From Tenggerimyces flavus (GTDB lineage Bacteria; Actinomycetota; Actinomycetes; Propionibacteriales; Actinopolymorphaceae): a stretch of DNA of 64,000 nucleotides. The first letter of the stretch is position 1; each line of letters starts with the position of its first letter. The DNA lies in the NCBI RefSeq assembly GCF_016907715.1, contig NZ_JAFBCM010000001.1, positions 5,518,001 through 5,582,000 on the forward strand, read 5' to 3'. The notes beneath the pieces are model-generated. The model was given only the letters and a program-made list of their open reading frames with translations, did no database searches and was not told the origin of the DNA. Shown piece by piece: positions 1 to 64,000 of this stretch. A program made the translations under genes and the position numbers.

Positions 1-523
1 TGTCGTACGGCGTCCACGTCACCAGCGGGGGCTTGAACGGGCCAGAGGCCTCGAGCGACCACGACCGCGCCGCATACGAGTGGACGAAGTAGAAGCGCTC
101 CGACTCCACCCCGGCGAAGAGCTCCGACCCCACCGGCGGCTCGACCACATTCCAACCCATGTGCGGAACGATCGGGGCTTCCAGCCGCGACACGGTCCCC
201 GGCCACTCGCCGCAGCCGTCGGTCGAGACGCCGTGCTCGACCCCACGTTCGAACAGGATCTGCATCCCCACACAGATCCCCAGCACCGGACGCCCACCCG
301 CTAGGCGGCGGCCGATCAGCTCGTTGCCGCGGACCGAGAGCAGCCCCTCCATGCAGGCCGCGTACGCGCCGACCCCCGGCACCACGAGCCCGTCAGCGGC
401 CAACGCGTCGGCGTACGAGGACGTCACCGTCACCGAAGCGCCCACCCGCGCCAACGCACGCTCGGCCGAACGCAGGTTGCCCGACCCGTAGTCGAGTACC
501 ACCACCGACGGACCGACGCTCAC
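1..523 (-). CDS. hisH: Imidazole glycerol phosphate synthase glutaminase subunit HisH, 3' end outside window
   Basis: HisH is the glutaminase half of the HisH/HisF synthase: it releases ammonia from glutamine for imidazole ring formation in histidine synthesis (family knowledge). The first 174 codons are present. The chain opens with [12 protein letters not shown] and has the nucleophile-elbow region [13 protein letters not shown] with the catalytic Cys, as expected for a class I amidotransferase. The catalytic His/Glu pair lies beyond the edge. The GTG start at 523 is chosen because it overlaps the TGA of the upstream 48-aa gene as GTGA and starts directly before the conserved core. It is the last gene seen of the his operon; hisA and hisF are expected to the left but are not visible. 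Confidence 0.95.
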
Positions 524-666
524 GACGACTCCCGCAACCCGAACCACACGAAAGCCACAGCCAGCAAGGCGAAAACGACCAGCACCCACCAAGGCCGCTT
601 CTGCTGCCGCATCGCGATGATCCCGCCAGCACTCAGCCCGGCGAGCGCGAACCACACGTACTGCAT
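520..666 (-). CDS. 48-aa two-helix membrane peptide in the his operon
   Basis: This short frame exactly fills the gap between hisB and hisH. It starts with ATG one base after the hisB stop and ends in a TGA that overlaps the hisH GTG start. The peptide has two hydrophobic segments, residues about 3-19 ([17 protein letters not shown]) and 26-44 ([19 protein letters not shown]), separated by a basic turn with RQQKR, so a two-pass membrane hairpin is predicted. The tight coupling on both sides is the main argument that it is translated. I do not recognise a family and assign no function. A role in histidine synthesis is not implied; it may use the operon only for expression. Confidence 0.75.
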
Positions 667-1269
667 CTACAACGCACCCTTGGTCGAAGGCACACCAGTC
701 TCCCGCGGGTCCAGAGCGACGGCGGATCGCAAAGCCCGCGCCAGCCCCTTGAACTGGGCCTCCACGATGTGGTGCGGATCGCGCCCCGCCAACACCCGGA
801 CGTGCAGACACAACGCGGCGTGGAACGCGAACGACTCGAGCACGTGCCGCGTCAGTGCGCCGGTGAAGTGCCCGCCGATCATCGCGTACTCCTGCCCCTC
901 CGGCTCGCCGGTGTGCACGCAGTACGGCCGCCCCGCCACGTCGACGACGACCTGCACCAGCGCCTCGTCCAGCGGCACGGTCGCGTCAGCGAACCGCCGG
1001 ATGCCGCGCTTGTCCCCCAGCGCCTGCCGGAACGCCTGCCCCAGCACGATCGCGGTGTCCTCGACCGTGTGGTGCGCGTCGATGTGCACGTCGCCCTCGG
1101 CCTGCACGGTCAGGTCGAACAACCCGTGCCGCCCGAGCTGGTCGAGCATGTGGTCGTAGAACGGCACCCCCGTCGACACGTTCACCCGGCCGGAGCCGTC
1201 GAGGTCGAGCTCGACGACGATCTTGCTTTCCTTGGTCTCGCGTTCGATCCGCGCGGTACGCGTACTCAT
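667..1269 (-). CDS. hisB: Imidazoleglycerol-phosphate dehydratase HisB
   Basis: It dehydrates imidazole-glycerol phosphate to imidazole-acetol phosphate, the substrate of HisC. The 200-residue length is normal for the monofunctional actinobacterial enzyme; the phosphatase domain fused in enterobacteria is absent. The two manganese-binding repeats are intact: DAHHTVED at residues 64-71 and [12 protein letters not shown] at 164-175, with the glycine-rich region [10 protein letters not shown] near 128-137. The ATG start lies inside the end of hisC (4-base overlap), which indicates translational coupling. It sits between hisC and a 48-aa membrane peptide. Confidence 0.97.
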
Positions 1270-2348
1270 GAGCCCAGCACCTCCTGAAGCGCGGCCCGGA
1301 ACGCCGCCATCTCGTCGGCCGTTCCGATCGACACGCGAAGCCAGCCGTCCGGACCGGTCTCGCGAATCAGCACGCCCCTGTCAAGGAGACCTTGCCAGAC
1401 CGCGTGGCGATCGGGAAACGTGCCGAAAAGAACGAAGTTCGCGTCCGAGTCCGCCGCGACCAATCCCAGCGAACGCAGCCACAGCACGGTCTCGTCCCGC
1501 CGCACGCGCAGCTCGGCCACCCGGGCGAGCAGCTCGTCGGCGTTGCGCAGCGCGGCGCGCGCGACGGCCTGCGTGACTGCCGAGAGGTGGTACGGCAGCC
1601 GCACGATCCGCAGCGCGTCGACCACCACCGAGTCGGCCGCGAGATAGCCCAATCGTCCACCAGCGAAGGCGAAAGCCTTCGACATCGTCCGGCTCACCGC
1701 GAGCTTCGGGAACCGCGGCAGCAGAGACAGCGCGCTCGGCGTCCCGTCGCGGCGGAACTCCCCGTACGCCTCGTCGACGACCACCACACCGGGCGCGACG
1801 TCGCAGACCGCCTCGACCAGCGACAGCGGCAGCGCCGTCCCGGTCGGGTTGTTCGGCGACGCCAGCAGCACGACCGACGGCGCGTGCTGCTTGATCTGCG
1901 CGACCGCGTGCTCGACGTCGATCGTGAAGTCGTCGGCCCGCCGCCCGGTGATCCAGGTCGTCAGGGTGTCGCGCGCGTACTCCGGGTACATCGAGTACGT
2001 CGGCGCGAACGAGAGCGCGACCCGCGAAGGTCCGCCGAACGCCAGCAGCAGGTGCAGCATGACCTCGTTCGACCCGTTCGCCGCCCACACCTGCGCGGCC
2101 GTGAGGTCGTGCCCCAGGTACGCGGCGAGGTCCTGCCGCAGCGCCCACGCCTCCCGGTCCGGGTAGCGGTTCAGCGACCGCGCGGCCTCGGCGACGGCGG
2201 ACGCGATGTCGGCGACGATGCGCTCCGACGGCGGGTACGGGTTCTCGTTGACGTTGAGCAGAACGGGAACGTCGAGCTGCGGCGCACCGTACGGCTCCTC
2301 GCCGCGCAACTCGGGCCGCAGCGGCAGGTCGTCGAACGTGAGGCCCAT
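1266..2348 (-). CDS. hisC: Histidinol-phosphate aminotransferase HisC
   Basis: A PLP-dependent class I/II aminotransferase that converts imidazole-acetol phosphate plus glutamate to histidinol phosphate. The start is the ATG at 2348, which overlaps the hisN stop by one base and begins [14 protein letters not shown], giving 360 residues, a usual HisC length. Visible motifs are [10 protein letters not shown] (31-40), ASPNNPTG (163-170), DEAYGEF (192-198) and the PLP lysine in [10 protein letters not shown], Lys224. Open reading continues further upstream but only antisense to the hisN frame, so the longer form is rejected. Actinobacterial HisC enzymes can also accept aromatic substrates; this cannot be judged here. 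Confidence 0.96.
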
Positions 2349-3193
2349 CAGACGACCTTCGCCAGCTCGACGAGCGCGTCGACCACGCCAGGCGTACCGG
2401 CGACGAGCACCTCGATGCCGCTCGCGGTGGTCAGCCACTGCGTCGTACCGCCGGCCTCCTCGACCAACGCGATGCCCGCGGCCACGTCCCAGATGTTGAC
2501 GCCGAAGCCGAGGTAGCCCTCCTGCGCACCGGTCGCGACCGAGAGCATCTCGCACGCCGACGATCCCGTCCGCCGGTAGTCGCGGGCGCGGTACATGAGC
2601 TCGCCGAGCATCCCGTGCACCCGGACGCGCTGCTCCATCGGGCTGGGCAGGCCGATGCCGACAAGCGAGTCGGTCAGGTCGGAGGCGACCGAGACGCGCG
2701 GCGTCGCGTCGCGTGCCACCGCCTCGCCACCGCCGGCGGCGGCCCAGTCGCCGTCGGCCGGCCGGACGATCGCGCCGGCCACGATCGAGCCCTCGTGCTC
2801 GACGCCCACCGAGACCGCGTAGTCGCGGCGGCCGTGGACGAAGTTCATCGTGCCGTCGAGCGGGTCGACCAGCCAGCGGACGCCGCTCGTTCCCGCGTGG
2901 CTGCCCGACTCCTCGGCGAGGATCGCGTCGTCCGGGCGGGCCGAACGGATCAGCCCGAGCACCGCGACCTCGGCGGCCTGGTCAGCTGTCGTGACGAAGT
3001 CGGCCGCGTGCGCCTTGGTCTCGACGCGGAGGTCGCCGCGCCGCAGCTCGCGCAGGATCGCGTGCGCGCCGACCTGGGCGGCCGCGAGCGCGAGGTCGCG
3101 AAGGTCGGCGTGGAACGTGGCGGTCTCGGGGCTCTCGGGGCTCTCGGGGCTCTCGGGGCTCTCGGGGGTCTCGGCAGAGGCCGGGTCAGTCAC
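2348..3193 (-). CDS. hisN: Inositol-monophosphatase-family phosphatase, probable histidinol-phosphatase HisN
   Basis: The 281-aa protein has the IMPase metal-site motifs: ILAEESG (91-97), [15 protein letters not shown] (107-121) and [15 protein letters not shown] (235-249). In actinobacteria an IMPase-type enzyme supplies the histidinol-phosphatase step. Its position between hisD and hisC, with overlapping ends on both sides, supports that role over a general inositol phosphatase. The first 25 residues are a low-complexity run of Pro-Glu-Ser units, encoded by five near-perfect copies of a 9-base repeat, placed before the folded domain. The start is ATG 3193; a shorter start after the repeat cannot be excluded. 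Substrate specificity is inferred from context only. Confidence 0.88.
3123..3167. repeat. 9-bp tandem repeat inside hisN
   Basis: Five consecutive copies of a 9-base unit (CTCTCGGGG on the plus strand; the first copy differs at one base) encode the Pro-Glu-Ser run at the HisN N-terminus. Because the unit is a multiple of three, copy-number change by slippage would keep the frame. Confidence 0.9.
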
Positions 3194-4514
3194 CGGGCTG
3201 GTCGCCTTCTCTCGCGAAGCGGATGCGTACGGCGGCGCCGTGCGCCGGCAGGTCCTCGGCGTCGGCGAGCGCGCTGACGTGCGGCTCGACGTCGCGGAGG
3301 GCTGCCTGGTCGTACTCGATCACGTGCACGGCCTTGAGGAAGCTGCGCACGGACAGGCCGGACGAGTGGCACGCGCAGCCGCCAGTGGGCAGCACGTGGT
3401 TGGAGCCGGCCGCGTAGTCGCCGAGCGAGACCGGCGCCCACGCGCCGACGAAGATCGCGCCGGCGTTCCGTACGCGGCTCGCCCACCGCGCGGCGTCGAC
3501 GGTGTGGATCTCGAGGTGTTCGGCCGCGTACGCGTCGACGACGGCGAGGCCCTGCTCGAGGTCGTCGACGAGCACGACACCGGACTGCTCGCCGGCGAGC
3601 GCGGCCTGGATCCGGCCGAGGTGCTTGGTGGCCTCGACCTGCAGCTCGAGCTCCTTGACCACCGCGTCGGCGAGCGACTCGTCCGGCGTGACGAGCACGC
3701 TCGCGGCCATCGGGTCGTGCTCGGCCTGGCTGATCAGATCCGCGGCGACGTACGCGGGATCGGCGCTCTCGTCGGCGAGGATCGCGATCTCGGTCGGACC
3801 GGCCTCGGAGTCGATGCCGACGATGCCCCTGACCAGGCGCTTCGCCGCGACGGTGGAGATGCGGCCGGGGCCGGCGATGAAGTCCGCCGGCTCGCAGCCG
3901 TCGACGCCGTACGTGAACATCGCGACCGCGCCGGCACCGCCGACCGCGTAGACCTCGTCGACGCCGAGCAGCGCGCAGACGGCGAGGATCGTCGGGTGCG
4001 GCAGGCCGCCGTAGTCCTTCTGCGGCGGGCTCGCGAGCGCGATCGAGCCGACGCCTGCGATCTGCGCGGGTACGACGGTCATCACGACGCTGGACGCGAG
4101 CGGCGCGAGGCCGCCGGGTGCGTAGACGCCGACCCGCGTGTACGGGACGAGCCGGTTGGTGATCGTGCCGCCGGGAACGACGTCGACCGTGGTGTCCTGC
4201 TCGCGCTCGCGTTCGCTCACCGCACGGAGGCGGGCGATCGACTCCTCGAACGCGGCCCGCACGTCGGCGTCCAGCGTCTCGAGCGCGCCGGTGATCGCCT
4301 GCGGCGGCACGCGGACGCTGGCGAGCTTGACGCCGTCGAACCGTTCCGCGTACTCCAGCAGCGCCTCGACCCCGCGATGGCGCACGTCCTCGAGGATCGG
4401 CCGGACGCCGTCGAGGGCTTCCTCGAGGGCGAGCTCGGCGCGCGGAACGAGGGCGCGGTAGTCGAGGCGCTCGCCAGTGGCGAGGCGACCTCGAAGGTCG
4501 AGTCGACGGATCAC
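3186..4514 (-). CDS. hisD: Histidinol dehydrogenase HisD
   Basis: Zinc-dependent NAD enzyme that oxidises histidinol to histidine in two steps, the last reactions of the pathway. From the GTG at 4514 the product is 442 aa, normal for HisD. All signature residues are seen: QAEHD at 263-267 (zinc Gln and His), EHLE at 332-335 (catalytic Glu and His), [16 protein letters not shown] with Asp366 and His373, and the C-terminal zinc His425 in [10 protein letters not shown] start further upstream at 4577 would run through a probable promoter and is rejected. It is the first gene of the his operon and overlaps hisN by 8 bases. Confidence 0.96.
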
Positions 4515-4521
4515 GTCGTCG

Positions 4522-4549
4522 AGTCTACGAAACCGACCGGGTGGGTCGG
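4522..4549 (-). promoter_or_regulatory. Candidate leaderless promoter of the his operon
   Basis: On the minus strand TAGACT (4527-4522) matches the actinobacterial -10 consensus and ends 7 bases before the hisD GTG, so transcription would begin at or next to the start codon. No ribosome binding site is visible, which fits a leaderless mRNA. A 6-base inverted repeat (CCGACC, 5-base gap, GGTCGG; 4533-4549) lies just upstream and could be an operator. No convincing -35 box is seen. Confidence 0.4.
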
Positions 4550-4588
4550 CCACTGGAATACGGCCCAGGATGGGCACGCTCCCACGTC

Positions 4589-4644
4589 AACTGGAACGTT
4601 CTGGAACGCGGAAGGCGCTTGCCGGGTACCAGAACGTTCCAGTT
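4589..4644. repeat. 16-bp perfect inverted repeat with palindromic arms
   Basis: The arms AACTGGAACGTTCTGG (4589-4604) and CCAGAACGTTCCAGTT (4629-4644) are exact complements around a 24-base GC-rich spacer. Each arm contains the 8-base palindrome GAACGTTC. It lies between the end of the dioxygenase gene and the his promoter, so it may be part of a terminator region or a cruciform-forming site. Confidence 0.8.
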
Positions 4645-4676
4645 CGGGCGCGCGCGGGAGTGGGTCCCAGAGAACT

Positions 4677-4727
4677 GGGTCGGGGGCACCCTTGTCCCAA
4701 CCTATGGGACAAGGGTGCCCCCGACCC
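4677..4727. terminator. 22-bp perfect hairpin with 7-base AACCTAT loop
   Basis: Two exact 22-base arms (4677-4698 and 4706-4727) flank the loop AACCTAT. Read on the minus strand, the direction of the dioxygenase gene ending at 4758, the loop is ATAGGTT. That is the same loop found in the hairpins at 41243, 41793 and 57565, although the stems are different. It starts about 30 bases after the stop codon and is a plausible intrinsic terminator without a T tract. Confidence 0.75.
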
Positions 4728-4757
4728 AACCTCAGTGCAGGCGCGAAGGGCGGTCGA

Positions 4758-5675
4758 CTACCGCAGGTATGGGATCGAGCGGTCGAGGAGCCCGCGGGTC
4801 TTGAGCTCCTTGCGGACCGGGATCTCGTCGTCGATGTAGCCGTTCCAGTTGATGCCCCAGCGGTTCGCCGTGGACGGCGACGCGCCCGCGATCTGCCGCT
4901 GCACCGGGGTGAGGCCCTGGAACCACTCGCCGGACTCTTCGTACGGCATGTCGTCGAGCGGGCGGATCCAGCGGTACGTGTAGCCGACGAACAGCATCTT
5001 CCGCGTGACGTCGGACACGTTCTGCGACCGCGAGTGCCACAGGCGGCGGTCGAAGATGAACGCGTCGCCCGGGTTCGCGGTGATCTCCAGCGCGCCCTCG
5101 GGACGCGTGACGCCGTCCCACTCGCCCTGGGGGCGGGCGAAGGAGTTCGACAGGTGGCTACCCGGGACCACCAGCGTCGCGCCGCGGTTGGTCTCGGCCA
5201 GGTCGGAGATCACGTACGCGATCTTCAGCGAGAACATCGGCCGCGGCAGCTCGGGCTGGCCGTTGACCTCCGGGTCGGAGTTCTGCCGGTAGCCATCTTG
5301 GTGCCAACCCCAGATCGGCTTGCCCGTCTCCGGGCCCTGCGGCGGGGTGACATCGAGGTGGTTGTGGTGCGTGTAGACGTTCCAGCCGGCCAGGCCCCAG
5401 ATGTACCGGAACGTCGGGCCGTGGTCGAGCAGCTGGCCGAACAGCGGGTCGCGGGTCAGGAACCCGAGCAGGTGCAGCGTGCCGTCGGGCTTGTGCGTGC
5501 CGCGCTCGCCCTCCTCGGCGTACACGCGGTCCATCGCCTCTTCGAGAGCGGCCCGATGGTCCTCGGTCAGCACGTTGCGGAGCAGCAAGAACCCCTGGGT
5601 CTCGAACTCCTTGCGGGCCGTGTCGTCGATCGGCTCGTAACCCGTGTTTGCGTCGGCGTATGGCGCTGCAGTCAC
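4758..5675 (-). CDS. Phytanoyl-CoA dioxygenase (PhyH) family Fe(II)/2-oxoglutarate oxygenase
   Basis: The 305-aa protein has the non-haem iron facial triad: His-X-Asp in WGWHQDGYR (His125, Asp127) and the distal His214 in RRLWHSRSQN. Arg225, 11 residues after His214, is placed to hold 2-oxoglutarate. PhyH-family enzymes hydroxylate diverse small molecules (fatty acyl-CoA, ectoine, natural products); the substrate cannot be told. ATG start at 5675. The AT-rich stretch 5715-5760, unusual here, probably carries its promoter. The gene lies 84 bases after a SARP regulator gene on the same strand, which suggests that protein controls it. Not obviously EctD, since no ectoine genes are nearby. Confidence 0.85.
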   Translation of the reverse strand: MTAAPYADANTGYEPIDDTARKEFETQGFLLLRNVLTEDHRAALEEAMDRVYAEEGERGTHKPDGTLHLLGFLTRDPLFGQLLDHGPTFRYIWGLAGWNVYTHHNHLDVTPPQGPETGKPIWGWHQDGYRQNSDPEVNGQPELPRPMFSLKIAYVISDLAETNRGATLVVPGSHLSNSFARPQGEWDGVTRPEGALEITANPGDAFIFDRRLWHSRSQNVSDVTRKMLFVGYTYRWIRPLDDMPYEESGEWFQGLTPVQRQIAGASPSTANRWGINWNGYIDDEIPVRKELKTRGLLDRSIPYLR

Positions 5676-5759
5676 GCCAGACCCCCTCTTCTCATCGCGG
5701 TCTCTTCTTGGGAGGGACGCTAATTTAGAAACGTTGGTTGCGCAAAATTCGACACTCGC

Positions 5760-8700
5760 TCAGCCGCATTCTGACAGACCAGCCTGCGCCTGCCGCACCC
5801 AGATCGGCGACCCGACCTTCCGGGCCAGGTCGAGCGCCACGCCGAAGTGCGCACGGGCGTCGTCGGACCGCCCGAGCACCAGCGCGAGGCCGCCGAGTTG
5901 CTGGTCGACCGGCGCGACCGGGAATGCGCCGTTGTTCGCGCCGGCGAGCAGCCCGGTGTACGGCTCCAGCGTGTCGTACAGCTTCGCGGCGGCGTCGGCG
6001 TCGCCGAGGGCGATCGCGCACTCCGCCCGGAGCGCGAGGAACATCAGCCGGAAGTAGTCGTGCCGGATCGGCCCGTCCGGTCGCCAGACCTGGCGCGCCT
6101 CCTCGACCCGGCCCTGCGCGAGCAGGATCAGCGTGTACGGGTCGCGCGCCACCTCCGGGTAGCGCTCGACCATCGGCTGGATCGAGTCGGCCAGGTCGGC
6201 GAGCCGGCCCGCCACGTACGCCACGGTGTACCGGCAGATCCAGCGCACGTCCTCGGCGTTGAACGACCCGATCTCGCGCAGCCGGTCGCACGCCTCGTCG
6301 TACTTCGCGGCGGCCTCCTCAAGCCGGCCCTGGACGACCAGCCGCATCGCCTCGAACAGCTTCATCTCCGCGGCCGGGCCACCGAGCTCGTGGTCCTCGG
6401 CGAGCAGCTGGACGGTCGCCGCGTGCCGCGATGCGGTGTCGAGGTCGCCGCGGGTGGCGGCGGCCTGCATGCTCGCGATGTGCCCGAGGACGCGGTAGCC
6501 GACCTGCTGCGTCCGGTGGCCGAGCTCGACCAGCTCGGCTCCGGTCTCGCCGTGCTCGGTCGGCCTGATCTCACCCTGGGTCCAGTAGTACCAAGCGTTG
6601 AGGGCCAGCGCGACGAGCTCGGGCTTGTCCGTCGTACGTGCCAGCCGGAGCGCTTCGGCGGCGGCGAACCCGGACCGTTCGTCGTTGCCCTCGGTCTCGA
6701 TCACGTAACAGGCGAGCAGCCGGCTGCGGCGTTCGGCATCCTCCGGCGGGACGGCTTCGGCGGCGGCCCAGATGATGCCGGCCGTATCGGGGTCGACCTG
6801 GGCGTAGTCGCGGACGGCCCACGAGACCGGCACGTCCCAGGCGGTCACGGCCTGCTCGACGAGGTCCTGGTCGCCGGTCGCGGCAGCCAGCCTGATCGCG
6901 TCGGCCCGCGCCCCGCGGGCGGCCATCGCGTTGCCGGCGCCCGCCTCGGCGCGGACCAGGCCGGCGAGCAGCTCGATCCGTTCGTCCGTTGTCGCGTCTG
7001 GGACGTGGTCGAGGGCGGCGAGCGCCTGCCGCCAGAGGCCGGCGGCAGCTCGCGAGGCGTACCGCCGTGCTGTCTGCTCGGCGGCGGCACGGGCGTAGTC
7101 GACCGCGGGCCGGGCGTCGCGGGCCTGCCCGTAGTGGTGCGCGAGGCCGACCAGGTCGTTCGGCCGGACGGTGCGCAGTGCGGCCGCGGCGACGCCGTGC
7201 AGGTGGGTACGGCGCAGGACCGGCAGTTCCTCGTAGAGCGTGTCGCGAACGAGGACGTGCGCGAACCGCAGCTGTCCCGGTCCCGCCTCGACGAGCAGCC
7301 CGGCGGAGACCGCCGACTCCAGCGCGTCGATCGCCGTGGTGCCGGCGGCCTCGAGCAGGACGTCGATCGGGAGGTCGCGCCCGATGACCGCGGCGAGGTT
7401 GAGCACGCGGCCGGTCTCGTCCCCGAGGCGGTCGATCCGGCGGCGGATGACATCGCGGACCCCGGCGGGGAGCGCGTTCTCGGCACCGTCGCCGGCCGCG
7501 AGGAGGCGAGCGATTTCGCCTACGTAGAAGGGGTTTCCGTCCGTACGCTCGGCGAGCCTGCGGGCTGTCGGCTCGTCGCAGGCGCGGCCGGAGAGCTGTG
7601 CGACCAGCTGCTGGACCTCGGTCGCGGCGAGGCCGTGCAGGTCGAGGCGGACGGGCTGCTTCGTGGCGAGTCGGGCGAGCAGGTCGCGCAGGGCCTGCGT
7701 GATCTCGTTCGGTCGCATCGTGGCGACGACGAGTAGCCTCGGCCCGGCGAGGTCGGTGACCGTGCCGAGCAGCGCGAGCGTCTCGGTGTCGGCGCGGTGG
7801 ACGTCGTCGAGGACGACCGCGACCGGGCGGGTCGTGGCGACGTGGTTCAGGTACGTCGCGACGGCGTGGTGCAGCCGGAACCTGCCGTCGGACGGGTCGG
7901 CGGTCTCCGCGTCGCCTGCCGCGCGGAGGGGCGCGAGGGCGGAGGCTGTCGTCGCGTCGGGCGTCTCGGCGGTGGTCACGGTGCCGAGGACCTCGGTCCA
8001 GGGCCAGGCCGCGGGAACGCCATCGCCCTCGGGGCAACTCCCCCACGCGACCAGCCAACCGCTGTCGGCGAGCTCGTCGGCGAACCGCGTCGTCAAGGCG
8101 GACTTGCCGGCGCCGGGCTCGCCGGCGATCAGCGCGACGGCGCTGGACGTTCGGGCCTGTTCGGCAGCGGCGGCGAGGGCTTGGAGCTCTTGCGTACGGC
8201 CGACGAACTCGGCCTTGCTCACGGCGGTGGCGCGCTGGCGTTCCTCCTCGTGCAGGCGCGGGTCGTGGTCGAGCACCATCGCCTCGAGCTGGCGCAAGGC
8301 CTGGCCGGGGTCGACGCCGAGTGCGTCGACGAGCTCGGCCCGCGCGCGCCGGATCGCGCCGAGCGCGTCGCCCTGCCGGCCGACGCGATAGAGCGCGAGG
8401 GCGAGGAGCCGCCAGCCTTCCTCGCGGAGCGGGTACTCGCGGACGTACACCTCGAGGTCGGGTACGGCGTCGGCCGCTCTGCCGAGCGCGAGCCACGCGG
8501 CCGCGCGGCGTTCCCTGGCGACGGCGACGAGCTCGTCGTGGCGTGCCTGCTCGGCGCGCGCCCAGGGGTGGTTCGAGAACTCGCCGTAGGCCGGTCCGGC
8601 GCAGACCGCGATCGCGTCGTCCAGCAGGCGGGCGGCCTCGACGGGGTGGGCGTCGACGGCCTTGCGGACGAGGCTCTCGAACCGCCAGGCGTCGACGTCG

Positions 8701-9053
8701 TCCTGCTCCGGCCTCAGGGCGTAGCCGGGCGCGACGCTGAGCAGCAGCGTCGCCGGCGCGCGTCGTTGGCGGTCGGGCTCGAGGGCGCGGCGGAGGTGGG
8801 AGACGTACGTCTGCAGCGTGGCCTGGCCGCTCACCGGGGTGTCCAGCGGCCAGACGTCCTCGACGAGCGTGTCGGCCGGGAGGACGCGCCCGCGGGCGAC
8901 GAGCAGGCGCGCGAGAACGGAGCGCTGCCGCGGCCCGCCGAGGTCGATCGGCCGACCGTCGTGCAGCGCTCCGAACCCGCCGAGCACCGTGAAGGCAACC
9001 ACCGCCAGCCAGCCTACGACGGTGCCCGACTCCCCCTCCCTCACCGCACTCAC
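5760..9053 (-). CDS. SARP-type (AfsR/DnrI-like) transcriptional regulator with AAA ATPase domain and TPR-like C-terminus
   Basis: A 1097-aa regulator. An OmpR-like winged helix is seen near residues 18-115 (LGGFGALHDGRPIDLGGPRQ onward), followed by a bacterial transcriptional activation domain (about 120-260). An NTPase domain follows with Walker A GEPGAGKS and Walker B VAVVLDDVHRAD, then a helical-repeat C-terminus of roughly 450 residues. This is the layout of large AfsR/LuxR-hybrid activators that govern secondary metabolism or local operons. GTG start 9053 is the longest form. GTG 9002, directly before the conserved domain and 8 bases after a TAGGCT -10-like box, is an equally good leaderless alternative. 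Downstream lies the PhyH oxygenase gene, the likely target. The stimulus is unknown. Confidence 0.85.
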   Translation of the reverse strand: MSAVREGESGTVVGWLAVVAFTVLGGFGALHDGRPIDLGGPRQRSVLARLLVARGRVLPADTLVEDVWPLDTPVSGQATLQTYVSHLRRALEPDRQRRAPATLLLSVAPGYALRPEQDDVDAWRFESLVRKAVDAHPVEAARLLDDAIAVCAGPAYGEFSNHPWARAEQARHDELVAVARERRAAAWLALGRAADAVPDLEVYVREYPLREEGWRLLALALYRVGRQGDALGAIRRARAELVDALGVDPGQALRQLEAMVLDHDPRLHEEERQRATAVSKAEFVGRTQELQALAAAAEQARTSSAVALIAGEPGAGKSALTTRFADELADSGWLVAWGSCPEGDGVPAAWPWTEVLGTVTTAETPDATTASALAPLRAAGDAETADPSDGRFRLHHAVATYLNHVATTRPVAVVLDDVHRADTETLALLGTVTDLAGPRLLVVATMRPNEITQALRDLLARLATKQPVRLDLHGLAATEVQQLVAQLSGRACDEPTARRLAERTDGNPFYVGEIARLLAAGDGAENALPAGVRDVIRRRIDRLGDETGRVLNLAAVIGRDLPIDVLLEAAGTTAIDALESAVSAGLLVEAGPGQLRFAHVLVRDTLYEELPVLRRTHLHGVAAAALRTVRPNDLVGLAHHYGQARDARPAVDYARAAAEQTARRYASRAAAGLWRQALAALDHVPDATTDERIELLAGLVRAEAGAGNAMAARGARADAIRLAAATGDQDLVEQAVTAWDVPVSWAVRDYAQVDPDTAGIIWAAAEAVPPEDAERRSRLLACYVIETEGNDERSGFAAAEALRLARTTDKPELVALALNAWYYWTQGEIRPTEHGETGAELVELGHRTQQVGYRVLGHIASMQAAATRGDLDTASRHAATVQLLAEDHELGGPAAEMKLFEAMRLVVQGRLEEAAAKYDEACDRLREIGSFNAEDVRWICRYTVAYVAGRLADLADSIQPMVERYPEVARDPYTLILLAQGRVEEARQVWRPDGPIRHDYFRLMFLALRAECAIALGDADAAAKLYDTLEPYTGLLAGANNGAFPVAPVDQQLGGLALVLGRSDDARAHFGVALDLARKVGSPIWVRQAQAGLSECG

Positions 9054-9076
9054 TCACCGCGCTCACTCACCGCGCG

Positions 9077-9132
9077 AACTGTGGGGTTCTGGTAGCGACA
9101 CGCCAGCGTGTCGCTACCAGAACCCCACAGTT
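9077..9132. terminator. 27-bp perfect inverted repeat with 2-base spacer
   Basis: The arms 9077-9103 and 9106-9132 are exact complements separated by CA only, making an almost perfect 56-base palindrome. It lies between the MMPL gene end (9142) and the start region of the SARP gene, both on the minus strand, in a gap of under 90 bases. The SARP gene is therefore downstream, and the hairpin could terminate MMPL transcription; it may also extrude as a cruciform. No T tract follows. Confidence 0.75.
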
Positions 9133-9141
9133 TGTGACCGG

Positions 9142-11301
9142 TCAGCCCACGGGGACGCGCTTCCGAGGTGGGGTCGAGCCGGTCGAGTCTCCGTCCTCCT
9201 CGTCGTCCACGCCGTGCGGGGCGACGTGCGGGAGGAGGCGGTCCAGCCAGTTCGGCAGCCACCAGTTCGCCCGGCCGAGGATCGCCATCGTCGCGGGAAC
9301 GAGGATCAGCCGCACGATCGTCGCGTCGACCGCCACCGCGACGGCCATGCCGAGGCCGAGCATCTTGATCACCAGGTTCGTGTCGAGCGCGAACCCGACG
9401 AACACCGCCACCATGATCAGCGCCGCGCTGGTGATCACGCGACCGGTCGCGGCGAGTCCGTCCACGACACTCCCCCGCCCGTCGCCGGTCGCGAGGAAGC
9501 GCTCCCGGATCCGCGACAGCAGGAACACCTCGTAGTCCATCGACAGCCCGAACAGCAATGCGAACATCAGGATCGGCACCCAGCTCGACACCGGCACCGC
9601 GTGCGGGATGCCGAACAGCGAGACTCCCCAACCCCACTGGAAGATCGCGACCAGCACGCCGTACGCCGCGCCGATCGAGAGCAGGTTCATCACCGCGGCC
9701 TTCAGCGCCACGACCGGCGACCGGAACACCACCAGCAGCAGGACGAGCGCGGTCGCGACGACGAGCCCGATGATCACCCAGAGCCGTTCCTCGATCCGGT
9801 CGGCGATGTCGGTCTGGGACGCGACCAGCCCGACCACCTCGCCACCCGACGGCAGCACGTCGTCGCGCAGCCGGTGCACCAGCTCGGCGGACAGTTCGTC
9901 CTGCGGCCCGGTGTCCGGAACGACGGTGAACAACGCCGCGTCGCGATCCGGAGAGAACAACGGACCAGTGACCATGTCCACGCCAGAGGTGTCGGAAAGC
10001 CTTGCCTGCAAGGAAGGCAGCTCGTTCGCCGCCACCTTGTCGAGGTCGACGAGCACTGTCAACGGGCCGTTGGCACCCTCGCCGTACTCGGCCGCGACCA
10101 GGTCGTACGCGCGCCGTACGGTGTTGGACTCGGGCTCGCTGCCTGCGTCGTTCGGCCAGGTGCGCATCGCCAGCAACGGTGCCGCCAACGCGACCAGGAA
10201 GAGCAGCGCGGCGAGTCCCCACGGCAGCGGGTTCCGGCCCACCCGCCGGGCCCAGCGCGCGGTCCACGGCTGCTTGACCGCGGCCGGGACGACCTCGCCG
10301 GCGGCGAGCGCGGCGCGTTCCTTCTTGCCCAGCACGCGATGTCCCGCCAGGCCGAGGAACGCCGGCAGCAGCGAGACCGCGGCGACGACGGTGATCGCCA
10401 CGACCATCGCGCAGGCGAAGCCCATCGTCGCGAAGTACGGGATGCCGACGAACGCGAGCCCGCAGATCGACAGCAGCACGGTGAAGCCGGCGAACACCAC
10501 CGACTGCCCGGCGGTCGCGTTCGCGCGCCCGGCAGCCGCCACGACCGAACGGCCGGCGCGCAGTTCCTCGCGGAACCGCGTCGCGATGAAGAGCGCGTAG
10601 TCGATGCCGAGCCCGATCCCGACCATCGTCGCCGCGGTCGGCGTCGTCGTACTCACGTCGGTGAACGCCGCCATCAGCGAAACGCCGGCGAGACCGATGC
10701 CGAGCCCGAATGCCGCGACCAGCAAGGGAAGTCCGGCAGCGACGATCGAGCCGAACGCGAGCAGCAGGATGACCAGCGCCGCGGTGACGCCGATGGCCTC
10801 GGCCGTCCCGTTCGGTACGGAGATGTCCTCGGGCACCTCGCCGCCGAGCTCGACCTGGAAACCCGCGCGTTCGGTGGCGGCTGTCGCGTCCTCGAGCGCG
10901 GTGACGGGCTCGACGAGGTCGGTGACCGGCTCGTCGTACTGCACGGTGAGGATCGCGGTGTCGCCATCGTCGCTCGGTTGCGGCGCGGAGACCTCGGTGA
11001 CGTGGTCGACCGTGAGCAGCTCTTTGCGCAGCCGGGTGAGCTCGGCCGCGGGGACGGGATCGCCCTCGCGGTCGTGCACGACGACGCGGGCCGAGGTTCC
11101 CCCGTACGCGGGGAAGCGCTGCTCCAGCAGGTCGATGCCGGCCTGCGAGCGCGCGCCGGGTAGCTCGTAGACGTTGTGCATCGCGCCGCCGAGCGTGACG
11201 GCCGCCGCGACGGCGGCGGCGAGGACGACGAGCCAGGCCGCGAGCGTGCGCCACGGATGGCGGGCGGCCGACGTTCCGAGCATGGCGAGCAGCCTGGACA
11301 T
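9142..11301 (-). CDS. MMPL-family (RND superfamily) membrane transporter
   Basis: The 719-aa protein has the twin-half RND layout: a helix near 12-38, a large extracytoplasmic domain, a helix bundle, then the same again. Each half carries the expected transmembrane Asp motif: GIGLGIDYALFIATRFREEL in the first half and FGLSMDYEVFLLSRIRERF in the second. MMPL proteins export lipids, siderophores or hydrophobic drugs with proton motive force (family knowledge); the cargo here is unknown. ATG start at 11301 is preceded by GGGAGGGAAC. Immediately upstream lies a MmyB-type regulator on the same strand with a 73-base gap, so the two may form a unit. The C-terminus ends in a charged tail. Confidence 0.9.
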   Translation of the reverse strand: MSRLLAMLGTSAARHPWRTLAAWLVVLAAAVAAAVTLGGAMHNVYELPGARSQAGIDLLEQRFPAYGGTSARVVVHDREGDPVPAAELTRLRKELLTVDHVTEVSAPQPSDDGDTAILTVQYDEPVTDLVEPVTALEDATAATERAGFQVELGGEVPEDISVPNGTAEAIGVTAALVILLLAFGSIVAAGLPLLVAAFGLGIGLAGVSLMAAFTDVSTTTPTAATMVGIGLGIDYALFIATRFREELRAGRSVVAAAGRANATAGQSVVFAGFTVLLSICGLAFVGIPYFATMGFACAMVVAITVVAAVSLLPAFLGLAGHRVLGKKERAALAAGEVVPAAVKQPWTARWARRVGRNPLPWGLAALLFLVALAAPLLAMRTWPNDAGSEPESNTVRRAYDLVAAEYGEGANGPLTVLVDLDKVAANELPSLQARLSDTSGVDMVTGPLFSPDRDAALFTVVPDTGPQDELSAELVHRLRDDVLPSGGEVVGLVASQTDIADRIEERLWVIIGLVVATALVLLLVVFRSPVVALKAAVMNLLSIGAAYGVLVAIFQWGWGVSLFGIPHAVPVSSWVPILMFALLFGLSMDYEVFLLSRIRERFLATGDGRGSVVDGLAATGRVITSAALIMVAVFVGFALDTNLVIKMLGLGMAVAVAVDATIVRLILVPATMAILGRANWWLPNWLDRLLPHVAPHGVDDEEDGDSTGSTPPRKRVPVG

Positions 11302-11316
11302 GGCTGACGTTCCCTC

Positions 11317-11343
11317 CCACAGCGTGATTCCCGTGTGCTGTGG
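11317..11343. promoter_or_regulatory. 7-bp inverted repeat upstream of the MMPL gene
   Basis: CCACAGC (11317-11323) and GCTGTGG (11337-11343) form a dyad with a 13-base gap, ending about 15 bases before the MMPL start. It could be an operator, for example for the neighbouring MmyB-type regulator, or a small 5' hairpin. Confidence 0.35.
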
Positions 11344-11374
11344 TCGAGCTTGGCAACGCCGACTTTCAGCTGAC

Positions 11375-12244
11375 TTAAGGAGTGCTCTCGCGGTCAGGCG
11401 GGGACGCCGCGGACGGGGTCGAGGCGAGGTCGAGCAGCACCATCGCGTCGTGGTCGGGCGTGCCTGGGTCGGCCAGGTACGCGACCATCCGCAGCCCGTC
11501 GGTGCCGGTGAGCTGGAGCGACTCGTACGCGAGGGTCATCCGCCCCACGACCGGGTGCTGGAACTTCTTCTCCCCCGCGGTGCGCGGCCGGACGTCGTAC
11601 TGACTCCACAGCTGGGCGAACTCCTCGCTCTTCATCACCAGCTCGCCCACCAGTGCGGTGAGGTCGGGCGCGTCGGGCTCGGCACCGGCCAACGCGCGCA
11701 TCCCCGCGACGCTGCCGGTGACGAGGTCCTCCCAGTTCACCCAGAGCGTCCGCGCGTGGGGGTGCAGGAACACGTACCGGATCAGGTTGCGGCGTTCCCT
11801 GGGCCATTCCTCGATGCCGGGGAAGAGTGCGATCCCGCCCGGGTTCCAGGCCAGCAGGTCGTTGATCTTGTTGACGACGTACGCGGGGTTCGGCCGCACC
11901 GACTCGAGCAGCAGCATCGTGCTCGGCCGGACGGTGCGCGAGGACCAGTGGTGCTTGGGCGCCGGGCCGCGGGTGGCCGCGTCGGCCAGCGCGCGGAGGT
12001 GCTCGGCCTCCGGGCCGTCGAGGCGGAGGACCCGTGCCAACGCCCCCAGCACGGCGTCGCTCGGATGCGTCTCCTTGCCGCGCTCCAGGCGGGTGTAGTA
12101 GTCGATGCTCACGCCTGCCAGCGTCGCCAGCTCCTCGCGCCGGAGCCCGGGAGTACGACGTACGCCAGGCCCGGCCGGCAGCCCGACGTCGGCCGGCCGC
12201 ACGCGTTCGCGCCGGGTCCGGAGGAACCTGCCCAACTCGCTCAT
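11375..12244 (-). CDS. XRE-type HTH regulator with MmyB-like ligand-binding domain
   Basis: 289 aa from the ATG at 12244. The N-terminus holds an XRE HTH (about 5-75) with the typical GLRREELATLAGVSIDYYTR helix pair and RLERGKETHPSDAVLGALAR. A MmyB-type domain (about 105-270) follows, with NDLLAWNPGGIALFP and the RNLIRYVFLHPHARTLW segment that binds fatty-acid-like ligands in related proteins. Such regulators usually repress a divergent transporter gene. Here a 14-helix antiporter gene starts 104 bases away on the other strand, which makes it the probable target; the MMPL gene downstream is a second candidate. In-frame sequence continues upstream to 12367 but overlaps the intergenic promoter and the antiporter gene, so it is rejected. 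Confidence 0.88.
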   Translation of the reverse strand: MSELGRFLRTRRERVRPADVGLPAGPGVRRTPGLRREELATLAGVSIDYYTRLERGKETHPSDAVLGALARVLRLDGPEAEHLRALADAATRGPAPKHHWSSRTVRPSTMLLLESVRPNPAYVVNKINDLLAWNPGGIALFPGIEEWPRERRNLIRYVFLHPHARTLWVNWEDLVTGSVAGMRALAGAEPDAPDLTALVGELVMKSEEFAQLWSQYDVRPRTAGEKKFQHPVVGRMTLAYESLQLTGTDGLRMVAYLADPGTPDHDAMVLLDLASTPSAASPPDRESTP

Positions 12245-12298
12245 CACCTCCCAGTGTGCCCACGCCGCTCGCGAACCTGGGGGGCCGTGTCGCACCCC

Positions 12299-12316
12299 GG
12301 CAGAACGCGTCCTGCC
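12299..12316. promoter_or_regulatory. 18-bp near-palindrome between regulator and antiporter genes
   Basis: GGCAGAACGCGTCCTGCC is symmetric around ACGCGT except for one base in each half. It lies 33 bases before the antiporter start, in the divergent promoter region. It is a plausible operator for the MmyB-type regulator. Confidence 0.35.
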
Positions 12317-12348
12317 TCGCGCGCCCGCCGGCCAGCAGGGTGAACGGC

Positions 12349-13719
12349 ATGACGACGCACGCCCCACGGACCGCGACTTCCGGGAGGGCGGCGGCCGGAG
12401 CGGCGCTGCCGGTCGCCTCGCTCGGGTTCCTCCTGATCATCCTCGACACCTCCGCGGTCAACGTCGGGCTGAACGCGATGGGCGCCGACCTCGGTGGCGG
12501 GATGTCGAGCCTGCAGTGGGTCGTGGACGGCTACACGCTGCTGTTCGGCGCGCTGTTGCTGTCCGCTGGTGCGTGGTCGGACCGGATCGGCGCGCGCCGG
12601 GCGCTCGGCATCGGCCTGGCCGCGTTCACGCTCGCCTCCGTCGCGTGCGGGCTGGCGCCGACCATGCCCGCGCTGATCGGGGCGCGAGTCGTCCAGGGTG
12701 CCGCGGCGGCCGCCCTGCTCCCGTCGTCGCTCGCGCTGGTCCGGCAGGCGTACGACGACGCCAGCAGCCGCGCTCGGGCGATCGGGATCTGGACGGCGAG
12801 CGGCGCGGGCGGGATCGCTCTCGGGCCGGTGCTCGGCGGGCTGCTCACGACCGCCTGGAGCTGGCGCGCGATCTTCCTCGTGAACGTGCCGGTGGGGATC
12901 ATCGGCCTGCTGCTGCTCGCCCGGACGCGTCCCTCGCCGCGGCGGCCCGCTCCGGTCGACCTGCCCGGGCAGGTGCTGGCGGTGGTCGCGCTGCTGGCAC
13001 TCACGTTCGGCGTGATCGAGGGCAGCCGGGACGGGATCCTGGCTCCCCCGGTCCTGCTGTCCGCGCTGGTCACGGTGCTCGCCGCCGCGGCGTTCTTCGC
13101 CGTCGAGGCGCGGGTCCGGCGGCCGATGCTTCCAGTCGCGCTGTTCCGTTCCGGCGCGGCGGTCACGGTGCTGCTCGCCGGGTTCGCGAACAACGCCGCG
13201 TACTACGGCGTCGTGTTCGTGCTCAGCCTGTACGCGCAACGCGAGCTCGGCCAGTCGGCGTTGTCCACCGGGCTGATGTTCGTACCGATGAGCCTGGTCG
13301 TCGTCGCGGTGAACCTGCTCGCCCCGCGGATCGCCGCCCGGATCGGAACGTGGCGGACGATCGTCGCCGGCCAGCTGACGATGGCGGCGGGCATGCTCGG
13401 GTTGCTGCTGATCGGCGGACCGCGACCGATGCAGCTCGCGTCCCTGCTGTTGCTCCCCCTCGGGCTGGGTGCGTCGACAGCCGTTCCGCTGCTCACGGCC
13501 GTCCTGCTGGACAGCGTGGCGCCGGAGCACGCCGGGATCGCGGCCGGCGCGTTCAACGCGGCGCGGCAGCTCGGTGGCGGGCTCGCGATCGCGGTTTTCG
13601 GTTCGCTCGCGGTCGGCCTGCGCTCGTTCCACGCCGGCTTCGTGGCGAGCGTGCTCCTAGGGGCGGGCGGTCTGCTGGTCGCGGTCACCGTGACGCTGCT
13701 CGGTCGACACCGGTCGTGA
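12349..13719 (+). CDS. MFS multidrug transporter, DHA2 (EmrB/QacA-like) family
   Basis: 456 aa from the ATG at 12349, which follows an AGGGTGAACGGC stretch. The chain has about 14 hydrophobic helices. Motif-like segments of DHA2 transporters are visible: LDTSAVNVGLNAMGADLG in helix 1, the loop WSDRIGARRALGIG (motif A) and ASGAGGIALGPVLGGLL (motif C, typical of antiporters). Drug/proton antiport at the inner membrane is the expected role; the substrate is unknown. It is divergent from a MmyB-type regulator gene with a short shared promoter. Reading in frame extends upstream to 12034 but only antisense to that regulator, so it is not used. Confidence 0.9.
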   Translation: MTTHAPRTATSGRAAAGAALPVASLGFLLIILDTSAVNVGLNAMGADLGGGMSSLQWVVDGYTLLFGALLLSAGAWSDRIGARRALGIGLAAFTLASVACGLAPTMPALIGARVVQGAAAAALLPSSLALVRQAYDDASSRARAIGIWTASGAGGIALGPVLGGLLTTAWSWRAIFLVNVPVGIIGLLLLARTRPSPRRPAPVDLPGQVLAVVALLALTFGVIEGSRDGILAPPVLLSALVTVLAAAAFFAVEARVRRPMLPVALFRSGAAVTVLLAGFANNAAYYGVVFVLSLYAQRELGQSALSTGLMFVPMSLVVVAVNLLAPRIAARIGTWRTIVAGQLTMAAGMLGLLLIGGPRPMQLASLLLLPLGLGASTAVPLLTAVLLDSVAPEHAGIAAGAFNAARQLGGGLAIAVFGSLAVGLRSFHAGFVASVLLGAGGLLVAVTVTLLGRHRS

Positions 13720-13783
13720 GGATCAGGCCGTGGGTTGGGCGTTTTGAGGCATCCGCCGGGCTGGCGGCCTCTATGGTGTCCGC

Positions 13784-14449
13784 GTGAGCCTCCGGCTGCC
13801 GCTGTTTCCGCTCGGCACCGTGCTCTGCCCGGGCTGCGCGATGCCGCTGCACGTGTTCGAGGAGCGCTACCGACGACTGGTCGAGGACCTGCTCGCCGGG
13901 CCGAAGGACGCGCGTGAGTTCGGGGTGCTGACGATCCGGCGCGGCTTCGAGGTCGGCGAGGGCGCGGCGCTGGACTACTTCGACATCGGCTGCTCGGCGG
14001 TCGTCGACGACGTGACGAAGTACGAGGACGGCCGGTACGACCTGGTGACGCACGGGCATCGCCGGTTCACCCTCGCCGACCTCGACACCACCGGGCCGTA
14101 CCTCGTCGCGTACGTCGACCTGGTCGACGAGCCGATCGGCGACGACGCGGAGGAGGCGGCGTCGGTCGCGCGGCTGGTGTTCGCGCGCTACCAGCACGTG
14201 CTGATCCAGCTGCGCGACCTGCGCGTCGTGGTGGGTGACCTGCCGGACGATCCGGTGCAGCTGTCGTACGTCCTCAGCGCGGCCGTGGTGTCGCCGACGT
14301 TCGTTCGCCAACGCCTGTTGGAGATTCCAGACGCGACCGCGCGGCTGATCGCGGTCGCCGGGCTGATGCGGAACGAGCTTCTCGCGATGCGCGCGGTGCC
14401 TTCGTTGCCGGCGACGGAGGTCACCAGGTTCGGATATACGCCGAACTAG
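13784..14449 (+). CDS. LON substrate-binding domain protein
   Basis: 221 aa. The chain begins LRLPLFPLGTVLCPGCAMPLHVFEERYR, the signature start of the N-terminal Lon substrate-binding (LAN/PUA-like) domain. No AAA or protease domain follows, so this is the stand-alone form common in actinobacteria, whose function is unknown. GTG start at 13784. A TATGGT hexamer lies 7 bases upstream and no clear ribosome site is seen, so the mRNA may be leaderless. The next gene on the same strand begins 68 bases later. Confidence 0.85.
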   Translation: MSLRLPLFPLGTVLCPGCAMPLHVFEERYRRLVEDLLAGPKDAREFGVLTIRRGFEVGEGAALDYFDIGCSAVVDDVTKYEDGRYDLVTHGHRRFTLADLDTTGPYLVAYVDLVDEPIGDDAEEAASVARLVFARYQHVLIQLRDLRVVVGDLPDDPVQLSYVLSAAVVSPTFVRQRLLEIPDATARLIAVAGLMRNELLAMRAVPSLPATEVTRFGYTPN

Positions 14450-14517
14450 CCACATTGTTGAACGAGTCGTGACCTGACGGACTCGCGCGGGCACGTCCGG
14501 TTTGCCAGAATTCACCC

Positions 14518-16134
14518 GTGAACACGCAGGGATCGGTTCCGCCGCAAGGCCCGCCTGGCGCTCGGCCGTCCGGTTCAGGGCAACAGCCGATGGGTCCATG
14601 GGGGCCGTGGCCGCAGCAGCCACCCCAGCCGCCCGGTCCATCGCAGCCGCCACCGCGGCACGGCAACAAGCGCATCCTGCTCGTGGTCGGCGCGGTCGTG
14701 GTGGCGCTCGGGCTGGTGGTCGCCGGCGGCATCGGCGTGTACGTCGGCTTCGTGGATCGGATGATGAAGGGCATCCAGCCGATCAGCGCCGATCCGCTCG
14801 ACAACGACCCCGCGAAGGACTGGCAGCCCGGGCCGGGCGCGGTGCTGAACGGCAAGGTCGCCTGGTCGGACACGTTCGTCGAGAACGACCCGTTCGACGC
14901 CCATCCGATCGGGTACTGGCTGACCGACTCGACGTTCGTCCGCGGCTCGCACAGCCGGCTCGTCGCGTACCAACGCAAGTCCGGCCAGAAGGTCTGGCAG
15001 CTGGACGCCCCGAAGGACCGCAAGTTCTGCGGGATGACGACCAGCACCGACGGCCGGACGGGCGCGCTCGCCCTCGACGTCGAGTCGACCAAGCGGTCGG
15101 AGCTCACCAAGCTTCCCGAACGTGTCTGCAAGGACGTCCAGCTGGTCGATCTGTCGAGTGGCCAGGCGCGCTGGACCACGAACTTCCCGGCGAAGACGGC
15201 GACCGGCACGCCGAGCTCCGCGGTCCTGGAGCTGGTCGGGAACGTCGTGATCTTCCAGAGTGACGCCGACGGGTTCGGCGTCGAGGTGACGACCGGCAAG
15301 CGGCTCTGGTCGACCCAGAAGCTCAAGCGCGGCGAGTACGACTGCACGCCGCAGGACCTGATGCCGGACCCGACCGCGGGTCACTTCGTCGGGCTGTGGC
15401 GATGCGGCTTCGGCGCCGCGACGACGATGTTCACCGGGATCGTCGCGCCGGCCTCCGGGCGGATCGGCCAGGTCGCGGACCTGCCCAAGGGCAGCATCGA
15501 CCCGAGCTGGGCCGGTGGCATCGGCATCGCCTCGACCGAGCCCACGGTGGTCGTCATCCCATCCACCTCCGGCACGGACACGGAGGGCAAGGGTCGCATC
15601 GTCGTGCTCGACGCCGCGGGGAAGCCGACCTTGTCCATCCCGCAGACCGGCTCGTACGGCACGCTCGACCTGACGGCCACGGGATCGTCGACCGACGTCG
15701 CGGTCCCCGATGCCGGGCGGGACCGGTTCCGCATGGCGGTGGTCGACGGGCGGACGCTGTACGCGACGACGGTGCTCGGCGTCTCCCAGTCTGGCCAGGA
15801 GAACGTCGTGGTGGCGTTCGACCTCGCCACCGGTAAACCGCGGTGGACCGGGAAGGCCGGGAACGGCGACACCGTGAAGGTCGTCGGCGCGGACAAGGAC
15901 GGCGCGATCGCGATGTCGGCGGGCACGTACCAGGATCCGCCGCAGGTGCTGCGCTACGCGGCGGCCGACGGGAAGCGGGCCGAGCTCGGGCCGCCGTACC
16001 CGCGGGACTACATCTCGACGCCGATCCTCACCTGGATGATCTGGGCGGACAACCAGGTGATCATGGTGCCGTGGAAGGAGCTGCCGTCGGTGATCGGCGC
16101 CCCTCCCCCGTCGTCGGTGTGGGCGTTCGGGTAG
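14518..16134 (+). CDS. Membrane-anchored beta-propeller (PQQ-like repeat) protein
   Basis: 538 aa. Residues 1-50 are a Pro/Gly/Gln-rich disordered stretch with WGPWPQQPPQPPGP. One transmembrane helix follows (about 53-78, ILLVVGAVVVALGLVVAGGI), and the rest is predicted extracytoplasmic. The large domain has recurrent blade motifs such as GQARWTTNFP, TGKRLWST, TGKPRWTGKAG and VVAFDLAT, typical of PQQ/BamB-like propellers. Three cysteines near 163, 203 and 281 could form disulfides. No function is known; a cell-surface scaffold is a guess. GTG start at 14518. The same proline-rich-tail plus single-helix layout is seen in the DUF3352 gene at 16827. Confidence 0.75.
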   Translation: MNTQGSVPPQGPPGARPSGSGQQPMGPWGPWPQQPPQPPGPSQPPPRHGNKRILLVVGAVVVALGLVVAGGIGVYVGFVDRMMKGIQPISADPLDNDPAKDWQPGPGAVLNGKVAWSDTFVENDPFDAHPIGYWLTDSTFVRGSHSRLVAYQRKSGQKVWQLDAPKDRKFCGMTTSTDGRTGALALDVESTKRSELTKLPERVCKDVQLVDLSSGQARWTTNFPAKTATGTPSSAVLELVGNVVIFQSDADGFGVEVTTGKRLWSTQKLKRGEYDCTPQDLMPDPTAGHFVGLWRCGFGAATTMFTGIVAPASGRIGQVADLPKGSIDPSWAGGIGIASTEPTVVVIPSTSGTDTEGKGRIVVLDAAGKPTLSIPQTGSYGTLDLTATGSSTDVAVPDAGRDRFRMAVVDGRTLYATTVLGVSQSGQENVVVAFDLATGKPRWTGKAGNGDTVKVVGADKDGAIAMSAGTYQDPPQVLRYAAADGKRAELGPPYPRDYISTPILTWMIWADNQVIMVPWKELPSVIGAPPPSSVWAFG

Positions 16135-16144
16135 ATGTGGAGTC

Positions 16145-16645
16145 GTGGCGAAGAGTCGTAACACGCAAGGCACGCCGGCGGTCCTCGCGCTGCAGCGCGC
16201 GGGGGTGACGCACACCGTGCATCCGTACGAGGTCGCGAGCGACGGCTCGCGGCACGCGTACGGCCTCGAGGCGGCCGCCGCGCTCGGGGTGCCGCCGGAG
16301 CAGATCTTCAAGACCCTGTTGGCCTCCTGCGACGACCGGCTCGCGGTGGCGGTCGTCCCGGTGAGCGCGTCGCTGGACCTGAAGGCGTTCGCCTCGGCAC
16401 TCGGCGCGAAGCGGGCGGTGATGGCGGAGTCTTCCGATGCCGAGCGGTCGACGGGCTACGTGGTGGGCGGGATCAGCCCACTGGGACAGCGCAAACGGCT
16501 CCCGACCGTCGTCGACGCGAGCGCGTTGTCGCTGGCGACGATGTACGTGTCGGCGGGCAGGCGCGGCCTGCAGGTGGAGCTGACGCCGGCCGACCTCGTC
16601 CGCCTCACCGACGCCAAGACCGCCGAGATCGCCCGCCCCGCCTGA
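16145..16645 (+). CDS. ybaK: Cys-tRNA(Pro)/aminoacyl-tRNA deacylase, YbaK/EbsC family
   Basis: 166 aa. The fold markers are clear: TPAVLALQRAGVTHTVHPYE, the catalytic-lysine strand QIFKTLLA (about 55-62), AVVPVSASLDLKAFASALGAKRAVMA and the GYVVGGISPLGQRKRLPTVVD segment. YbaK enzymes hydrolyse Cys mis-attached to tRNA-Pro, a trans-editing quality control. GTG start, 10 bases after the preceding stop; a weak GTGG sequence precedes it, so coupling with the propeller gene is possible. It ends in a convergent region with strong hairpins. Confidence 0.92.
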   Translation: MAKSRNTQGTPAVLALQRAGVTHTVHPYEVASDGSRHAYGLEAAAALGVPPEQIFKTLLASCDDRLAVAVVPVSASLDLKAFASALGAKRAVMAESSDAERSTGYVVGGISPLGQRKRLPTVVDASALSLATMYVSAGRRGLQVELTPADLVRLTDAKTAEIARPA

Positions 16646-16652
16646 CCCCCGT

Positions 16653-16753
16653 CCACAGCCCGACCGCACTTCACCCACCCAGCCGGGGTTGTGCAACCTA
16701 GCAACGGGCCTGCGAACCCCGGTCCGGTGGGTGAAAGTCGGGACGAGCTGTGG
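16653..16753. terminator. Long imperfect inverted repeat between convergent genes
   Basis: About 40 bases on the left (16653-16691) pair imperfectly with 16712-16753. The matched core segments are CCACAGC/GCTGTGG, CACCCACC/GGTGGGTG and CCGGGGTT/AACCCCGG. The apex contains GGTTG-TG-CAACC. Its site between ybaK and the DUF3352 gene fits a bidirectional terminator. Confidence 0.55.
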
Positions 16754-16769
16754 GCGGTGGGGCATGAAG

Positions 16770-16802
16770 AGGCCCGCCTCTCCGTGGTGGAGGGGCGGGC
16801 CT
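16770..16802. terminator. Bidirectional hairpin terminator
   Basis: AGGCCCGCCTCTCC (16770-16783) pairs with GGAGGGGCGGGCCT (16789-16802) around a 5-base loop, with one G-T pair. It ends 25 bases before the convergent DUF3352 stop. Confidence 0.7.
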
Positions 16803-16826
16803 GTTCGCTGTACTGGTGTTGCTCGG

Positions 16827-18707
16827 CTACTTCACGACCACCCGGACGGTGAACGTGCCGTTGCCGTCGCTCGTCTGCGTGCCGCTCATGCCGATGGAGC
16901 GGAGCACCTCGACGTTGGCGCGCTGCTCTTCCGGCATCCGCTCTATGTAGAGCGGCTCCAGCTTGTCGAGGTCGGCGAACATCGCGAACGTCGCCTTGTC
17001 GGCGTTCGGCACCGCGAGCTTGAACGCCTCGCTCGAGCCGAGCTTGCCACCGGCGGCCAACGTGTCCGCGTACTTCTGCGACGTCGCCACGATGAACGAG
17101 TCGGACGTCTTCGCCTTGGCCAACGACAGCTCGACCTCGCCGGTGTCGGCGACGGCCTTCTCGACGATGCCGAAGACGTCCTCGGCCTTCTGCACGTCGG
17201 TCTGGATCTTCGCGCCGAACTCGGGGATCGGCTGGTTCTTGCTGATCGATCCGCCGTCCGCGGCGAGCGTGAAGTTCTTGCCGAACAGCGTCTGCAGGTC
17301 GGCCGGCAACTTCAGGCCGTACTGGTCCTCGGCCATCGACAGGTACGCCTGCAGCTGGGCGTCGAAGCCCGCCTTCTTCGCGGTCTCCAGCAGGTTCGGC
17401 CAGGCCTGAGCCACCCCGTCGCCGAGCCCGGAGATCGAGAGGGCGCCAACAGTGGAGTCGGGCAGGTCGCCGAGCCGTACGGGCACGGTGTCCTTGACCA
17501 CAGGGACCTTCAGCCCGAAGCTCTGGCTCGCGAGCTCGACGTAGTTGCCGTCGAAGCGGACCACGCCGGCGTACCGGAAGTCCTTGAGCGCGGCCAGGCT
17601 CTCCGCGGAAGCGCCCTCGGGCAGCTCCTGCGTCGAGGCGCCCACGGTCGCGAGGCGACCCATGTGCACCCAGAACGAGAAGATGCCGTCGTCACCGATC
17701 GCCTTGAAGTCGGCCTTGAACTGCTCCTCGTTGCCCAGCGGGCTCTTCCCCGCCGCCGCGACGGCGGCGTCGGCCTGCCCCTGCGACTCGGCGAGGATCG
17801 CGTAGCCGTCGAGGAACGCGATGCCGGACGGGTCCTTCTTGCCGGACTCGCTCGCCGCGCGCAGCTTCTCCAGCCCGACGCGGGCCTTCTCCTCGTCCTT
17901 GACCTGCAGAGCGACGATGCCGCCCGGCTCCTTCTCGCCGTCGGCGGGCGGCATGATCGCCGCGCCGGCACGGTCGCCGATCCAGGGCTCGATGTCCTTG
18001 GCGTAGTCGAGCTTCGCGAGGTCCTTGTCCTCGGCCTTGGCGCTCTCGAACATCGCCTTCTTCAGGTCGTTGTCCTGGCCGATCTTCTTGCTCAGCTCGG
18101 GGAACTTGCGGGCGAAGTCGAGCATCGCGACCTTCTGCCCGGCCGACGGGTCGAGGTCGATCCGTACGTAGCCCAGCGCATTGCTCGGCAGCACCTGCTG
18201 CGGCTGCGTGCCACCACCGGAGAGCAGGTTGAACGCGAACGCACCGCCACCACCGACGAGCACGACGAGCACCGCGGCCAGGATGATGATCGGCAGCCGG
18301 CTGCGCTTGCGCTGCGGGTATGGCTGCCCGGCACCGGGGCCGGGACGCCACGGCGTACCGGGTGGCAGGCCACCCTCACCAGGTCCACCGGGGCCACCAG
18401 GTCCCTGCGGAGGCGGCGGGTAGCCACCCTGCTGGGGCGCGCCGTAATGCTGACCCGGCGGAGGTCCCTGCGGCGGCTGCTGGGGCGGGTAGCCGCCCTG
18501 CGACGGCGGACCGTAGTGCTGCGGCGGCGGACCCTGCGGAGGTCCTTGCGGCGGCTGCTGCGGCGGGTAACCACCCTGCTGCGGCGCGCCGTAGTGCTGG
18601 CCGGGCGGAGGCCCACCTTGCTGGCCAGGCTGACCGGCCTGACCCGGCTGGCCTGGCTGGTTCGGTTGACCAGGGCCGAACGGCGGCCGTTGATCGTCTT
18701 GGGACAC
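16827..18707 (-). CDS. DUF3352 domain protein with proline/glutamine-rich N-terminal tail
   Basis: 626 aa from GTG 18707. Residues 1-150 are a low-complexity cytoplasmic tail of Pro, Gly, Gln and Tyr with repeated GGYPPQQPPQGPP and QHYGAPQQ blocks. One helix follows (LPIIILAAVLVVLVGGGGAFAF), then a large extracytoplasmic DUF3352-type domain starting LPSNALGYVRIDLDPSAGQK. DUF3352 proteins are of unknown function and common in actinobacteria. Internal 27- to 60-base repeats in the tail make copy-number variation likely. An earlier in-frame ATG at 18797 would place the start inside the promoter and lacks a ribosome site; the GTG lies at the start of the conserved tail. The next upstream gene on the strand is a membrane protein. 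Confidence 0.85.
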   Translation of the reverse strand: MSQDDQRPPFGPGQPNQPGQPGQAGQPGQQGGPPPGQHYGAPQQGGYPPQQPPQGPPQGPPPQHYGPPSQGGYPPQQPPQGPPPGQHYGAPQQGGYPPPPQGPGGPGGPGEGGLPPGTPWRPGPGAGQPYPQRKRSRLPIIILAAVLVVLVGGGGAFAFNLLSGGGTQPQQVLPSNALGYVRIDLDPSAGQKVAMLDFARKFPELSKKIGQDNDLKKAMFESAKAEDKDLAKLDYAKDIEPWIGDRAGAAIMPPADGEKEPGGIVALQVKDEEKARVGLEKLRAASESGKKDPSGIAFLDGYAILAESQGQADAAVAAAGKSPLGNEEQFKADFKAIGDDGIFSFWVHMGRLATVGASTQELPEGASAESLAALKDFRYAGVVRFDGNYVELASQSFGLKVPVVKDTVPVRLGDLPDSTVGALSISGLGDGVAQAWPNLLETAKKAGFDAQLQAYLSMAEDQYGLKLPADLQTLFGKNFTLAADGGSISKNQPIPEFGAKIQTDVQKAEDVFGIVEKAVADTGEVELSLAKAKTSDSFIVATSQKYADTLAAGGKLGSSEAFKLAVPNADKATFAMFADLDKLEPLYIERMPEEQRANVEVLRSIGMSGTQTSDGNGTFTVRVVVK

Positions 18708-18744
18708 AGGGACACCCCCCGAAGAGAAGGAACGAGGTAGGACG

Positions 18745-19356
18745 TTACTGCACCGGTCGTGGTGCGGGTTCGTCCGAGTCCTGGGACGTGTGGACAACGC
18801 TTTCGGCTCCCCATCGTTCGCGCCAGGTGAGCCATACCAGCGGGACGATCGGCGCCAGCGCGGCGATCGGCCAGATCAACATCACGCCGTACGCGTGCAG
18901 CCCCAGCGGCGCGGCCAGCTCGGTGCCGACCTCGGCGCGCGGCTGCCAGGCCAGGACGAGCTCGCCGCCGGCGAAGTAGCTGCCCACGGTGAGGGCGAGC
19001 GCCGCCGCGATCCCGGCGCCGATGGCCATCGCCACGACGACGGCCGGCCCGCGGCGCTGGAAGATCATGAACAGCGTCGTGCCGAGCAGCAGCCCCAGGA
19101 TGCTGGCGAGCGCGGCGTACGTTCCGTCCATCGCCATCAGCTGCCCGGCCTCGGCCTCGCTGAGGGGGAACGGCCCGAAGTCGGTCATCACCATCTGGAC
19201 CTGGGGCACCAGGTGCGGCCACACCAGTCCGGAGCCAACGCCGGCGAGCACGAACACGCCGAGGATCACCAGTACGGCCTTCAGCCGGCTCGGCTCGCGC
19301 TCGCGGCGCGGCAGGTAAGCGGAGAACTCGGACTGCGGAGGGTAAGGGATAGTCAC
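18745..19356 (-). CDS. Four-helix membrane protein of unknown function
   Basis: 203 aa with predicted helices near 26-50 (LKAVLVILGVFVLAGVGSGL), 81-101, 107-130 and 154-180. A short extracytoplasmic loop lies between helices 1 and 2, and the C-terminus is charged. It resembles the DUF2567-type membrane proteins of actinobacteria by layout, but I cannot confirm this. GTG start at 19356. It lies 36 bases downstream of dnaE and upstream of the DUF3352 gene, all on the minus strand. Confidence 0.7.
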   Translation of the reverse strand: MTIPYPPQSEFSAYLPRREREPSRLKAVLVILGVFVLAGVGSGLVWPHLVPQVQMVMTDFGPFPLSEAEAGQLMAMDGTYAALASILGLLLGTTLFMIFQRRGPAVVVAMAIGAGIAAALALTVGSYFAGGELVLAWQPRAEVGTELAAPLGLHAYGVMLIWPIAALAPIVPLVWLTWRERWGAESVVHTSQDSDEPAPRPVQ

Positions 19357-19392
19357 AGTGAGCGGAATTCTAGCCAGGCAACCTGAGTTCGG

Positions 19393-22300
19393 TCAGGCGA
19401 CGCAGCCCGGACCGAGCAGCGCCTTGAGATCGGCCATCAGTGCGATCGACGGCGTCACCCGCCAGCGGTCCTCCAGTCGCAAGACCAGCGTCTTGGTCTC
19501 CGAACGCAGATGCAGGTGCACCTGGGTCATCCCCGGGTGGGTGCCGAAGATCTCCTTCAGCCGGTCCACTACCGGCGGCGTGCAGCGCTCCCGTGGCAGG
19601 CCGATCTTCACCGGCCCGGTCTGCTGCTCGGTGATGTCCGGCACCGAGAGCTCCATCGCGATCAGCTGCGGCTGGTCGTCGCGCTTGTCCAGCCGGCCCT
19701 TCACCACGACGACCGCGTCCTCGGCGAGCTGCAACGCGTAGAGCTGGTACGTCGAGGGGAAGAACATCACGTCGATGCCACCCTCGAGGTCCTCCAGGGT
19801 GACGATCGCCCACGGGTCGCCGCGCTTGGTCATCTTGCGGGTGATGCCGGTGATCAGCCCGCCGATGTTGACCGTCGAGCCGTCCGCCCGGTCCTCGTCG
19901 GTGAGCAGCGTGCCGACCGTACAGTCCGAGGCCGTCGCGAGCACGTGCTCGATGCCGAACAGCGGGTGGTCCGACACGTACAGGCCGAGCATCTCCCGCT
20001 CGTGTGCGAGCAGCGTCTGCTTGTCCCACTCCGGGATCGTGCTGACGAACGGCTCCTCCGGGGTGTCGGAGTCAGCCGGCGAGTCGAGCCCGCCGAACAG
20101 CGCGTCCTGCCCGTTGGCCTCGTTGCGCTTGAGGTCGACGACGTCGTCGACCATCACCTCGTACCTCGCGACCAGGTCGCGCCGGTGGTGCCCCATCGAG
20201 TCGTACGAGCCGGCCTTGATCAGCGACTCGATCGTGCGCTTCTGGCAGACGACGAGCGGCACCTTCTTGAGGAAGTCGCGGAAGTCGGTGTAGCGGCCCT
20301 TCTCCTTGCGGGCCGCGACGATCGCGTCGACGACGTTGCCGCCGACGTTGCGGATCGCGGAGAGGCCGAAGCGGACGTCGGTGCCGATCGGGGTGAAGTC
20401 ACCGGCGGACTCATTGACGTCGGGAGGGAGGACCTTGATGCCGGCGCGGCGACACTCGTTCAGGTAGATCGCCATCTTGTCCTTGTCGTCCTGGACGCTG
20501 GTCAACAGCGCGGCCATGTACTCGGCCGGGAAGTTGGCCTTGAGATAGGCGGTCCAGTACGCGACGAGGCCGTAGCCCGCGGTGTGCGCCTTGTTGAACG
20601 CGTAGTCGGAGAACGGAACGAGGATGTCCCACAGCGACTTGATCGCGCCGTCGGTGAAGCCGCGCTCCTTCATGCCCGCGGCGAACGGGCCGTACTCCTT
20701 GTCGAGGATCTCCTTCTTCTTCTTGCCCATCGCGCGGCGGAGCAGGTCGGCCTGGCCGAGGGTGTAGCCCGCGACCTTCTGCGCGATCCTCTGCACCTGC
20801 TCCTGGTAGACGATCAGGCCGTACGTCTCCCCCAGCAGCTCGTCGCCCATCTCGGCGAGCTCGGGGTGGATCGGAGTGATCTCCTGCTGGGCGTTCTTGC
20901 GCAGCGCGTAGTTCGTGTGCGAGTTCGCGCCCATCGGGCCCGGGCGGTAGAGCGCGAGCGCCGCCGAAATGTCCTCGAAGTTGTCCGGCTTCATCAGCCG
21001 CAGCAGCGACCGCATGCCGTTGCCGTCCAGCTGGAAGACGCCGAGCGAGTCGCCGCGGGCCAGCAGCTCGTACGTCGGCCGGTCGTCGAGCTCGAGCTCC
21101 AGCAGGTTGATCTTGATGCCGCGGGCCTGCTCGATGTTCTTGACCGCGTCGTCCATGATCGACAGGTTGCGCAGGCCGAGGAAGTCCATCTTCAGCAGGC
21201 CGAGCGTCTCGCAGGTCGGGTAGTCGAACTGCGTGATCACCGCCCCGTCCGCCTCCCGCTTCATCAGCGGGACGTGGTCGATCAGCGGCTCGGCCGACAT
21301 GATCACGCCAGCGGCGTGCACACCGGTCTGCCGGATCAGGCCCTCCAGGCCGCGCGCGGTGTCGATGACCTTCTTGACGTCGACGTCCTGCTCGTAGAGG
21401 CTCCGGACCTCGCCGGCCTCGTTGTAGCGCGGGTGCTTGTCGTCGAAGATGCCGCTGAGCGGGATGTCCTTGCCCATCACCGCGGCCGGCATCGCCTTGG
21501 TGATCTTGTCGCCCAGCGCGTACGGGTAACCCAGCACCCGGGACGAGTCCTTGATCGCGGCCTTCGCCTTGATCGTGCCGAACGTCGCGATCTGCGCGAC
21601 CTTGTCCTCGCCCCACTTCTCGGTGACGTACCGGATGACCTCGCCGCGCCCACGCTCGTCGAAGTCGATGTCGATGTCAGGCATCGAGACGCGGTCGGGG
21701 TTGAGGAAGCGTTCGAAGATCAGGCCGAACGGGATCGGGTCGAGGTCGGTGATGCCGAGCGCGTACGCGACCAGGCTGCCCGCCGCGGAACCGCGGCCCG
21801 GGCCGACTGGGTGGCCGTTGCGCTTCGCCCACATGATGAAGTCGGCGACGACGAGGAAGTACGAGGGGAACCCCATCTGGAGGATGACGTCCATCTCGTA
21901 CTCGGCTTGCTTCTTGTACCGCTCGTGGTCGGGGTAGCCGTCGGGGAACCTGCGGTCCATGCCCTCCCAGACCTGGGCCTTGAAGAACGACGCCTCGTCG
22001 CCGCCGTCCGGCACCGGGAACTTCGGCATCAGGTTGCGGAACTCGAACATGCCCGCGGTGTCGATCCGCTCGGCGATCTCCAGCGTGGTGCGGCAGCCCT
22101 CCTGCCAGGCGTCCCCACTGTCGATGCCGCGCATCTCGTCGGCGGTCTTGAGGTAGTAGCCGGAGCCCTCGAACTGGAACGTGGGAGCGGCGAGCGTGCT
22201 CGCGGTCTGCACGCAGAGCAGCGCGGAGTGCGCGGTCGACTCGTGCTCGTAGGTGTAGTGGCTGTCGTTGGTGACGACGAACCTGAGGTCGAACTCCTTG

Positions 22301-22923
22301 GCGATCTTCTCCAGGCCGGCGCGGCCGCGCCGGTCGATGTCGATGCCGTGGTCCATCAGCTCGACGAAGAAGTTCTCCTGGCCGAAGATGTCCCGGAAGT
22401 CGGCGGCGGCCTGTCTTGCTTCGTTCTCCTGGCCGAGCCTTATTCGCGTTTGGATCTCCCCGGACGGGCAGCCGGTGGTGGCCATCAGGCCCTCGGAGTA
22501 CGTGGACAGCAGCTCGCGGTCCATTCGCGGCTTGCGGAAGAAGCCGTCCAGCGAGGCCCTGGTCTGCAGCTTGAAGAGATTCTTCAGGCCGACCGCGTTC
22601 TTGGCCCAGATCGTCATGTGCGTGTAGGCGCCGGCACCGGAGACGTCGTCGTCCTTCTGGTGCGGCTGCCCCCACTTGACGGGCGCCTTGTGGAACCGGC
22701 TGTGCGGCGCGACGTACGCCTCGACCCCGATGATCGGCGTGACGCCGGCGCCCTTGGCCTTGGTGAAGAAGTCGTACGCCCCGTGCAGGTTGCCGTGGTC
22801 GGTGATCGCGATCCCCGGCATGCCCTGCCGATTGGCCTCGGCGAACATGTCCTTGAGCTTGGCAGCGCCATCGAGCATGGAGTACTCGGTGTGTACGTGC
22901 AGGTGCACGAACGAGTCGGACAT
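19393..22923 (-). CDS. dnaE: DNA polymerase III alpha subunit DnaE (DnaE1 type)
   Basis: The replicative polymerase. It is 1176 aa, starting at the ATG at 22923 with AGGAGG 10 bases upstream; in-frame sequence further upstream lacks conservation signs. The N-terminal PHP domain is intact, with VHLHVHTEYSMLDG (6-19) and TDHGNLHG (41-48), so proofreading-type metal residues are kept as in mycobacterial DnaE1. The polymerase active-site aspartates are in PDIDIDFDERGRGEV (415-429), preceded by PVGPGRGSAAGSLV. The C-terminal half has the finger, tandem HhH and OB-fold (VNIGGLITGITRKMTKRG) regions. The length and PHP motifs mark it as DnaE1, not the error-prone DnaE2. Confidence 0.97.
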   Translation of the reverse strand: MSDSFVHLHVHTEYSMLDGAAKLKDMFAEANRQGMPGIAITDHGNLHGAYDFFTKAKGAGVTPIIGVEAYVAPHSRFHKAPVKWGQPHQKDDDVSGAGAYTHMTIWAKNAVGLKNLFKLQTRASLDGFFRKPRMDRELLSTYSEGLMATTGCPSGEIQTRIRLGQENEARQAAADFRDIFGQENFFVELMDHGIDIDRRGRAGLEKIAKEFDLRFVVTNDSHYTYEHESTAHSALLCVQTASTLAAPTFQFEGSGYYLKTADEMRGIDSGDAWQEGCRTTLEIAERIDTAGMFEFRNLMPKFPVPDGGDEASFFKAQVWEGMDRRFPDGYPDHERYKKQAEYEMDVILQMGFPSYFLVVADFIMWAKRNGHPVGPGRGSAAGSLVAYALGITDLDPIPFGLIFERFLNPDRVSMPDIDIDFDERGRGEVIRYVTEKWGEDKVAQIATFGTIKAKAAIKDSSRVLGYPYALGDKITKAMPAAVMGKDIPLSGIFDDKHPRYNEAGEVRSLYEQDVDVKKVIDTARGLEGLIRQTGVHAAGVIMSAEPLIDHVPLMKREADGAVITQFDYPTCETLGLLKMDFLGLRNLSIMDDAVKNIEQARGIKINLLELELDDRPTYELLARGDSLGVFQLDGNGMRSLLRLMKPDNFEDISAALALYRPGPMGANSHTNYALRKNAQQEITPIHPELAEMGDELLGETYGLIVYQEQVQRIAQKVAGYTLGQADLLRRAMGKKKKEILDKEYGPFAAGMKERGFTDGAIKSLWDILVPFSDYAFNKAHTAGYGLVAYWTAYLKANFPAEYMAALLTSVQDDKDKMAIYLNECRRAGIKVLPPDVNESAGDFTPIGTDVRFGLSAIRNVGGNVVDAIVAARKEKGRYTDFRDFLKKVPLVVCQKRTIESLIKAGSYDSMGHHRRDLVARYEVMVDDVVDLKRNEANGQDALFGGLDSPADSDTPEEPFVSTIPEWDKQTLLAHEREMLGLYVSDHPLFGIEHVLATASDCTVGTLLTDEDRADGSTVNIGGLITGITRKMTKRGDPWAIVTLEDLEGGIDVMFFPSTYQLYALQLAEDAVVVVKGRLDKRDDQPQLIAMELSVPDITEQQTGPVKIGLPRERCTPPVVDRLKEIFGTHPGMTQVHLHLRSETKTLVLRLEDRWRVTPSIALMADLKALLGPGCVA

Positions 22924-23213
22924 GCTCTGCTGCGCCTCCTGAACTACCTCTGTGCAGCCGGTGTGCTGCCGGGTCGCGACGTCACTTGCGGGGATCGCCG
23001 ATCGGGGAAGGTGTGGTCGGCTACCGCGGAACTCCGACTCTAGAGGGCCCCGCCGACAACTCGCCGGAGGGCTCAGAGGGACACTCCGAGGCCTGTCGAA
23101 AGTCTCACGATCCGATCGGCCCGGCCGCTGTTTCCGCAGGCGGGCTTTCCCGCAACCGTAGAGTTGGGTCGCCACGCAACACACCGGGCGGCGATGTCGC
23201 GGAAGGGCGTCCC

Positions 23214-23840
23214 GTGGCCTACAGGCTGGGTGCGATCACTCTGGGAGTCACGCTCGCGGTGGCTGGCTGCGTACCGCAGGATCACCCAGCCGAGCGTCGG
23301 CCCACCACGCCCGGTGTCGAGTCGTCCATCGAGCCGTTGCGGACTTCTCCCGGCCAGGTGGTGCTGCGCTGTCGCGACGCCGTGGCGAGCACGACAGGAG
23401 ACGGCGGATCGCGTCGCGGTGCCCTGGTCATCGACGACGTCGTGATCGAGTCATGGGGGCCAGCTGGCAGTCCGATGTCTCCGGCCGCGGACGTCCTGAC
23501 CAGTGTTCCCTCAACGGACCGGCGCTACTTCGCCAAGGCGCCGGTCCAGCTGCCGCCGGCCTCCGGTCCGGTGTCGATCCGGGTGATCGAACCCCGAGGA
23601 GTGACGCTCGGTTGGGTCCCGGGCTACCTGTGGACCGACCCGAGACGCGACTACTCGTTGGCGGACTACGAGTCCCGATGGGTGACGTTCGCAGGCTGCG
23701 GTGGTGCCGCCACGTATCTCGGTGGGGTGCTCAGTACCGAGTCCAGCACCTGCGCGACCTTCGAGATCACCACGGCCCGCCGCGGCCGGACCCGCGTTGT
23801 GGTGGCGCTCGGTCAGGCCGACTGCGACGCGAGCAGGTAG
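23214..23840 (+). CDS. Putative secreted lipoprotein of unknown function
   Basis: 208 aa from GTG 23214, preceded by GGAAGG. The N-terminus is a short lipoprotein signal ending in the lipobox LAVAGC (Cys19), so lipid attachment outside the membrane is predicted. The mature part has no recognised domain; it contains two later Cys pairs (CRD, CGG, STC) that may form disulfides. The 3' end overlaps the convergent acetyltransferase gene by 28 bases. It is the only plus-strand gene in this stretch and is divergent from dnaE, with about 290 bases between them in which no feature is evident. Confidence 0.7.
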   Translation: MAYRLGAITLGVTLAVAGCVPQDHPAERRPTTPGVESSIEPLRTSPGQVVLRCRDAVASTTGDGGSRRGALVIDDVVIESWGPAGSPMSPAADVLTSVPSTDRRYFAKAPVQLPPASGPVSIRVIEPRGVTLGWVPGYLWTDPRRDYSLADYESRWVTFAGCGGAATYLGGVLSTESSTCATFEITTARRGRTRVVVALGQADCDASR

Positions 23841-24286
23841 ATCCATTCCTCCACCTCCTCCTGGCGGATGTCGGAGAAGGCGCGGGTGTCGCCGATGCGG
23901 ACGAAGCCGTTGCGCTCGAGGACCTTGATCGAGCCCGCGTTGTCCTGGACCACTCGGGCGTGCAGCGGGCGGTCCAGGAGCGTGGTGAGGAGCTCGGCGA
24001 GCGCCTTCGTCGCGAGGCCGCGACCCCAGTGTTCGCGGGCGATGCCGTACGTGACCTCGTGGTCGCCCTCCATCCAGAAGGCACCCACGCTGCCCACGAC
24101 CTGGCCGTCCTCGACGATCGCGAGCATCACGCAGGCGTCGTCGGCGAGGATCTTCGCCACGTGCGCGGTGAACTGCTCCCAGTCGCGCGGCTTCGGCGGG
24201 CCGAACGCGGCCATCCGGTGGCCCTCCGGGTCGAGCTGCTGCTCGTACAGGGCCGGCAGGTCTTCGGGGGTGACTTCTCGCAGCAT
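23813..24286 (-). CDS. GNAT-family N-acetyltransferase
   Basis: 157 aa from ATG 24286 (a start at 24316 is also open). The GNAT core is visible: VMLAIVEDGQVVGSVGAFW, the acetyl-CoA loop EHWGRGLATKALAELL, then ARVVQDNAGSIKVLERNGFVRIGD, which is typical of the RimJ/RimL-like branch. The substrate is unknown. It overlaps the convergent lipoprotein gene by 28 bases at its 3' end and lies 38 bases after the chorismate mutase gene. Confidence 0.85.
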   Translation of the reverse strand: MLREVTPEDLPALYEQQLDPEGHRMAAFGPPKPRDWEQFTAHVAKILADDACVMLAIVEDGQVVGSVGAFWMEGDHEVTYGIAREHWGRGLATKALAELLTTLLDRPLHARVVQDNAGSIKVLERNGFVRIGDTRAFSDIRQEEVEEWIYLLASQSA

Positions 24287-24323
24287 GCCGCCGATCCAAG
24301 CACTGGCCACCGACAACCCGGTC

Positions 24324-24629
24324 CTAGTGCTTCGCCACGTCCAGGCTGGCCTCGATGATCGCGGTCACGATCCGCCGCAGCTGGTCGGCGCCGAGGCGCG
24401 GGGCGAGCTCAGCCATCCGGGCCACGATCTCCTCCTCGCGGTCGAGGTCGCGGCCGGCATGCCCGCCGACCGGCTTGATGCGCTGCACCTGCTCGGTCAA
24501 CGCGGCGCGATGCTCCAGGAGTACGGCCAGAGCGGTGTCGATCTCGTCGATCGCTGCCCGGCATTCCGCCAACGTGGACGGACGCGTGGCAGGCAACAGC
24601 GGGCGTACGGCCTCTGCCAATTGGTCCAT
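24324..24629 (-). CDS. Chorismate mutase, AroQ type
   Basis: The product from ATG 24629 is 101 aa and nearly all helical. It has the AroQ signature ECRAAIDEIDTALAVLLEHRAALTEQVQRIKP, giving the first long helix and its active-site Arg/Lys residues, then LDREEEIVARMAEL. AroQ enzymes turn chorismate into prephenate for Phe/Tyr synthesis. The C-terminal half matches the short monofunctional form. An upstream start at 24713 adds a segment without family likeness. Weakly linked neighbours: the pseudouridine synthase gene ends 143 bases upstream. Confidence 0.85.
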   Translation of the reverse strand: MDQLAEAVRPLLPATRPSTLAECRAAIDEIDTALAVLLEHRAALTEQVQRIKPVGGHAGRDLDREEEIVARMAELAPRLGADQLRRIVTAIIEASLDVAKH

Positions 24630-24772
24630 GACCAGCACCGTAGCGCCGGCCATCCACGCTAGCCAAAATGGTCGAGCCGGCTCGCTCAGTTTCGCGCCGG
24701 ACCGTCTGGTCACCGTCTGTCAGCGGCCTGGCCGATGTGCAATAGGGCTGCTTCTTCGACGAGCCGGCTCGA

Positions 24773-25711
24773 CTAGCTGGGCGAGTTGTCCACCGATCGG
24801 GCAACCTCGAGCGCGCTGGTCAGGTCGTCCGGGTACGACGAGGAGAACGACACCCGCTCCCCCGTCCCCGGATGCGTGAACGCCAGCTCGTACGCGTGCA
24901 GCCACTGCCGGGTCAGCCCGAGCCGCTGCGCGAGCACCGGGTCCGCACCGTAGGTCAGGTCGCCGACGCACGGATGACGTACCGCCGACATGTGCACGCG
25001 GATCTGGTGCGTCCGCCCCGTCTCCAGCCGGATCTCCAGCAGCGACGCGTGCCGCAGGGCCTCCAGCGTCGAATAGTGCGTCACCGACGGCTTGCCCGAC
25101 GCGACGACGGCCCAGCGGTACTCGTGCACCGGGTGCCGGTCGATCGGCGCGTCGATCGTTCCGCGCGATGGATCCGGGTGCCCCTGCACGAGCGCGTGAT
25201 AGATCTTGTCGACGGTGCGTTCGCGGAACGCGTCCTTCAGCACCGAGTACGCGCGTTCGGACTTCGCCACGACCATCAGCCCGCTCGTACCGACGTCGAG
25301 CCGGTGCACGACGCCCTGGCGTTCGGCCGCCCCGGACGTCGAGATCCGGAAGCCCGCCGCCGCCAGGTGCCCGACCACGGTCGGACCGCGCCAGCCCGGG
25401 CTCGGGTGCGCCGCGACGCCGACCGGCTTGTCGACGACGACGAGGTCGGCGTCGTCATACACCACGCGCATGCCCTCGACGGTCTCCGGCGCGACCGGCT
25501 CAGCGGGCCGCGGCATCTCGACCTCGAGCCAGGTGCCGGCCGACACGCGTTCGGACTTCATCGGCGAAGTGCCGTCGAGCAGTACCAGCCCCGACTCCAC
25601 CAGCTCGGCGGCCTTCGTCCGCGACACTCCGAACAGCCGAGCGAGCGCGGTGTCGAGCCGTTCGCCCTCGAGTCCTTCGGGTACGGCGAGGCTGCGACGC
25701 TCCCCGCTCAC
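24773..25711 (-). CDS. rluD: RluA/RluD-family 23S rRNA pseudouridine synthase
   Basis: 312 aa. An N-terminal S4 RNA-binding domain (about 15-75) is followed by the RluA catalytic domain with the Asp motif [18 protein letters not shown] (Asp near 138) and the later [20 protein letters not shown]. The family isomerises uridines in the 23S rRNA, RluD at helix 69. The ATG start overlaps the lspA stop by 4 bases. The lspA-rluD pairing is common in bacteria and supports the call. Confidence 0.93.
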
Positions 25712-26325
25712 TCCTTGCCCTCGCGTACCTCACGCACCTCGCGCGTGCCGTCGAGGCGACGCCCGGTGAACGTGAGCAGGATGACCAGGCAGACCGCGCA
25801 GGTGATCGACATGTCGGCGACGTTGAACACCGGCCAGTACGGCAGCTGCAGGAAGTCCACGACGTGCCCGCGCATCACGCCGGGGTCGCGGAAGAACCGG
25901 TCGATCAGGTTGCCGAACGCGCCGCCGAGCACGAAGCCGAGCGTGATCGCCCACGCGACGCTGCCGGCCTTGAACGTCAGCCGGATGACCACGGCGACCA
26001 CGATCAGCACGAAGCACACGACGACCGGCGTGAACGCCGAACCCATGCCGAACGCCGCGCCGCCGTTGCGGACGAGCACGAGCGTCAGCAGGCCGTTCAG
26101 CAACTGGATCGGGCCGTCGCTGAGCTCGTTCAGCGCGATCAGCTTGGTGATCTGGTCGATCAGGATCACGACCGCGGCGACGCCGCCGGAGAACGCGAGC
26201 AGCACGCCGCGTGGGCGGTGCGGCTTGGGCGGCTGAGGCGGTTCCACCGGGGGGTCCGCGGGGGCGTCGGGTCCTATGGCGTCGTCGTTCAGCGACGCTC
26301 CTCCAGCTGTTTGCATGTCAGGCAC
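25708..26325 (-). CDS. lspA: Lipoprotein signal peptidase LspA
   Basis: Aspartic membrane protease that cleaves prolipoprotein signal peptides. It has four hydrophobic segments, the DQITK motif in helix 1, NGGAAFG, and the two catalytic Asp boxes [10 protein letters not shown] and [20 protein letters not shown]. The N-terminus carries about 40 extra proline-rich residues. The start is uncertain: GTG 26325 and ATG 26316 lie inside the DksA-like gene and have no ribosome site, while a CTG at 26292 overlaps that gene's TGA (CTGA) and has GGAGGAG 5 bases upstream. The CTG may be the true start. The longest form is listed. Confidence 0.92.
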
Positions 26326-27008
26326 AGTGTCGCACGCGGGAATGCCTGCAGCCGACCCTTCCCGATCGGGTTGCCGCAGCGTTCGCAGATGCCGTACGTG
26401 CCGTCCGCGATGTGGGCTTGGGCACGGGCGATCTGGGCCAGCATCTCGCGGGCGTTGTTGGCGAGCTGGATCTCGTGCTCGCGTTCGTACGCCTTCGAAC
26501 CCTGGTCGGCCTGGTCGTCGCCGGCTCCGTCTCCGGCGTCGCGGGTGAGGTCGGCGAGGTCGTGGTCGGTCTCGTCGATCTGGGCCTGCAGCCGGTCGGC
26601 ATCGGCCTGGAGCTCGTCCGCGACCTCCTGCAGCTCGGCGTCGGACCAGGGCGACTCGTCGGCGCGGACGACCAGGTCGCGGGCCGTCTTCTTCGCGGGC
26701 GCCTTCTTAGCCAGAGTCGTCTTCTTGGCAGCTGGGGCCTTCTTGGCTGGCAGGGCTTTCTTGGCGACTGGGGCCTTCTTGGCAGGAGCCTTGGCCGCGG
26801 CCTTCTCCGCCGGAGCCTTCTCCGCCGGAGCCTTCTCCGCCGGAGCCTTCTTCGCCGGAGCCTTCTTGACGGGCGCCTTCTTGGCCGGCTCCTTGGCGGC
26901 AGCCTTCTTCGCCGGTGCGGCCTTCTTCACGACCGTCGTCTTCGCAGCCGTCTTCTTCGCGGGCGCGGCCTTCTTGGCCGCCCGGGTGCCGCCACTGGTA
27001 CGCGCCAT
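26289..27008 (-). CDS. DksA/TraR C4 zinc-finger protein with lysine/alanine-rich histone-H1-like N-terminus
   Basis: 239 aa in two distinct parts. Residues 1-115 are repeats of Ala, Lys and Pro (AKKAPAKKAPAEKAPAEK-like), strongly basic, like the tail of histone H1 or of the mycobacterial HU homologue. Residues 120-239 are a DksA/TraR-type domain with a coiled-coil hairpin (ELQEVADELQADADRLQAQ) and a C4 zinc finger, CERCGNPIGKGRL...CLTC. DksA proteins bind the RNA polymerase secondary channel; the tail suggests added DNA or RNA binding. The acidic DxxDxA tip of true DksA is not obvious, so a ppGpp role is not claimed. Internal DNA repeats encode the tail. The lspA gene follows directly. Confidence 0.85.
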   Translation of the reverse strand: MARTSGGTRAAKKAAPAKKTAAKTTVVKKAAPAKKAAAKEPAKKAPVKKAPAKKAPAEKAPAEKAPAEKAAAKAPAKKAPVAKKALPAKKAPAAKKTTLAKKAPAKKTARDLVVRADESPWSDAELQEVADELQADADRLQAQIDETDHDLADLTRDAGDGAGDDQADQGSKAYEREHEIQLANNAREMLAQIARAQAHIADGTYGICERCGNPIGKGRLQAFPRATLCLTCKQLEERR

Positions 27009-27069
27009 TGCGAACCTCCGTTCAGGCTAGCCGGGGTGCCGGAAGGATAGGCCCGGCCGTTCCAGACCT

Positions 27070-27360
27070 TCAATCATCCGCGCCGAGCAAGTCCGCAAAC
27101 CTTTTCTGTACATCCGACGCGCCGATATCGACAACTTTGTCCCGATTAGTCGCTCCGGAAACCAGCGTGACCGCGGACTTCGGGACGCCGAACGCGGCCG
27201 CCACCGCCGCCAACGCTGCCGCGGTCGCCCGCCCGTCCACAGCACGCTCCGTCACCGCCACCACCAGCGCCTCGCCCCGCGCCCCTGCGTAGCGCCCACC
27301 GACCCGAGCGCGGCGCGCACCGGGCTTGACCCGCAGGGCGATACGGAACGACTCGGCCAC
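27070..27360 (-). CDS. DUF167 (YggU) family protein
   Basis: 96 aa, small and compact, with the family core IALRVKPGARRARVGG and AVDGRATAAALAAVAAAFGVPKSAVTLVSGATNRDK. The fold is known from structural genomics but the function is not. It is divergent from ileS with only 19 bases between start codons, so the two promoters overlap each other's coding ends. It is followed by the DksA-like gene on the same strand. Confidence 0.85.
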   Translation of the reverse strand: MAESFRIALRVKPGARRARVGGRYAGARGEALVVAVTERAVDGRATAAALAAVAAAFGVPKSAVTLVSGATNRDKVVDIGASDVQKRFADLLGADD

Positions 27361-27379
27361 TCGCCTATCATCGCGAAGC

Positions 27380-30300
27380 GTGACCGCTAGCTATCGCCCC
27401 GTCCCGCCCCAGGTCGACCTGCCCGAGCTCGACCACGCGATCCTCTCGTTCTGGCGGGACAACGACGTGTTCGCCAAGTCGCTCGCCAGGACTCAGGACG
27501 GCGAGCGCTGGACGTTCTACGAGGGCCCGCCCACCGCGAACGGGCAGCCGGGGGCGCACCATGTCGAGGCGCGCGTGTTCAAGGACATGTTCCCGCGCTA
27601 CCAGACCATGCGCGGGCGGTTCGTCGAGCGCAAGGCCGGCTGGGACTGCCACGGGCTGCCGGTCGAGGTCGCGGTGGAGAAGGAGCTCGGCATCTCGGGC
27701 AAGCCGCAGATCGAGGAGTACGGCGTCGCGGAGTTCAACGCGAAGTGCCGCGAGTCGGTGAAGCGGTACGTCGGCGCGTTCACCGAGCTCACCGAGCGCA
27801 TGGGCTACTGGGTGGACCTGTCCGAGGCGTACTGGACGATGAACCCGTCCTACGTCGAGTCGGTCTGGTGGTCACTCAAGGTCATCTTCGACAAGGGCCT
27901 GCTGGTTCGCGACTACCGGATCAGCCCGTACTGCCCGCGCTGCGGCACCACACTGTCCGACCACGAGCTCGGCCAGCCCGACGTCTACCAGATGGTCGCC
28001 GACCCCTCGGTGTTCGTACGGATGCCGCTCACCTCGGGCCCGCTCGCCGGCAAGGCGTCGCTGCTGATCTGGACGACGACGCCGTGGACGCTCGTCTCCA
28101 ACACCGCCGTCGCCGTGCATCCCGAGGTCGAGTACGTCGCCGCGACCGACGGCAAGGAGACGCTGATCGTCGCGGCCGACCTGCTGGCGGTACTCGGCGA
28201 GGGCTGGAAGGTCACCGAACGGTTCCGCGGCGCGGAGATGGAGCGGTGGACGTACTCCCGCCCGTTCTCGCTGGTGGAGCTCGAGGACGCCAACTACGTG
28301 GTGGTCGACCCCTACGTCTCGACCGAGGACGGCACGGGCCTGGTGCACCAGGCGCCGGCGTTCGGCGAGGACGACTACCGGGTCGGCCGCAAGTACGGGT
28401 TGCCGGTGGTGAACCCGGTCCGTCCGGACGGCACCTTCGAGGAGTCGTTGAACCTCGTCGGCGGCAAGTTCTTCAAGCAGGCTGACGATTCGCTGGTCGT
28501 GTCGCTGCGCGAACGCGGGCTGCTGTTCCGCGGCGAGAAGTACGAGCACACGTACCCGCACTGCTGGCGCTGCGGCACCGCCCTGCTCTACTACGCGCTC
28601 CCGTCATGGTTCATCCGGACGACCGAGCGCGCCGAGGCGCTACTGGCGGAGAACGAGAAGACGAACTGGTTCCCGGACACGATCAAGCACGGCCGGTACG
28701 GCGAGTGGCTGCGCAACAACGTGGACTGGGCGCTGTCGCGGAACCGCTACTGGGGCACGCCGCTGCCGATCTGGGAGTGCGACGAGGGACACCTCACCTG
28801 CGTCGGATCCCTTGCGGAGTTGGGCGATCTCGCGGGCGCCGACCACGGTGACGTGGATCCGCACCGGCCGTTCGTCGACGACATCGCGATCGCCTGCCCC
28901 GACTGTGGCGGAGAGGCGCGGCGCGTGCCCGAGGTGATCGACGCCTGGTACGACTCCGGCTCGATGCCGTTCGCGCAGTTCGGCTATCCGTACGCGGAGG
29001 GGTCGAAGGCGACGTTCGAACAGGCGTACCCGGCGCAGTTCATCTGCGAGGCCGTCGACCAGACCCGCGGCTGGTTCTACTCGCTGATGGCGGTCGGGAC
29101 GTTGGTGTTCGACCGGTCGTCGTACGAGAACGTGCTGTGCCTCGGGCTGATCCTGGCCGAGGACGGCCGGAAGATGAGCAAGCACCTCGGCAACGTGCTC
29201 GAGCCGATCGGGCTGATGGAGCGGCACGGCGCGGACGCGGTGCGGTGGTTCATGGCGTGCTCGGGTTCGCCGTGGACGGCGCGTCGCGTGGGCGACACGA
29301 CGATCCAGGAGGTCGTGCGCAAGGTCATCTTGACATACTGGAACACGGTCGCGTTCCACACGCTCTACGCCTCGCTGGCGGACTGGACGCCGTCCGCGCC
29401 GGTGGAGTCGTCGAACGTGCTGGACCGCTGGCTCTCGTCGGAGACCGCGCGGTTGGTGCGGGACCTGACCGAGGCGTACGAGACGTTCGACACGCAGCGG
29501 ATCGGGCAGCGGCTCGGCGAGTTCGTCGACGACCTGTCGAACTGGTACGTGCGGCGGTCGCGGCGGCGGTTCTGGGCCGGCGACGCCGAGGCGCTGTCGA
29601 CGTTGCACGCGACGTTGGAGGCGCTGACGCTGGTGATGGCGCCGCTGGTGCCGTTCGTGACCGAGCGGGTGTGGCAGGACCTCGTACGGCCGGTGCGTTC
29701 GTCGGCGCCGGTCTCGGTGCATCTCGCGGACTGGCCCGGCGCCGGGGCGGTGGACGACGCGCTGTCGACGCAGGTGACGCTGGCGCGGCGGGTCGTCGAG
29801 CTGGGCCGCGCGGCCCGCGCGGAGGCGAAGGTGAAGACGCGGCAGCCGTTGGCGCTGGCTCTGGTGGGAGCGCCGGGCTGGTCGTCGCTGCCGGAGGAGC
29901 TGCGCCAGGAGGTCGCGGAGGAGCTGAACGTGCTGCGGCTGCAGGGACTCGTCGAGGCGGGCGAGGAACTGGTCGAGTACGCGGTGAAGCCGAACTTCCG
30001 CACGTTGGGCAAGCGCTTCGGCAAGGGAACGCCCACGGTGGCTTCGGCGGTGTCGGCCGCGGACGCGGGTGTGGTGGCGACGGCGCTGCGGGAGTCGGGC
30101 TCGGCTGTCGTGACGGTCGACGGTGCCGAGGTGTCGCTGACGGCGGACGAGGTGATCGTGTCGGAGCGGCCGCGCGAGGGCTGGGCGGTCGCGAACGCGC
30201 ACGGCGAGACCGTGGCGCTGGACCTGCACGTGACCGACGCGCTGCGCCGGGCCGGTCTCGCCCGCGAGGTCGTCCGGCTGATCCAGGAGGCGCGGAAGGC

Positions 30301-30517
30301 GCGCGGCCTCGAGGTCAGCGACCGGATCGAGCTGCGCTGGTCCGCCGAGTCGGACGAACTGGCCGCGGCGTTGCGCGAGCACGGCTCGTTCCTCGGCGAC
30401 GAGGTCCTGGCGACGTCGGTCGAGGAGGACGCGCCGGAGCCGGATGCGGGCTTCGCGGTGGAGCTGTCGGAGGACCTCGGCCTGACGCTCTGGTTCCGGA
30501 AAGCCAGCGCCAGCTAG
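27380..30517 (+). CDS. ileS: Isoleucyl-tRNA synthetase IleS
   Basis: 1045 aa, the long actinobacterial/eukaryotic-like form (family known to tolerate mupirocin better). The class I motifs are the HIGH variant GAHHVEAR (HHVE at 60-63) and the KMSKS variant KMSKHLGN (about 597-604). The connecting CP1 editing domain has WTTTPWTLVSNTAVAVHPEV, and a zinc-type pair CPRCGTT is present. GTG start at 27380. A TATCAT hexamer ends 8 bases upstream and there is no ribosome site, so a leaderless mRNA is likely. There is no room for the T-box leader found before ileS in some actinobacteria. It is convergent with divIVA behind strong hairpins. Confidence 0.97.
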   Translation: MTASYRPVPPQVDLPELDHAILSFWRDNDVFAKSLARTQDGERWTFYEGPPTANGQPGAHHVEARVFKDMFPRYQTMRGRFVERKAGWDCHGLPVEVAVEKELGISGKPQIEEYGVAEFNAKCRESVKRYVGAFTELTERMGYWVDLSEAYWTMNPSYVESVWWSLKVIFDKGLLVRDYRISPYCPRCGTTLSDHELGQPDVYQMVADPSVFVRMPLTSGPLAGKASLLIWTTTPWTLVSNTAVAVHPEVEYVAATDGKETLIVAADLLAVLGEGWKVTERFRGAEMERWTYSRPFSLVELEDANYVVVDPYVSTEDGTGLVHQAPAFGEDDYRVGRKYGLPVVNPVRPDGTFEESLNLVGGKFFKQADDSLVVSLRERGLLFRGEKYEHTYPHCWRCGTALLYYALPSWFIRTTERAEALLAENEKTNWFPDTIKHGRYGEWLRNNVDWALSRNRYWGTPLPIWECDEGHLTCVGSLAELGDLAGADHGDVDPHRPFVDDIAIACPDCGGEARRVPEVIDAWYDSGSMPFAQFGYPYAEGSKATFEQAYPAQFICEAVDQTRGWFYSLMAVGTLVFDRSSYENVLCLGLILAEDGRKMSKHLGNVLEPIGLMERHGADAVRWFMACSGSPWTARRVGDTTIQEVVRKVILTYWNTVAFHTLYASLADWTPSAPVESSNVLDRWLSSETARLVRDLTEAYETFDTQRIGQRLGEFVDDLSNWYVRRSRRRFWAGDAEALSTLHATLEALTLVMAPLVPFVTERVWQDLVRPVRSSAPVSVHLADWPGAGAVDDALSTQVTLARRVVELGRAARAEAKVKTRQPLALALVGAPGWSSLPEELRQEVAEELNVLRLQGLVEAGEELVEYAVKPNFRTLGKRFGKGTPTVASAVSAADAGVVATALRESGSAVVTVDGAEVSLTADEVIVSERPREGWAVANAHGETVALDLHVTDALRRAGLAREVVRLIQEARKARGLEVSDRIELRWSAESDELAAALREHGSFLGDEVLATSVEEDAPEPDAGFAVELSEDLGLTLWFRKASAS

Positions 30518-30525
30518 GCCAGGTT

Positions 30526-30580
30526 TGGAATGAGGGCGTCCCTCTGTCGATTAGATCGCTACAGGGACGCCCTCATTCCA
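30526..30580. terminator. 18-bp perfect hairpin between ileS and divIVA
   Basis: TGGAATGAGGGCGTCCCT (30526-30543) pairs exactly with 30563-30580 around a 19-base loop that holds a smaller stem, CGAT-TAG-ATCG. The left arm has its own mini-hairpin, GAGGG-CGT-CCCTC. It begins 9 bases after the ileS stop and serves as a probable bidirectional terminator. Confidence 0.8.
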
Positions 30581-30585
30581 TAGAA

Positions 30586-30628
30586 CGAGCGAACGCCCCG
30601 GGTCCCATGGGGGACCCGAGGCGCTCGC
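30586..30628. terminator. Second hairpin between ileS and divIVA
   Basis: An imperfect stem pairs roughly 30586-30606 with 30610-30628, core CGGGTCCC/GGGACCCG, with a very short loop. It lies 29 bases beyond the divIVA stop on the minus strand and is a likely terminator for divIVA. Confidence 0.65.
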
Positions 30629-30656
30629 AGCTCGTCCTCGTAGGACTTTCTCGAAG

Positions 30657-31472
30657 TTAGAGCGATGACTCGTCGTCGTCCTCGAGCAGCGCGTTCAGAC
30701 GCGGGGTCTGGCCGCCGCCACGCTCGAGGCGCTCGCCGCCGGCCGGGACCGGTTGCGGGCGGTGGGAGTTGACTGGACGCGGACCGTTCGACTCCGGTGC
30801 CGAGATGCCCTGGTCGGGGCCGCCCTGCGAACCCAGCGAGCCTTGGCTCGCCAGTGTGCGCAGCTGCGCCTCGAAGTAGGCCTTCAGGCGGCTCCGGAAC
30901 TGGCGCTCGAACGTCCGGAGCGTGTCGACTTCCTGCTCCAGGCGCTGCTTGTCCTTCTCCAGTGCTCCGAACATCGAAGCCCGCTTCTCGTTGGTCTCCC
31001 GCTCGAGTTGCTCGGACTTCGCGCGGGCGTCGGACTCGAGACGCGCGGCCAGACCGCGAGCCTCGTTCTCCATCCGCTCGCTCCGGGCCCGCGCCTCGGC
31101 GAGGATCCGGTTGGCCTGCTCCTTGCTCTCGGCAACGAGCTGGTCGGCGTTCTGGGTGGCGATTTCGAGCAGCCGAGCGGCCGCGGTGGACGCTTCGGCG
31201 ACCGATGCGGGCGCGGGCGCCGGTTGACGCGGTGGCTGGACCACCGGCTCGGGCGGCTGCTCCTGGACAGTCGGGGGCTTGACATAGGCCGCGCCTTCGC
31301 CACGTTGGGCGGCTGCGAGCTTCTGATGGAGGTCGTTGTTCTCGTGGTTCAGACGCTCCAGCTCGGACTCGACCTCGTCGAGGAACTGGTCGACCTCGCC
31401 CATGTCGTAGCCCTCGCGCAGGCGGACGGGCGTAAAGCGCTTATTGCGCACGTCCTCGGGCGTCAGCGGCAT
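30657..31472 (-). CDS. divIVA: DivIVA/Wag31 polar growth protein
   Basis: 271 aa. The N-terminal membrane-binding DivIVA domain begins LTPEDVRNKRFTPVRLREGYDMGEVDQFLDEVESELERL, where the RF pair and helix match Wag31. A Pro/Gln-rich linker (about 68-95) precedes a long coiled coil (about 95-205), and the C-terminus ends in an acidic LLEDDDESSL tail. In actinobacteria DivIVA marks growing poles and recruits the cell-wall synthesis machinery; it is essential in several. ATG start with GAGGTGAGGTC upstream. It lies at the end of the dcw-linked row after yggT, 97 bases apart, and may have its own promoter. Confidence 0.93.
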   Translation of the reverse strand: MPLTPEDVRNKRFTPVRLREGYDMGEVDQFLDEVESELERLNHENNDLHQKLAAAQRGEGAAYVKPPTVQEQPPEPVVQPPRQPAPAPASVAEASTAAARLLEIATQNADQLVAESKEQANRILAEARARSERMENEARGLAARLESDARAKSEQLERETNEKRASMFGALEKDKQRLEQEVDTLRTFERQFRSRLKAYFEAQLRTLASQGSLGSQGGPDQGISAPESNGPRPVNSHRPQPVPAGGERLERGGGQTPRLNALLEDDDESSL

Positions 31473-31569
31473 GACCTCACCTCGGGCTCACAGGGTAGAC
31501 ATCGTGGTTCAGGGAGTTACCGTACCCGGTCTCGGCATAGTTGGCAGCGGGGGATGCCCCGAAAGCCGA

Positions 31570-31860
31570 CTAGGTCGCCAAACTGATCACGATCGCCTGC
31601 AGGATGTAGATGATGAGGATCAACAGCAGGAACGAGAGATCGAGCGCGAAACCTCCGAGTCGAAGAGGCGGAATCACGCGGCGTAGCGCCCTCAGAGGCG
31701 GGTCGGTCGCGGTGTAGACACCTTCGAGAGCCACGAGCAAAATGCCTCGGGGCTCCCAGGACCGGGCGAAGAACTGAACCCAGTCGACCACGAGTCGTAC
31801 GAACAGCAGGATCAGAAAGATCCAGAGCAGCACGTAGACAATTTGAAAAACGACCGCCAC
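31570..31860 (-). CDS. YggT family membrane protein
   Basis: 96 aa from GTG 31860, chosen because AAGGAG lies 5 bases upstream. The chain has two hydrophobic segments, AVVFQIVYVLLWIFLILLFV and LDLSFLLLILIIYILQAIVI, separated by the family turn TATDPPLRALRRVIPPLRLG. YggT proteins commonly sit between sepF and divIVA in actinobacteria and are linked to division or osmotic tolerance, without a defined biochemical role. Confidence 0.9.
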   Translation of the reverse strand: MAVVFQIVYVLLWIFLILLFVRLVVDWVQFFARSWEPRGILLVALEGVYTATDPPLRALRRVIPPLRLGGFALDLSFLLLILIIYILQAIVISLAT

Positions 31861-31929
31861 AGATGCTCCTTGGACGGGGATCGGCAACTGCTGCCGACAC
31901 TACCTGCTTCGGTCGCTTAACGAGCCTCG

Positions 31930-32448
31930 CTAGCTCTGGTTGAAGAACCCTCCTTCGGCGATTCTGGCCTTGTCCTCGGCCTTGACCGTGACATTGACCG
32001 GCGACAGCAGGAAGACCTTGGCGGTCACCCGTTCGATGCTGCCGTGCAGTCCGAAGATGAGTCCGGCCGCGAAGTCGACGAGTCGCTTGGCGTCGGAGTC
32101 GTCCATGCCGGTGAGGTTCATGATCACCGGGGTGCCGTCGCGGAAGTGCTCGCCGATCAGGCGGGCGTCGTTGTACGTACGCGGGTGCAGCGTGGTGATC
32201 CGCGACGACCGGTCGGTCGGATCGGGTGCCACCTGCACGGGCGGCCTGTTCGGCAGCGCGGAGACCGTGGCCTCGCGCTCGAAACCGCTCTCGCGGACAC
32301 GCTCGTCGCGGCGCGGCTGTGCCTCAGCCTCGCGCGGCTCACGGTCGTCGTACTCCCCGTCGAAGGCAGGGTCGTATTCATCGTCGTAGCGGTCCTGGTC
32401 TTCCACCAGCCCCAGGTAAACCGCTACCTTGCGCATCGCGCCTGCCAT
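31930..32448 (-). CDS. sepF: Cell division protein SepF
   Basis: 172 aa. An amphipathic N-terminal helix ([12 protein letters not shown]) would bind the membrane, an acidic Asp/Tyr/Glu-rich linker follows, and the SepF core (about 85-165) has [40 protein letters not shown] and [11 protein letters not shown]. SepF anchors the FtsZ ring to the membrane and is the main Z-ring anchor in actinobacteria, which lack FtsA; no ftsA is seen here. Start ATG 32448; a second Met, four codons later, begins the helix. Confidence 0.95.
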
Positions 32449-32491
32449 GTGACCTCTGCCCTCCAGTTGCGAGGCTTCTTCCGCGTCGACG

Positions 32492-33184
32492 CTACCTGAG
32501 CAAAGGCCGCTGACCTAGTAACCTGCGCCCTATCCGCACGTGTGTCGCGCCGTGCGTTATCGCCGCCGCCAGGTCGTCGCTCATGCCGGCGGACACCCAG
32601 GTCGCCGCCGGATGGGCGGTACGGAGTGTCGCCGCGACCTTCGCGAGCCGTTCGAACGCCTCCTCCGGGTCCTCGCCGAGTGGCGCGACGGCCATCACTC
32701 CCCCGAGCTCGAGGCCGTCCGCGCGGGCGATCTCGTCCGCCAGGGAGAGAACGTCGTCCGGACGTACGCCGCCGCGTCCTGGCTCAGCGTCAAGGCTGAC
32801 TTGCACCAGGCAGCGCAGCTCGCGGCCGGCGTTGGCGGCGGCCTTGGCGAGCGCGGCGGCCAGCTCGGGCCGGTCGACGGAGTGCACGACGGTCGCGTAC
32901 CTCGCCACCGAGCGCGCCTTGTTGGTCTGCAGCTGCCCGACGAAGTGCCAGTCGAGATCGAGGTCCTCGCAGTCGGCGGCCTTGGTACGGGCCTCCTGGT
33001 CGCGGTTCTCGCCGATGTCGCGGACGCCGAGCTCGGCGAGCAGGCGTACGTCGCTGGCGGGAAACGTCTTCGTGACGGCCACCAGCGTGACCTCCCCCGG
33101 CGAACGACCCGCCGCGGCACAGGCGGCGGCGATCGACTCGCGCACGGTCGCGAGGTTGGCGGCGAGGTCGTCCAGTCGGGTCAC
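32492..33184 (-). CDS. YggS/PROSC family PLP-homeostasis protein
   Basis: 230 aa with the alanine-racemase-like barrel of the YggS family. The PLP lysine is in [10 protein letters not shown] (Lys39), followed by [25 protein letters not shown] and the phosphate site [14 protein letters not shown]. These proteins buffer pyridoxal phosphate and have no known catalysis. The position between pgeF and sepF is conserved in actinobacteria. Confidence 0.93.
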
Positions 33185-33197
33185 GACTTCAAGCTTG

Positions 33198-33917
33198 TCA
33201 CTCCAGCCACACCAACCCCGCCATTCGACCGGTCCGATTCCCGTCGCGTCGGTGGGAGTAGAGGTCCGGCGACTCCATCGTGCAGATCGGCAGGTGCGCG
33301 GCCTCGATGCCGAGGTCGGTCAGCTGGGCGAGCACGCCGTGGCCGATGTCGAGGCCGGGCGTCCCCCAGCGCGTGGTCGAGCGGGCCGCGGGTACGGCGG
33401 ACGCGATCTCATCCTGCATGGTCTGCGGCACCTCGTAGCACTCACCGCACACGCACGGCCCCACCCGGGCAACGATCGAGTCGGCGCCGTACGAACGCAT
33501 CCGTTCCACGGTCGCGGCCACGATGCCCGCCGCGAGACCGGGCCGCCCGGCGTGGGCCGCACCGACGATGCGTGCCTTGGCGTCGACCAAGAGCACCGGG
33601 GCGCAGTCCGCCACGAGCGCGACCAGCACCACGCCCGGAGTACTGGTGACGAGGCCGTCGACCGCCGGCCGGGTGCGCTGGGGTGGCTCGGTGAGCTCCA
33701 GGACGTCGGTCCCGTGCACGCACCGCATGATCGCGAGCTGCTCGGCGCCGACGCCGAGCCCGTTGCAGACGAGGTCCCAATTGGCGCTGACGCGCTCCGG
33801 CCGGTCGCCGGTCACCGAGGACAGGTTCAGGGAGCCGTACGGAGACTCGCTCACACCACCGTTGCGGTCGGTGAAGGCGATGCGGGCCCCGCCGAGGTCT
33901 TCTCGCCACACGAACAC
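33198..33917 (-). CDS. pgeF: PgeF/YfiH family (laccase-domain) protein
   Basis: 239 aa. The metal-binding cluster is intact: MRCVHGTDV (His near 70), VADCAPVLLVD (Cys) and AAHAGRPGLAAGI (His), plus the GPCVCGECYEV segment. Proteins of this family were first called multicopper polyphenol oxidases; later work gives purine-nucleoside phosphorylase activity, and in E. coli correction of misincorporated amino acids in peptidoglycan precursors. The place directly after ftsZ agrees with a wall-related role. GTG start at 33917. The chain is normal length. Confidence 0.92.
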   Translation of the reverse strand: MFVWREDLGGARIAFTDRNGGVSESPYGSLNLSSVTGDRPERVSANWDLVCNGLGVGAEQLAIMRCVHGTDVLELTEPPQRTRPAVDGLVTSTPGVVLVALVADCAPVLLVDAKARIVGAAHAGRPGLAAGIVAATVERMRSYGADSIVARVGPCVCGECYEVPQTMQDEIASAVPAARSTTRWGTPGLDIGHGVLAQLTDLGIEAAHLPICTMESPDLYSHRRDGNRTGRMAGLVWLE

Positions 33918-33999
33918 AACAGCGATCCTGCCGGCCGAGCGTTACCCGCAACGACCTATCACCGGACCACTAGTGGCCACGATTGTGTGGAACTCCCCG

Positions 34000-35382
34000 T
34001 TACTTCAGGAAATCGGGAACGTCCAGCTCTTCGGTGCTGTCGTCGAACACGATCCGGCGCGGCGCGCGGACGCTGCTCGGCGGCGTGGGCGCCGGCGGCA
34101 TCGACGGGAAGTCGCTCACCGGCGCGTTGGGCGCCTCGGGGCGTACAGGTGAAGGCTCCGGCTTGGCGGACTCCACCGACTCCTCGGCAGGCCGGGTGGC
34201 CGGCGACCCGTTGCCGTTCCCGTTGCTCGCCGTCGGCTGCGGCTCCGGCGTCGACACCGGCCGGCCGAGCTCACCGGGTCGCCGCACCGGGTTGGTGGGA
34301 GCGGGCGCCGGGGTGGGCGGCGAGGGGTTGAACGTCGGTCGCGGCGTGCCCTGCGCCGGCACCTGGGCCGTGTGGGTCTGCTGAGCCTGGGAGTTCTGCG
34401 ACTGCTGCGACTGCGCGGACGTCTGCTTGCGCGGCTGACCGCCGTCAAAGCCCGCCGCGATCACCGTGACGCGCACCTCGTCGCCGAGGCCGTCGTCGAT
34501 TACCGCGCCGAAGATGATGTTCGAGTCCGCGTGCGCCGCCGACGAGACGAGCTGCGCGGCCTCGTTGATCTCGAACAGGCCCAGGTCCGACCCTCCGGCG
34601 ATCGACAGCAGCACGCCGTGCGCCCCGTCGATCGACGCCTCGAGCAGCGGCGAGGAGATCGCCATCTCGGCGGCCGCGACCGCGCGGTTCTCCCCGCGCG
34701 CCGAACCTATGCCCATGAGCGCCGAGCCGGCGTTCGACATCACGCTCTTCACGTCGGCGAAGTCCAGGTTGATCAGGCCGGGCGTAGTGATCAGGTCGGT
34801 GATGCCCGAGACACCTTGCAGCAGCACCTGGTCGGCCTGCTTGAACGCGTCGAGCACGCTCACCTGGCGGTCGCTGATCGACAGCAGCCGGTCGTTCGGG
34901 ATCACGATCAGCGTGTCGACCTCGTCCCGCAGCGACCCGATGCCGTCCTCGGCCTGCGTCGCGCGCTTCTTCCCCTCGAACGCGAACGGCCGGGTCACGA
35001 CACCGATGGTCAGCGCGCCGAGCGAACGGGCGATGCGCGACACGACCGGCGCGCCACCCGTACCCGTACCGCCGCCCTCGCCTGCGGTGACGAACACCAT
35101 GTCGGCGCCCTTGAGCACCTCTTCGATGTCCTCGGCGTGGTCCTCGGCGGCCTTCTTGCCGACGTCGGGGTTGGCACCCGCGCCGAGACCGCGGGTCAGC
35201 TCGCGTCCGATGTCGAGCTTCACGTCGGCGTCGCTCATCAACAGCGCCTGCGCATCGGTGTTGATCGCGATGAACTCGACGCCCTTGAGTCCCACCTCGA
35301 TCATCCGGTTGACCGCGTTGACACCACCGCCGCCGATACCGACGACCTTGATGACAGCGAGGTAGTTCTGCGGTGCCGCCAC
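34000..35382 (-). CDS. ftsZ: Cell division GTPase FtsZ
   Basis: 460 aa. The tubulin signature [10 protein letters not shown] is at 101-110, the N-terminal core begins [19 protein letters not shown] (11-29), and the T7 loop is [11 protein letters not shown] near 205. The GTPase body ends near 315. It is followed by about 125 disordered residues of Gln, Pro, Thr and Asn, longer than the usual linker, and the conserved end peptide ELDVPDFLK that binds SepF. GTG start at 35382. The gene upstream in the dcw row, ftsQ, is separated by a metallo-hydrolase on the opposite strand, so ftsZ must rely on its own promoters. Confidence 0.97.
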
Positions 35383-35426
35383 GTCGCTCGCCTCTCGGTA
35401 GAAATCACTTCTCGGGTTTCGGCCGG

Positions 35427-35467
35427 CGTAACCCTCACCCTCAACTAGAGAGTTATAGTTATGTCAA
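35427..35467 (-). promoter_or_regulatory. Candidate ftsZ promoter region
   Basis: On the minus strand a perfect -35 hexamer TTGACA (35467-35462) is followed by an AT-rich run, TAACTATAACTCTC, and then TAGTTG, in otherwise very GC-rich sequence. The spacing to a -10 box is not standard (14 bases to TAGTTG). The 45 to 85 bases between it and the ftsZ GTG leave room for a leader. The run has the look of the conserved element upstream of actinobacterial ftsZ genes. Confidence 0.4.
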
Positions 35468-35570
35468 CCTCGACCTGATACAGCAACGTACGCAAGCGTT
35501 CGGGACCAACCAAGCCGCCACGCCGAGCGTGGGAGTTGCGGAACGTGACCGTGCCCACTTTCCTTGGCGT

Positions 35571-36392
35571 ATGAGCTGGAACGAGATCGGCGAGCGCTGT
35601 TTCGCCCGTAGGTACGAGACCTTCAACGTCGCTGTCGGAGTCGTCGTGGGCACCGACGGGCTGCTCGTGATCGACACGAGAGGCGCGACGCGGCAGGGTC
35701 ACGAGGTCGTCTCCGATCTCCGCCACCTCTCCCCTCTTCCGGTCCGCTGGGTCGTCAACTCCCATTGGCATGGCGACCACACGTTCGGCAACGCGGCGCT
35801 CGCCGAACTGGGCGTGCCGATCTACGCGCACGCGACAGTGCCCAGCATGCTCGCGGAGTGGGGTGAGCCGATGCGCGACGCGCTCGTGCGCCGCGTGCCC
35901 GACGTCACCGCGGAGGTGAAGGAGACCGTCATCACGCCGCCGACGGAGACGTTCGCCTCGACGCTCACGCTCGACCTCGGCGACAGGCAGGTCGAGCTGG
36001 TCCACCCGGGCCGCGGCCACACCGAGGGCGACATCGTGATCCGGGTGTCGGACGCGGACGTGATGTACGCGGGCGACCTGATCAAGTCGGCGACGCCACC
36101 GTCCTACAGCCCGGGCGCGTTCCCGCTGGAGTGGCCGGCCACGCTCGACGCCGTCGCCGAGCTGCTCACGGCCGACACCGCAGTGGTACCGGGGCACGGA
36201 CCGTTCGTCGACAGGACGTTCCTCACGACGCAACGCGACGAGCTCGCGGCGATCGCCCAGACGGTCCGTGCGTTGTGGGAGGCCGACGTCCCCGTGGACG
36301 AGGCTCTCGCCGCGGGCACGTGGCCGTACGAGGAGAAGTACGTACGGGACGCGGTGTCCAAGGGGTACGAGGACTTAGGCCGTTTCTCTTAA
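35571..36392 (+). CDS. MBL-fold metallo-hydrolase
   Basis: 273 aa from ATG 35571. The metallo-beta-lactamase metal motif is NSHWHGDHTFGNAAL, with further ligands in HPGRGHTEGDIVIRV, MYAGDLIK and VPGHGPF. The family is broad (lactamases, glyoxalase II, RNases, quorum lactonases); the substrate cannot be told. The first lines WNEIGERCFARRYETFNVAVGVVVGTDG are typical of the glyoxalase-II-like subgroup. No ribosome site is evident; in-frame GTG 35529 is an alternative. It is the only plus-strand gene between ftsQ and ftsZ and interrupts their usual adjacency, likely a later insertion. Confidence 0.85.
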   Translation: MSWNEIGERCFARRYETFNVAVGVVVGTDGLLVIDTRGATRQGHEVVSDLRHLSPLPVRWVVNSHWHGDHTFGNAALAELGVPIYAHATVPSMLAEWGEPMRDALVRRVPDVTAEVKETVITPPTETFASTLTLDLGDRQVELVHPGRGHTEGDIVIRVSDADVMYAGDLIKSATPPSYSPGAFPLEWPATLDAVAELLTADTAVVPGHGPFVDRTFLTTQRDELAAIAQTVRALWEADVPVDEALAAGTWPYEEKYVRDAVSKGYEDLGRFS

Positions 36393-36553
36393 CTATCGCC
36401 TCGCGCGCGACACCCCACATCCCGCCTGGACGCGGTCCACATCGTCACCCATCTAACCAATATGAATTCCTCCTGCACCACGCCCAGCCGGGCGCGGAGC
36501 GCCGCGCGCCATCGCGCTACGCGCGATGACCGACGCTACTTGAGAGACACGGC

Positions 36554-37303
36554 CTAGGCCTTCGTCGTCGGTAGGTCGGGGACGCTGACGTCGTACTCCT
36601 TCGCGCCGCCCTGCTCCAACAGAGCCGCGAGGACGCGAGCCTTCTTGTCCGACTCGTCGGAGCTCCCCCACATCACCGCCACGTTCCCGGTGAGGCGCAA
36701 CGTCACCGAGTCGGCGGTCCGGGCCGACACCGCGACCAGCTTCGTCTTCAGCGCCGGCGGCAGGCTCGCGACCACGCCGGCCGCGGAGGCGAGCGTCGGT
36801 GCGCGGGTGGCGCCCCAGGCCGACAGTGTCACGACCGGCAACTCCGCCGGGCGTGCCGGCACCGTACGGAACGCGACGCCGGAAGCGTCCACCAGCTGCA
36901 GCGAGCCGCCGTCGGACAGCACCACGACCGGCGTGCGCTCCACCACCGAGATCGACACCGTGTGCGGCCACGACCGGCTCACCTCGGCGGACGCCAACGC
37001 CGGCAGCTTCGCGAGGACCCGCGAACGCGCCGCGTCCACGTCCACCTTCGCCAGCGGCCCGCCCGTTCCGACCGCGGCGGCGCCGACGACGTCGTCCGAC
37101 GACAGCGGCGACGCGGCCGGCAGCCCGCGTACGGAGACGGCCCGGACGTCCAGCACCGTGGAGAATCCGACGACCCACACCACCGCGCCGACGACCAGCC
37201 CGAGGGCCACGAGCACGAGCAGGGGCCGCAGCCGGAGCAGCCGCCGAGAGAACCGCCGCCGCTTGAACCGGCGAGCCGAGCTCGACGACACGTCCGCGGT
37301 CAT
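36554..37303 (-). CDS. ftsQ: Cell division protein FtsQ
   Basis: 249 aa: an Arg-rich cytoplasmic tail (RRFKRRRFSRRLLRLRP), one helix (about 28-50, LLVLVALGLVVGAVVWVVGF), a POTRA domain starting LDVRAVSVRGLPAASPLSSDDVV, and the FtsQ beta domain to the end. FtsQ joins FtsB/FtsL at the divisome. The ATG overlaps the murC TGA as ATGA. Its downstream side is a 160-base gap before the convergent metallo-hydrolase gene. Confidence 0.93.
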   Translation of the reverse strand: MTADVSSSSARRFKRRRFSRRLLRLRPLLVLVALGLVVGAVVWVVGFSTVLDVRAVSVRGLPAASPLSSDDVVGAAAVGTGGPLAKVDVDAARSRVLAKLPALASAEVSRSWPHTVSISVVERTPVVVLSDGGSLQLVDASGVAFRTVPARPAELPVVTLSAWGATRAPTLASAAGVVASLPPALKTKLVAVSARTADSVTLRLTGNVAVMWGSSDESDKKARVLAALLEQGGAKEYDVSVPDLPTTKA

Positions 37304-38724
37304 GACGAGGAAGGTAGGGAGGCCTCGACGAGCTCCAGGAACTCCGGCCCGATCAGCGCCACGTCCGGCGCGCCCAGCGTGAGCACGAGGTCGCCCGGCC
37401 GAGCGCGTTCGAACAGATGGTGCGGTACGGCCGACCAGGAGGTCTCGTACACGATGCGCTCGGGCGGCAGCGGGATGTGCGGGACGATCATCGCGCCGGT
37501 CACGCCCGGGATCGGGTCGTCGCCGGTCGGGTCCATCACTACGACCTCGTCGGCCAGCGCCAGCGCTTCGCCGAGCTCCTTGAAGAAGAACTTCGTCCGC
37601 GTGTGCCGCAGCGGCCGGAACGCCACGACGACCCGTCCGCCCTCGCCGACGGCGCCGCGCGCGGCGTGCATGTTCACGAGCATCTCGGTCGGGTGGTGCC
37701 CGTAGTCGTCGTAGACGCGGATCCCGTTCGCGGCACCCTTGAACTCGAACCGCCGGCGGGTGCCGGTGTAGCTCGACAGCCCCTCGCGGATCTCCGTCGA
37801 CGGGAACCCGACGCCCAGGCAGGCGGCGTACGCGGCCGCGGCGTTCAGCGCGTGGTGCTTGCCGGCGACGTGCACGTCGACCGTGCCCTGCCGGCGCCCC
37901 TGCACGACCAGCTCAAACGTCGAGCCGAGCGGCTTGAGCTCGACGCGGTCCACGCGGACGTCCGCGTCGGGTGCCTCGCCATACGTACGGACGTCGAACC
38001 CGCGCGCGCGGGACCGCTCCGCCAGCGCACGCGCGCCGGGATCGTCCAAGCAGGCAACGAGATACCCGCCGGGAACGATGCGGTCGACGAACTGGTCGAA
38101 CGCGTCGTGGTAGTCCTCGCGGGAGGCGTACATGTCGAGGTGGTCGGGATCGACGTTCGTGACGACCGCGACCTCCGGGGAGTACTCGAGGAACGCGCGG
38201 TCGGACTCGTCGGCCTCGACGACGAAGATGTCGCCGGTGCCGTCGTGCGCGTTCGTCCCGGTGTCGTTGAAGTTTCCGCCGATCGCGAACGACGGGTCCG
38301 CACCGCAGTGCTGCAGCGCGACCGCGATCATCGACGACGTCGTGGTCTTGCCGTGCGCGCCGGAGATCGCCACCACGCGGCGGTCGACCATCACGGCGGA
38401 CAACGCAGCCGCGCGCGAGTAGAGCCGGAGGCCGAGGCGCTGCGCCTCGACGACCTCGACGTTCGTCTCCTTGACCGCGGTCGAGATCACCAGCGTGTCG
38501 GCCTCGGCGACGTGCGCGGGATCGTGGCCGACCCAGCACTCGGCGCCGAGCGCACGGAGGGCGGTGAGCGTACGGGAGTCCTTCGCGTCGCTCCCGGTGA
38601 CGCTGATGCCGCGGGCGAGCATGATCCGTGCGATGCCGGACAGGCCGGCTCCGCCGATGCCCACGAAGTGGACGTGGCCCAGCTTCTCCGCCGGCAGTAC
38701 CTCCAGCGGCGGGGGAACGATCAC
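37300..38724 (-). CDS. murC: UDP-N-acetylmuramate--L-alanine ligase MurC
   Basis: 474 aa from GTG 38724, which overlaps the murG stop as GTGA. The Mur-ligase domains are in order: VHFVGIGGAGLSGIARIML (nucleotide-like N-domain), the ATP loop ISGAHGKTTTSSMIA (about 113-127), ANVEADESDR-like VVEADESDRAFL, and DDYGHHPTEM in the central/C-terminal region. It adds L-Ala to UDP-MurNAc in the cytoplasm. An upstream in-frame ATG at 38880 lies within murG and is rejected. Confidence 0.95.
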   Translation of the reverse strand: MIVPPPLEVLPAEKLGHVHFVGIGGAGLSGIARIMLARGISVTGSDAKDSRTLTALRALGAECWVGHDPAHVAEADTLVISTAVKETNVEVVEAQRLGLRLYSRAAALSAVMVDRRVVAISGAHGKTTTSSMIAVALQHCGADPSFAIGGNFNDTGTNAHDGTGDIFVVEADESDRAFLEYSPEVAVVTNVDPDHLDMYASREDYHDAFDQFVDRIVPGGYLVACLDDPGARALAERSRARGFDVRTYGEAPDADVRVDRVELKPLGSTFELVVQGRRQGTVDVHVAGKHHALNAAAAYAACLGVGFPSTEIREGLSSYTGTRRRFEFKGAANGIRVYDDYGHHPTEMLVNMHAARGAVGEGGRVVVAFRPLRHTRTKFFFKELGEALALADEVVVMDPTGDDPIPGVTGAMIVPHIPLPPERIVYETSWSAVPHHLFERARPGDLVLTLGAPDVALIGPEFLELVEASLPSSS

Positions 38725-39836
38725 CGTCGCACCTCCGAAGACCCCTTTCCGGCCACCTTCATGACCATCTCCGCCAACCGGTCGTCGGCGTCCGCGGGTA
38801 GCAGGTCGCGCGCCGCCTTCGACATCGCGGCGAGCCGGGCGGTGTCGTTGATGAGCGCGATCACGTTCGTCCGCACCCATTCGGGAGTCAGCGCGGCGTC
38901 GTCGACCATGACACCGCCACCTGCCTCGACGACCGGACGCGCGTTCAGCCGCTGCTCACCGTTGCCGACCGGGTACGGACAGAAGACGGCGGGCAGCCCG
39001 ACCGCGGCAAGCTCGGTCACCGTGTTGGCGCCGGCTCGGGCGATCGCGAGATCCGCCGCAGCATACGCGAGGTCCATCCGGTCGATGTACGGCAGTGCGA
39101 CGTAGCGCGGCGCGTTCGGCGGCAGTTCGACGTCGATCTGCTTGTCCTGGCCGTAGTGGTGCAGGACCTGGATTCCAGCCTCGGCGAGTGCCGGCGCGGC
39201 GCCCGAGACGGCCTGGTTGATCCGCTGCGAACCCTGCGAACCGCCCGTGACCAGCAGCGTCGGCGACTTCTGGGTGAACCCGAACGCGGCCCGTGCCATC
39301 GGCCGGAGGTCCTGCCGGTCGAGCGTGGCGATCTCGCGCCGGATCGGCAGCCCGACGTGGACGCCGTGCCGCAGCGGGGTGTTCGGAAAGCTCACTGCCA
39401 CGTTCGTAGTGACGAGCGAAGCGGCGAATCGGTTGGCTATTCCGGGCCGCGCGTTCTGCTCGTGGACGACGACAGGCACCTTCTGCCGCTTCGCGGCGAG
39501 GTACGCCGGCATCGCGACGTACCCGCCGAGGCCGACCAGAACGTCGGCGCCGACCTTGGCGAGGACGGCGCTGGCGGCCTTGACCGCGCCGGCGAGCCGG
39601 CCCGGGACGGTGAGCAGGCGCGGCGTGAGCTCCCGCGGCAGGGGGACGCGCGGGATCATCGCGATGTCGTACCCCGCCTCGGGGATCAGACGGGCCTCCA
39701 GGCCCTCCTCGGTGCCGAGGAAGGTCAGGCCGATCGTCGGGTCCAGGCGGCGCAACGCGGCGGCGACGGCCAGCGCCGGTGAGATGTGACCGGCACTGCC
39801 TCCGCCTGCGAGCACGACGTGCACGGGCTTCCTCAC
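38721..39836 (-). CDS. murG: UDP-GlcNAc--lipid I transferase MurG
   Basis: 371 aa. GTG start at 39836 overlaps the ftsW stop as GTGA. The N-terminal glycine loop is VVLAGGGSAGHISPALAVA and the second-domain loop is LLVTGGSQGSQRINQ. IARAGANTVTELAAVGLPAVFCPYP forms the UDP-GlcNAc site. MurG adds GlcNAc to lipid I on the inner membrane face. A GTG four codons later is a possible alternative start. Confidence 0.95.
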   Translation of the reverse strand: MRKPVHVVLAGGGSAGHISPALAVAAALRRLDPTIGLTFLGTEEGLEARLIPEAGYDIAMIPRVPLPRELTPRLLTVPGRLAGAVKAASAVLAKVGADVLVGLGGYVAMPAYLAAKRQKVPVVVHEQNARPGIANRFAASLVTTNVAVSFPNTPLRHGVHVGLPIRREIATLDRQDLRPMARAAFGFTQKSPTLLVTGGSQGSQRINQAVSGAAPALAEAGIQVLHHYGQDKQIDVELPPNAPRYVALPYIDRMDLAYAAADLAIARAGANTVTELAAVGLPAVFCPYPVGNGEQRLNARPVVEAGGGVMVDDAALTPEWVRTNVIALINDTARLAAMSKAARDLLPADADDRLAEMVMKVAGKGSSEVRR

Positions 39837-41119
39837 TCGTCGGAATCGTCGTTGGACTGCTTGGACTGCTTGGCCTCGCGCCTGGCCTGCCGCTTCGCGG
39901 CGAGGGCCGCTCGGGCTTCGGGCTCGTTGCGCGCGAACGCGACGAGCAGGCCGAGGGCGAACAGGGTGGGCAGCATGGCGGACCCACCGTACGACACGAG
40001 CGGAAGAGGGATGCCAGTGATAGGCAGCAGGTTGACGACGGCGCCCATGTTGACGAGCGCCTGGGAGATGATCCAGCCGACGATCCCGGCCGCGGCGAGC
40101 TTGGTGAACGTGTCGGTGGCGCGCAGGGCGATCCGTACTCCGGCGAACGCGAGCAGGAGGAACAGCCCCAGCACGACCAGCGTCCCGGCGAGGCCCATCT
40201 CCTCGCCGATCACGGCGAAGATGAAGTCGGTGTGCGACTCGGGGAGCTGGCCCCACTTCTCCCGGCTGTTGCCGATGCCCACGCCGAACCAGCTACCCGT
40301 CCCGAGCGCGAACAAGCCGTGCGCGGCCTGCCATCCCGTGTTGGCGTAGTCCTCGAACGGGTTGAGGAAGCTGGTGAGCCTCTCCAGCCGGTAGTCCCTG
40401 GTGGTGGCGAGGTAGCCGACGAGTCCGCCGACGACGATCACGAGGAAGCCGAAGAAGCGCATCGGCATGCCGACGACGAACAGCAGGACGAGCACGACGG
40501 AGAACAGCACGAGCGACGTACCCAGGTCGCCCTGGCCGAGCACGAGCGCGAGGACGAGGCCAGTGACGGGGAGGAACGGCACGAAGAGGTGCTTCCACTG
40601 GGAGAGCAGTTTCTCCTTGCGGGCAAGCAGATCCGCGCCCCAGAGGACGAGTGCGAGCTTGGCCATCTCGCTGGGCTGGAGCTTGAACGGGCCGCCGAAG
40701 TCGAGCCAGTTGCGGTTGCCGTTGACCTCGTGGCCGAGGCCGGGTACGTACGTGAGCAGCAGCAGGATGACGGAGAGCGCGAGGGCTGGGTAGACGAAGG
40801 CTCTGAGGACCTTGTTCGGGAGCCGCGAGGCGAGCCAGGCGATGGGGAGGCCGGCGACGACCCAGATGATCTGGCGTTCGAAGATCGCGTAGGAGCTGCC
40901 GTAATGGCGTAGTGCCTCGACGCTCGAGGCTGAAAGGACCATGGCCAGGCCGAGCGCGAGCAGCATGCCGCTGGCGCCGAGGACGAGGTGGTAGGAGGCG
41001 AGCGGACGGTCGAGGGAGCGCTTGACCGCCGCGACCCAGCCGAACCCGGTACGTTCCGTCCCTGCCGTCGCTTCACCTGCTGGCTTGGCCAGCTCCCGGT
41101 CGTCCGCGGCGGTCGTCAT
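39833..41119 (-). CDS. ftsW: Peptidoglycan polymerase FtsW (SEDS family)
   Basis: 428 aa with about ten helices. SEDS hallmarks are visible: NGNRNWLDFGGPFKLQPSEMAKLAL, GQGDLGTSLVL (with the essential Asp in the large loop family), and the C-terminal NLLPITGIPLPLVSYGGSAML. FtsW polymerises septal glycan with its partner FtsI. The N- and C-termini are charged and cytoplasmic. ATG start at 41119 is preceded by an 867-base repeat-rich gap, so ftsW may start a new transcript with murG and murC. Confidence 0.95.
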   Translation of the reverse strand: MTTAADDRELAKPAGEATAGTERTGFGWVAAVKRSLDRPLASYHLVLGASGMLLALGLAMVLSASSVEALRHYGSSYAIFERQIIWVVAGLPIAWLASRLPNKVLRAFVYPALALSVILLLLTYVPGLGHEVNGNRNWLDFGGPFKLQPSEMAKLALVLWGADLLARKEKLLSQWKHLFVPFLPVTGLVLALVLGQGDLGTSLVLFSVVLVLLFVVGMPMRFFGFLVIVVGGLVGYLATTRDYRLERLTSFLNPFEDYANTGWQAAHGLFALGTGSWFGVGIGNSREKWGQLPESHTDFIFAVIGEEMGLAGTLVVLGLFLLLAFAGVRIALRATDTFTKLAAAGIVGWIISQALVNMGAVVNLLPITGIPLPLVSYGGSAMLPTLFALGLLVAFARNEPEARAALAAKRQARREAKQSKQSNDDSDE

Positions 41120-41242
41120 GCCCCTCCCAGGTCACGGCGCACGAGCCGGGTTGCGGCCCGTGATCAGCTTCCAGTGTCGAATGCCGAGCCGCCGATCCCT
41201 GGGAGGCTGAGGTCGCGTGTCGCGCCGGCCCACCTCGCGACG

Positions 41243-41297
41243 TTGGATGAAGGGCACCTTCATCCAATAGGTTTGGATGAAGGTGCCCTTCATCCAA
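41243..41297. repeat. ATAGGTT-loop hairpin, copy A1
   Basis: Two exact 24-base arms (41243-41266 and 41274-41297) flank ATAGGTT. Each arm is itself a hairpin: GGATGAAGG-GCA-CCTTCATCC on the left and GGATGAAGG-TGC-CCTTCATCC on the right, so the site can fold as one long stem or two short ones. Confidence 0.9.
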
Positions 41298-41331
41298 AGG
41301 CGACCCCATCCCAAGGCACGCCTCGCCTCGG

Positions 41332-41405
41332 TGATCATGAACGTGATCATGAAGCTGAACTGGTCGTATACGACGGGTTTGGCTTCATGATCACGTTCAT
41401 GATCA
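41332..41405. repeat. Three-palindrome hairpin, copy B1
   Basis: The 24-base arms 41332-41355 and 41382-41405 are exact complements. Each arm contains GATCA-6 bases-TGATC as its own dyad, and the loop carries the perfect 12-base palindrome GTCGTATACGAC (41363-41374). One long stem or a clover of three small hairpins are both possible. Confidence 0.9.
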
Positions 41406-41430
41406 TGGGCGGGGGCTCGGTTCTCTTTTG

Positions 41431-41847
41431 GCGAAGCTCTTCTGGGTCTGGTGCTGTCTTGGTGCGGTGTTTCTGTGAGAACTCTCCGTGGGTTTGGTGC
41501 TCTCGGGGGCTGTGGCGGCGGTCGATGGTGGTGGCCGGTCCGGGGCGCGTCAAGGGCGCCTCCCAGGGGGCGCTTCGCGCAGACGGAGAGAGGCGTCGCT
41601 TCGCGACCGCGGAGCGGCCCTTGACTCGCCCCGGCCCGGCCACCTGTTTTCACGCGCCGCCCCCGGCCCCCGGAACAGGTGTCCCGGGACAGGCCTGCTT
41701 AGGCCCAGGTCTGCTGCCGTGCTCGCGTTGCTTGTGGGGCCCCCGGGCTTCTTGTGGTGGCGATGAAGCCGGGCCGTTCCGTCCCCGCTGTTTTGAATGA
41801 AGGGCACCTTCATTCAATAGGTTCGAATGAAGGTGCCCTTCATGCAA
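41431..41847. repeat. Dispersed structured element, copy 1
   Basis: It aligns along its length with 57187-57619. The core is a 27-base stem (41530-41556 with 41618-41644, 25 pairs) around 61 bases that can form three inner stems: CGCCTC/GAGGCG (41557-41562 with 41590-41595), TCGC-TTC-GCGA (41596-41606) and CCGC-GGA-GCGG (41607-41617). The element ends in hairpin A2. Strand of action is unknown. It may be an RNA gene or a DNA-level structure; no conserved reading frame is seen. Confidence 0.75.
41793..41847. repeat. ATAGGTT-loop hairpin, copy A2
   Basis: The arms 41793-41816 and 41824-41847 pair with two mismatches around ATAGGTT. The sequence is closest to copy A3 at 57565 (GAATGAAGG units rather than GGATGAAGG). 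It closes the right end of the dispersed element. Confidence 0.88.
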
Positions 41848-41877
41848 AGGCGCCCTCATCCCCAGGCGCCCCCGCGG

Positions 41878-41951
41878 TGATCATGAACGTGATCATGAAG
41901 CCGAACCGGTCGTATACGACGGGTCTGGCTTCATGATCACGTTCATGATCA
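41878..41951. repeat. Three-palindrome hairpin, copy B2
   Basis: The arms 41878-41901 and 41928-41951 are identical in sequence to those of copy B1 and perfectly complementary. The loop again holds GTCGTATACGAC (41909-41920), with only the flanking loop bases differing. It ends 35 bases from the stop of the hydrolase gene on the minus strand, so it could act as its terminator. Confidence 0.9.
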
Positions 41952-41986
41952 CGGCCACTCCTCGGATGAGGGGTCGGGCCAGCCGG

Positions 41987-43375
41987 TCAGCAGGTCGTGG
42001 TGGGGAGCTCGCGGGTGAGCAGGTAGGCGATCGTGGCCTGGGTCGCGCACTCGCTGTTCAGGTGCCAGGCCGAGTGGCCGGCTTCTGACCAGCGGAGCAG
42101 GGTGCTCTCCGGCAGCTGGCGCCGGGTGCGTTCGGCCCAGCGGCGGGGGGTGGCGACGTCGTGGGCGCCCGACAGCAGGAGCGCTGGTGGGAGGTCGAGG
42201 TGCGGCCACCGGTGCGGGCGCCAGGCGGCGGCGACGGGCCAGCCGGCGCAGCCTGAGGCAATGTCCCAGAACTCCGAGTACCCCCGCAGCGCCGGCCCCG
42301 CGCGCTGGACCCGGCGGGCCAGACCAGGCAGCTGGGCGGTGAACGCGCGGGTGTCGAAGTCCTGGCACACGATCGTCCGGTACATCGCGCTCCCGAGCGG
42401 ATCCGCACCCAGCCCGACCAGGCCGGAGCCGTCCAACGCGAGGGCCGCCCGCAGCGCCGTGGCCAGCGCGGGATAGAGCAACGGGCTCTGCAGGTGCGCG
42501 TTCACACCAGCCGAGACCTGGTACGCAGTCACCGGCCGGTCACCGGCGAGCAGCTCGCCCCGGTCGGCCGACGCCAGCACCGAGTGCAGCGCAGGAAGAA
42601 CGTCCACTCCGCACGAGGAGGAAGCACACCAGGACGCGAAGTGCTCGACCCCGTCCTGAACGGCAGCCGCGTCGTCGGCGACGAGCCGGCTCACCGGCAG
42701 CGACCGGTCCACGATCGCGTCCAGCGCCAGCGCGCGGAGCCGATGCGGGAAGAGCTCGGCGTACGCACGGCCGAGCATCGTTCCGTACGACACCCCGAGG
42801 AAGCTGAGCTGCCGCTCCCCCAGCGCCGCCCGCACCGCGTCGAGGTCCCGCGCGACGCTCGCCGTGTCCAGCTGCTCAGCGTGGTCGCAGGATCGAGCGA
42901 AGGCGACGTTCGAACGCACCAATGCCCGCACGCCAGCGGCAGAGGACGGGAACCGGTCCACCGACGGGTCGTCAGCCGGCACCGCGCAGGAGACCGGTGT
43001 ACTGCCCCCGACGCCGCGCGGGTCCACGCCGACGACATCGAAGCGAGCGAGCACCTCGGGACCGAAGTACGCCCGCGCGTACTGCGGCGCCATCAGATAG
43101 CCGGCCGCGCCGGTCCCCGGCCCGCCGGGGTTGAACATCAGCACACCGACGCGCCGCTCCGGAGAAGTCGCCCGCAGCCGTGACACCCGCAGCGCGACGC
43201 TGCCCGTTCCCGTCGACCAATCGGCGGGAACGGTCAGAGTCGCGCACTCGACGGGATGCCCCGCCGGCGCGCCCTCACACGGCGACCAGGAGACTGCCCC
43301 AGCCTCCGCGACCCCCGCCCCGAACAGGCCGCTGACCAGCACGACCGCGACCAAAACCGCCCCAAATCTGCGCAT
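41987..43375 (-). CDS. Secreted alpha/beta hydrolase, tripeptidyl-aminopeptidase-like (S33)
   Basis: 462 aa from ATG 43375, where a signal peptide begins (MRRFGAVLVAVVLVSGLFGA, cleaved after AEA). The hydrolase triad is visible: Ser in GVSYGTM, Asp in LSGAHDVATP and His in SEAGHSAWH, with the oxyanion loop FNPGGPGTGAAGYL. The C-terminal part matches the TAP-like extension with paired Cys residues (CQDFDTR, SGCAGW), as in Streptomyces SlpD/tripeptidyl aminopeptidases. It likely trims peptides outside the cell. It is placed between murD and ftsW, unusual for a dcw cluster, and lies 81 bases after murD on the same strand. Confidence 0.85.
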   Translation of the reverse strand: MRRFGAVLVAVVLVSGLFGAGVAEAGAVSWSPCEGAPAGHPVECATLTVPADWSTGTGSVALRVSRLRATSPERRVGVLMFNPGGPGTGAAGYLMAPQYARAYFGPEVLARFDVVGVDPRGVGGSTPVSCAVPADDPSVDRFPSSAAGVRALVRSNVAFARSCDHAEQLDTASVARDLDAVRAALGERQLSFLGVSYGTMLGRAYAELFPHRLRALALDAIVDRSLPVSRLVADDAAAVQDGVEHFASWCASSSCGVDVLPALHSVLASADRGELLAGDRPVTAYQVSAGVNAHLQSPLLYPALATALRAALALDGSGLVGLGADPLGSAMYRTIVCQDFDTRAFTAQLPGLARRVQRAGPALRGYSEFWDIASGCAGWPVAAAWRPHRWPHLDLPPALLLSGAHDVATPRRWAERTRRQLPESTLLRWSEAGHSAWHLNSECATQATIAYLLTRELPTTTC

Positions 43376-43456
43376 GACCGCAAACGATGGCAGAGCGGGA
43401 GGAACGCACACCAGAGAGCCGCGCGGATCTCCGGGAACGACCCGGGAAGACCCCGG

Positions 43457-44905
43457 TCAGCCGAGCCGGTGCACGGCGGCGGCGAACGCGTCGCCGCGGG
43501 CGCCGTAGCTGGGGAACTGGTCCTTGGACGCGCACCCTGGCGCCAGTAGCACGGTGTCTCCCGAGCGTGCCAACCGTCCAGCGGCGAGGACGACGTGGTC
43601 CATCACGCCGCTCTCCGGCGTGCCGACGTCGATCACCGGCACCGAAGGAGCCAACCGCGCCAACGCATCAGCGATCACGCCACGGTCGACGCCGAGCAGC
43701 ACAACCCCGCGCAACCGATCCTTGGCCACACGCACGAGCTCGTCGAACGACTGCCCCTTCGCCTGTCCCCCGGCGATCCACACCACGTTCGAGAAGGCCA
43801 GCAGCGAAGCCTGGGCCGCGTGCGTGTTCGTCGCCTTCGAGTCGTCGATGTACGTGACACCCTCCGACACCGCGACCTGCTCGATCCGGTGCTTGTCGAG
43901 CTGGAACCCGCGCAGCCCGTCCCGCACCGCGACCGTCGGCACCCCGAAGGAACGGGCCAGAGCCGCCGCGGCCAAAGCGTTCGCGATGTTGTGCGGCGCC
44001 AGCGACGGCAGGTCGGACAGCGTCGCGAGCTCGGCCGCCGCCGTCTGCCGTTCCTCGATGAACGCGCGGTCAGCGAGAACGTCGTCCACGATCCCGAGCA
44101 TGCTCACTCCCGGCACGCCCACAGTGATGCCGATCGCCCGGCACCCCTCCACGACGTCGGCGTCCCGGACCAGCTGCTCGGTCACCGGGTCTTCGACGTT
44201 GTAGACGCAGGCGACCTCGCAGCCGTCGTAGATCTTGCCCTTCGTACGCGTGTACTCGTCCATCGTCGGATGCCACTCGAGGTGGTCCGGCGCCACGTTC
44301 AGCACCGCCGCCGATCGCAGGTGTAGCCCAGGACTCCACCACAGTTGGAAGTTCGACAGTTCGACCGCGAGCACGTCGTACGGCGTCGGGTCCATGACCG
44401 CGTCGACGATCGGGTCGCCGATGTTCCCGACGGCCGCGGTACGCAGGCCCGCCGCGCGCAGGATCGAGGTCAGCATCTGCACGGTCGTGGTCTTGCCGTT
44501 CGTCCCCGTGAGACCGATCCAGGGCGCCGGCCGCTCCGGCGAACGCAGCCGCCAGGCGAGGTCGACCTCACCGAGGATCGGCAACGACCGAGAACGGGCG
44601 GCCACCGCGAGTCGGTGCTGCTGCGGCAGCCCGGGCGAGACCACGAGCACGTTGGTCTTGTCGGGCAGCGACTCGGTCGCGCCCTCGCCGAGCCGGATGT
44701 CCGCGCCGAGGGTCTCCAGGATCGTGGCGCGTTCGCGGGCCGCGTCGTCGGGCTCGCCGTCGGACAGCACGGTGACGTGCGCGCCAACGTGCAGCAGCCC
44801 GGCCGCCGCCGAGTAGCCGGAGACGCCGAAGCCGGCGACCACCGCGGAGACCTCGTCCCACGGCGACCGCTGATGCGCGCCGTCCAGCCAGGACAAGGCC
44901 GTCAT
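43457..44905 (-). CDS. murD: UDP-N-acetylmuramoylalanine--D-glutamate ligase MurD
   Basis: 482 aa from ATG 44905, overlapping the mraY TGA as ATGA. Motifs are VVAGFGVSGYSAAAGLLHVGA (N-domain), the ATP loop GLTGTNGKTTTVQML, LNVAPDHLEWH and TYIDDSKATNTHAAQASL (C-domain, carbamyl-Lys side). It adds D-Glu to UDP-MurNAc-Ala. The C-terminal APGCASKDQFPSYGARGDAF is typical. An upstream in-frame Met at 45004 lies in mraY and is rejected. Confidence 0.95.
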   Translation of the reverse strand: MTALSWLDGAHQRSPWDEVSAVVAGFGVSGYSAAAGLLHVGAHVTVLSDGEPDDAARERATILETLGADIRLGEGATESLPDKTNVLVVSPGLPQQHRLAVAARSRSLPILGEVDLAWRLRSPERPAPWIGLTGTNGKTTTVQMLTSILRAAGLRTAAVGNIGDPIVDAVMDPTPYDVLAVELSNFQLWWSPGLHLRSAAVLNVAPDHLEWHPTMDEYTRTKGKIYDGCEVACVYNVEDPVTEQLVRDADVVEGCRAIGITVGVPGVSMLGIVDDVLADRAFIEERQTAAAELATLSDLPSLAPHNIANALAAAALARSFGVPTVAVRDGLRGFQLDKHRIEQVAVSEGVTYIDDSKATNTHAAQASLLAFSNVVWIAGGQAKGQSFDELVRVAKDRLRGVVLLGVDRGVIADALARLAPSVPVIDVGTPESGVMDHVVLAAGRLARSGDTVLLAPGCASKDQFPSYGARGDAFAAAVHRLG

Positions 44906-45990
44906 ATCCCCGCCACCCACTCCGCGTAGAAGATGCCGATGCCGCCGGCCACGAGGATGCCGCAGATGATCCAGAACCGGATCGTGATCGTGACCTCGTT
45001 CCACCCCTTCAGCTCGAAGTGGTGGTGGATCGGAGTCATCCGGAACAGCCGTTTAGGCGTGCCCGTTCGCCATCGGGTGAACTTGAAGAAGCTCGTCTGC
45101 AGGATCACCGACGCGGTCTCGATGAGGAACAGCCCGCCGATGAGGATGAGCAGCAGCTCGGTCCGCGTCATGATCGCGAAGCCCGCGACCGCGCCGCCGA
45201 GTGCGAGCGAGCCGGTGTCGCCCATGTAGATCTTCGCCGGCGACGCGTTCCACCATAAGAAGCCGAAACAGGCGCCGGCCAGGGCGAACGCGAACACGGC
45301 GAGGTCGTACGGGTCGCGGATCTCGTAGCACTTCGGGCCGGGCGAACGGACGCAGTCCTGGTTGAACTGCCAGACGAGGATCAGCGTGTACGCGGCGAAC
45401 ACCATCACGCACGCGCCGGTCGCGAGGCCGTCCAGGCCGTCGGTGAGGTTGACGCCGTTCGACGAGGCGGAGATGAGCAGCAGCACCCACAGCACGAACG
45501 GGACCGACGCGGCCCACGCGAGCGGAAGCCAGTCGATGTCGCGGATGAACGAGATCGCGGGCGAGGCCGGCGTGATCTCCCGTTCGTCCGGGAACTGCAG
45601 CGAGAGGATCGCGAACACGATCGCGATCAGCGTCTGGCCGGCGAGCTTGGCCTTCGCCCGTAAACCGAGGCTGCGTTGCCGCGAAACTTTCAGGAAGTCG
45701 TCGAGAAATCCGACCAGCCCGAGTCCGAGCGTGAGCAGGATGACGAGCAACGCCGAGGGTGACGGCCAGTTCCAGGTGAAGATGTGCGCCGCGATGTAGC
45801 CGACGACCGCGGCGCCGATGATGACCGTGCCGCCCATCGTCGGCGTGCCGCGCTTGGTGTGGTGCGAGGTCGGTCCGTCGTCGCGGATGATCTGCCCGTA
45901 CCCGGCCCGCGCGAGGATCCGGACGGCGACCGGCGTCACCAGCAAGGCCAGCAACAACGCCAGCCCGCCGGCGAGGAGGATCGCGATCAC
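44902..45990 (-). CDS. mraY: Phospho-MurNAc-pentapeptide transferase MraY
   Basis: 362 aa with about ten helices. The catalytic motifs are RDDGPTSHHTKRGTPTMGG (near 36-54), the acidic GFLDDFLKV, NLTDGLDGLATG, and the C-terminal MTPIHHHFELKGW His box. It makes lipid I on undecaprenyl phosphate. The GTG start overlaps the murF stop by 4 bases. Confidence 0.97.
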   Translation of the reverse strand: MIAILLAGGLALLLALLVTPVAVRILARAGYGQIIRDDGPTSHHTKRGTPTMGGTVIIGAAVVGYIAAHIFTWNWPSPSALLVILLTLGLGLVGFLDDFLKVSRQRSLGLRAKAKLAGQTLIAIVFAILSLQFPDEREITPASPAISFIRDIDWLPLAWAASVPFVLWVLLLISASSNGVNLTDGLDGLATGACVMVFAAYTLILVWQFNQDCVRSPGPKCYEIRDPYDLAVFAFALAGACFGFLWWNASPAKIYMGDTGSLALGGAVAGFAIMTRTELLLILIGGLFLIETASVILQTSFFKFTRWRTGTPKRLFRMTPIHHHFELKGWNEVTITIRFWIICGILVAGGIGIFYAEWVAGI

Positions 45991-47393
45991 GCCGGGCCCT
46001 CCACCGGGGGAACGTCGGCCACGAGCCGGTCGCCGAGGTAGCGCAGCCCCGCGTCCCGGGACGACTTCACCAGGACGACGTCACCGGGTCGCAGCTCGTT
46101 GCGCAACAGCTCGTAAGCGCTGTCGGCGTCCGGCACGAAGACCGACTCCTTCCCATCCGCGAGCGCCGCGTCATAGATCGCGCGTGCACCATCCCCCACG
46201 ACGACGAGGCGCGAGACGCCTTGTCGTACGGCCAGTCTGCCCACAGCGGCGTGCTCATCGGTGGATGCCGCGCCGAGTTCGAGCATCTCGCCGAGCACGG
46301 CCCACGTACGCCGCTCCTTGGCGAGCGTAGGCAACGTCTCCAACGCGGCCCGCATCGAGTCCGGGTTGGCGTTGTAACCGTCGTTGACGATTCGCACGCC
46401 GTCGGCGCGGTCGCTGACCGCCATCCGCCACCTGGCTTGGGGTTTCGCGGCGGTGAGGCTGGCCGCGACAGCGTCGACGTCCAGGCCGACCGCGCGAGCG
46501 GACGCCGCGGCAGCGAGCGCGTTCGTGACGTAGTGTGCGCCGACGTAGCCGAGCTGCACGTCGGCCTTGCCTTCGGGCGTGACGAGAACGAAGCCCGCGC
46601 AGCCGCGGTCGTCGAGCTCGACGCCCTCGGCGCGCACGTCGGCGTCGGCGGCCAGGCCGAACGACGCGACCGCCGCCTTCGTCCGCGGCGCCATCGCCTC
46701 GACCAGCGGGTCGTCGGCGTTGAGGACCGCGGTCCCGTCGGCGTCGAGCGCCTCGATCAGCTCGCCCTTGGCCTGCGCGATGCCGGCCTTGCTGCCGAAG
46801 AACCCGACGTGGCCCATGCCGACGTTCAGCACGACCGAGACGTGCGGCCGGATCAGGCTGGTGAGGTACGCCAGGTTGCCGATCTTGCGCGCGCCCATCT
46901 CTAATACGAGATACCGAGTCTCGGCATCGGCGCGCAGCGCGGTGATCGGCGCGCCGAGCTCGTTGTTCAGCGACGCGGCCGGCGCGATCGTGGGTCCGGC
47001 GTCGCCGAACACCTTCGCCATCAGGTCTTTCGTCGTGGTCTTGCCCTGCGATCCGGTGACCGCGATCACGGTCAGGTCGGGGAGACGTCCGACGACGTGG
47101 TGCGCGAGCACGCCCAGCGCGACGACCGAGGCGTCGACCTCGTTGCCCGGCGCGGGTGGCCCGACCACGCACGGGATGCCCGCGAGCGGGCGCGAGGAGA
47201 GGACGGCGGTGGCACCGTTCGCCATGGCGTCGGCGGCGAAGTCGTGGCCAGCCAGGTCCGCGAGGAACATGCCACCGGGTTCGACGACGCGCGAGTCGGC
47301 GGAGAACGGGCGGGTGATCCGCGTACTCGGGTCCGCCTCGGACAGCTCCCCGCCGACCACGCGCGCGATCTCGCCAAGGTCCATCCGGATCAC
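45987..47393 (-). CDS. murF: UDP-MurNAc-tripeptide--D-Ala-D-Ala ligase MurF
   Basis: 468 aa. GTG 47393 overlaps the murE TGA (GTGA); ATG 47384 three codons later is an alternative. Signature pieces are the ATP loop AVTGSQGKTTTKDLM, LEMGARKIGNLAYL, LNVGMGHVGFFGSKAGIAQAKGEL and NDGYNANPDSMRAAL. It adds the D-Ala-D-Ala dipeptide, the last cytoplasmic step. Normal length. Confidence 0.95.
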   Translation of the reverse strand: MIRMDLGEIARVVGGELSEADPSTRITRPFSADSRVVEPGGMFLADLAGHDFAADAMANGATAVLSSRPLAGIPCVVGPPAPGNEVDASVVALGVLAHHVVGRLPDLTVIAVTGSQGKTTTKDLMAKVFGDAGPTIAPAASLNNELGAPITALRADAETRYLVLEMGARKIGNLAYLTSLIRPHVSVVLNVGMGHVGFFGSKAGIAQAKGELIEALDADGTAVLNADDPLVEAMAPRTKAAVASFGLAADADVRAEGVELDDRGCAGFVLVTPEGKADVQLGYVGAHYVTNALAAAASARAVGLDVDAVAASLTAAKPQARWRMAVSDRADGVRIVNDGYNANPDSMRAALETLPTLAKERRTWAVLGEMLELGAASTDEHAAVGRLAVRQGVSRLVVVGDGARAIYDAALADGKESVFVPDADSAYELLRNELRPGDVVLVKSSRDAGLRYLGDRLVADVPPVEGPA

Positions 47394-48898
47394 GACCGTT
47401 CCTCCATCCGACGCAGCTGCTCGAGGACGACCTGCCGGTCGTCGAACGGGTGCACGATGCCGGCGATCTCCTGGCCGAGCTCGTGCCCCTTGCCCAGGAC
47501 GACGACGGTGTCGCCCTGGCGTGCGGTGTCCAGTGCCCAGCCGATGGCCTCGCGCCGGCCGCCGATCTCGACGACCTCCGCTCGGCCCTTCGCGCCGGCG
47601 ATCGCGGCGGCCCGGATCGCGGCGGGGTCTTCCGAACGCGGGTTGTCGTCGGTGATCACCGCGACGTCCGCCCCGTTCGCCGCTGCGGCGCCCATCAGCG
47701 GACGCTTGCTCTGGTCGCGGTCGCCGCCGCAGCCGACGACCGCGATCACGCGGCCCTCGGTGAGCGGTCGTACGGTGGCGAGGACACGTTCGATCGCGTC
47801 CGGCGTGTGGGCATAGTCGACGATCGCGGTGAACGCCTGGCCGGCCTGGATCCGTTCCATCCGGCCGGGCACGGTCGCAGTCGCGAGGCCGCGGACAATC
47901 GCCGCGCCGTCGATCCCGACCGCGTGCAGCATCGCGACCGCGACGAGCCCGTTGGCGACGTTGAACTCGCCCGGGATGCCGAGGCTGACGCGCAGGCGGG
48001 TGTCGTCCGGGCCGTGCACGTCGAACGCGACGCCGGTCGGCTCGAGCGCGACGTCGCTCGCGCGCCAGTTGGCGGCAGGGTCGCCCGAGGGCGAGACGGT
48101 GACGATCTCGATCTCTGCCTCGGCGGCGAGGAGGGCGCCGGCCGCGTCGTCGACGTTCACGACACCGAGCTGCGCGCGATCCTTGCCGAACAGAGACGCC
48201 TTCGCGGCGTAGTACGACTCCATGTCGCCGTGGATCTCGAGGTGGTCCTGGGACAGGTTGGTGAAGCCGGCGACGTCGAAGCGGACGCCGTCGACGCGGC
48301 CGAGCGTGAGCGCGTGGCTCGAGACCTCCATGGTCGCGGCGGTGACGCCCCGCTCGCGCATGACGGCGAACAGCGCGTGCAGGTCGGGCGCCTCGGGGGT
48401 CGTACGAGCGCTCACCTCGACGTCGTCGCCGATCCTCGTCTCGATCGTGCCGATCAGCCCGGTGCCGTTGCCGGCCGCGCGCAACGCGGCGTCGACCAGG
48501 TACGAGGTGGTGGTCTTGCCGTTCGTCCCGGTGATGCCGAGCAGCGTGAGCGCGTCGGCCGGGTCGCCGTACACCCAGGCGGAGATCGTTCCGAGGAGCT
48601 GGCGCGGGTCGCCGACGACGAGCGTGGGCAGGCCGGCGCGTACGCAGTCCTCCTGGCCAGCCTCGTCGGTGAGGGCGGCGACGGCGCCGTTTGCGCGGGC
48701 CTTGTCGGCGAACTGCGCACCGTGCGCGAACTCGCCGGGGCGGGCGACGTAGAGGTCGCCGGGCTGGGCGCGGCGGGAGTCCTGGGCGATGCCGGTGAGC
48801 TCGGGATCTTCCGCCGGTGCGGCGACACCGAGGAACGCCGCGGCCTCGCTGAGGCGGCGCGGCTGGTGCGTCGTCGGTCGGTGGGCGGGGGCGGCCAA
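47390..48898 (-). CDS. murE: UDP-MurNAc-dipeptide--diaminopimelate ligase MurE
   Basis: 502 aa from TTG 48898. The ATP loop is GITGTNGKTTTSYLVDAAL, followed by TMEVSSHALTLGRVDGV, FTNLSQDHLEIHGDMESY and VDYAHTPDAIERVL. The amino-acid selector motif DDNPRSED is present, which in characterised enzymes marks diaminopimelate rather than lysine; LL- versus meso-form cannot be told. The start has no strong ribosome site, and the 357-base region upstream separates it from the efflux cassette, so murE probably has its own promoter because the ftsI group no longer precedes it directly. Confidence 0.94.
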   Translation of the reverse strand: MAAPAHRPTTHQPRRLSEAAAFLGVAAPAEDPELTGIAQDSRRAQPGDLYVARPGEFAHGAQFADKARANGAVAALTDEAGQEDCVRAGLPTLVVGDPRQLLGTISAWVYGDPADALTLLGITGTNGKTTTSYLVDAALRAAGNGTGLIGTIETRIGDDVEVSARTTPEAPDLHALFAVMRERGVTAATMEVSSHALTLGRVDGVRFDVAGFTNLSQDHLEIHGDMESYYAAKASLFGKDRAQLGVVNVDDAAGALLAAEAEIEIVTVSPSGDPAANWRASDVALEPTGVAFDVHGPDDTRLRVSLGIPGEFNVANGLVAVAMLHAVGIDGAAIVRGLATATVPGRMERIQAGQAFTAIVDYAHTPDAIERVLATVRPLTEGRVIAVVGCGGDRDQSKRPLMGAAAANGADVAVITDDNPRSEDPAAIRAAAIAGAKGRAEVVEIGGRREAIGWALDTARQGDTVVVLGKGHELGQEIAGIVHPFDDRQVVLEQLRRMEERS

Positions 48899-49143
48899 CG
48901 TCCTCGGGTGTCCTCGTTGTCTAGGCGCCAGGGCAACGGACGATCAGTCGGAAGGCGGGACCCCCCGGAACCAGGTCTTCCGGTTCGTGAGGGTATCGCG
49001 CCGCCTTCTTCTGGGCGTGGTGGTGGTCCTGCGTTGCCCTGGGCTCAGGACAGCGCGGCGTGCAGCTCATGCGGGCGGATGGGCGCCGATGCCGCTTTAC
49101 CTGGCGAGTGGGTGCCTTACGCGGGGTGTAACCCACGTAGAGC

Positions 49144-49175
49144 GGCAAATGATCATGTAAACATGATCATTTGCC
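49144..49175. repeat. 15-bp perfect hairpin with palindromic arms
   Basis: GGCAAATGATCATGT (49144-49158) pairs exactly with 49161-49175 across AA. Each arm contains ATGATCAT, a palindrome, and the same TGATCA word appears in hairpins B1 and B2. It lies upstream of the SMR promoter. Confidence 0.85.
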
Positions 49176-49206
49176 ACCACCCGGGAGCGACCACCGCTGA
49201 GAGCTT

Positions 49207-49232
49207 GTACATTCGTACATGTACAAACGTAC
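49207..49232. promoter_or_regulatory. 26-bp imperfect palindrome, probable TetR operator
   Basis: The centre is the perfect 10-base palindrome GTACATGTAC (49215-49224), and the ends are GTAC on both sides; only two positions per half break the symmetry. It lies 24 bases before the SMR start and probably overlaps its promoter. The TetR protein encoded two genes on is the natural ligand. Confidence 0.65.
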
Positions 49233-49255
49233 TACTCCTTGGGGAGACCGCCGTG

Positions 49256-49579
49256 ATGTATCTGTTCCTCGCCATCGCCATCGGCGCCGAGGTGCTCGCG
49301 ACCAGCCTGCTGAAGTCGACCGAGGGCTTCACCAAGCTGTGGCCCACCGTCGGCGTCCTCGCCCTGTACGGCGGCGCGTTCTACACGCTCACCCAGGCGC
49401 TGGTCCGGGGCATGCAGGTCGGCGTCGCGTACGCGATCTGGTCCGGCCTCGGCACCACGCTGATCGTGATCATCGGCGTGCTGTTCCTGCAGGAGCCGGT
49501 CAACCTCACCAAAGCGGTCGGCGTCGCCCTGGTCGTGGCCGGCGTCGTCACGCTCAACCTGTCGGGAGCATCGCATTGA
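49256..49579 (+). CDS. SMR-family small multidrug exporter (EmrE/QacC-like)
   Basis: 107 aa with four helices. The membrane-embedded carboxylate is Glu12 in AIAIGAEVLATSLLK, matching EmrE Glu14. WPTVGVLALYGGAFYTLTQAL and GVAYAIWSGLGTTLIVIIGVLF follow the family exactly. SMR dimers exchange protons for cationic drugs or guanidinium. GGGGAG lies 9 bases before the ATG (6 before an adjacent GTG at 49253). The stop overlaps the TTG start of the TetR gene. Confidence 0.93.
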   Translation: MYLFLAIAIGAEVLATSLLKSTEGFTKLWPTVGVLALYGGAFYTLTQALVRGMQVGVAYAIWSGLGTTLIVIIGVLFLQEPVNLTKAVGVALVVAGVVTLNLSGASH

Positions 49580-50121
49580 GGCCCAGTGCCGAGGAACGCC
49601 GCCAGCGCATCATCCAGGCCGCGCACGAGCTGATCCCGGCGGTCGGCGTGCAGGGCCTCACGCACCGGCTGGTCGCCGAACGGGCGCGCGTACCGCTCGG
49701 GTCCACCACCTACTACTTCGCCACGCTCGCCGACCTCGTCGACGCCGCGCTGGCCGCGGCCACGGACGTCACGACCGAGTGCCTGCGGGACTGGTCCGAG
49801 CGGCTCGAGGCCAGTACAGACGTCCCCGCCACACTGGCGGAGCTCGTCGGCGAGTGGGTGGAGGACGGCGAGCAGCTGGCGACCTGGAACGAGCTTTACA
49901 CCGCGGCCGGACACCGCCCCGAGCTCCGCGCGCTGGCGCGGGTGTGGAGCGACGGCCTGGCCGACCTGCTCACCGCGTACGCGACGGACCAGGCAGCCGC
50001 CCGGGACGCCGCCGCGTTCGTCGACGGCGTGGTCATGCACGCGTTGATCCGGGACGAACCGGTCGATTCCGCCCGTCTCGCCCGCGTGATCGCCGTCCTG
50101 CTCGGCCGCTACCCGGCCTGA
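49576..50121 (+). CDS. TetR-family transcriptional repressor
   Basis: 181 aa from TTG 49576, overlapping the SMR stop. The N-terminal HTH is typical: RRQRIIQAAHELIPAVGVQGLTHRLVAERARVPLGSTTYYFATLADLVDAAL. The ligand domain follows, with the WVEDGEQLATWNELYTAAGHRPEL helix pair seen in actinobacterial SMR-linked TetR proteins. It likely represses its own operon through the palindrome at 49207. It overlaps the MFS gene at its end. Confidence 0.9.
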   Translation: MRPSAEERRQRIIQAAHELIPAVGVQGLTHRLVAERARVPLGSTTYYFATLADLVDAALAAATDVTTECLRDWSERLEASTDVPATLAELVGEWVEDGEQLATWNELYTAAGHRPELRALARVWSDGLADLLTAYATDQAAARDAAAFVDGVVMHALIRDEPVDSARLARVIAVLLGRYPA

Positions 50122-51236
50122 TCGCCGCCACGCTGTTGTTGGGTATCGGGGACTCGGTCTCCGGCACATTCCTGATGCTGTACGGCACCGACGCCGTTGG
50201 TCTGTCGCCGGCGGCCGCGGGAACGCTCCTCTCGGCCGTCTCGCTCGGCGGCATGATCGCGAGCGTCGTCCGCGGGCGGTGGTACGACCGGGCGCCGAGC
50301 CGGTTGCCGGCCATCGTCTCGGTCGCCGGCTCCGTCGTGGGCTTCGCCCTGCTGACCCTCGCGACGTCCTCGCTCGTCCTGCTCGCCCTCGCCGCCGTGT
50401 TCCTCGGCGCGAGCGGCGCCACGTTCCCGCAGCTGTTCACGCTGGCGCGCGGCCATCTCGACGTGGCAGGCCAGGCCGAACGAGGCACGCCAGCGCTGCG
50501 ATCGGTCTGGTCCGCTGCCTGGGCGATCGGGCCGCTGATCGGCGGCGCGCTGCTCGCCTGGTCCGGGTTCACCTGGCTGTTCGTCACCGCCGCCGCCACG
50601 TTCGCGCTGGTCGCCGTCGCGGTGTGGCTGCTCGGTCCCCCACCTGTCGGGTCCGCGAAGAAGATGGAAGGCCGGCAGCGCCTCCCGCGGCGCATGGTGC
50701 TCGCGGTCATCGGCTTCGGCCTGTTCCACACGGCGATGTTCGTCGGATCGGTGGTGCTGCCGCTGTTCGTCACGCGGGAGGTCGACGGCTCGTACGGGAA
50801 CGTCGGCCTCGCGTTCAGCGTGTGCGCCGCGGTCGAGGTGCTCGCCGCGCTCGCGCTGACGTTCCTCCCGGCGCGCTGGTCGCGCCGACGCCTGATCGTG
50901 CTCGGCATGGTGCTGTTCACCGCGCACTTCGTGATCATCGCGCTCGCGCCCAACGTGCTCGTCGTGCTGCTCGCCCAGGCCGTCCGCGGCGGCGCGATCT
51001 CGCTGGTGCTCGCGCTCGGGATCACGTACTTCCAGGATCTGCTGCCAGACCAGCCCGGCCGGGCGACCGCGCTGCTCGCCAACAGCGGAGCCGCCGGCTC
51101 GTTGGCGGCCGGAATCGTCGGCGGCTCGCTCGCCCAGGCGATCGGCTACCGGCCGGCCCATCTGGTCTGCGCCGCGGTGAGTGTCGTCGCGGCCGCGGTC
51201 CTGGCCCGAGGGCTCGCGAGACCGCCTGACTCCTGA
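50118..51236 (+). CDS. MFS transporter, sugar-efflux (SetA-like) type
   Basis: About 372 aa with 12 helices, beginning in GLIAATLLLGIGDSVSGTFLMLYGTDAVGLSP. Its shape (a short first loop, SLGGMIASVVRGRWYDRAP motif A) resembles sugar-efflux or drug MFS proteins. No ATG, GTG or TTG precedes the first helix in frame: the only fitting codon is CTG 50118, overlapping the TetR TGA as CTGA, while TTG 50136/50139 would cut the helix. The start is therefore uncertain and CTG is proposed. It is the last gene of the efflux operon. Substrate unknown. Confidence 0.8.
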   Translation: MIAATLLLGIGDSVSGTFLMLYGTDAVGLSPAAAGTLLSAVSLGGMIASVVRGRWYDRAPSRLPAIVSVAGSVVGFALLTLATSSLVLLALAAVFLGASGATFPQLFTLARGHLDVAGQAERGTPALRSVWSAAWAIGPLIGGALLAWSGFTWLFVTAAATFALVAVAVWLLGPPPVGSAKKMEGRQRLPRRMVLAVIGFGLFHTAMFVGSVVLPLFVTREVDGSYGNVGLAFSVCAAVEVLAALALTFLPARWSRRRLIVLGMVLFTAHFVIIALAPNVLVVLLAQAVRGGAISLVLALGITYFQDLLPDQPGRATALLANSGAAGSLAAGIVGGSLAQAIGYRPAHLVCAAVSVVAAAVLARGLARPPDS

Positions 51237-51264
51237 CCGCATTCGGCCAGCGCTCTCAACGATG

Positions 51265-51287
51265 AATACGTATAGCCTATACGTATT
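51265..51287. promoter_or_regulatory. Perfect 23-bp palindrome, probable operator of the ARH-ABC operon
   Basis: Arms AATACGTATAG and CTATACGTATT surround a single C. Each arm holds the 8-base palindrome ATACGTAT (51266-51273 and 51279-51286) with a central CG, typical of LacI-family sites. It is AT-rich in a GC-rich region and lies 29 bases before the chosen start of the first gene, where it would overlap the promoter. The LacI regulator ending this operon is the natural binder. Confidence 0.65.
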
Positions 51288-51315
51288 ACTAGATGTCGAT
51301 CACTGCGAGGTGTCG

Positions 51316-52638
51316 ATGCCGCATGATGCCAGTGTTCTCGCCGATCTGGTGCTGAACGAGATCGCGCAACGTCGCGAGAGCGGATACGAGGTCGGCGAGC
51401 TCGAGCGCCGGTTCCAGCAGCTCGACCCGGCCGCCACCGACGAGCTGGACGCGCTCCTCGACGAGCTCGACCAACTCCCCCGTTCCGACGGCTGGGCCTA
51501 CGAAGAGCCCACGCCCTGGGACGGCCTGGTCCAGACCCTGACTCCGCAGCCAGCCGACCAGCTCGACAGCGCCAACGGCGAGTACCGCGACAGGGTCCTC
51601 GGCGCGTGGCTCGGCCGCGTCGCCGGCAACATGCTCGGCAAGCCCGTCGAGAACGGCGACCACTGGACGCCGCAACACCTCAGGTCCTATCTCGAGAAGG
51701 CGGACGCCTGGCCGCTCGACGACTACGTTCCCGTTCTCGACCCGATGCCCGAGGGCTACAAGCTCCGGCACTGCTGGGTCGACACGACCCGCGGCAACGT
51801 GCGCGGGAGCTCGCGCGACGACGACGTGGACTACACGATCCTCGGCCTGCACCTGTTGGAGAAACACGGCACCGGGCTCACCTCCCAACACGTCGCCGAC
51901 AGCTGGCTGCTGCTGCTCCCGATGCACCAGACATACACCGCCGAACGGGTCGCCTACCGCAACCTCGCCACCGGCCTCCGCCCGCCGGACACCGCCGATA
52001 GGAGGAACCCGTACCGCGAGTGGATCGGCGCCCAGATCCGCGGCGACGCGTTCGGTTTCGTCCACCCGGGCGACCCGATGGCGGCCGCCAAGCTCGCGTA
52101 CGCCGACGCCGCGGTCTCCCATGTCGCGAACGGCGTCTACGGCGAGATGTGGGCAGCCGCGCTCGTCGCCGCCGCGTTCCACGGCGACACCCCACGCGCG
52201 ACTCTCGAACGGTCGCTGGAAGTCGTCCCACCCCAGTCCCGGCTCGCCGAAGCACTCCGAGACGTGCTCGACGTTCATGGTCAAGGCAAGGACTGGGACA
52301 CCGCGATCGCGCACATCGGCGAGCGGTACGGCCACTACAGCTGGGTGCACACGATCAACAACGCGGCCGTCATCGCCGCCGGACTGCTCTGGGGCGAGGG
52401 CGACTTCACCCGCACGATCGCGCTCACCGTCCTCGGTGGCCTGGACACCGACTCCAACGGCGCGACCGCCGGCTCGGTCGCCGGAATCCTCAACGGGGCA
52501 ACGAAGATCCCGCCGCACTGGACAGACCCGCTCGAGGACACCTTGCGGAGCGCGCTGTTCGGCTTCGACGGATCCCGCATCTCCGCGTTGGCGGAACGCA
52601 CCGTCAAGGTGGCGCACGACATCTCCGGGGGCAACTGA
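51316..52638 (+). CDS. ADP-ribosylglycohydrolase (DraG/ARH) family protein
   Basis: 440 aa from ATG 51316, with GCGAGG 6 bases upstream. Residues 1-85 are a helical extension rich in Asp/Glu/Leu. The ARH fold follows: GAWLGRVAGNMLGKPVE (96-112), SRDDDVDYT (166-174) in place of the usual YTDDT metal box, and the second metal box GGLDTDSNGATAG (374-386) near the normal GGDTDT. The carboxylates are mostly kept but the first Thr is Asp and the last Thr is Ser, so a magnesium hydrolase with altered specificity is likely. It leads an operon with a sugar-type ABC transporter, which points to an N- or O-glycoside substrate taken up from outside. Not shown to act on ADP-ribosyl proteins. Confidence 0.85.
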   Translation: MPHDASVLADLVLNEIAQRRESGYEVGELERRFQQLDPAATDELDALLDELDQLPRSDGWAYEEPTPWDGLVQTLTPQPADQLDSANGEYRDRVLGAWLGRVAGNMLGKPVENGDHWTPQHLRSYLEKADAWPLDDYVPVLDPMPEGYKLRHCWVDTTRGNVRGSSRDDDVDYTILGLHLLEKHGTGLTSQHVADSWLLLLPMHQTYTAERVAYRNLATGLRPPDTADRRNPYREWIGAQIRGDAFGFVHPGDPMAAAKLAYADAAVSHVANGVYGEMWAAALVAAAFHGDTPRATLERSLEVVPPQSRLAEALRDVLDVHGQGKDWDTAIAHIGERYGHYSWVHTINNAAVIAAGLLWGEGDFTRTIALTVLGGLDTDSNGATAGSVAGILNGATKIPPHWTDPLEDTLRSALFGFDGSRISALAERTVKVAHDISGGN

Positions 52639-52671
52639 ACCACATCCATGAACGTTGTCGAGGAGGCAACG

Positions 52672-54051
52672 ATGCCCACCACCTCACCCCGCGGCCTCAA
52701 CCGAAGGCGATTCCTCGCTCTCGGCGCCGGAACGGCGGCAGCCGCGGCACTCGCGGGCTGCACCCAGGGCTCCGCCACCCGCCGGACGGCCGGCGCGATC
52801 ACGTTCTGGGCGGCGTTCGACCGAGACACCGACAGGAAGTACTTCGAGCAGCACTTCGTCGCGGACTACAACGCCGACCACGACGACAAGGTGAGCTTGA
52901 CGATCAAGGACGACGAGAGCCTCGAACGTCTCCAGCAGACCGCGATCGCCTCCGGGCAGGGCCCGGACATCGTGCTCACCAGCGGACCTTCGTACGCGCT
53001 GGAGTACATCAACGCCGGCAAGCTCGCGCCCCTCGACGACTACGCCAAGGCCGGCGGCTGGGAGGAGAAGCTGCAGACCTGGGCGTACGACGCCGGCAAG
53101 GTCGAGGGCAAGCTGTACTCGATCCCGAACTCCTTCGAGACCATGGTGATGTTCACCAACAACGAGGTCATGTCGAAGTACGACTGGACCCCGCCGACCA
53201 CTCGTCAGGAGTTCGAGGACCTGTGCGCCGACGCGAAGGGGCGCGGCATCATGCCCGTGCTCGCCGGCAGCGCCGAATGGAAGCCCGCGACCGAGTGGTT
53301 CGTGTCGGTGATGTTCAACCACTACTCGGGTCCGGACGCCGTTTACTCAGCGCTCATCGGCGAAACGCCGTGGACGGACCCGGTGTTCGTCGACGCCATC
53401 ACGGCCCTGAACGGCTACTTCCAGAAGGGCTGGTTCGGCGGCGGCGTCAAGGAGTACTTCACGAACAGGTTCGACACGTTGAACACCCGGTTCGCCAAGG
53501 GTGAGATCGCGTTGGACATCACCGGCTCCTGGGCGTTCGGCGACCTGCGCAGCTTCTTCGACGGCAAGGTCGGCGCGGGACCGGACGCGTGGGACTGGTC
53601 CCCGCTGCCCGCATTCCGTGACGGCGTGCCCAAGGACCTGTACGCGCTGTCGGTCGGAGGGACCTACTCCGTCAACGCCGACTCCAAGAACCAGGACGGG
53701 GCCGCGGACTATCTGACCTGGCTGCTGTCCGACCGCAAGCGCCTTGCCGATGCGGTCGCCGAGGTCGCGTTTCAGCCGTACCCGTTGAACTTCTCCGCCG
53801 ACGACTTCCCCGCGAACACCGACGAGCGGATCAAGCGGCTCTACGTGGACATGGCCGCGTCGAAGGCGTGGGGCTACGTCACCTGGACGTGCTGGCCGCC
53901 GAAGTCCGACGTCTACATCTACCAGGAGATGGACAAGGTCATCACCGGCAAGCTCACGCCGAAGGACTACTGCGCGGGGCTGGACAAGGTCTTCAAGGAG
54001 GAGCTCGCCGCGAAGAAGGTGCCGCCGATCCCCAAGCCCGCTGGGGCGTGA
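52672..54051 (+). CDS. ABC transporter substrate-binding lipoprotein (carbohydrate type)
   Basis: 459 aa from ATG 52672 with GAGGAGG upstream. The signal is of twin-arginine type, LNRRRFLALGAG, ending in the lipobox LAGC (Cys30), so it is exported folded or with cofactor and lipid-anchored. The body matches family 1 extracellular sugar-binding proteins: ITFWAAFDRD, SGQGPDIVLTSGP, PNSFETMVMFTNNEVM and the C-terminal WTCWPPKSDVYIYQEM aromatic region. Ligand unknown. It follows the ARH gene by 33 bases and precedes the permeases directly. Confidence 0.92.
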   Translation: MPTTSPRGLNRRRFLALGAGTAAAAALAGCTQGSATRRTAGAITFWAAFDRDTDRKYFEQHFVADYNADHDDKVSLTIKDDESLERLQQTAIASGQGPDIVLTSGPSYALEYINAGKLAPLDDYAKAGGWEEKLQTWAYDAGKVEGKLYSIPNSFETMVMFTNNEVMSKYDWTPPTTRQEFEDLCADAKGRGIMPVLAGSAEWKPATEWFVSVMFNHYSGPDAVYSALIGETPWTDPVFVDAITALNGYFQKGWFGGGVKEYFTNRFDTLNTRFAKGEIALDITGSWAFGDLRSFFDGKVGAGPDAWDWSPLPAFRDGVPKDLYALSVGGTYSVNADSKNQDGAADYLTWLLSDRKRLADAVAEVAFQPYPLNFSADDFPANTDERIKRLYVDMAASKAWGYVTWTCWPPKSDVYIYQEMDKVITGKLTPKDYCAGLDKVFKEELAAKKVPPIPKPAGA

Positions 54052-54052
54052 G

Positions 54053-54997
54053 ATGGCCACCACGACCCAGACCGCGGGCACGGCCGTTCGAACGGCCCCG
54101 CCGCCGAGGCGCCGGATGACCTCGCGACGCCGGCGCGCGCTGATGGCGTGGCTGTTCATGCTGCCACTGCTGCTCGTGAACGGCGTCGTCATCGCCGGGC
54201 CAGGGCTCTCGAGCTTCTACTACTCGTTCACCTCCTGGTCCGGCGTCGGCGAGGCCAAGTGGGTGGGGCTGGACAACTACCGGCGGCTGCTCACCGACGA
54301 CGACTTCCTCGGCGCGCTGCTGAACAACCTCTGGTGGACGCTGTTCTTCCTCACCGTCCCGATGGCTATGGGACTGCTCGGCGCGTACCTGCTGTCGCGG
54401 ACCCGAAGGTTCGGGATCCTGTTCCGGATCGCGTACTTCATCCCGTACATCGTCGCGACCGTGGTGTCGTCGGCGATCTGGCAGAACATCCTGTCGCCGG
54501 ACTACGGCATCGGCGCGCAGCTGTCGAAGCTCGGCATCCACTGGCTGGACGACGTGAACTTCCTCGGCGACGGCCGGCTCGCGCTGCCGTCGGTCGCGTT
54601 CGTCAACAACTGGCAGTGGTGGGGCTTCCTGCTGGTCGTCTTCCTCGCCGCGATGCAGGGCGTGGACCCGCATCTGTACGAGGCAGCTCGCCTCGACGGG
54701 GCGAGCCCGTGGAACGAGTTCTGGCACGTCACGCTGCCGGCGATCAGACCCACGCTCGTGTTCCTGATGCTGATGACCGTGATCTGGTCGTTCCTGGTCT
54801 TCGACTACGTCTACATCCTCACCAGAGGCGGACCGGCCGGCGCCACCGAGGTGCTCGGCACGCTGCTCTACACGGCGGCGTTCGGCGAGCACGAGGCCGG
54901 CTACGGCGCCGCGGTCGGGATCGTGATGGCGCTGATCAGCTTCCTGGTCGTGTGTACGTACCTCGTGATCCGGCGCGTACGGAGGTGGGACACGTGA
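54053..54997 (+). CDS. Carbohydrate ABC permease, MalF/UgpA type
   Basis: 314 aa with six helices and a long, Arg/Thr-rich cytoplasmic N-terminus. The permease coupling loop is YEAARLDGASPWNEFWHVTLPAIRPTLVFL, the EAA motif. ATG start 1 base after the preceding stop, so coupling is expected. It pairs with the next gene to form the channel. No ATPase gene is in the operon, so a shared MsiK-like ATPase is probable, as in other actinobacterial sugar importers. Confidence 0.93.
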   Translation: MATTTQTAGTAVRTAPPPRRRMTSRRRRALMAWLFMLPLLLVNGVVIAGPGLSSFYYSFTSWSGVGEAKWVGLDNYRRLLTDDDFLGALLNNLWWTLFFLTVPMAMGLLGAYLLSRTRRFGILFRIAYFIPYIVATVVSSAIWQNILSPDYGIGAQLSKLGIHWLDDVNFLGDGRLALPSVAFVNNWQWWGFLLVVFLAAMQGVDPHLYEAARLDGASPWNEFWHVTLPAIRPTLVFLMLMTVIWSFLVFDYVYILTRGGPAGATEVLGTLLYTAAFGEHEAGYGAAVGIVMALISFLVVCTYLVIRRVRRWDT

Positions 54998-55830
54998 GGC
55001 GTCGTAGGTTCGCGCCGATCTCTGGGCTGCGCTATCTGGTGCTCAGCCTGCTCGTCGCGTTCTCGCTCGGTCCGTTGACGGTGTTCTTGTTCAGCGCGCT
55101 CAAAACCCAGGCCGAGCTCGGCGACAACCCGATGGGTCCGCCGACGAGCTGGCAGTGGGGCAACTTCCTGCAGGCCTGGACCACCGCGCGGATGGGCGTC
55201 GGGTTCGTCAACTCCGCGATCATCGTGGTGGGTACGGTCGCCGGCGTCTGCCTCATCGCTGGTTGTGCCGCGTACGCGATGGCGCGGCTCGACCTGCCCG
55301 GCGCCGGATCGGTTCTGGTCTACCTGCTCGTGGGCGGCTCGCTGCCGATCCAGCTGTTCCTCGTCCCGCTGTTCTTCCTGTGGACCAAGCTGCACATCTA
55401 CGACACGTTGCTCGGGCTGATCGTCATCTACTGGGCGATCTTCTCGCCGTTCGCGACGCTGCTGCTGCGCTCGTTCATGCTCGCGATCCCCCGCGACTAC
55501 GAGGAGGCCGCGCGGATCGACGGCGCGCGGGAGTGGACCGTGCTGGTCCGGGTCGTGCTGCCGCTGTCCTGGCCGGGCTTCCTGACGATCGCGCTGACGA
55601 CGGCGCTGGCCGCGTACAACGAGTTCCTGCTCGCGGTGACGTTCATCCAGAGCCCGGAGTATCTGCCGGTCTCGACGGGCTTCTTCTCGTTCAAGGAGGG
55701 CTTCAGCCAGAACTACCCGCTGATCGGTGCGGCCGGGTTGCTTATGCTCGCCCCCATGCTCGTGGTGTTCCTCGCGCTCCAGCGCCGCTTCGTCGACGGG
55801 ATCACCGCGTCCGGACTCGGTGGGATCTGA
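54994..55830 (+). CDS. Carbohydrate ABC permease, MalG/UgpE type
   Basis: 278 aa from GTG 54994, which overlaps the partner gene stop as GTGA. Six helices and the EAA loop YEEAARIDGAREWTVLVRVVLPLSWPG are evident, with FKEGFSQNYPLIGAAGLLMLAP near the C-terminus. It completes the importer with the MalF-type subunit. Confidence 0.93.
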   Translation: MRRRRFAPISGLRYLVLSLLVAFSLGPLTVFLFSALKTQAELGDNPMGPPTSWQWGNFLQAWTTARMGVGFVNSAIIVVGTVAGVCLIAGCAAYAMARLDLPGAGSVLVYLLVGGSLPIQLFLVPLFFLWTKLHIYDTLLGLIVIYWAIFSPFATLLLRSFMLAIPRDYEEAARIDGAREWTVLVRVVLPLSWPGFLTIALTTALAAYNEFLLAVTFIQSPEYLPVSTGFFSFKEGFSQNYPLIGAAGLLMLAPMLVVFLALQRRFVDGITASGLGGI

Positions 55831-55835
55831 GTCCT

Positions 55836-56861
55836 ATGGCTGCCGCGTCGCGCCGTCCCGGCCGCCCGACCCAGATGGACGTCGCGCGGCTCGCCGGTGT
55901 GTCGCAGGCGACGGTGTCGCAGGTGCTGAACGACAAGGCGACGATGGTGCCGGTCGAGACCCGGCAGCGGATCCTCGCGGCGGCGGAGGAGCTCGGCTAC
56001 GTACCCGACTCGACGGCCCGGGCGTTGCGGGTCCGTTCGTCGCAGACGGTGGCGTTCATCATCCCGGACATCACCAACCCGTTCTATCCGGCGGTCGAGC
56101 GCGGCGTGCAGGACGTGGCGGAGCGGTACGGGTACGACGTCATCGTCTACAACGCCGACGGCGACGAGGCGAAGGAACGCAAGGCGATCCGGTCGGTACG
56201 GTCGCGCGGTGTCGACGGCGTGATCGCGTCGTTCTTCCGCATGACCACGACCGATCTCCGGCCCCTGCTGGAACACGGAGTGCCGGTGGTCCGGTTGGAG
56301 CCGCGCGCGCGACGAGTGTCGGACCTGCCGCTGGACAACGTGTTCACCGACAACGTGGCAGCGGCTCGTACGGCCGTGGATCACCTTGTCGACAAGGGAT
56401 ATCGCCGTATCGGCATGATCTCGGGGCGGAGTGGCCCCGGCCCGGCGCGGCTGTCGGGGTTGCGGCAGTCGTTGGCCGCCCACGGGATGAAGGCGGTCGA
56501 GTCGCTGATCGTCGAGGGCGACTTCACCGAGTCGGGCGGCTACTCCGCGATGCGCCGGCTGTTGCGTTCCCGGCGCCCACCGGACGCGGTGTTCGCGGCC
56601 AACGACCTGATGGCGATGGGCGCGTTGCTTGCTCTTCGCGACGCTGGGGCGCGTGTGCCTGACGACGTGGCCGTGATGGGCTTCGACGACATCCCGGCGG
56701 CGAAGCTGGTGAGCCCGTCGCTCACGACGGTCAACCTGTTCCAGGACCGGCTGGGCCGCCAGGCGGCAGAGCTGCTCTTCGAACGCCTCCGCGGCCCTGC
56801 GCCTAGTGTGGGGCGATCGGTGGAGATCCCTTATGAGCTGGTTGTTCGGGAGACCACCTGA
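55836..56861 (+). CDS. LacI-family transcriptional regulator
   Basis: 341 aa. The N-terminal HTH and hinge read TQMDVARLAGVSQATVSQVLNDKATMVP (12-39), followed by VAFIIPDITNPFYPAVERGVQDVAERYGYDVIVYNADG and a periplasmic-binding-like core with PPDAVFAANDLMAMGALLALRDAGARVPDDVAVMGFDDIP. It should sense the imported sugar and control the operon through the palindrome at 51265. The start ATG 55836 lies 5 bases after the permease gene. It is the last gene of the cassette. Confidence 0.94.
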   Translation: MAAASRRPGRPTQMDVARLAGVSQATVSQVLNDKATMVPVETRQRILAAAEELGYVPDSTARALRVRSSQTVAFIIPDITNPFYPAVERGVQDVAERYGYDVIVYNADGDEAKERKAIRSVRSRGVDGVIASFFRMTTTDLRPLLEHGVPVVRLEPRARRVSDLPLDNVFTDNVAAARTAVDHLVDKGYRRIGMISGRSGPGPARLSGLRQSLAAHGMKAVESLIVEGDFTESGGYSAMRRLLRSRRPPDAVFAANDLMAMGALLALRDAGARVPDDVAVMGFDDIPAAKLVSPSLTTVNLFQDRLGRQAAELLFERLRGPAPSVGRSVEIPYELVVRETT

Positions 56862-56991
56862 GCCCCGGGCACGTCGCCACGGCCACCTCGCCCGCTCGCC
56901 ACCCCACCCAGCTCGCCACCCCGCCCAGCTCGCCACTCTGGCCAGCTCGCCACTCTGGCCAGCTCGCCACTCCGCCACCTCGCGACCTCGC

Positions 56992-57075
56992 CACCGGCAC
57001 CTCCTCACCGGCACCTCCTCACCGGCACCTCCTCACCGGCACCTCCTCACCGGCACCTCCTCACCGGCACCTCGC
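56992..57075. repeat. 14-bp tandem repeat array
   Basis: Five exact copies of CACCGGCACCTCCT are followed by a near copy, with looser related units (CCACCTCGCCACCGG-like) on both sides from about 56885 to 57117. There are no spacers, so it is not a CRISPR. Its variable length would make it a useful strain marker. Confidence 0.85.
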
Positions 57076-57186
57076 CATCGGCACCGGGCACCTCGCCACC
57101 GGCCACCTCGCCACCGGTCACGCTCGTGCGCACTTCCCTAGCCGAAACGGGGTTTCAGGCCCCCGGTCTGGTGAGGGAAGTCGCGA

Positions 57187-57619
57187 GCGAAGCTCTCCGG
57201 CGATGGTGCTCTCTTGGTGCGGTGTTCTCGGCGAGCTGGTCGGGGGTTGGTGCTCCCCGTGGGGCTGTTGCGGCGGTCGATTTTGGTGGCCGGTCCGGGG
57301 CGCGTCAAGGGCGCCGTTTGGGCGGCGCTTCGCGCAGATGGGCAAACGACGTCGCTTCGCGATCGCTTTGCGACCCTTGACTCGCCCCGGCCCGGCCACC
57401 AGTTTCTAACGCGCCGCCCCACCCCCGGGAACGGGTGCCCGGGCTAGGTCTGTTTGCGGTTCCGGTCTGCTGCCGTGTTGCGGTCGCTTGTTGGCCCACG
57501 GTCTGTTGTGGTTCAGATGAAGCCGGGGCTGACCGCTCCCTACGTCACTCACCCGCTCGGCCGTTTGAATGAAGGGCACCTTCATTCAATAGGTTCGAAT
57601 GAAGGTGCCCTTCATTCAA
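57187..57619. repeat. Dispersed structured element, copy 2
   Basis: It matches 41431-41847 over its whole length with many substitutions. The 27-base outer stem is 57285-57311 with 57374-57400, identical in sequence to copy 1. Inner stems are CGTTTG/CAAACG (57315-57320 with 57343-57348), TCGC-TTC-GCGA (57352-57362) and TCGC-TTT-GCGA (57363-57373). Where these differ from copy 1 the partner bases have changed as well. It ends in hairpin A3. Confidence 0.75.
57565..57619. terminator. ATAGGTT-loop hairpin, copy A3
   Basis: The arms 57565-57588 and 57596-57619 pair with one mismatch around ATAGGTT, and each arm has its own GAATGAAGG-3 bases-CCTTCATTC hairpin. It lies 15 bases after the stop of the 99-aa gene on the minus strand and downstream of lacI on the plus strand, so a bidirectional terminator role is reasonable. 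Confidence 0.8.
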
Positions 57620-57633
57620 AACGCGGCGGTGGG

Positions 57634-57933
57634 TCAGTGCCAGGTTTCGCGGTAGAGCATTACGTGGACGGGGAGGCCTACGAGCTCCTCGAGCTGCCAG
57701 CCCCACTCGTTCGCTGTCTCGTCGTCCAGCGCGTCGAGGAAGTAGACCCCGCCAAGCGGACCCTTGGCCCGATCCTGCGGCACGTTCAACTGCCCCTTGA
57801 TCACCGACGCCGGCGACCCGGCCCGCGACACCAACTCGGTGGCAACCCGCGCGCGCAGGACGTCCAGCTCGGCTTCGGTGAGGGGTTCGCGCTCCGACCC
57901 GGAGCCGTTCACCCAGAGGGAGTAGACCGGCAT
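57634..57933 (-). CDS. Unknown 99-aa protein behind ftsI
   Basis: The product begins MPVYSLWVNGSGSEREPL and ends HVMLYRETWH. It is soluble, mixed alpha/beta, with no signal or helix and no motif that I recognise. The start is 1 base from the ftsI stop, which strongly suggests it is co-transcribed with the septum genes. It is the last gene before the cassette on this strand. A role near the divisome is possible from position only. Confidence 0.65.
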   Translation of the reverse strand: MPVYSLWVNGSGSEREPLTEAELDVLRARVATELVSRAGSPASVIKGQLNVPQDRAKGPLGGVYFLDALDDETANEWGWQLEELVGLPVHVMLYRETWH

Positions 57934-57934
57934 C

Positions 57935-59953
57935 TCACCACTTGAGCGGGAGCTCGGGCGTCTTCGACCCGGTCGGCGGGACGCCGTACTTCTGCAGTGC
58001 GAACGACATCACGTCGTGGAAGACCGGAGCACCGTTCGAGGCGCCGCTGTGGTCGCCCTGGGGGTCCTGCAGCGCGACGTACACGACGAAGCGCGGGTCG
58101 TCTGCCGGGGCGAAGCCACCGAACGAGGCTGTGTAGCCGCGGTAGCAGCCGCAGGTCGGGTCGGCCTTCTGTGCCGTGCCCGTCTTGCCCGCCACGCGGT
58201 AGCCCGGGATCTGCGCCTTCTTGGCCAGCGCGCTGTCGCCCTGGACGACCTGCTCCATCATCAGCGCGACCGCGTTCGCCGCTTCCTTGCTGACGACGCG
58301 CGACGTCTTCGGGGCAGGCGCCGGTGTCAACGAGCCCTTGTCATCGACGTGACCCTTCACCAGCGTTGGCGCAATCCGTACGCCGTCGTTGGCCACGGTC
58401 GCGAGCCCGGACGCTATCTGCACCGCGCTCACCGCGACGCCCTGGCCGAACGAGATCGTCGCCCGCTGCAGGTCGCTCCACTTGTCCAGCGCCGGCAGCA
58501 GCCCGGACGACTCGCCCGGGAAGCCCGTTCCCGGTGCCGTGCCGATGCCGAACTTCGCCAGGTACGCGCGCTGCTCGGCCTTCGGCATCCGTTCCGCCGC
58601 GAGCACTGTGCCGATGTTGCTGGACCGCGCGAGCGCGCCGGCGAAGGTGAGGTCGATCGTGCCGTGGCCCCACCAGTCACCGATCGACTTGCCGTCGCGC
58701 GGCAGCCGGCTCGGCAGCTTGATCTTCGTCGACGCGTCGACGTACCCGGCGTCGACCAGCGCGGCGGCGGTCAGCACCTTCATCACGCTGCCCGGCTCGT
58801 ACATGTCGGTCAGCGGTCGGTTGGCGCGGTTGGCCGCCTTCGCCTTGCCGGCCTGGTTCGGGTCGTACGTCGGCGCGGTCGCGAGCGCGATGATCTCGCC
58901 CGTCGTGGTGTCGATGACGACGACGTCGCCGCTCGTCGCTTTGCTCTTGCGCACCTGGTCGGCGATCGCGCGCTGCGCCGCCCACTGGACGTCACGGTCG
59001 ATCGTCAACCGTACGTTGGCACCCGGCACCGGAGCCTGGCTGGAATTCGTCGCGAGCGGGATGCGCCTGCCGGAGGCGTCGATCTCGTACTGCGCCTTGC
59101 CGTCCTTGCCCTTGAGCTGCTTGTCGAGCGCGTACTCCAGACCGCCGAGGCCGTTGCCGTCAGAACCGACGAAGCCGACGATGTTCGCCGCGACGTTCTT
59201 CGACGGGTACGTACGCAACGGGTCGGGCTGGCTGAACACGCCGACCAGCTTCTGCTTGGAGAGCCGGTCGCGCACCTTGTTCCACACGTCGCGCGACACG
59301 TACCGCGCGAGGTAGACGAAGCGGGTGTCCTTCTTCGCCAGCTTCGGCGTCAACGACGTCGCGGGCACCTTGAGCAGCGGGCCGAGTACTGCGGCGATCT
59401 GCGCCGCCTTCGCCCGCGTCATCTTCGGGTCCGCCGTCACGGCGACCGTGTCGACGGTCGTGGCGAGCGGCTTTCCGGCGGCGTCGGAGATCTCGCCGCG
59501 CGACGCGTGCAGGACGACCTCGTGCAGCCGCTGGCTCGTCGCCATCGCCGAGTACTTGGCGGCCTGGACGCCCTGCACCTCGATCAGCCGCCCGGCGAAG
59601 ACCGAGCCGATGATCGCGATCAACAGGAAGCCGACGCGCAGGCGCCGGCTGGACGTGCCGAGCTTGAACGTACGGGGCGGCTTGGGCCGGCGCGGCGGCT
59701 TCGGCTTGCGCACCGGCTGGGGCTTGCGTACGGACTGGGGCGGACGACGACGCTGCTGCTGGCCTTCCTTCGGCGGCATCAGCCGTGGCTGGCGCTGCTC
59801 CTCCGGCGAGCGCCGGCGGGCCGGCGACTGCACCCGGCCGCCGGCAGGGCGCGGCGGACGCCCCGTTGCCGGGACGCGGCGACGGGGTGTCCCCTGCTTC
59901 TCGTTGCCGGGGCCGGGACGGCGGGCGCCCGGTGGCAGCCGACGTTCGGTCAT
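57935..59953 (-). CDS. ftsI: Septal peptidoglycan transpeptidase FtsI (PBP3/PbpB)
   Basis: 672 aa. A very long basic, proline-rich cytoplasmic tail (about 1-105, with RKPQPVRKPKPPRRPKPPR) precedes the helix (about 108-128). A PBP dimerisation domain and the transpeptidase domain follow, with the catalytic Ser in EPGSVMKVL (SXXK), RSSNIGTVL (SXN) and AGKTGTAQKADP (KTG). There is a CGC pair shortly after it. FtsI crosslinks septal wall with FtsW. The ATG overlaps the ftsL stop by 4 bases. Mycobacterial PbpB also has a long tail, which binds other division proteins. Confidence 0.95.
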   Translation of the reverse strand: MTERRLPPGARRPGPGNEKQGTPRRRVPATGRPPRPAGGRVQSPARRRSPEEQRQPRLMPPKEGQQQRRRPPQSVRKPQPVRKPKPPRRPKPPRTFKLGTSSRRLRVGFLLIAIIGSVFAGRLIEVQGVQAAKYSAMATSQRLHEVVLHASRGEISDAAGKPLATTVDTVAVTADPKMTRAKAAQIAAVLGPLLKVPATSLTPKLAKKDTRFVYLARYVSRDVWNKVRDRLSKQKLVGVFSQPDPLRTYPSKNVAANIVGFVGSDGNGLGGLEYALDKQLKGKDGKAQYEIDASGRRIPLATNSSQAPVPGANVRLTIDRDVQWAAQRAIADQVRKSKATSGDVVVIDTTTGEIIALATAPTYDPNQAGKAKAANRANRPLTDMYEPGSVMKVLTAAALVDAGYVDASTKIKLPSRLPRDGKSIGDWWGHGTIDLTFAGALARSSNIGTVLAAERMPKAEQRAYLAKFGIGTAPGTGFPGESSGLLPALDKWSDLQRATISFGQGVAVSAVQIASGLATVANDGVRIAPTLVKGHVDDKGSLTPAPAPKTSRVVSKEAANAVALMMEQVVQGDSALAKKAQIPGYRVAGKTGTAQKADPTCGCYRGYTASFGGFAPADDPRFVVYVALQDPQGDHSGASNGAPVFHDVMSFALQKYGVPPTGSKTPELPLKW

Positions 59954-60489
59954 CGGGTGCCGCCGCTCGCCGGCTTGTTCGTCTGCACCGGCTTCTTCTG
60001 GTTCGCTGGCGGCTTCTGGTTGGCCGGTGGCTTCGCGCCCGTGATCGGCTTGACCGGAGGCTTCGCCGCGACCTTCGGCTTGGGCTTCGGCGGCGCCGTC
60101 GCCGGCGTCGGGTCACCGAGCACCTTGCCGTCGGACAGCCGGAGGAACGCCGGGTTCGGGTTCGCCACCATGCCGAGCTTCACCGCGCGCACCGCGAGGT
60201 TCTCCGGGGCCTGCAGCACCGCGACCTTGCGCTCGAGCTCGCTCTGCCGGTCGGCGAGCAGCGACGTCTGCCGCTGCAGGTCGTGGATCGCGAACGAGCC
60301 CTGCTGCAACGAGGTGTTGAGCAGCAGCAGCCCGACCAGGCCCACACCGAGCACGGCGAGGACGAGCAGAACGAACGGCACGCGCGGCGCCTTGAACGGT
60401 GCCTTCGGTACGACGTCGAGCCAGCGCTCGCGCTCCTGCTCCGGAACGAGCTCGCGGCGCGCCGGGTCGAGAATGTCGAGCAGACTCAT
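59950..60489 (-). CDS. ftsL: Cell division protein FtsL
   Basis: 179 aa: a short cytoplasmic part, one helix (about 39-60, [20 protein letters not shown]), a coiled coil ([28 protein letters not shown]), the family [19 protein letters not shown] segment, then an unusual C-terminal tail of about 50 residues of Lys, Pro, Ala, Gln and Asn. FtsL bridges FtsQ and FtsI/FtsW. ATG 60489 overlaps the rsmH stop by 4 bases. The extended tail is external and could contact the wall. Confidence 0.9.
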
Positions 60490-61451
60490 GCCGCTTCACC
60501 CCTTCCTTGGCGGATCTTCTCCGCGGCCCGCAACCGGGCCGAGCTGGCTCGTGGGTTGTCCGCCGCCTCCGTGGCGGACGGCTTCTCGGCGCCGCGGGTC
60601 ACCAGCCGTACGACCGGTTCGTGACCGGCCGGGATGACCGGCAGCCGGTCCGGGACGTCGGGCTTGGCGAGCGTCGCGAACGTCTGCTTGACCAGCCGGT
60701 CCTCGAGCGAGTGGTACGCGAGCACGACGATCCGCCCACCGACCGCGAGCGCCGCGACGGCCGCGGGCAGCGCACGTTCGAGCGCCGCCAGCTCGCCGTT
60801 GACCTCCATCCGCAGCGCCTGGAACGTCCGCTTGGCTGGATGTCCGCCGCTTCGTTGCGAGGCCATCGGGATCGCCGTACGCAGCAGCTCGACCAGTCGG
60901 CCGCTCGTGCTGAACGGAGCCTTCGACCGTTCCCGGACCACCGCGTCGGCGATCCGGCGGGCGAACCGCTCCTCGCCGAACGTCCGCAGGATCCGCGCCA
61001 GGTCCGCCGCCGGGTAGCTGTTCAGCACCTCGGCCGCGGTGATGCCCGTGGTCGGGTCCATCCGCATGTCGAGCGCGACGTCCCGGCTGTACGCGAAGCC
61101 GCGGTCGACGTCGTCGAGCTGCATCGACGAGACGCCGAGGTCGAACAGCACCCCGTCGACGCGGTCGATGCCGAGCCGGGAGAGAACGTCCGGGAGCTCG
61201 TCGTACACCGCGTGCACCAGCTCGACCCGGTCCGCCGACGAGGCGAGCCGCTCCCCCGCCGCGCTCAGCGCGCGGGGATCGCGGTCGAGTCCGACCAGCC
61301 GAGCCCGCGGGCTGTGCTCGAGGAGGGCGCTCGCGTGACCGGCGAGGCCGAGGGTCGCGTCGACGACGACAGCGTCGGGTTTGTCCAGGGCCGGAGCCAA
61401 CAAAGCGACGACGCGCTCTGCCATGACTGGCACGTGCGCCGCGGCCGCCAT
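60486..61451 (-). CDS. rsmH: 16S rRNA cytosine-1402 N4-methyltransferase RsmH
   Basis: 321 aa. It begins [15 protein letters not shown], the family start. The SAM-binding core is [18 protein letters not shown], the catalytic Asp lies in [26 protein letters not shown], and the C-terminus has [16 protein letters not shown] and [15 protein letters not shown]. The ATG follows the stop of a 41-aa gene by a single base. Confidence 0.97.
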
Positions 61452-61452
61452 C

Positions 61453-61578
61453 TCAACCGCCCAGTCCGAGCAGGAGGGAGAAGATCGCGGTGACTCCGAC
61501 GGAAACGCCGAAGGACACCGCCACGACCGCGAGGTTGGTGCGCAACTCTTGGCGCAGCCCCGTCCTGGTCCCGTTCAT
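61453..61578 (-). CDS. 41-aa single-helix membrane peptide between mraZ and rsmH
   Basis: A short frame from ATG 61578 to TGA 61453-61455, one base before the rsmH start. The peptide has a charged head with Arg and Glu ([15 protein letters not shown]) and one hydrophobic helix ([24 protein letters not shown]). It has a weak upstream GGGGGTCGAG. The tight link to rsmH and helix composition support a real gene. I do not know a family; a divisome or membrane role is only a suggestion from position. Confidence 0.65.
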
Positions 61579-61786
61579 GTTTCTCGACCCCCTGCACTGC
61601 TTGTACTGCTTCCCTGCCTACTGCTGAACCGGCCCGGCCAGGAGTTGGGCTTCCTGGTGTTCGTACGGCCAGGTCCCCGCCCGCTCGGCGCTTGTTCGCC
61701 GCCTTCTGGCACCGGGGAAGTGATGCCAGACCGCGACGCGCGGAGCGGGCCGGAGACCTCGTCGTACGACGAGTACGGACCGCGCC

Positions 61787-62218
61787 TTACAAAATCCCTG
61801 GGAGAACCTCCTCGCTGAGTTCGGCGAAGGCCTGCTCCTGCTGCCCGGAGTAGTTGGTCCAGGCTTCGGAGTCCCAGATCTCGACCCGGTTCATCGCCCC
61901 GATGACCACGCAGTCGCGGGTGAGGCCCGCGTACTCGCGCAGCATCGGCGGGATCGTGAACCGCCCCTGCTTGTCCGGCTTCTCGTCAGACGCGCCGGCG
62001 AACAGCATCCGGAGGTAGTCGCGGGCCGCCTTGTTCGTCACCGGCGCCTGCCGCATCTGCTCCGTCAACCGGCCGAACTCGGCTAGTGGCCACACGTACA
62101 GGCATCGCTCCTGTCCTCGTGTGACCACAAGACCCTCCGCCAGCTCGTCTCGGAACTTCGCTGGGAGGAAGAGCCGACCCTTCTCGTCCAGTCGGGGCGT
62201 GTGCGTGCCCAGGAACAC
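61787..62218 (-). CDS. mraZ: Transcriptional regulator MraZ
   Basis: 143 aa from GTG 62218, right after the last boxes of its own operator array. Both SpoVT/AbrB-like halves are present: [25 protein letters not shown] (2-26) and [18 protein letters not shown] (around 82-100), each with the DxxGR motif. MraZ rings bind repeats upstream of mraZ and repress the dcw operon. It begins the leftward dcw row. The stop is TAA; 208 bases separate it from the 41-aa gene. Confidence 0.96.
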
Positions 62219-62684
62219 GGCTCGCACCTCCCGGCCGGTGGGATTTCGGTCAACTCCACCACCGAGCGCCACTTTACTCCACTTCACCCCACCGTCAACC
62301 ACATTCACTCCACACCTCGCTCCACTCGCCCCCTCCCAGGCGGCAAACGACCTGGTCAGAGGCGGTGGTGGAAAGTGGGGTGAAACGGCGCGTCCTGGGC
62401 CGGTGGTCCAGCGTTCGAAGGCCCGAAGTGGCCCAAACGCAACACAGATCGACAACAAACCGGGGAACGCAGGCGTCGGTAAGTGCGTAGGTGGTGGAGA
62501 GTGGAGCACCGCACGGCCGGGTATCCCTGGGGAAGGACGTACTGTCTTAGGCAGACGCCCGGCAGAGTGACGCTTTGCTCGCCGAACCGCAGTGCCCGAA
62601 CGTGCGTGAACCTGAGAGACTTGTCAAACAACCGTCGAAGTCAGATCGCCGCGTCGGCGGCGCCAAGCTGGTACCTAGGAGGCC
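62219..62684. other. Divergent control region between mraZ and moxR
   Basis: 466 bases without a gene. In addition to the minus-strand MraZ array it holds two pairs of GTGG boxes on the plus strand, each 10 bases apart (62365 and 62375; 62491 and 62501). These could bring moxR under MraZ. The moxR start region has AGGAGG (62677-62682). No T tract or attenuator was recognised. Confidence 0.6.
62255..62326 (-). promoter_or_regulatory. MraZ-box array upstream of mraZ
   Basis: On the minus strand, GTGG-type boxes (GTGGAG, GTGGCG, GTGGAG, GTGGGG, GTGGTT, GTGGAG, GTGGAG) are spaced 13, 10, 10, 10, 11 and 12 bases apart, their first bases at 62260, 62273, 62283, 62293, 62303, 62314 and 62326. Direct repeats at one helical turn are the known MraZ operator. 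The nearest box is 37 bases from the mraZ start. Confidence 0.8.
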
Positions 62685-63713
<1,029 letters not shown>

Positions 63714-63734
63714 GTTTCGCCTAGGAGTACTCGA

Positions 63735-64000
63735 GTGGCCGGTCGCTTCTCCAGCCTCACCACCCGCGGCCGCGCCTTCCTCGCCGCGGGCATCGCGGCG
63801 GCCGTCTGTGCGCTCGCCCTCGGGCAGAACGACATGCTCCGGGTCGCGATCTTCCTCATCGCGCTCCCGGTCGTCACCGTGCTCGTGGTCGCGCGGACCC
63901 GCTACCGGATCGCCGCCACCCGGTCGATCGAGCCGGTACGCGTGCCGGTCGGCAAGCAGGCGACGGTCCGGCTGCATCTGGAGAACGTGGGCCGGATGCC
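63735..64000 (+). CDS. DUF58 domain protein, cut by the window end
   Basis: Only about 88 codons are present. The visible part starts with GTG 63735 (AGGAG 7 bases upstream) and has two N-terminal helices (RAFLAAGIAAAVCALALG and VAIFLIALPVVTVLVVA), then RYRIAATRSIEPVRVPVGKQATVRLHLENVG, the beta-rich opening of DUF58 proteins. It pairs with MoxR. The VWA-like part is beyond the edge. Confidence 0.85.
   Translation, partial: MAGRFSSLTTRGRAFLAAGIAAAVCALALGQNDMLRVAIFLIALPVVTVLVVARTRYRIAATRSIEPVRVPVGKQATVRLHLENVGRM

Follow-up and report, generated by a model that had tools for sequence, protein, structure and literature searches.

A dispersed cloverleaf hairpin repeat in Tenggerimyces flavus and its relatives in other actinomycetes

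Imperfect palindromes of the ERIC/IRU and MITE types are structured, intergenic, non-coding sequences of 100-500 bp, which occur in many copies. At Streptomyces telomeres and in parvovirus end hairpins one folded DNA strand carries several small hairpins with GNA-type loops. REP units, as described in the available part of PMC3733652, are 20-40 bp long and have stems of 8-9 bp, loops of 4-5 and an unpaired GTAG or CGTC tag. They are high-copy palindromic intergenic sequences of patchy occurrence, rare between divergent genes and often arranged in inverted pairs, which may form one large hairpin with small spacer hairpins; the GTAG REPs are associated with RAYT transposases (PMC3733652). The words "Actinobacteria" and "Streptomyces" do not occur in the main text of that paper, as far as it was available. 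The DUF222-HNH repeats called REP13E12 are repeated genes undergoing frequent gene conversion in M. tuberculosis, according to the accessible parts of two papers (PMC13061034, PMC10589994).

The element described here was noticed in a 64,000-nucleotide stretch of the Tenggerimyces flavus genome (contig NZ_JAFBCM010000001.1, positions 5,518,001 to 5,582,000), hereafter called the window. It resembles REPs, as far as described in PMC3733652, in having many palindromic intergenic copies with mostly unidirectional or convergent neighbours; rarity between divergent genes holds in the other genera. Moreover, the class-wide tip CGTC-AA...TT-GACG is similar to the CGTC tag plus the first two stem residues of a REP (PMC3733652, available part). 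Unlike in REPs, the AAGGG pairing spans three hairpins within a structure of 115 bp, GTC of the CGTC is paired, size and tag are not those of a REP and, in contrast to the GTAG REPs, no RAYT transposase was found in T. flavus. With the ERIC/IRU and MITE sequences it shares size, structure, intergenic location, non-coding nature and multiple copies, but its cloverleaf tip is common to several genera, and neither target duplication nor a partner transposase was seen. The small hairpins with GNA-type loops on one strand are reminiscent of the Streptomyces telomere and parvovirus ends, but the element is internal and dispersed, not terminal. Repeated DUF222-HNH genes are shared with REP13E12, for which a hairpin is not mentioned in the accessible text (PMC13061034, PMC10589994). 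The family is best filed as a structured intergenic repeat of the REP/ERIC sort, larger than the known REPs.

Two window copies and their family in the T. flavus genome

The earlier note had reported a non-coding element in two copies aligning end to end. Copy 1 (41431..41847, plus strand) and copy 2 (57187..57619, plus strand) were delimited by genome search and alignment, and the end-to-end alignment was confirmed. Both are type A units; copy 1 consists of a left arm region, the cloverleaf hairpin, a tail and a 3' palindrome. In the cloverleaf of copy 1 (41530..41644, plus strand) a 27-position outer stem surrounds three small hairpins. As claimed, this stem is shared: the arm GGTGGCCGGTCCGGGGCGCGTCAAGGG and the right arm are identical in the two copies, and 25 of the 27 positions pair, as 9+8+8. 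The conserved tip GTCAAGGGC...GCCCTTGAC of copy 1 is located at 41549..41625 (plus strand; pattern match, 0 in 100 shuffles). The cloverleaf of copy 2 (57285..57400, plus strand) carries the allelic forms that had been read from the sequence, an inner stem CGTTTG/CAAACG in place of CGCCTC/GAGGCG and a last hairpin TCGC-TTT-GCGA in place of CCGC-GGA-GCGG. Downstream of the cloverleaf, a tail hairpin CCCGGGCTTC...GATGAAGCCGGG recognised by eye (41742..41773, plus strand) lies in the stretch common to types A and B. The 3' palindrome, to which no strand was assigned, extends over 41793..41847 in copy 1 (GAATGAAGGGCACCTTCATTC-spacer-GAATGAAGGTGCCCTTCAT...) and over 57564..57620 in copy 2, where the convergent gene downstream is predicted to end 18 bp away; an additional copy is found upstream of copy 1 (41243..41298). 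Each of the two copies folded better than 100 of 100 dinucleotide shuffles (z -3.56 and -3.57).

Both copies are real, but two is too low a number for the family. When the genome, a single contig of 8,519,422 bases, was searched with a 48-base pattern allowing up to 3 mismatches, 81 copies were found (44 forward, 37 reverse), of which the window holds two, whereas the reversed pattern gave no match in the same genome. The arm pattern alone yielded 85 and 84 arm matches. The 81 copies are evenly spread along the chromosome. Together with one more divergent copy they formed the set of 82 used for analysis, which was divided by flanking sequence into 54 type A, 21 type B and 7 type C copies. Types A and B have about 285 bp in common. 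The 55-bp 3' palindrome ends 45 of the 54 type A copies, 260-309 bp past the start of the core. Type C copies have several hundred bp upstream in common; by eye, the TCAAGGG/CCCTTGA motif recurs there in another large hairpin. Among the copies the alleles of two variable hairpins occur in many combinations, indicating that the copies recombine.

The structure, comprising 50 pairs, was scored on the 82-row alignment. The outer stem encloses three small hairpins, which agrees with the cloverleaf-like junction proposed earlier, and pairs were formed in 97.1% of the alignment cells. Two-sided changes numbered 169, compared with 66.5 +/- 5.3 in column shuffles. Pairs with a two-sided change numbered 9 (7.2 in shuffles), and the 19 further pair types were not in excess over the column shuffles (19.2). 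The outer stem is uninformative with respect to covariation because it hardly varies. In helix 4, the inner stem, two-sided change was found at 6 of 8 pairs, and pair 68-95 is present in all four Watson-Crick types; in helix 7 C-G is changed to U-A in 25 rows. A statistical test of covariation, which had been suggested as a check, was made against a null of our own in which substitutions were re-dealt along the tree to preserve phylogeny. Three inner pairs exceeded this null (64-99, E 0.005; 65-98, E 0.015; 115-125, E 0.01), which is only approximate since the copies recombine; seven column pairs outside the structure also had E <= 0.02, six of them near neighbours at ragged ends, the other being 85-97. 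Unaided, RNAalifold predicted 43 pairs, 4 with two-sided change; its covariation term was small (-0.86 kcal/mol).

The element is taken as non-coding, as originally proposed, because core lengths take every residue modulo 3 and each frame is open in at most 60 of the 82 copies. Mechanical ORFs do overlap copy 1, but a protein-coding repeat was rejected since indels are not in threes and no frame is kept open across the 82 copies. With a simple gene caller of our own, which allowed 40 bp at the edges, 81 of the 82 copies did not overlap predicted genes, the exception being the copy at locus L090.

Relatives, genomic position and possible mobility

The part common to the relatives is the tip, TCAAGGG-hairpins-CCCTTGA. 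The T. flavus arm pattern had no match in the 7 further genomes from its taxonomic family, of which three contain the tip; the subfamilies are genome-specific. A covariance-model search, proposed earlier as a check and scoring 9 candidates per genome, gave matches at E <= 0.01 in 24 of 293 genomes from the order. The tip pattern matched 44 of the 293, some of the single matches being due to chance as judged by eye. There were 49 tip matches in T. flavus and 63 in the Kribbella-genus genome G027, and none with the reversed control in either. Over 198 genomes of the phylum, a draw that holds 16 other genomes of the class, a strict tip pattern matched T. flavus itself only. A scan of named genomes gave at least 119 matching stretches, of which 80 were listed. 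Among the matches listed, the tip was seen in Streptomyces, Amycolatopsis, Mycobacterium, Nocardia and Isoptericola as well as on a plasmid of Ca. M. methanotrophicum, and by eye most of the actinomycete matches listed consist of a real tip with paired arms. Thirteen of the listed matches were in other bacteria; four of these have long paired arms, and one forms three hairpins. On this account the motif may reach further than the actinomycetes or may have arisen by convergence.

Copies are repeatedly found as inverted pairs with 0.5 to 1.4 kb between them, for instance at loci L270, L296 and L312 and in G027. The outer arms differ between genera and yet still pair. For 62 distinct copies in 16 genus-level groups, pairing of each arm with its own partner amounted to -20.0 kcal/mol as group average, compared with -14.1 +/- 0.9 kcal/mol when partners were exchanged at random between groups; none of 5000 such shuffles did as well. 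The earlier note had seen the pattern expected of a selected structure, either RNA or cruciform DNA, and had named as contrary outcomes the lack of further copies, the lack of covariation and a conserved codon pattern. None of the three occurred, and the covariation among the 82 copies together with the joint divergence of arms in the 16 groups suggests that the structure is under selection. Since the tip is kept across genera while the arms co-change, the shape of the element is probably read by something. In line with the note, which knew of no named family, no Rfam match at gathering score lay over the element in the window, in 20 Propionibacteriales loci or in 12 class-wide loci. Copy 1 was also scanned permissively, and all of the resulting matches stayed below gathering score; membership in an Rfam family was rejected, none being above the threshold over the element. 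In the literature searched, itself partial in coverage, no published name for the family was found.

In T. flavus, convergent genes flank 20 of the 54 type A copies (background, 96 of 528 gene pairs) and divergent genes flank 10 of the 54 (101 of 528), the divergent position not being depleted. Other genera had 2 of the 38 copies for which both neighbours were seen between divergent genes; for background gaps, counted from 150 bp upwards, the figure was 47 of 147. There, an upstream gene within 200 bp was co-oriented in 23 of 31 copies. For 28 type A copies of T. flavus with a convergent next gene, the predicted gene end is no more than 39 bp from the palindrome in 21. IS200-like single-strand insertion would predict a bias towards one replication strand. 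No such bias was found with any origin assumed at 50-kb steps (best p 0.12), and replication-strand bias was rejected, which counts against a mobile element of the IS200-like kind.

Streptomyces ISL-96 and ISL-100 both have repeated copies of a unit of about 530 bp that includes the hairpin. At one site, following a gene that we take from its sequence to encode malate dehydrogenase, ISL-96 has about 1.1 kb with the unit and ISL-100 is without it (flank, a 96.5% identical stretch). The unfilled site of ISL-100 keeps TTTGCTTC, which is also the start of the unit, so that loss is as possible as gain; neither a clean insertion junction nor a target-site duplication was seen there. A Streptomyces copy was matched by 4 plasmid records, one plasmid copy being placed in a linear record some 600 bp short of its end, and by no phage record; the window copy had no plasmid match. 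The Y1 transposase domain PF01797 gave no match in T. flavus and in three of the four other genomes tested (together G000, G025, G098 and G017), and one partial match in G027. Mobilisation by a RAYT in T. flavus was rejected, PF01797 being without a match in this genome. Identical IS30-type genes are located near six G027 elements. IS30 was rejected as the G027 mobiliser because these genes are several hundred bp from the tip and near only 6 of the 16 G027 loci fetched.

DUF222-HNH genes

The 21 type B copies of T. flavus are situated 306-315 bp upstream of ORFs of 417-418 amino acids (20 copies) or 532 amino acids (one copy). All 21 products are DUF222 matches. The one protein tested has DUF222 and HNH domains and no RuvC match at E 0.001, and an assignment to HEARO/IscB omega-RNA, whose neighbouring protein combines split RuvC with HNH, was rejected. 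A TAGAAT box immediately before the ATG of the type B gene was noted on reading the sequence. Median dN/dS for 18 of the DUF222 genes was 0.13. The genome has 27 DUF222 loci, 23 of them with the hairpin upstream, including L142 and L369 besides type B; in L369 the DUF222 is divergent and the hairpin, at about the same distance, has different arms that still pair. There is no hairpin upstream of L370 and L371. In the leader of L367 only TGGCCACC remains, as slippage between GGCC repeats would give, and in that of L368 the left arm remains without its partner; both genes are still open. The candidate interpretation of L367 and L368 as empty sites was rejected; from these remnants both are read as losses. 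For L367, loss is also likelier than an ancestral empty site because the gene is nested in the protein tree on a long branch.

All 10 further genomes tested contained DUF222, with between 2 and 47 matches each, but its number is not linked to that of the tips (8 DUF222 and 63 tips in G027; 47 DUF222 and 2 tips in genome G006). Of 20 regions upstream of DUF222 genes, sampled in five other genomes (none of them mycobacterial), not one carries the tip. Among 107 neighbour proteins in other genera, one matched the T. flavus DUF222 profile (E 1.7e-9). Elsewhere a DUF222-like gene was near the hairpin only twice (L302; L157/L213), each time ending towards it. DUF222 as general partner of the hairpin was rejected on the basis of the 20 leaders and the numbers; given these leaders and the orientation of the two neighbouring genes, the hairpin, so far as observed, occupies the leader only in the T. 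flavus lineage.

Folded strand and possible origins

On the tip strand of 79 distinct tips, folded with RNA parameters, 91 TNC and 10 TNNC loops were counted among 143, none being GNA or GNNA, and three hairpins appeared in the minimum-energy folds of only 24 of the 79. On the opposite strand these loops read GNA and GNNA (C-TNC-G becomes C-GNA-G). GNA and GNNA are extra-stable DNA loops, and C(UNC)G is not known as a class of stable RNA loops. Under DNA parameters, folding favoured the complementary strand in 46 of 57 class-wide tips and in 18 of 22 tips from Propionibacteriales; under RNA parameters it did so in 23 of 57 (tip strand in 32) and in 11 of 22 (tip strand in 10), respectively. 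Three hairpins were formed class-wide in 42 of 57 (tip strand) and 46 of 57 (other strand) DNA folds and in 23-25 of 57 RNA folds; in Propionibacteriales the DNA folds gave 6 and 10 of 22, respectively. In copy 1 the other strand is slightly favoured (-50.9 versus -48.8), and DNA parameters give the three hairpins on its minus strand. Among the T. flavus tips the preference is reversed, the tip strand being favoured in 64 of 71 distinct tips and the other in 7. The folded species would be single-stranded DNA, namely the C-GNA-G strand; for the class-wide family this is supported by the loops and the DNA folds and weakened by the T. flavus result.

The window copies are two members of a family of structured intergenic repeats that is widespread in the Actinomycetes; with a probability of about one half, the family behaves like REP/ERIC-type miniature elements and is copied in trans. 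One strand would fold into a long stem bearing the three-hairpin cloverleaf, and an enzyme acting in trans would copy the family between intergenic sites, which outside T. flavus would mostly be other than divergent promoter regions. Copies within a genome would then swap hairpin modules by recombination; in T. flavus one copy lineage would have joined the leader of DUF222-HNH genes and multiplied with them. We infer that copying was by transposition rather than by another route. This reading is favoured by the even spread of 81 intergenic copies, the genome-specific subfamilies, the co-diverging arms, the scarcity between divergent genes in other genera, the one-sided loops, the class-wide DNA folds and the ISL-96/ISL-100 site; against it stand the missing target-site duplication and clean junction, the lack of a Y1 match in T. 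flavus, the reversed strand preference and undepleted divergent position of type A copies in this genome, and the low numbers of three-hairpin folds (24 of 79 with RNA parameters, 6-10 of 22 for Propionibacteriales with DNA parameters). A tentative alternative, to which we give a minority chance, is a functional RNA, namely a transcript (3'-UTR or small RNA) in which the cloverleaf serves as a protein-binding site or acts in protecting or terminating mRNAs. The covariation within the family, also across genus-level arms, would be expected of such an RNA, as would the co-oriented upstream genes of the other genera (23 of 31) and the 21 of 28 convergent genes that end within 39 bp of the palindrome as at a terminator hairpin. 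The RNA folds, however, show no class-wide strand preference and form three hairpins in 23-25 of 57 tips as against 42-46 for DNA; C(UNC)G is not, to our knowledge, a stable RNA loop class, and occurrence is patchy (in the order 44 of 293 genomes, chance matches included; 1 of 198 in the phylum with the strict pattern).

The constant association of type B with DUF222-HNH genes (21 copies 306-315 bp upstream, two more loci with a hairpin), the dN/dS of 0.13 and the roughly 285 bp shared by types A and B would also fit an autonomous element, in which the nuclease copies gene and type B hairpin and the 54 type A copies are miniature derivatives. This we regard as unlikely, because the tip is missing from the 20 leaders elsewhere, DUF222 numbers do not follow hairpin numbers, two DUF222 genes stay open after hairpin loss, and the only two DUF222-like neighbours elsewhere end towards the hairpin. 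The near-constant leader position and the TAGAAT box before the ATG could mark a cis-regulatory leader of these genes, scattered by gene duplication and decay. Such an origin is very improbable: 61 of the 82 copies have no adjoining DUF222 gene, 45 of the 54 type A copies have their own 3' palindrome in common, and the tip is present in Streptomyces and others, where 1 of 107 neighbour proteins is DUF222-like. It is rather improbable, too, that the family represents a new actinomycete mobile element with a telomere-like GNA-loop cloverleaf strand and a non-Y1 mover, having in T. flavus an autonomous form with DUF222-HNH as the mover; if true, this would assign a function to the abundant DUF222-HNH family.

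The family ranges from Kribbella to Mycobacterium and Streptomyces, and in one lineage it is tied to DUF222-HNH genes. Some genomes have dozens of copies, losses have occurred naturally and one site is known both filled and unfilled, which makes the family a ready test set for its mover or reader.

Palindromes and repeats around the window copies

In type A units of the dispersed cloverleaf element, the end of the 3' palindrome ATGAAGGGCACCTTCAT...ATGAAGGTGCCCTTCAT lies near the stop codons of convergent genes. Members of this palindrome family were located in the window at 41243-41298, 41793-41847 and 57564-57620, and the family occurs also without the cloverleaf. Copy 1 (41431-41847) has a second palindrome, GATCATGAACGTGATCATGAAGC...GCTTCATGATCACGTTCATGATC, on either side, at 41333-41404 and at 41879-41950. 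Copy 2 (57187-57619) has short tandem repeats a little way upstream (CACCGGCACCTCCT and similar units; 56990-57080).

Other copies and DUF222 loci of the same genome

In the type C copies (L064, L076, L088, L094, L101, L124 and L137) a second large hairpin, CTCAATGTCAAGGGTCAGG...GCGCCCTTGACATTGAGG, was found upstream of the core, and degenerate tandem repeats are also present upstream of the core at the same seven loci. At two further loci (L113 and L070) a 44-bp stretch, CTGTTGCTTTGCC...GCTGGTCGGG, is repeated in tandem immediately upstream of the element.

At the DUF222 locus L087 a single ORF is extended to 532 amino acids and carries a tail (...ENNFLKRAAAYFAKEQR). This tail appears transposase-like, and the extension is apparently due to an IS insertion. 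The DUF222 gene whose leader has lost the hairpin (L367) has the longest branch in its clade (0.2; clade median 0.033).

Hairpins in other genomes

In one genome of the genus Kribbella, identical 453-aa IS30-like transposases are encoded close to hairpin copies (L223, L226, L231, L235, L237 and L238); the domain assignment, HTH_38 plus rve, is derived from two proteins scanned. Matches to the conserved tip pattern, with long paired arms, were detected in alphaproteobacterial records (L279, L282, L306 and L313), which belong to Maricaulis, a Caulobacter MAG and a further MAG. These matches are perhaps CGTC REP dimers, or perhaps the tip motif has a broader reach.
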